Shown piece after piece: positions 1-17,422 of a stretch of DNA of 17,422 nucleotides. Location: contig JAITIG010000228.1 of NCBI GenBank assembly GCA_031279575.1, positions 1 through 17,422 of the forward strand, written 5' to 3'. This stretch comes from Bifidobacteriaceae bacterium. GTDB taxonomy: Bacteria > Actinomycetota > Actinomycetes > Actinomycetales > WQXJ01. Position numbers and translations under genes: made by a program. The notes below the pieces were generated by a model. The model searched no databases and had not been told where the DNA came from. It saw only the letters and a program-made list of their open reading frames with translations. The first letter of the stretch is position 1, and each line of letters starts with the position of its first letter.

Positions 1-122
1 TCCGCTGTCTGTCACAGTGCTCATGCCTAAACAACGAACGGCCATCCGCGACCACCCGCGCGACAACACCAGCGGTCTCAGTCGGTAACATCGGCCCACG
101 CTTGGGCGCGGTCAGTAGCGCC

Positions 123-146
123 AAACCTGGGCCAAAACCTGGGCCA
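123..146. repeat. Perfect 12-bp tandem duplication left of the tRNA gene
   Basis: Two exact head-to-tail copies of a 12-bp unit (aaacctgggcca) lie at 123-134 and 135-146, in the gene-poor 251 bp past the 3' end of tRNA-Thr. The stretch 1-251 is visibly less GC-rich than the rest of the window. It has no gene with a clear start signal and no obvious terminator hairpin. The duplication could be a replication-slippage product or a protein-binding direct repeat, and nothing in the sequence decides between these. Confidence 0.6.
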
Positions 147-251
147 TTCAGCCGAGAACCGTATCACTCGAACCCCTCACCATCTCACGGCAGAGGTTGG
201 AAAATAGGCCTCCACCAGCTATTTCACAAGGGAGTCCTGATCCGAAACGGA

Positions 252-323
252 GCCGCCTTGGGGAATCGAACCCCAGACCTATTCATTACGAGTGAATCGC
301 TCTGCCGACTGAGCTAAGGCGGC
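252..323 (-). tRNA. tRNA-Thr, anticodon CGT (reads ACG)
   Basis: The reverse complement folds as a complete 72-nt cloverleaf. It has a 7-bp acceptor stem (GCCGCCT pairing with AGGCGGC), a 4-bp D stem with GG in the D loop, and a 5-bp anticodon stem (ATTCA/TGAAT) closing the loop CTCGTAA. The variable loop is short, and the 5-bp T stem (TGGGG/CCCCA) closes a TTCGATT loop. The anticodon CGT specifies threonine codon ACG. CCA is not encoded. A promoter with a 17-bp spacer lies upstream at 361-389, which gives a leader of about 30 nt. No Rho-independent terminator is evident to the left. Confidence 0.96.
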
Positions 324-360
324 GGGGCCGCGGGCTGGCGGGCGCGCGGCGGCGCGTACC

Positions 361-389
361 ACCCTAGCGCAGGCGCGCCCGCGCACCAA
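361..389 (-). promoter_or_regulatory. Promoter for tRNA-Thr
   Basis: On the minus strand a TTGGTG -35 box (384-389) and a TAGGGT -10 box (361-366) are separated by exactly 17 bp. The -10 fits the TAnnnT pattern usual for actinobacterial vegetative sigma factors. It lies 37 bp from the first base of the tRNA, which leaves a 5' leader of roughly 30 nt for RNase P to remove. It faces away from the GH13 gene. Confidence 0.6.
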
Positions 390-449
390 GCAGGCCTGAT
401 TTGTGGCAAGCTCGGTACGGCCAAATCCAGCCAGCCGAAAGGGACCGCC

Positions 450-2234
450 ATGCCGAGAGCAACCCAAACCGAGGCCGCCGCCGAGTGGTGGCGCGACGGC
501 ATCGTCTACCAGGTCTATCCGCGCTCGTTCGCGGACTCCGATGGCGACGGCCTGGGGGACCTGCGCGGCGTCACCTCGCGGGTCGCCTACTTGGCCGAGC
601 TGGGGGTCGATGCCGTCTGGTTGAGCCCGTTCTACCCTTCGGCTTTGGCGGACGGCGGCTACGACGTCGATGACTACCGCGCGGTCGACCCGGCGCTGGG
701 GACGCTGGCGGACTTCGACCAGATGGTGGCGGCGCTGCACGGGGCGGGTATCGGGGTGATTGTCGACATTGTGCCGAACCACACCTCGAACCGGCACGTC
801 TGGTTTCGCCAAGCGCTGGCCTCGCCCAAAGGGTCGCCGGCCCGCGACCGCTACATTTTCCGCGACGGGAGGGGGCCCGGCGCCCAGGAGCCGCCGGCCG
901 ATTGGGTGGCGGCGTTCGGCGGCCCAGCCTGGACGCCCACCGGCGACGGGCAGTTCTACCTGCACCTATTCGCGCCCGAGCAACCGGACCTGAACTGGGA
1001 CAACCCCGAAGTGCGGGCCGATTTCCTCAAAACGCTGCGCTTCTGGGCCGACCGCGGGGTGGACGGCTTCCGCGTCGATGTGGCCCACGCCTTGGCCAAA
1101 GACCTGACCGAGCCCCTGCCAAGCTGGGCCCAGCTGCAGGCGATGACCCAAGGCCCGGACCACCCGCTGTGGGACCGGGACGAGCTGGACCAGATCTACG
1201 CCGAATGGCGGGCGGTGTTCAACGAATACGATCCGCCGCGCTGGGCGGTGGCCGAGGCCTGGGTGGAGGTGCCGCAGCGCCGGGCGCGCTACGCCACCGC
1301 CCAATCCCTGGGCCAGGCGTTCAACTTCGACCTGCTGCAAGCCGATTTCGACGCCGCCGAATTCCGCCTGCGCATCACGCGGTCGCTGGAGGCGGCCCGG
1401 GCCGCCGGGTCGTCTTCCACCTGGGTGCTCTCGAACCACGATGTCATCCGCCACGCCACCCGCCACGCCCTGCCGCCGGCCGGCCCGCCCGGTCCGGACG
1501 CCCGCAACCGGGCCTGGTTGGTGGCCCGCCGGGCGGGCCAGGCGCCGCCCGCCGATCAGGCCCTGGGGCTGCGGCGGGCGCGCTGCGCCACCCAGGTGAT
1601 CCTGGCGCTGCCGGGCAGCGCCTACCTTTACCAAGGCGAGGAGTTGGGCTTGCCGGAGGTGGTCGACTTGGCCGACCTGCCCGATGGCGAACGGCAGGAC
1701 CCGACCTTTTTCCGTTCCGCCGGCTTCGACATTGGGCGCGACGGCGCCCGGGTGCCGCTGCCTTGGACCGAGGGCGGGCCGTCCTTCGGGTTCAGCCCCG
1801 GGGCCGGGCCCGCCCACATGGCGCAGCCGCGCTGGTTTGGCGCCTTCTCGGTCGAGGCCGAGCTGAAGCAGCCGGACTCGACGCTGCGCTTCTACCGCCA
1901 GGCGCTGGGCCTGCGCCGCGCCCTGCTGGCGGACCTGCCCCCGGTTGCCGCCGCCCCGCCGGGGCCCGGCCCGGTCGAGGCTGGCGACTCGGCGCCGGCC
2001 GCGCTGGCGGGTTTGGTCTGGCTGGACGCGCCCGCGGGCGCGCTGCGGTTCGCCCGCGGCGGCTGGCAGTGCGTGGCGAACTTCACCGCCGCCCCGTTTG
2101 CCCTGCCGGCCGGCGATTTGCTGCTGACCAGCGCCCCGCTCGAAGACGGCCGCCTAGGCCCGGCAACCTGCGCCTGGCTGCGTCCCCCGCCCGATGCCGC
2201 CCGCCCGCCTTACCCCTCCCGCAGGGCCTCATAG
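450..2234 (+). CDS. GH13 alpha-glucosidase (probably subfamily 30 type)
   Basis: A 594-residue cytoplasmic glycoside hydrolase, expected to release glucose from the non-reducing ends of short alpha-glucosides by a retaining mechanism. The (beta/alpha)8 barrel starts at once (WWRDGIVYQVYPRSF, 13-27), followed by the Asp/Gly-rich metal-binding loop DSDGDGLGD (29-37). The classical GH13 motifs are present: DIVPNH (106-111), GFRVD with nucleophile Asp210, VAEAW with acid/base Glu269, and SNHD with transition-state stabiliser Asp331. YQGEELGLPE (394-403) is typical of alpha-glucosidases and oligo-1,6-glucosidases. A C-terminal beta domain fills the last 100 or so residues. The overall pattern recalls actinobacterial GH13_30 enzymes, from memory. 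The start is supported by a GAAAGGGA Shine-Dalgarno-like stretch 6 nt upstream. There is no signal peptide and no sugar transporter or regulator beside it. Exact substrate preference (maltose, isomaltose or sucrose type) cannot be read from the sequence. Confidence 0.93.
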   Translation: MPRATQTEAAAEWWRDGIVYQVYPRSFADSDGDGLGDLRGVTSRVAYLAELGVDAVWLSPFYPSALADGGYDVDDYRAVDPALGTLADFDQMVAALHGAGIGVIVDIVPNHTSNRHVWFRQALASPKGSPARDRYIFRDGRGPGAQEPPADWVAAFGGPAWTPTGDGQFYLHLFAPEQPDLNWDNPEVRADFLKTLRFWADRGVDGFRVDVAHALAKDLTEPLPSWAQLQAMTQGPDHPLWDRDELDQIYAEWRAVFNEYDPPRWAVAEAWVEVPQRRARYATAQSLGQAFNFDLLQADFDAAEFRLRITRSLEAARAAGSSSTWVLSNHDVIRHATRHALPPAGPPGPDARNRAWLVARRAGQAPPADQALGLRRARCATQVILALPGSAYLYQGEELGLPEVVDLADLPDGERQDPTFFRSAGFDIGRDGARVPLPWTEGGPSFGFSPGAGPAHMAQPRWFGAFSVEAELKQPDSTLRFYRQALGLRRALLADLPPVAAAPPGPGPVEAGDSAPAALAGLVWLDAPAGALRFARGGWQCVANFTAAPFALPAGDLLLTSAPLEDGRLGPATCAWLRPPPDAARPPYPSRRAS

Positions 2235-4714
2235 ACGTCGGCCGTCTCAATTCTGACCAGCGCGTCCATCAGGTCTTTGACTTCGACGACGCCAGATTGG
2301 CGGGCGTCGGCCGCCTCGACTGCCTGGCGCACAACTGTGCGCACCTGGCCTGACAACGGCAGGTCGCCTTGCAACGGGTCCTGTTTTGCGTAAACCCACA
2401 TCCGGGTCTGGATCCGCTGGAGCAGCGTACGGGGATTTTTGCCCATCGCCTCGACCACGGCCAGCGCAGCCTCGTCGCCGGTCTCGAGGACACCGATCAG
2501 CAGATGCCCGGAGGACATGATGCCTGCCAGCCGGCCGGCGCGGTCAGCATCTCGCCACACTTGCTGGGCAGTTGGCGAGAGCATCTGCGGCGCGCGCCGC
2601 AGCGCGCTGAGCTCGGCGTTGATCCTGGCGAACCGATCCTGGAGCTCGGCGTCGCCGCCGGGCGCTAGCTCCAAGGCGCGATCAAGGTATTGCGGCACGC
2701 TGGCCAGCCGTCCCAGTTCAAGCATTTGGTACGCCAACCACCCCAGTGCCCAGGCGGCGCCGCCGCTGTCACCAGACTTGGCGAATATGTCCGCAGATCG
2801 CTGCCCATGGTGTTGCCAGCCGGTTTCACCCAGGTCAAGCAACGCGTGCGCCAGGAGGCCGTGGGCTCGGCCTTGCAATTGCGGGTCGCCCAAATGGTCG
2901 GCGTGCTCCAAGGCCGCCTCAGCCAACTCCCTAGAGCGGTCGGAGTCATCGACGTCGGCGGCGAGGTCGCAACGAGCCTCAGCTTGGTGGCGGCGGTTCT
3001 GCTCGGCGTCAGCCGCGGCAATTCGCTTTTCAAGCGCCGACAGACGCTCTGCCTGGTCGCCCCTGGCGCCGTGCTGGTCTGCGATCAGCTCGTAAAGATC
3101 GAACGCGACCGCTTGGCTGCGTCTTGCCTCGCTCGGCTGCACCCAAACCCACTCCATCGGCTCAATCAGAGAGACAAGTTGCTCCATCGCCGGCAACGCC
3201 TCATCCAGTCGCTCCGCGTCGGCGGCGGCCGCGAGATACATGCACATCACATGGGCCACAGCCGCGCCATCCGCCGCCGGGTCCGCTTGGAGTTCGGCCA
3301 GCAGGGCGGCGTATCCGTCCATCGCCTCATCGTTTTGGTCGCGCGAGTAGGCCAGAACAAGCCTCCATGATCGCCGCACCACGCGGCGCACGGCGGGCGG
3401 GTTGCGGGTTGGCCTGGGCGTGCGGGCGGGCAGTGGTGGCGGCTCTGCCGGCACCGCCTCGTCGGCTGGGTCGGGATTCTCACTTGGGGTGCGTTCGGTC
3501 CTAACCCACCCCCAGGTCAACGCGGCGAAATAAGCCACCCAGTCACGTCCGGGCGCCACCAGCCAGGTGATGGCGCCATCGGGCATGACGCGCAAACCGA
3601 CCACGCACCTGGTAGTCAGTTCGCCGGCTTTGTCCCGCTCGTCTTTGGCCACCTCGAGCGCGTCGAGCAGGCGCTCGACGCGACTGGCGGCTTGGACCGC
3701 TTTGAGGGGCGGAACCAGGAAGGTGCATTTTGGCAGCAAGCCCCACTCCTTGAGGTGCGCGATCTCCCAAGCCAAAGCGTCAGTTGCCCCCACTGTCAGG
3801 ATGATGCTGCCGGAACGCTCGGCGGTCAACCGGATTGCCTCGCGCCAGCGGGTCTCATCAAAATACCCGCGCACCGCGCCGGGTTTGGGCAGACGCTCGC
3901 CTGGTCGCCCAATTGTGACCATCGAGCCTTGCCCTCTACCCAGCGCGGACAGATAGGACAGGAATTCCTCGAATGAGATCCTTGGCCACAGCAGCGAGCG
4001 CAATCCTGAATCGGTGACTGGCGCGTAGATCGACATGTCGTCATCGGCGAACGACCGCAGGTACAGGGTTGTCTCCGGGCCGGCGTACAACTCGAACTCC
4101 GGCGACGCGCGCCTTTGGGCCAGCCTCGCCCCCAAGCGGATCATCCAATAGCAGACCCATAGCAAAGCAAGCACCGCGGCAGCATCGATCACCCGGCTGA
4201 TCAAGCCCGCGGGCGCGCCGAGCCTTGGGCCGAGCACTGGTCCGGCCAGGCCCAGCCACATCGCCCCCCAAGCCACCGCGCCGGCCGCGATTCGCGTTCC
4301 CCAGGAGATCGCCTTCTGGGGCGCCGTCTGGTCTGGCTGGAGCGGCAGCACGCCCATGGCCTGCAAGAACAGTTGCTCAATTGGCGTCTGGAACGCCACC
4401 ATCGCCGCAGGCAAAATGGCGCCCAGCCAAGTTGGCGCCGGGGGTATGGCGGCGATCCCGGCCCCAACCAACGTGACCAGCCCAATCGCCGCCGGGTAGC
4501 CGAGTTCGACGCGCAGCCGGAAATGGCCAAAGAGCTCGGCAATGGAGAGATCCGCGCCCTTGGTGCCGGCTTCCTCCATCTCTTCGAGGGTTTCGACATA
4601 GGCGAGGGCTCCGAACTCGGTGGAGAAGAAGCGGTGTTCCAGGTTCCCGCGGAATGTCGCGTACAGGGCGAGCCGAATCACCAAGAGTATGGCCAGGGCG
4701 GCGAGCAATGTCAT
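2210..4714 (-). CDS. Membrane protein with TIR-like/Rossmann, TPR-like and ClpN-type domains (operon gene E)
   Basis: An 834-residue protein, not assigned to a named family. Residues 2-18 form a signal-anchor helix. Further hydrophobic helices lie at about 75-90, 95-110, 138-160 and 174-195. A soluble alpha/beta domain follows (about 215-340) with LYLRSF (217-222), IGRPGERLP (268-276) and ALAWEI (313-318). Its strand, Gly-loop and WE pattern resembles a TIR-like Rossmannoid domain known to me from actinobacterial membrane proteins. A Pro-rich linker (411-440) leads to helical TPR-like segments (about 450-700). Residues about 710-825 look like a Clp_N (ClpA/B/C R-domain) repeat: SPTAQQVWRDAD, then HLLIGVLETGDEAA, then LPLSGQVRTVVRQAVEAA. 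No AAA+ domain follows, so it may act as an adaptor or sensor. The open frame extends 86 codons further upstream, but that part overlaps the previous gene, so I chose the Met before the hydrophobic helix. AGGA lies 11 nt upstream of it. The gene ends inside the convergent GH13 gene. Confidence 0.8.
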   Translation of the reverse strand: MTLLAALAILLVIRLALYATFRGNLEHRFFSTEFGALAYVETLEEMEEAGTKGADLSIAELFGHFRLRVELGYPAAIGLVTLVGAGIAAIPPAPTWLGAILPAAMVAFQTPIEQLFLQAMGVLPLQPDQTAPQKAISWGTRIAAGAVAWGAMWLGLAGPVLGPRLGAPAGLISRVIDAAAVLALLWVCYWMIRLGARLAQRRASPEFELYAGPETTLYLRSFADDDMSIYAPVTDSGLRSLLWPRISFEEFLSYLSALGRGQGSMVTIGRPGERLPKPGAVRGYFDETRWREAIRLTAERSGSIILTVGATDALAWEIAHLKEWGLLPKCTFLVPPLKAVQAASRVERLLDALEVAKDERDKAGELTTRCVVGLRVMPDGAITWLVAPGRDWVAYFAALTWGWVRTERTPSENPDPADEAVPAEPPPLPARTPRPTRNPPAVRRVVRRSWRLVLAYSRDQNDEAMDGYAALLAELQADPAADGAAVAHVMCMYLAAAADAERLDEALPAMEQLVSLIEPMEWVWVQPSEARRSQAVAFDLYELIADQHGARGDQAERLSALEKRIAAADAEQNRRHQAEARCDLAADVDDSDRSRELAEAALEHADHLGDPQLQGRAHGLLAHALLDLGETGWQHHGQRSADIFAKSGDSGGAAWALGWLAYQMLELGRLASVPQYLDRALELAPGGDAELQDRFARINAELSALRRAPQMLSPTAQQVWRDADRAGRLAGIMSSGHLLIGVLETGDEAALAVVEAMGKNPRTLLQRIQTRMWVYAKQDPLQGDLPLSGQVRTVVRQAVEAADARQSGVVEVKDLMDALVRIETADVYEALREG

Positions 4715-4718
4715 GTCG

Positions 4719-4745
4719 TCACGTGTCCTGGGGGCTGGGATGCAT
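4719..4745 (-). other. Possible 8-codon leader ORF before gene E
   Basis: In the 76-bp gap between genes D and E, an AGGAG motif stands 7 nt before an ATG that opens an 8-codon reading frame (MHPSPQDT) ending in TGA. The stop lies 4 nt before the chosen start of gene E, whose own Shine-Dalgarno is weaker and more distant. This could be a translated leader that delivers ribosomes to gene E by stop-start coupling, or it could be chance. Confidence 0.25.
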
Positions 4746-4790
4746 CGGTTGACTCCTGGGTTGGGACCGGTCGGGTGCGGCGGGCGGGGT

Positions 4791-7700
4791 TTAGAGCGGG
4801 GGGATGTGGCGGAAGGGGGTGTCTCGGGGCTGGGTGCGGTCGGTCGACATCGGGTAGCGGGCCAGGAAGCGGGCCAGGCCGCGGCCGTACTCGTTGTCCT
4901 GGCGCAGGCGTGCCTCGCGGTAGTCATCCGCCCAGGCGCGGTGGCCCTGCAGGTACATGAATTGGATCGCAACCCAGCTGGCCATGCCCTCGTAAATCTC
5001 CCCTCTTTCGGCCTCGGTCAGCTTGCCGACCCAGGCCTTCGGGAAATTGGCGAACTGCCAGATGTGGGTCAACTCGTGGGTGATCGTGGAGATAGCCGAG
5101 ATCCGCGGGGTGCCTGTCTCCACCAGCAGCTGGTAGCCGTCGCGGCCGCCGATGGCGAGGCCAACGGCTCGCGTGTCTTGGTCCGGCGTGGGGTGGAAAA
5201 CAAACCGGCCGCTCTGCTGAAGGCGGCTGATCTCTTCGGCGTTGGTCACCCGGACTTTGACCGGGACGGTGAACCGGATGCCGAACAGCCCCTCCACCTG
5301 GTGGCGCACTTGGTTGAACACCTGGCGGAACTCATCCACCGTGCGGATGGCTGTGGCGGCGCATTTGTCGCAGCGCTCGCGGCCGTCTTTGAGCGTGTCG
5401 TACTCGCCAATCATGCGCTGGCCGCAGAAGTCGCAGTAGTGCTGCGACGGGTCCCGCTCGCTCCTGGGCACGTAACCGCCGCCGACGCGCGCCTGTTGCA
5501 GCGGGTTGTGGCCGTAACCCAGACCCGACAGGTATTCGACGGCGCCCGTCAAGTCAAGCGACGGGTCGACCTCGGCGCCGCCAAACCGCAGGTAGGAACT
5601 GCCCGCGGCTTTGGTGGCCTCGTCCTCGCCGCCCACATCGAACGGCCCTGGCCCGTCCTCGCCGGCGCCCGCCTCAGCCCGCGGGCCCGCCGCCTTGGCG
5701 GCGGTTGGCAACGGGCCGTCCGGCCGGCCGCTGCCGCCGGCTCTCGGCTCAAAGGCCTGCGCCGCGCCACCCCCGGGCACGATGCCGTCCTCGCCGGGAG
5801 GCGCGCCCGCGCCCTCGGCGGCGGCATCGGCGCCGGCGGGCCCGGCACTACCGGCGGACCCGGCTGCGGCGCCGGCGGGCCCGGCACTACCGGCGGGCCC
5901 GGCAGCGCCGGCGGACCCGGCATCGGCGCCGGCGGGCCCGGCACTACCGGCGGACCCGGCGGACCCGGCGGGGGTATCCCCGGGGGGATCGCCGGCCCCG
6001 GCCGGGATGGGGTCTGAGGCGCCGGGGGCGGCATCGTCGGGGTGGTCGGGCGCGGCGGGCGGGGGAGGGGCGCCGGCCCAGTTGAGGTACTCCAGGATGA
6101 TGCCGAAGAACCGGCCCAGGTTGCGCTCCACCGAGACCATCAAACCCAGGTCGATCTCGCTGTCCTCCAGAATGTAGATCGAATCGGGCTCGAACTCTCC
6201 GGTCAGCTCGGGCTGGAACTGCCGCAGCCGGCTTGGGTCCGGGTCCGCCTCGCCCTCAGCCGCGTCGGGGGCGGCGCCCTCGCCGCGGGTCTCGCCCTGC
6301 GCCGGCGCGGGCTCGGGCGGGACGGCGACCGCCATCAAATACATCCACGAGTCTGGGTAAACGCTGCGGAAAACCTCATCTAGAAGCACAGCGATGGTGA
6401 AGCGGACCCCCGCGCTGGCCCCGGGCAGGGCGACCCGCAGCACCGCCCGGTTGCGGTAGCGCCTGGTCGGGATGCCCTCGTACACCACCGGCCGCGCCCG
6501 CTCCAAATCGTTGTAGGCCAGCAGTTCCAAATAGCCCCCAGTCGCCACCTCAAGGGTGGCCAGCAGGCGCGTCAGGCGCAGTTGGCCCACGCCGCGGTCG
6601 GCGCCCAGCGCGGCATCGGGCAGGCAGTTGGACAAATGGACGCGGCGCAGCTGCCGGTAGGTGCGGCGCTCGTCAATGTGGTCGGCGGCGCGCCGCAGCA
6701 CCACGCCGTGGTCGGGGGTGATAGAGGACACCTCGTAGTACTTGCCGGCGTAGGTGACAAACTGGCCGGGCAGCACCCGCTGGTAAACGTGGCCCAACAA
6801 GCTGGCGCCGACAAAGTCTGTGCCGCCCTGCTCGTTCTCGGCCAAGTAGTAGGCGTTGGTCAAGCGCTGGGCGTAACGGGCCACCTCGGTTTGCTGGTCA
6901 ATGTAAAGGTAGGACTTGGTCTCGCCCTCAATGCTGCCCTCGACCGGCTCCTGGCGGACCAGCAAGCGGGCGTCCTGGACATCGCAGTGCTTGGCGATCA
7001 ACGCCTCGACCTGCTGGCCCACATCACCAGCGCAGGGGACGCCGCCAACTTCCAAGGCCGCCCGCGCCTCGTCCGCGCTGATCTCGGTCTCGAACATTTG
7101 CAACACCAGGCGCAAGGTGATGTTCCGCTCGGTGCGGGCGTAATCGGCCGCGATCGTCGGGATCGCCTTCGGGTCGACCTCGAACAGCTCCGAGTTGGCC
7201 ACCATGAAATCGCGCAACAGGTAGGCGTCGCAGATGACGTGCGCAAACTCTTGGTCGGTGGCGCGCGCGCCAAACACCCGCGCCAACTCGAACAAGTTGC
7301 GGAACTCGTCCTCGACCACCAGGAAAGCCTCCGGGCGCACCGGGTAAGACCACAGGGCCGGCTGGACTTGGAAGGCGCGCCCGAGGGCTTCCTGCGAGAT
7401 GGGCAGCCGGGCTTGCTCGCAGATTTCGCGGTAATACTGCGACACGACCCATTTCATGTCCACCACGGGGAAACGCTCGTCTGAGATCCAGGTGAAGTTG
7501 TCCACGCCGAAGCGCCGCGCCACCGTGAAAATCTCCGGCCCCACCCCCAGGTAGCGTGAAATGTTGCGCAGAATCCGCGGGTGCAGGTACGGTCCCGGCG
7601 CCTCCCAGTACATGGTGGTGACCTCGCCGGTGGGCGGCAGCGAGGCGAACACCTCGGTGATAGAGGTCCTAAAAGCGTGCGACAGCGAGTCGACCAGCCC

Positions 7701-8972
7701 GTCGCAGTTGCGGTCAACCGCCGCCACGGTGACCCCGGCCGGGCTGAGCTTCGATTGCAGCACGCCCAAGCCGATCTGCCCGGTGGCCAAGATGCGGGAC
7801 GGTTCGATCAGAACCACCAGGCCGACTTGGGCCAAGAACTCGGCTTGCTTTTCCAGCAGCCGCAGGTTGTGCAGGTCGCGGAAGCGCAGCAGCCCCACAT
7901 CGACAGGCTTGTCCTCCTGGTCCAACAGGCGCGCCCGCCACAGGTCCGGCACGCCGGTGAACCGGTCCAGAGCTTGGCCCAGCCAGGCTTCGATATCCTC
8001 CGCCGCGGTGTCCCGCCCAATCACCACCAGGCATTTCTGGTGCCGCGCCAGCCGGTCTGCCACCGGCAGCACCAGATAGTCGGCGAGGTCGCGGTAGAAC
8101 GGGTTGGCGATCAGTTGGCTGCGCCCGCCCAGCAGCTCGAGCGTGCTTTGGACAAAGCTCGGGTCCACCGCCACGCCGCGCTCCAGCAGGCCGATGAAGT
8201 ATCGCACCACCGCCTGCTCGCCTGCCGTGCCGCGCTGGCGCATGCGTCGCAGCATGCCCAAGGCCGATGGGGTGGCCGGCGGGTCGATCATCGACGAATC
8301 GTGCAGAATCCGGTCCCCGAACAAGTTGTTGTAGGCCTCGCGCAGGGATAGGTAGTTGACCTGGACGCGGCCCTCCGGCTCGTCGTCATCGTCCTGGCCC
8401 AGGAGCGAGGCGCGGAAAGAACTCCGGGTGTGCCCGGACAAGTAGCCGGCCAAGGCGTCTAGGAAAAGCACCCCGAGGGCGGGGCTTGCCCCGATGGCCC
8501 AGGCGGGCGAGCCGGGCCAGCGGTCGGCCAAGGCCACGACGACGCCGCCCACCGCCACCGCGGCGTAGAGGAAACCCTTCAGGTAGGCCCCGGCGCGGCC
8601 GAATTCGCGTCGCAGCAGCCAGCGGCCGTAATCCTGGTCAAGGTAGTAAAAACGCGACCCCCGAGCCCGCAGCACGGCCGGCCACAGCCACCGGCAAACT
8701 AGCAGAAAAACCACTTTGAGCAGCGCAAACACCAGCAGTATGAGCAGATTGGCGGCCAGTGCCGGGCCCACCAGGGGCGCCTCGGGCACCCAGTCTTGCC
8801 GCATCAGGGCGGCGCTGGCGCTATCGGCGAACAGCCCCAAACCCAAGCCGGCCGCCAGCGTCAGCGGCACCATGGGCGCCTGATAGGCGCGGCTCGCCCG
8901 GCCCAGGTTGATCAACGTGCAGAGCAGGCCCACCAAAGCGAAGACCAGCCAGGTGGCTGCGGCGGCGATCAT
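4791..8972 (-). CDS. Multi-pass membrane protein with degenerate helicase-like core and DA1-like zinc-ribbon metallopeptidase (operon gene D)
   Basis: A 1393-residue protein. Hydrophobic helices occur at about 4-22, 34-50, 70-97, 128-150 and 158-178. The region 290-965 resembles a worn SF2 helicase of the MrfA/Hrq1 kind. PGQFVTYAGKYYEV with GVVLRRAADH (735-765) and SIYILEDSEIDLGL (931-944) recall their C-terminal parts, but no Walker A GxGKT or DExH motif is visible. A Gly/Ala/Pro/Ser-rich linker (about 966-1170) separates it from the C-terminus. There, Cys1180, Cys1183, Cys1201 and Cys1204 (CxxC-x17-CxxC, with KDGRERCDKC) form a LIM-like zinc ribbon. HELTH (1299-1303) is a zincin zinc site, with Glu1300 as catalytic base and Glu1328 (YEGMASW) as the probable third ligand. 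The ribbon-to-protease layout matches plant DA1 peptidases. The start overlaps gene C's stop (ATGA) and has a GGGAG Shine-Dalgarno 5 nt upstream. The peptidase call is firm; the helicase ancestry is inference. Confidence 0.88.
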   Translation of the reverse strand: MIAAAATWLVFALVGLLCTLINLGRASRAYQAPMVPLTLAAGLGLGLFADSASAALMRQDWVPEAPLVGPALAANLLILLVFALLKVVFLLVCRWLWPAVLRARGSRFYYLDQDYGRWLLRREFGRAGAYLKGFLYAAVAVGGVVVALADRWPGSPAWAIGASPALGVLFLDALAGYLSGHTRSSFRASLLGQDDDDEPEGRVQVNYLSLREAYNNLFGDRILHDSSMIDPPATPSALGMLRRMRQRGTAGEQAVVRYFIGLLERGVAVDPSFVQSTLELLGGRSQLIANPFYRDLADYLVLPVADRLARHQKCLVVIGRDTAAEDIEAWLGQALDRFTGVPDLWRARLLDQEDKPVDVGLLRFRDLHNLRLLEKQAEFLAQVGLVVLIEPSRILATGQIGLGVLQSKLSPAGVTVAAVDRNCDGLVDSLSHAFRTSITEVFASLPPTGEVTTMYWEAPGPYLHPRILRNISRYLGVGPEIFTVARRFGVDNFTWISDERFPVVDMKWVVSQYYREICEQARLPISQEALGRAFQVQPALWSYPVRPEAFLVVEDEFRNLFELARVFGARATDQEFAHVICDAYLLRDFMVANSELFEVDPKAIPTIAADYARTERNITLRLVLQMFETEISADEARAALEVGGVPCAGDVGQQVEALIAKHCDVQDARLLVRQEPVEGSIEGETKSYLYIDQQTEVARYAQRLTNAYYLAENEQGGTDFVGASLLGHVYQRVLPGQFVTYAGKYYEVSSITPDHGVVLRRAADHIDERRTYRQLRRVHLSNCLPDAALGADRGVGQLRLTRLLATLEVATGGYLELLAYNDLERARPVVYEGIPTRRYRNRAVLRVALPGASAGVRFTIAVLLDEVFRSVYPDSWMYLMAVAVPPEPAPAQGETRGEGAAPDAAEGEADPDPSRLRQFQPELTGEFEPDSIYILEDSEIDLGLMVSVERNLGRFFGIILEYLNWAGAPPPPAAPDHPDDAAPGASDPIPAGAGDPPGDTPAGSAGSAGSAGPAGADAGSAGAAGPAGSAGPAGAAAGSAGSAGPAGADAAAEGAGAPPGEDGIVPGGGAAQAFEPRAGGSGRPDGPLPTAAKAAGPRAEAGAGEDGPGPFDVGGEDEATKAAGSSYLRFGGAEVDPSLDLTGAVEYLSGLGYGHNPLQQARVGGGYVPRSERDPSQHYCDFCGQRMIGEYDTLKDGRERCDKCAATAIRTVDEFRQVFNQVRHQVEGLFGIRFTVPVKVRVTNAEEISRLQQSGRFVFHPTPDQDTRAVGLAIGGRDGYQLLVETGTPRISAISTITHELTHIWQFANFPKAWVGKLTEAERGEIYEGMASWVAIQFMYLQGHRAWADDYREARLRQDNEYGRGLARFLARYPMSTDRTQPRDTPFRHIPPL
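5828..5970. repeat. GC-rich imperfect tandem repeats encoding the Gly/Ala/Pro/Ser linker of gene D
   Basis: A near-30-bp unit beginning cggcgccggcgggcccggca recurs at 5828, 5867 and 5924 (offsets 39 and 57 bp, both multiples of three), with shorter partial copies between and after. On the minus strand it encodes runs of GSAGPAG-type residues (about 1000-1050 of the protein). Because all offsets are multiples of three, copy-number change would shorten or lengthen the linker without a frameshift. Confidence 0.75.
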
Positions 8973-11224
8973 GGCGTCTCCCGCTGGCGCGAGCCGCTGA
9001 GCCCGCGGCCCGAACCGGCGGCCGCGTCAGCGCCCGGCCCGCGGCCAGCGGCGCCCGCCGCCGCCGTGCCCGCCGCCGCCGTGCCCGCCGCCGCCGTGCC
9101 CGCCGTGCCCGCCGTGCCCGCCGTGCCCGCCGTGCCCGCCGTGCCCGCCGTGCCCGCCGCCGTCGCCGTGCCCGCCGCGCCGCTCCGGCCCACCCCCGCG
9201 GCGCCAGAACCAGCGGCCGGCCGGCGCCCCGGGGCCGCGAACGGCTCGTACAGGGGCGCCCGCGACAGCCGCAACTGGGTGATGAAGCCGTAAGGCGCTT
9301 CGATCAGATGGCCCGGGTTGTTCAGCGGGATGCCCGGCCTGGGCGCCAGCAACGGGTAGCGGTAGAGGTCGGATTGGACCGGGGTCTGCGCGAAGTCGAA
9401 GATCAGGTCGTCGTCCTCCAACGCCACCGGCTCCAACGCCGCCCCCAGCGATGTCGCCAGGCGGGTTTGGCGCTCCACCAGCTGGCGCAGGTGGGCCTGG
9501 TGGGCGCGCAGGTTGGCGCGGCGGCTGGTTTGCTCCGATGCCTGGCTCTGCGCCCCCAGCCGTATGGCGTGCCCCTTCATCAAGGTCAGCAAATTCCCCA
9601 AGTACTGCTCAAACGGCCCGGCGCTGGCGATGGCGTCCGCCAAAATCTGGTGCAGTTCCAGGTTGTACCCTTTGATTTTGGCTCTGACCCGCCGCCGGAA
9701 GAGCAGCAGCATCACCAGGCCGCCCGCGGCGCCAACCACCGCCGAGGCCCCCGCCAAGGCAAACAACCAGGCCGATGCGGGCCAGTCGCGCGCCATCGCC
9801 CAAGCCGGCCCAAACCCCAACACCACCAGCGCCAGCGCGGCCAGGCCCAACCGCACAGCGGTGGCCCGGGTCATGCGCTGGGCGATCTCCCGGCGCACCG
9901 CGCGGTCCCTCGGATCAAGGCGCCGGAAGGCCGTCTCGGCGTCCAACAGGTGGGCCGTGACCGGGGTCACCACCTCCCAGGCGCGCCGGTCTATCTCGCT
10001 GTCCAGTTCCGCCAGCTGGTAGCGGTCCAGCACATAGCGCGACCCAAGCCAATTGGCCGCCCGCTGGCGGGTGTTTTCCCCCACCTCGGCAAGCGTGCGC
10101 AACGGCTGTTTCAAGAAGCGGCGGACGGCATCGTGCACTGTGGCGACGGCGGTGTGCCAATAGTCCTTGTCGTCGCCGGGGCAGTCGCTGGCCAAGCCAA
10201 ACCGCCCGCTGTTGGGCCTGCCGACATACGTCATCTCCTCGAAGATGACCTCGCACGCCTCGGCGGCGAGCACCGCCTGGTCGGGGCGCAAGCTCAGGGC
10301 CGGCTCGACCGCCATGGCCTGCTCCAAGGCGCCGCTGGCGGCCCGCGCCCGGGCCACCATGCGGGACAAGACCCGCGCCACCGCCTCCACCGAGACAATC
10401 GCCTCCAGGGCGTACATCCGGTAGGCCTGCAGCACGGAGGGCGGGACCTGGTTGGCGGCCAAGGCCAGCACGCCGCACCAGAAGCGGAACAAGCTGGCCT
10501 CGTGCGCCACATGGTCTGGGTGGTAGACCCGGCCCACCACGAAGCGGCAGGCCGCGGGGTAGTTGTTGCGGCTCCAAAAACGGGAGGCCTCAGCCTCTTG
10601 AACGTCCTTTTTGGGCTCCTCGCGCCGGCCGCGGGGCGGGGAGTCGTCCACGGTCAGCGGGGCCACCAGCCAGACGGCGCTGGGGGCTTGGGAGCGGACG
10701 CGGTAGGCCGCCTCCAAGGCCTGGTGGGCGGCCTCCTCCTCAGGTGTCCAGCCGACCCGTTTGAAGGTGTACTCGAAGTGCCCGTCGCGGCGCTCGGCCT
10801 GGGCCACCTCGCCAACTGACTCGACCGCCCGGGGTTGGCCCACCAGCGGCACCCACCAGGTTTGCAGCTTGTAGCCTTTGACGCCGAGCGGCGGGTAGCC
10901 GCACAGCAGGTGGGTCAAGCGGACCAGCGGCCCGGCTGCCTCGCCCGGCGCGGCGGGCGAGTCGAACGGGTTGACCAGGTCTGGCTCGCCGGTCTCCTGG
11001 GCCAGGTCCAGGCCGGCTGACTGGGCCACCACCAGCGCCCGCCACTCCAGTTTGCCCTCCACGGTTTGGCGCAGCTCGGGCACGGCGGTCTCCACGGTGG
11101 TCCCAGCGGGGTTCCAGCGGCACAGCGCGACCTCGCCGGACTCGACCAGCGGCGCGAACAGCATCGCGTGCGAGCGCAGCAGGCTGCCGGGCTCTTGGTC
11201 GTGGATGACCACCGTGAAGGTCAT
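8969..11224 (-). CDS. Two-helix membrane protein of unknown family (operon gene C)
   Basis: A 751-residue protein that I do not recognise. Residues 1-200 look like a soluble alpha/beta domain starting with a strand (MTFTVVIHD). Residues 230-450 are mostly helical. Two hydrophobic helices at about 455-475 and 485-508 make a hairpin, followed by RRRVRAKIKG, so the flanks are probably cytoplasmic by the positive-inside rule. A helical, possibly coiled-coil segment (about 545-590) follows. The last 80 or so residues are low-complexity Gly/Thr/Ala/Arg. The start lies 15 nt after the stop of the tubulin-like gene with no clear Shine-Dalgarno, so translational coupling is likely. The end overlaps gene D by ATGA. 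Its fixed position between a tubulin homologue and a large membrane protein suggests it could be the membrane receptor for the filament, but that rests on context only. Confidence 0.82.
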   Translation of the reverse strand: MTFTVVIHDQEPGSLLRSHAMLFAPLVESGEVALCRWNPAGTTVETAVPELRQTVEGKLEWRALVVAQSAGLDLAQETGEPDLVNPFDSPAAPGEAAGPLVRLTHLLCGYPPLGVKGYKLQTWWVPLVGQPRAVESVGEVAQAERRDGHFEYTFKRVGWTPEEEAAHQALEAAYRVRSQAPSAVWLVAPLTVDDSPPRGRREEPKKDVQEAEASRFWSRNNYPAACRFVVGRVYHPDHVAHEASLFRFWCGVLALAANQVPPSVLQAYRMYALEAIVSVEAVARVLSRMVARARAASGALEQAMAVEPALSLRPDQAVLAAEACEVIFEEMTYVGRPNSGRFGLASDCPGDDKDYWHTAVATVHDAVRRFLKQPLRTLAEVGENTRQRAANWLGSRYVLDRYQLAELDSEIDRRAWEVVTPVTAHLLDAETAFRRLDPRDRAVRREIAQRMTRATAVRLGLAALALVVLGFGPAWAMARDWPASAWLFALAGASAVVGAAGGLVMLLLFRRRVRAKIKGYNLELHQILADAIASAGPFEQYLGNLLTLMKGHAIRLGAQSQASEQTSRRANLRAHQAHLRQLVERQTRLATSLGAALEPVALEDDDLIFDFAQTPVQSDLYRYPLLAPRPGIPLNNPGHLIEAPYGFITQLRLSRAPLYEPFAAPGRRPAAGSGAAGVGRSGAAGTATAAGTAGTAGTAGTAGTAGTAGTAAAGTAAAGTAAAGAAGRGPGADAAAGSGRGLSGSRQRETP
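9057..9155. repeat. 15-bp and 9-bp perfect tandem repeats in the tail of gene C
   Basis: Three perfect 15-bp units (gccgccgccgtgccc, 9057-9101) are followed by six perfect 9-bp units (gccgtgccc, 9102-9155). On the minus strand these encode alternating GTA and GTAAA tripeptide and pentapeptide repeats in the disordered C-terminal tail. Both unit lengths are multiples of three. The absence of any point differences suggests recent expansion. Confidence 0.9.
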
Positions 11225-11239
11225 GGCTGAGCCAAATGG

Positions 11240-14200
11240 TCAGGCGCTGGCGGGCGGTGTGCCCGGCCGGGGGCCCGAAGCGCGGCGCGGCGCCCCGCTT
11301 CCGCTGCCCGATGCCGCCGCCCCGGTCCCAGCCGCCCCCGCCCCGGCCGCTCCAGGCGCCCGGGGGCCAGCCGCCCTGGCGGCGGGCGCGGCCGGGGCGG
11401 TTGGCGCGGCGCCCCTCGGGGCGGGGCTGGCGGGGCTGGTTGGGCTGGCGGGCTTGGTGGGGCTGGTTGGGCTGGTTGGGCTGGCCGGCGGGGCCTCGCC
11501 CAAGCGGTCGAACTGGTCCGCGACCGCCACCGCCGCCACCCCCAGGCCCATCTCCCGCAACCGGGCCACAATCGCCCGGCCCAGGTCCCGTTCGACCTCG
11601 GGCAGCTCGCCCCGGTCCATCGCCCTGGCGTAATCCCAATCCGAGTCCGGCTGGTTGCGGTTGGCGCGGTAGACCGCAAACTGCTCGGCCGCGAAGGCGC
11701 ACAAATCGCCCTCCACCGAGGCGGGCGGGATCACCTCTTGGGCGTAGCCGGCGATCGCCCCCCACAGGTCCGCGGCCAAGGCCGCCTCCAAGCCCAAATC
11801 CCGCATGAAGGCGTCCCTCGGGCTGGTCAAACGCACCAAAATCACCAAATCCAGCAAGCTCAGCCCGCAAACGCCGAAGCTCTCGAACTCAGGCAGCCGC
11901 AGCCCCCGCAACCGCTTGGCCAGCAGGCTGTCGGCGAAAGACGGCAGCGTCAGGCGGCGGTCGGCATCGTCCTGGCGCAGCTGGCCGCGCAGCTGGGCCT
12001 GGATGGCGGCCGTGATCTGGTGGTCCGAGGTCAAGCCCTCGATCACCTCGTGCAGGCGGTCGCAAACGGTCCCGTTGGTGGGCATGAGCTGGGCCGAGCG
12101 GTCCACGTCCAGCTTGGCGCCAAGGACATAGCCTCTGAGCTCCTCGCCGCCGGGGCCGGCCCCGGGGATGGTCTCATACTTCACATAGTCCATCAGCAAG
12201 CCGTGCAGGAAGGCCTCATTCACCTCCCGCTCGCGTTCGCGCTGGTAATCCGGGTCAAGATCCGGCAAGTGGGAGCTCAAATGCCAGCGCTTGTCGATGT
12301 GCGGGGTGACATAGGTGGCCTCGGCGGTGACCGGGCCGAGCTTGTTGACCAACTCGTAGTAGGCGTCGAAGTAGGAGCCGGCCTCGTGCTCAACGGTGGG
12401 CCGCTCGGTGGCGGGGGCGAACTTCGGCAGGTCCCTGGCCCGCAGGCCGTAGATCGCGCGGTAGAAAATGATCCTTTGCAGGCCAATGCTCTCATGCGGT
12501 TTGCCGCCGAACGTCTTCAACTCGGTTTCGACAAACTTGGCCCGCTCCAAATCGGTCTCATCGACCAGCCGCGGGTCATAGGTGCAGGCGTCTTTGACAA
12601 TCGGCTCCTCGCCGCGCGGCGCGCTGATGAAGGGGCTGGCCAAAGTCTTGGCGTCATCCACGATCTGCTTGACCAGCGCCTGCATTTCAGCGTGGTCAAA
12701 CTTCTGCTCCTCGATCTCGATCTCCTTCTGCAACGCCGAGATGATGTCGAGGTCAATAGTCGAGCCGTACTGGGCGTGAACCTGCCGCTCGAAGTAGCCC
12801 AAAATGCTCTCATTGAACACCTGGCTGAAATAGCTTTCGTTGCCGCCCCGCTTCTCCACCTCCACATAGGCTTTCACCCGGGTGTAGATGTCGCTCGCCA
12901 ACTGGGAGTCGATCTTGAAAGCGGAGCCGGCGAAGGTCGCCTCCTCGGCCAGCTGGGCGAGGCACTGCGGGGAGGCGCAGACGTACCGCACGGCCTTGCC
13001 CCGGGTGTCCTCGTAGCGGCTGAAAATGGCGGCGCGCGTCTGCTGGGCTTTCTTCAGCTCGCCCCCCAACGCCTTGAAGAAAGTCTCAAAAGCGCTCGAC
13101 AAAGCATCGACCCGCTTCATCGCCTCGTCCAGGACGGCCACGTAAACCACCTGCTTGCGCTGGGTGTCAACCCTCTCTTTGAAGCTCTTGAACCGGCCCG
13201 CCCGCCCCGCCAAGTTCTTCTCGCGGCGCGGCATCTCCGCTATCGCGCCCGGATCGACCTCAACCACATCGGGGGTTTTCTTGATGTCGAAGGTGGCGGC
13301 GGCGAAGGTCTCAAAGAACGCCTTGTTCCTCTGGATCTCTTCTCTCACGCGCCGTTTCTCCTGCTGCAGCAGAGCGGCCGCCTGGTAGAGGAAATAACGA
13401 ATGGAACACGGGTGCAGGTATTCGTTGGAGTCGTTGTGCATATACGTCTCCATGCGGTGGACCGCCTTGGTGGCCGCATCGCTTGCCTCATCGCCGTGGA
13501 AGGCGGTGAAAGCCAGCGAAATAGCCAAATCGGCGGTCATCTGATGGGACGCCTCGGCGTACTTCTTGAGCGCCGCCCAGGCGGGCACAAAGTCATCCGC
13601 GTCCTTGTTCTCGGTCAGCCCGTTCAACTGCTGGTTGACAGATTGCTCCAGGGCGTTGAGCGGCGAGTCCGGGGGGATTCTGACGGCATCGACCACAAAC
13701 TCGAGCAACCCCTCGACCCAGGACTTCCAAGTGCTGGCGCCGGCGTTCTCGAAGGTCCCCGACTCGTCGTAGCGCTTGGTGGCGCCGACAACCTGCCTGA
13801 TGAAGGGATGCTCGTCCGTCTGCGCCCACTGGGTGGCGAACTCGATGTAGTCCTTGGCCGGCGAGGACTCAACAGCCGAGGTCCCCGCCGTCTCGTTTTG
13901 CAGGCGGGTGCGTTTGACTTGGGCGATGTGCGCGGCATCGAGCGCCAGCCAATGCTCGCCGATGGCGTGGGTCAGCCACCCCAGCGCGATGTACCGGCGC
14001 ACATCCTCGAACGGGTAGATCAGCATCGACGAGCCCGCCCCCGCGTAGCGGTTGCGGCCCTGGGTGCGGATGATGTCGCGGATGGTGTTGTCCTCGCTGG
14101 ACGAGCTGCGCTCGTTCATCGGCCCGATCGACTGGGCGTAAATGCAGGTCGCGGCGTGGCTCTTATAGGAATCCAAGGTCAGCAGACTGCGGCTGCCGGT

Positions 14201-14983
14201 GCTTTGGGCGTCAAACAGGAAGCAGAAGTCATACGGCATGACGTCGTAGTCTTCCGGGGCGCCGCCATCGCGCGAGGAGAACTCCAGCCTCAAGGCCTCG
14301 GCGTAGCGGCCGGGCAAATTGCCCTCGCCGCGCATCATGAAGGCGTCGAGCTCGCGCAAGGTGGCGTACGAGTTGGCGCGCAAGTTGCGCCGCTCCGCGT
14401 CGCCCTTGACATCGGAGTAGAAAACCTCCGGCAGGAGGAAGAAGCCCCGGGTGATGGTCTTGATCCCAGGCAGCTCCCGCTTGATGTAGCGGTTGATATA
14501 CAACGCCATCGGCAGCAAAATGCCAGAGCCGGTGCCGCCGCACAGCGAACTGACCACCACCACGCGCAACGGCTGCTGCAAACGCTCCGGCGACAGGCGG
14601 TACAACTCGCGGATGGCGTTGTGCAACGGCTCCAGTTTGCCGGTGCGGTGCGCCGTGTTCAGGGCCAGGCGCGAAACCGCCCTGATCTGCCCGGCGCCCT
14701 CCGTGATCACCTTGCGGTTCAAGGTGCCGTTGACCGGGAACCAGGTGTCGCGGGCGTGGGTGTCGATGTCGAGGTACTCGCCCACAGTCAGACTGCTGGT
14801 CGAAGTCTGGATCAAGTGGATGCGCGGGCTCTCCCGCTGGATCCGCTGCATCTCGTTGGCGTCGGTGTCGAACGCCACAAACTCGATGCTCTCGCCCTCG
14901 TGGCCGGCGGCCATCTTTGCGACACGGGCGATCACATCAGACCCGGCGCCGCCGAGCCCGACCACCAAGGTTGGTGCTGCCAT
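11240..14983 (-). CDS. Giant tubulin/FtsZ-superfamily GTPase-like protein (operon gene B)
   Basis: A 1247-residue protein, about three times the length of FtsZ. The N-terminus carries the tubulin-fold nucleotide loops in order. These are the T1-like glycine loop LVVGLGGAGSD (6-16), the T2-like FDTDANEM (38-45), the tubulin signature SLCGGTGSG (146-154; FtsZ has GGGTGTG) and the guanine-contact-like LRANSYATLRELDAF (201-215, Asn204). This matches 'tubulin-like' (Tubulin_2 type) proteins from memory. I cannot place the T7 catalytic loop with certainty, so polymer-coupled hydrolysis is unproven. Residues about 530-690 and 790-850 are charged helices compatible with coiled coils. The tail from about 1162 is Ser/Pro/Thr/Ala/Gly-rich and probably disordered. 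The start is fixed by a strong AAAGGAGG site 10 nt upstream, 18 bp after the vWA gene's stop. Expected role: membrane-linked filament or GTP switch. It has no signal peptide and should be cytoplasmic. Confidence 0.9.
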   Translation of the reverse strand: MAAPTLVVGLGGAGSDVIARVAKMAAGHEGESIEFVAFDTDANEMQRIQRESPRIHLIQTSTSSLTVGEYLDIDTHARDTWFPVNGTLNRKVITEGAGQIRAVSRLALNTAHRTGKLEPLHNAIRELYRLSPERLQQPLRVVVVSSLCGGTGSGILLPMALYINRYIKRELPGIKTITRGFFLLPEVFYSDVKGDAERRNLRANSYATLRELDAFMMRGEGNLPGRYAEALRLEFSSRDGGAPEDYDVMPYDFCFLFDAQSTGSRSLLTLDSYKSHAATCIYAQSIGPMNERSSSSEDNTIRDIIRTQGRNRYAGAGSSMLIYPFEDVRRYIALGWLTHAIGEHWLALDAAHIAQVKRTRLQNETAGTSAVESSPAKDYIEFATQWAQTDEHPFIRQVVGATKRYDESGTFENAGASTWKSWVEGLLEFVVDAVRIPPDSPLNALEQSVNQQLNGLTENKDADDFVPAWAALKKYAEASHQMTADLAISLAFTAFHGDEASDAATKAVHRMETYMHNDSNEYLHPCSIRYFLYQAAALLQQEKRRVREEIQRNKAFFETFAAATFDIKKTPDVVEVDPGAIAEMPRREKNLAGRAGRFKSFKERVDTQRKQVVYVAVLDEAMKRVDALSSAFETFFKALGGELKKAQQTRAAIFSRYEDTRGKAVRYVCASPQCLAQLAEEATFAGSAFKIDSQLASDIYTRVKAYVEVEKRGGNESYFSQVFNESILGYFERQVHAQYGSTIDLDIISALQKEIEIEEQKFDHAEMQALVKQIVDDAKTLASPFISAPRGEEPIVKDACTYDPRLVDETDLERAKFVETELKTFGGKPHESIGLQRIIFYRAIYGLRARDLPKFAPATERPTVEHEAGSYFDAYYELVNKLGPVTAEATYVTPHIDKRWHLSSHLPDLDPDYQREREREVNEAFLHGLLMDYVKYETIPGAGPGGEELRGYVLGAKLDVDRSAQLMPTNGTVCDRLHEVIEGLTSDHQITAAIQAQLRGQLRQDDADRRLTLPSFADSLLAKRLRGLRLPEFESFGVCGLSLLDLVILVRLTSPRDAFMRDLGLEAALAADLWGAIAGYAQEVIPPASVEGDLCAFAAEQFAVYRANRNQPDSDWDYARAMDRGELPEVERDLGRAIVARLREMGLGVAAVAVADQFDRLGEAPPASPTSPTSPTKPASPTSPASPAPRGAAPTAPAAPAARAAGPRAPGAAGAGAAGTGAAASGSGSGAPRRASGPRPGTPPASA
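11423..11485. repeat. Seven 9-bp tandem repeats encoding the SPT/SPA tail of the tubulin-like protein
   Basis: Seven consecutive 9-bp units of the form (g/t)ggctggt or close variants run from 11423 to 11485. On the minus strand they encode alternating Ser-Pro-Thr and Ser-Pro-Ala triplets in the C-terminal tail of gene B. Point differences between units are few, and length change would stay in frame. Confidence 0.8.
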
Positions 14984-14993
14984 GGGTGTCGCG

Positions 14994-15001
14994 CCTCCTT
15001 T
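14994..15001 (-). promoter_or_regulatory. Strong Shine-Dalgarno site for the tubulin-like gene
   Basis: AAAGGAGG on the minus strand lies directly after the TAG stop of the vWA gene and 10 nt before the ATG of gene B. It is the closest match to the anti-Shine-Dalgarno in the operon, which suggests that gene B is the most highly translated member. It also fixes the start at 14983. Confidence 0.8.
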
Positions 15002-17164
15002 CTAGTTTCCTGAAATAGTCGGATCGCAGGTGTAGGTGGAGCCGTCGTCGCGAGTCCAAATCACGGTGGTCGACTCCGGCATGTCTTGCTTGCGGGCGCC
15101 CTTCTTGATATACCCGTCTTCCCCCACCATCCCAAACTGGTGGGTCCGCCGGCCGGCGAAGACACTCGCATTGGTGAGGCACATGTAGCCGCCGGCCTTC
15201 GCTTTCAACGCCAGGTGGGTGATGGGGTAATTGCCCTTCGGCGGGAAGTGCAAATCGCCCCGCTCGGCCGCATAAGGCGTCCACCGGCTCCACGCCCTGA
15301 CCTTGAACCGGGCCTGCGGGTCGGCCGGCCGCGAACCCACCCCGCTGCGGCCAGCCACCACCTGCGGGTGCCGCTTGACCTGCTTGAACCGGCACTTGAA
15401 CGGCCAATAGCCGGCCGCGACCAGCAACGCCAACAGGCCCAGCAGCAGCTTCCACCAGTTGGCTTTGAACCAGGCGCACCAGCGCTTGGTCCAGGGGATA
15501 TCGTCCTCGATCACGATGACGCCCTCCGCCTGGCCCGCCATCGGCCCCGCCGGGGGGTTGTCCAGCGTGCCCTCAACTGTGATCGGCTCATCGGAGCGCG
15601 GATTGTTCAGCTCGTCGCCATCGGGCAGCGGGCAAATGCGGAACTCCGGCGCCTGGTCGCCCTGGACCACCGTCCACTTCGAGTTGGGCGAGGCGGCCGT
15701 CAGCACCGTCTTGTCCCAATGGTCCTTCGCCAACGGCAAGCCGTCAATGGTGACCCTCGCATCGAGGCAGCCGGCCTGCTCAAAATTGCTGGAGGTGACG
15801 CCATCGGGCAGCTCGAGGGTGATCTCAAGCGGTTTGCTGGCCACCCCGACCTTCAGATTGAGGATGTCCGGCAAGGTGTTGTACATCAAATAGGTGCCCT
15901 GGATGTCAATCGACGCCTCGCCCTCAGCCAATACCACCTGGCATTGCGCGCCGCACTGGTCGGTCAGAGTCTCGCCGTTGTTGGTCACCGCGCCCTCGTA
16001 GACGACAGACCCGAGCAGGTCGGAGGTGACCCACTGGCCGGCCGCGTCCACCAGCCCCACCGTCACCGTGTACTGGCCGGCGGGGACCGCCTCGCCATCC
16101 TCCAGCACGCCCTGCAGCGGGATCCAGCCGCCGTCGGCGTCCTGCAAGCGGACGCCGATCGCCACATCCGGCGAATAGTAGACGCTGACCTGGCTGGCGC
16201 CGGTCGCATCAATGGTGTAATCGCCTTTCGGCAGCTGGCGGAACTCGGCGATCTGGCCTTGCAGGTTCGGGTCGGTCAAAACCCCCGCCCGCTCCGAATA
16301 GCGCACCACTGCGGGGGTTGCCACCGGGTTGAAAGTCGCCCCCGCCCCAAAGACGGCGTTGATTTTGACGTCCTTGCCTTGGGCGAACACCAGCAGCTGC
16401 TTCATGTCGACGTCGAAGCTGATCTTGTTCTCGGCGCTGACGGCGAGTTGGACGCGCTGAAACACCTGGTTGCAGATCTGGGTCAAAGCGTTGATGACCT
16501 GGCCGGAATCCGCCACCTTCTTGGTGTAGAACCCGATCTCCGGGTCCGCCGGCAGGTCTGGGGCGCCGTCGCCGATGCCGAGGAAGAAGATCTGCTCGCC
16601 CGCCCTGGCCCAGGTCTTGAAGTTCCCCACCAACTCGTCTTGGGGCACAAACACCTCTTGGCCGGTGCCGTAGCGGGCCAACTGGCCGTCCGTCATCACC
16701 ACCAGCCAGCGGGTGGCGTTGGCGCCGGCCGCCGCCAGGTGGGCTTGAGCCGCCTCGACGGCCTCGTACGGGGTGTTCAGATCTCGCGGGGTCAGGCCGT
16801 CGTGGATGCGCTGGACGCGCTCCTCGGCGGGCATGTCGCCGGTCAGTGTCAAGTAGACGCCGCCGCGGTTTGACTGGCCCTCGAAGTCGCTCATCAGGAA
16901 GATGTTCAGGGTGTCGCGCTCCCCGAGCATGGCCGCCATGACCTCCATGCCGTACTTCGCCCGCGCCCAGGAGTTGATCAGGTTGCCGCTCTCATCGCGG
17001 ATCATCGAGCCGGAGTCGTCATACACCAGGTCAATGACGCGCGATGGCGGCTCGGCCGCCTGCGCGCCCGGCCCCGCCCCCAGCGGCGCCAGCGTGGCCA
17101 GGCCGCAGACCGCCAGTCCCAGGCACAGCGCGGCGGCGACAGCCGGTTTCGGCGCATTTCGCAT
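15002..17164 (-). CDS. Membrane-anchored vWA-domain protein (operon gene A)
   Basis: A 720-residue secreted-then-anchored protein. Residues 1-36 are a Sec signal peptide ending in AQA. The von Willebrand A domain spans about 41-230. Its metal-ion-dependent adhesion site is visible as DDSGS (Asp49, Ser51, Ser53), NTPYEA (Thr131) and VVMTDG (Asp159), so it should bind a divalent metal and a protein partner. Beta-rich, Ig-like stretches follow (about 240-550). A single transmembrane helix (570-586, WWKLLLGLLALLVAAGY) is followed by a basic stretch, so the 130-residue C-terminal tail should be cytoplasmic. That topology would let the vWA domain sense or grip something outside while the tail meets the tubulin-like protein. 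The start has GAGGA 8 nt upstream. It is the first gene of the block and lies 18 bp before gene B. There is no MoxR ATPase beside it, unlike many vWA operons. Confidence 0.88.
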   Translation of the reverse strand: MRNAPKPAVAAALCLGLAVCGLATLAPLGAGPGAQAAEPPSRVIDLVYDDSGSMIRDESGNLINSWARAKYGMEVMAAMLGERDTLNIFLMSDFEGQSNRGGVYLTLTGDMPAEERVQRIHDGLTPRDLNTPYEAVEAAQAHLAAAGANATRWLVVMTDGQLARYGTGQEVFVPQDELVGNFKTWARAGEQIFFLGIGDGAPDLPADPEIGFYTKKVADSGQVINALTQICNQVFQRVQLAVSAENKISFDVDMKQLLVFAQGKDVKINAVFGAGATFNPVATPAVVRYSERAGVLTDPNLQGQIAEFRQLPKGDYTIDATGASQVSVYYSPDVAIGVRLQDADGGWIPLQGVLEDGEAVPAGQYTVTVGLVDAAGQWVTSDLLGSVVYEGAVTNNGETLTDQCGAQCQVVLAEGEASIDIQGTYLMYNTLPDILNLKVGVASKPLEITLELPDGVTSSNFEQAGCLDARVTIDGLPLAKDHWDKTVLTAASPNSKWTVVQGDQAPEFRICPLPDGDELNNPRSDEPITVEGTLDNPPAGPMAGQAEGVIVIEDDIPWTKRWCAWFKANWWKLLLGLLALLVAAGYWPFKCRFKQVKRHPQVVAGRSGVGSRPADPQARFKVRAWSRWTPYAAERGDLHFPPKGNYPITHLALKAKAGGYMCLTNASVFAGRRTHQFGMVGEDGYIKKGARKQDMPESTTVIWTRDDGSTYTCDPTISGN

Positions 17165-17422
17165 CGGGTGGTTCCTCAGATGGGGGGCCGGGCGGGGGTC
17201 AGACCAACCAACTTAGTCCCGCCCCGCACGCAGCCGCAAGCGGACGCCAAGACCCATCAATATGACCGTCCAACGCCGCGCCCGCCTCGCCAGCTGGCGA
17301 CCCCGAAACGCCCCGCCCCTCTCCCCGCCCAAGCCCAGATGCCGCCGCGCCCCGCCCCGCCCCTGACCAGCCCAGACGCCGACGTCGGTTTCAGCGCCCC
17401 TACCCAAATCGGACCATCGCGG
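17165..17422. other. Upstream region of the operon, weak promoter candidate
   Basis: These 258 bp precede gene A. On the minus strand a TTGCGG (17234-17239) and TAAGTT (17210-17215) pair with an 18-bp spacer is a weak promoter candidate. A 9-bp palindrome GGTCTGACC (17197-17205) lies between it and the Shine-Dalgarno. Two minus-strand frames are open from the window edge, ending at 17213 and 17257. Their Arg/Gly-rich translations look like GC-driven noise, though one could be the tail of an upstream gene. Confidence 0.25.

What the first reader, a model, noticed from the sequence alone, without database searches (positions are those of the whole stretch)
2210..17164. Five-gene tubulin/vWA/DA1-peptidase membrane operon
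Five large same-strand genes with gaps of 18, 15, -4 and 76 bp encode a vWA membrane protein, a giant tubulin-like protein, a two-helix membrane protein, a membrane helicase-like/peptidase fusion and a TIR-like/TPR/ClpN membrane protein. Tubulin-like plus vWA gene sets were predicted as a membrane-remodelling system in comparative genomics (Makarova and Koonin, about 2010, from memory). The addition of a DA1-like protease and a ClpN/TIR-like partner would make this a distinct, possibly protease-executed version: filament, external sensor, membrane scaffold, peptidase and adaptor. A conflict or defence role is possible but unproven.
Basis: partly seen in the sequence, partly recalled or inferred. 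Interest (0 to 1): 0.87.

Follow-up and report, generated by a model that had tools for sequence, protein, structure and literature searches.

The report
Tubulin-vWA membrane machine with pseudo-helicase
Four neighbouring genes that travel together in several bacterial phyla encode a membrane machine built on a tubulin-like protein, and in one branch of gut bacteria it sits beside a secretion-type motor and toxins, which suggests, but does not prove, that it is a protein-export or delivery device.

Summary
Genes, order and gaps are as reported. The conserved unit is four genes, A-B-C-D (vWA membrane protein, Tubulin_2/FtsZl1 GTPase, coiled-coil membrane protein, membrane pseudo-helicase with zinc peptidase); E is not part of it (0 of 80 loci). 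In 80 loci found through D, tblastn finds C in 77, B in 72, A in 65, always in this order where called. In 344 sampled genomes of one order, the 6 with D are exactly the 6 with a close B. The peptidase is fused to D in 60 loci and is a separate adjacent frame in 14. D's core is modelled as an SF2-helicase fold nearest MrfA (DUF1998), without Walker A or DExx. The family is the FtsZl1/vWA system predicted by Makarova and Koonin (2010); this D-containing type is a new variant. In one clade (17 of 80 loci) a soluble FtsK/EssC-like ATPase follows D directly, with WXG-like proteins in 10 of the 11 loci where it is complete, and toxins in some; 8 of 10 such genomes lack an EssC over cut-off. I read A-D as the membrane chassis of an export or delivery machine; for the window, which has no such ATPase, this is extrapolation.

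The parts
15002..17164 (-). Gene A: exported/anchored vWA protein, MIDAS DDSGS at aa 49, hydrophobic helix at aa 573-591, C-terminal tail
   Evidence: relatives at 65 of 80 loci by tblastn; V47, D49, S51, S53 invariant in 23 rows
11240..14983 (-). Gene B: Tubulin_2 / FtsZl1 GTPase with GGTGSG at aa 149 and a long C-terminal region
   Evidence: PF13809 5.6e-57; 827 relatives at E <= 1e-3 among 7,996 candidates scored
8969..11224 (-). Gene C: N-terminal alpha/beta domain (aa 1-277), then long helices with a hydrophobic hairpin (aa 279-593)
   Evidence: model pLDDT 81.7; relatives at 77 of 80 loci by tblastn
4791..8972 (-). Gene D: three N-terminal hydrophobic helices, SF2-helicase-fold core without Walker A or DExx, disordered linker, zinc-binding CxxC pair and HELTH metallopeptidase
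   Evidence: model of aa 195-1393, pLDDT 80.5, pTM 0.81; MrfA match; motifs; fused/split survey
4794..5450 (-). Peptidase part of D (about aa 1175-1393): CDFC...CDKC and HELTH
   Evidence: a separate adjacent frame in 14 of 80 loci
2210..4714 (-). Gene E: membrane protein with a conserved LYLRSF-DD region; probably a lineage-specific neighbour, not part of the core
   Evidence: 0 of 80 loci (room checked); 5 relatives besides itself among 7,993 candidates scored; alignment

Best explanation
A-B-C-D is one conserved membrane machine, a distinct branch of the FtsZl1/vWA systems. Shown by sequence or model: the four genes travel together in fixed order; B has a tubulin-type GTPase domain; A carries a vWA domain behind a signal-like helix and before a later hydrophobic helix; C is a membrane coiled-coil protein; D is a membrane protein with a motif-less SF2 motor fold coupled to a zinc peptidase. 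Inferred: B assembles on the membrane through C and D, A grips or senses something outside, and the assembly forms or opens a path for protein clients; D's helicase fold serves as a scaffold (SecA, from memory, has a related but active motor fold), and the peptidase licenses or trims clients. In one clade a soluble FtsK/EssC-like ATPase (F) feeds WXG-like proteins and toxins to this chassis. In the window the motor and clients are unknown; E may be a local adaptor.
For: Tight spacing: AB 56 pairs, BC 63, CD 72, median gaps 27, 27, -8; no called core gene out of order or strand. The 6 D genomes are the 6 close-B genomes among 344 (chance 4.5e-13, 2.6e-11 without the seed genome, relatedness ignored). 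Peptidase fused or split but kept beside D. F directly after D in 17 of 17 F loci, gap -13 to 38 bp; WXG-like proteins at 10 of 17 F loci (10 of the 11 with complete F) and 0 of 63 others, with profiles built from F loci. F: FtsK_SpoIIIE 8.4e-17; best NCBIfam T7SS EccCa 2.5e-21, far under its cut-off; no hydrophobic helix by simple scan. Toxins over Pfam cut-off: ADPrib_exo_Tox 1.3e-25; Gln_amidase 7.4e-14 with an EspC-like N-terminus. EssC over cut-off in 2 of 10 F genomes, EssB/YukC in 0 of 10, so the usual membrane partner seems missing. All 17 F rows lie in a clade of 20 (support 100). A different FtsZl1/vWA operon also has an F-like ATPase beside it (one case).
Against: The window and 63 of 80 loci lack F, and outside F loci no full-length F was found in the genomes searched (50 of 80 loci given), so the core must also work without F. 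F-like ATPases with small WXG-like proteins also occur without A-D (L100, L102, L104). The WXG-like proteins are below Pfam cut-offs. 20 regions of other FtsZl1 types had no A, C, D or F profile hit. Absence of EssB says little about T7SS types c-j, which lack it by the paper read, and their ATPases may fall under the EssC cut-off. All 10 F genomes have sub-cut-off EssC-profile matches (F itself, FtsK-type), and 8 of 14 control genomes ring too. One, G045, has a 1518-aa FtsK-type protein that scores best as DNA translocase FtsK. Most genomes are MAGs of unstated completeness. No secretion was measured.
Confidence: 0.4

Rival explanations
1. Membrane-remodelling or vesicle machine, as Makarova and Koonin proposed for FtsZl1/vWA operons: B filaments bend or tether membrane through C and D, A binds the outside, and F with its toxins is a passenger of one clade.
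For: FtsZl1 membership; membrane helices in A, C and D; C's helical part resembles long coiled coils, with BAR and Drp1 rows low in the list; the core exists without F in 63 of 80 loci.
Against: Does not explain why F sits directly after D in all 17 F loci or why F genomes mostly lack EssC over cut-off; C's fold matches are at a level the tool calls common for long helices.
Confidence: 0.22
2. Defence or cell-suicide system: the membrane core senses an attack, B filaments amplify, and the peptidase executes; TIR, TPR and channel genes nearby are effectors.
For: Patchy spread, 6 of 344 genomes; peptidase in 74 of 77 loci that can be judged; TIR proteins near A-D confirmed at L009, L016, L024; a family with a weak Castor/Pollux channel hit near 11 loci.
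Against: No PADLOC hit at E up to 1; the TIR neighbours seen are few and not at a fixed place; no D match in 72,556 plasmid records, though defence genes need not be on plasmids; the peptidase target is unknown.
Confidence: 0.2
3. Envelope housekeeping: a cell-wall or surface-organising complex, with the transglutaminase-like lipoprotein of some clades as surface client.
For: Transglutaminase-like lipoprotein family at 19 of 80 loci (Transglut_core 7.4e-11 in L024).
Against: Presence in only 6 of 344 genomes of an order argues against housekeeping.
Confidence: 0.1

Closest known systems
FtsZl1 (Tubulin_2, PF13809) / vWA predicted membrane-remodelling systems, Makarova and Koonin 2010 (PMC2875224; parts 1-2 of 5 read)
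   Same: Tubulin_2 protein with a long C-terminal region beside a vWA protein, other membrane proteins around it
   Different: The parts read name GTPases, kinases and OmpA proteins as partners, not a pseudo-helicase/zinc peptidase. Their associated families B1-B9 are in a supplement I could not open, so C or D may be listed there.
Second FtsZl1 operon type in the same order (vWA - Tubulin_2 - ~610 aa - ~210 aa - ~470 aa zinc-motif protein)
   Same: vWA plus Tubulin_2
   Different: No A-, C-, D- or F-profile hit at E 1e-4 in 20 regions from 18 of 19 genomes, some cut by contig ends
Type VII secretion systems T7SSa-j (Garrett et al. 2024, PMC11217815; abstract and results parts 1-2 of 3 read)
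   Same: F clade only: FtsK-family ATPase, small WXG-like proteins, toxins with a WXG-like N-terminus
   Different: F shows no hydrophobic helix and is below EccC/EssC cut-offs; the words tubulin and FtsZ do not occur in that paper's main text; the window itself has none of these genes
MrfA / DUF1998 SF2 helicases
   Different: D is a membrane protein, lacks Walker A and DExx, and is joined to a peptidase

Membership tests
FtsZl1 / Tubulin_2 (PF13809) | Profile match over curated cut-off | tested here: met
   B: 194 bits against 27, residues 6-341
FtsZl1 / Tubulin_2 (PF13809) | GTP-binding GGGTG(S/T)G-type loop | tested here: met
   GGTGSG at aa 149; G149-G154 invariant in 22 rows
FtsZl1/vWA operon | Neighbouring vWA protein with intact MIDAS | tested here: met
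   A, DDSGS; the vWA profile itself is below cut-off, 15 of 27 bits
FtsZl1/vWA operon | Filament formation, membrane remodelling | not testable with these tools
   Needs experiment
Type VII secretion system (window) | EccC/EssC-type ATPase and WXG100 protein | tested here: inconclusive
   None of the five genes matches such a family, but the window's genome is not held
Type VII secretion system (F clade) | EccC/EssC profile over cut-off, membrane-bound ATPase | tested here: not met
   F 76 bits against 509; no hydrophobic helix by simple scan
Type VII secretion system (F clade) | WXG100-family small protein | tested here: inconclusive
   L025 18837-19136: WXG100 21.3 of 27.3 bits, EspC 22.8 of 23.5 bits
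SF2 helicase, DUF1998/MrfA type | Two RecA-like domains with MrfA-like extension | tested here: met
   Predicted model, match over 593 residues
SF2 helicase, DUF1998/MrfA type | Walker A and DExx motor motifs | tested here: not met
   PFY (D 291-293) and PS (391-392) invariant in 57 rows at the places expected from the model's strands; GxxxxGK[ST] anywhere in 1 of 57 rows
DA1 peptidases | DA1-like profile PF12315 | tested here: not met
   10.4 bits at the D peptidase of G022 and 10.8 bits at that of G037 (placed by position), cut-off 25; 12 genomes searched
BSP / DUF6055 / DUF6782 metallopeptidases | Profile over cut-off | tested here: not met
   Window: BSP 21.8 of 23.8, DUF6055 16.8 of 27 bits. 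Other D rows: DUF6055 at E <= 0.01 in 15 of 33 (bits of those rows not shown; some carry it as a precomputed label)
TIR / ClpN (gene E) | Pfam TIR and Clp_N match | tested here: inconclusive
   No TIR; Clp_N 0.66 in P0207, none in P0206; ClpB 0.02 in NCBIfam; PF02861 as precomputed label

The most novel reading that the evidence does not exclude
A-D is the chassis of an undescribed, tubulin-based protein-export machine; one clade couples it to a soluble EssC-like ATPase to deliver WXG-like toxins, i.e. a tubulin-driven relative or analogue of type VII secretion, with the dead SF2 motor and its zinc peptidase as the membrane gate.
Probability: 0.31. Interest if true: 0.92.

Novelty: new variant of a known kind. 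Interest (0 to 1): 0.72.

Why it matters
What FtsZl1 tubulin relatives do has been open since their description in 2010. Here one branch is tied, by strict gene order, to a pseudo-helicase/peptidase and, in one clade, to a secretion-type ATPase, WXG-like proteins and toxins in genomes that mostly lack a recognisable EssC. That gives a direct test (secretome with and without the tubulin gene) and, if positive, a cytoskeletal GTPase as part of a protein-export machine.
Full report
Observation. E most likely starts at the ATG at 4714; the longer frame in the ORF list begins inside D. A tRNA-Thr and a GH13 gene lie at the low end of the window. No whole genome is held for the window. The D tree puts the window beside a group of six actinobacterial rows and Tissierella L077 (support 93, long branch), and the best E relative (37%) is named Bifidobacteriaceae, so an actinobacterial host is likely but not shown.

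The unit. One genome per species was scanned with a D alignment: 149 places encode a relative and the best 80 were kept. By tblastn the 80 loci hold D 80, C 77, B 72, A 65; by called genes 78, 74, 64, 64 (some frames were masked by longer antisense frames). No called core gene is out of order or on the other strand. Gaps between -30 and 60 bp: 46 of 56 AB, 53 of 63 BC, 62 of 72 CD. Of the misses, 11 of 15 for A, 6 of 8 for B and 2 of 3 for C have the first core hit within 410 bp of the locus end. The rest are L028 (A and B absent with about 6.9 kb upstream), L077 (A absent; B called as only 476 aa), L033 (A; 1.3 kb upstream) and L027 (A, B, C; 1.9 kb upstream). Hosts by record title include Bacillota, Actinomycetota, Spirochaetota, Myxococcota and a Pseudomonadota MAG. 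Independently, several B and D hits in the protein search share the same longest-contig length, and locus tags IJF20_01040/01050 and IJA55_00845/00835 leave room for one gene between them.

Test from the other side. In 344 genomes drawn from the order of Butyrivibrio genome G022, D was found in 6 at E 1e-10. B at E 1e-10 was found in 25: the same 6 with E of 1.4e-84 or lower, and 19 with E of 8e-18 or higher, none of which has D. I set the line between close and distant B after seeing this gap; up to two candidates per genome were scored. In 4 of the 6, B and D share a contig; in 2 they are on different contigs. The chance that two sets of six coincide is 4.5e-13, or 2.6e-11 without G022, ignoring relatedness. 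Twenty regions around distant Tubulin_2 genes (18 of the 19 genomes; some cut by contig ends) have no hit to the A, C, D or F profiles at E 1e-4; seven show a complete other operon, vWA - Tubulin_2 - about 610 aa - about 210 aa - about 470 aa with zinc-type motif. D therefore marks one branch of FtsZl1 systems.

E. None of the 80 loci has an E relative, although 74 have at least 600 bp and 69 at least 2,500 bp after the last core gene. Five proteins other than E match it among 7,993 candidates scored. They share a membrane part and an LYLRSF-DD region; no TIR profile matches. E is a local neighbour, possibly an adaptor.

C. The model (pLDDT 81.7) shows an alpha/beta domain at 1-277, then long helices with a hydrophobic hairpin. 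Most rows of both fold searches are helical bundles or coiled coils for residues 278-595. The N-terminal domain was not modelled alone, so its fold is open.

A clade with a motor and toxins. In 17 of 80 loci the gene directly after D is F (gap -13 to 38 bp), about 1160-1200 aa in the 11 complete cases, with no hydrophobic helix by simple scan, Walker A GASxSGKST and Walker B VIFVILDE. Family hits: FtsK_SpoIIIE 8.4e-17, T7SS EccCa 2.5e-21 and EssC 1.5e-18, both far below cut-off. L035, L038 and L045 keep only an N-terminal part of about 190-220 aa. Two kinds of WXG-like proteins were found at 9 and 8 of the 17 F loci, 10 loci in all, and at 0 of the 63 others; the profiles were built from F loci, so other kinds could be missed. 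Some toxins carry the same N-terminal domain: L025 20036-21019 has Gln_amidase (7.4e-14); L025 19238-19810 is an ADP-ribosyltransferase (1.3e-25); L037 16317-16835 has Gln_amidase (2.3e-8). ParB-like ends in L037 and L065 are my reading of the sequence, not a profile hit. In the D tree of 61 of 79 rows all 17 F rows fall in a group of 20 (support 100; midpoint root); L031, L034 and L042 are its rows without F.

Is F the export motor? Among 50 genomes (50 of the 80 loci given), full-length F is found in 10, always beside A-D; the best other match is partial (1.5e-29, G016). In those 10, EssC passes its cut-off in 2 (G019, G047) and EssB/YukC is found in none. Against this: all 10 have sub-cut-off EssC-profile matches, which include F itself and FtsK-type proteins; 8 of 14 control genomes ring as well; T7SS types c-j lack EssB by the paper and their ATPases might score low. 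A 1518-aa protein of G045 scores best as FtsK DNA translocase. Butyrivibrio sp. FCS014 (G022) and Lachnoclostridium sp. An131 (G045) are named strains; most others are MAGs. In 299 genomes of the family of G022 (two candidates per genome scored) 10 have an F-like match. Of the 19 loci fetched have D beside F. Six wider regions of F-like genes without D show no A-C-D; one (G243, L101) lies beside a vWA gene and Tubulin_2 genes of the other type, and L100, L102 and L104 have F-like genes with small WXG-like proteins and no tubulin found (the WXG-like label there is my reading). So F is an optional partner, seen with two kinds of FtsZl1 system and also without them.

Reading. A soluble motor with export-type substrates and no recognised membrane partner, placed without exception next to D, makes A-D the best candidate for the membrane part in that clade. 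A-D are wider than F, so the core should be a general chassis whose clients differ: 19 of 80 loci have a transglutaminase-like lipoprotein family, and TIR or channel-like proteins occur at some. For the window the client is unknown. Membrane remodelling and defence remain open.

Known or new. Parts 1-2 (of 5) of Makarova and Koonin 2010 describe FtsZl1/vWA operons and unspecified associated families. Garrett et al. 2024 (abstract, results parts 1-2 of 3) describe T7SSc-j, which contain a membrane-bound ATPase; tubulin and FtsZ occur nowhere in the main text. PMC9871819 passages mention Tubulin_2 as a divergent group. My searches list no paper whose title or abstract joins these parts; most listed papers were not opened, and subscription papers and preprints are not held.

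Noticed in passing
window 450-2234 (+): GH13 alpha-amylase family gene (PF00128, 5.6e-92) converging on E; the two genes overlap tail to tail by 25 bp
   Followed up: no
window 249-323 (-): tRNA-Thr (CGT)
   Followed up: no
window 5833-5971, 9061-9181, 11420-11485: Short-period GC-rich tandem repeats that code for low-complexity stretches in the D linker, the C tail and the B tail; the C tail is absent in the other rows shown of the C alignment
   Followed up: partly
L138, L139, L142, L144, L147, L151, L153: A second FtsZl1 operon type: MIDAS vWA, Tubulin_2 (~1120 aa), ~610 aa, ~210 aa, ~470 aa protein with ICPxCCHxF near its start
   Followed up: partly
L101 6952-17021: F-like ATPase beside a vWA gene and two apparently frame-broken Tubulin_2 genes
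   Followed up: partly
L100, L102, L104: F-like soluble FtsK-type ATPases with small WXG-like proteins but no tubulin, C or D found nearby
   Followed up: partly
L028 13029-22085: A 3018-aa gene directly after C-D in a Peptococcaceae MAG locus that lacks A and B
   Followed up: partly
80 loci; examples L024 14558-16675, L037 17957-20131: Membrane family with a weak Castor/Pollux channel hit near 11 of 80 loci
   Followed up: partly
phage record MT836542 6931-9723: A B homologue (41.5%) in an unannotated 9.8 kb faecal 'Bacteriophage sp.' record, perhaps a bacterial contig
   Followed up: no
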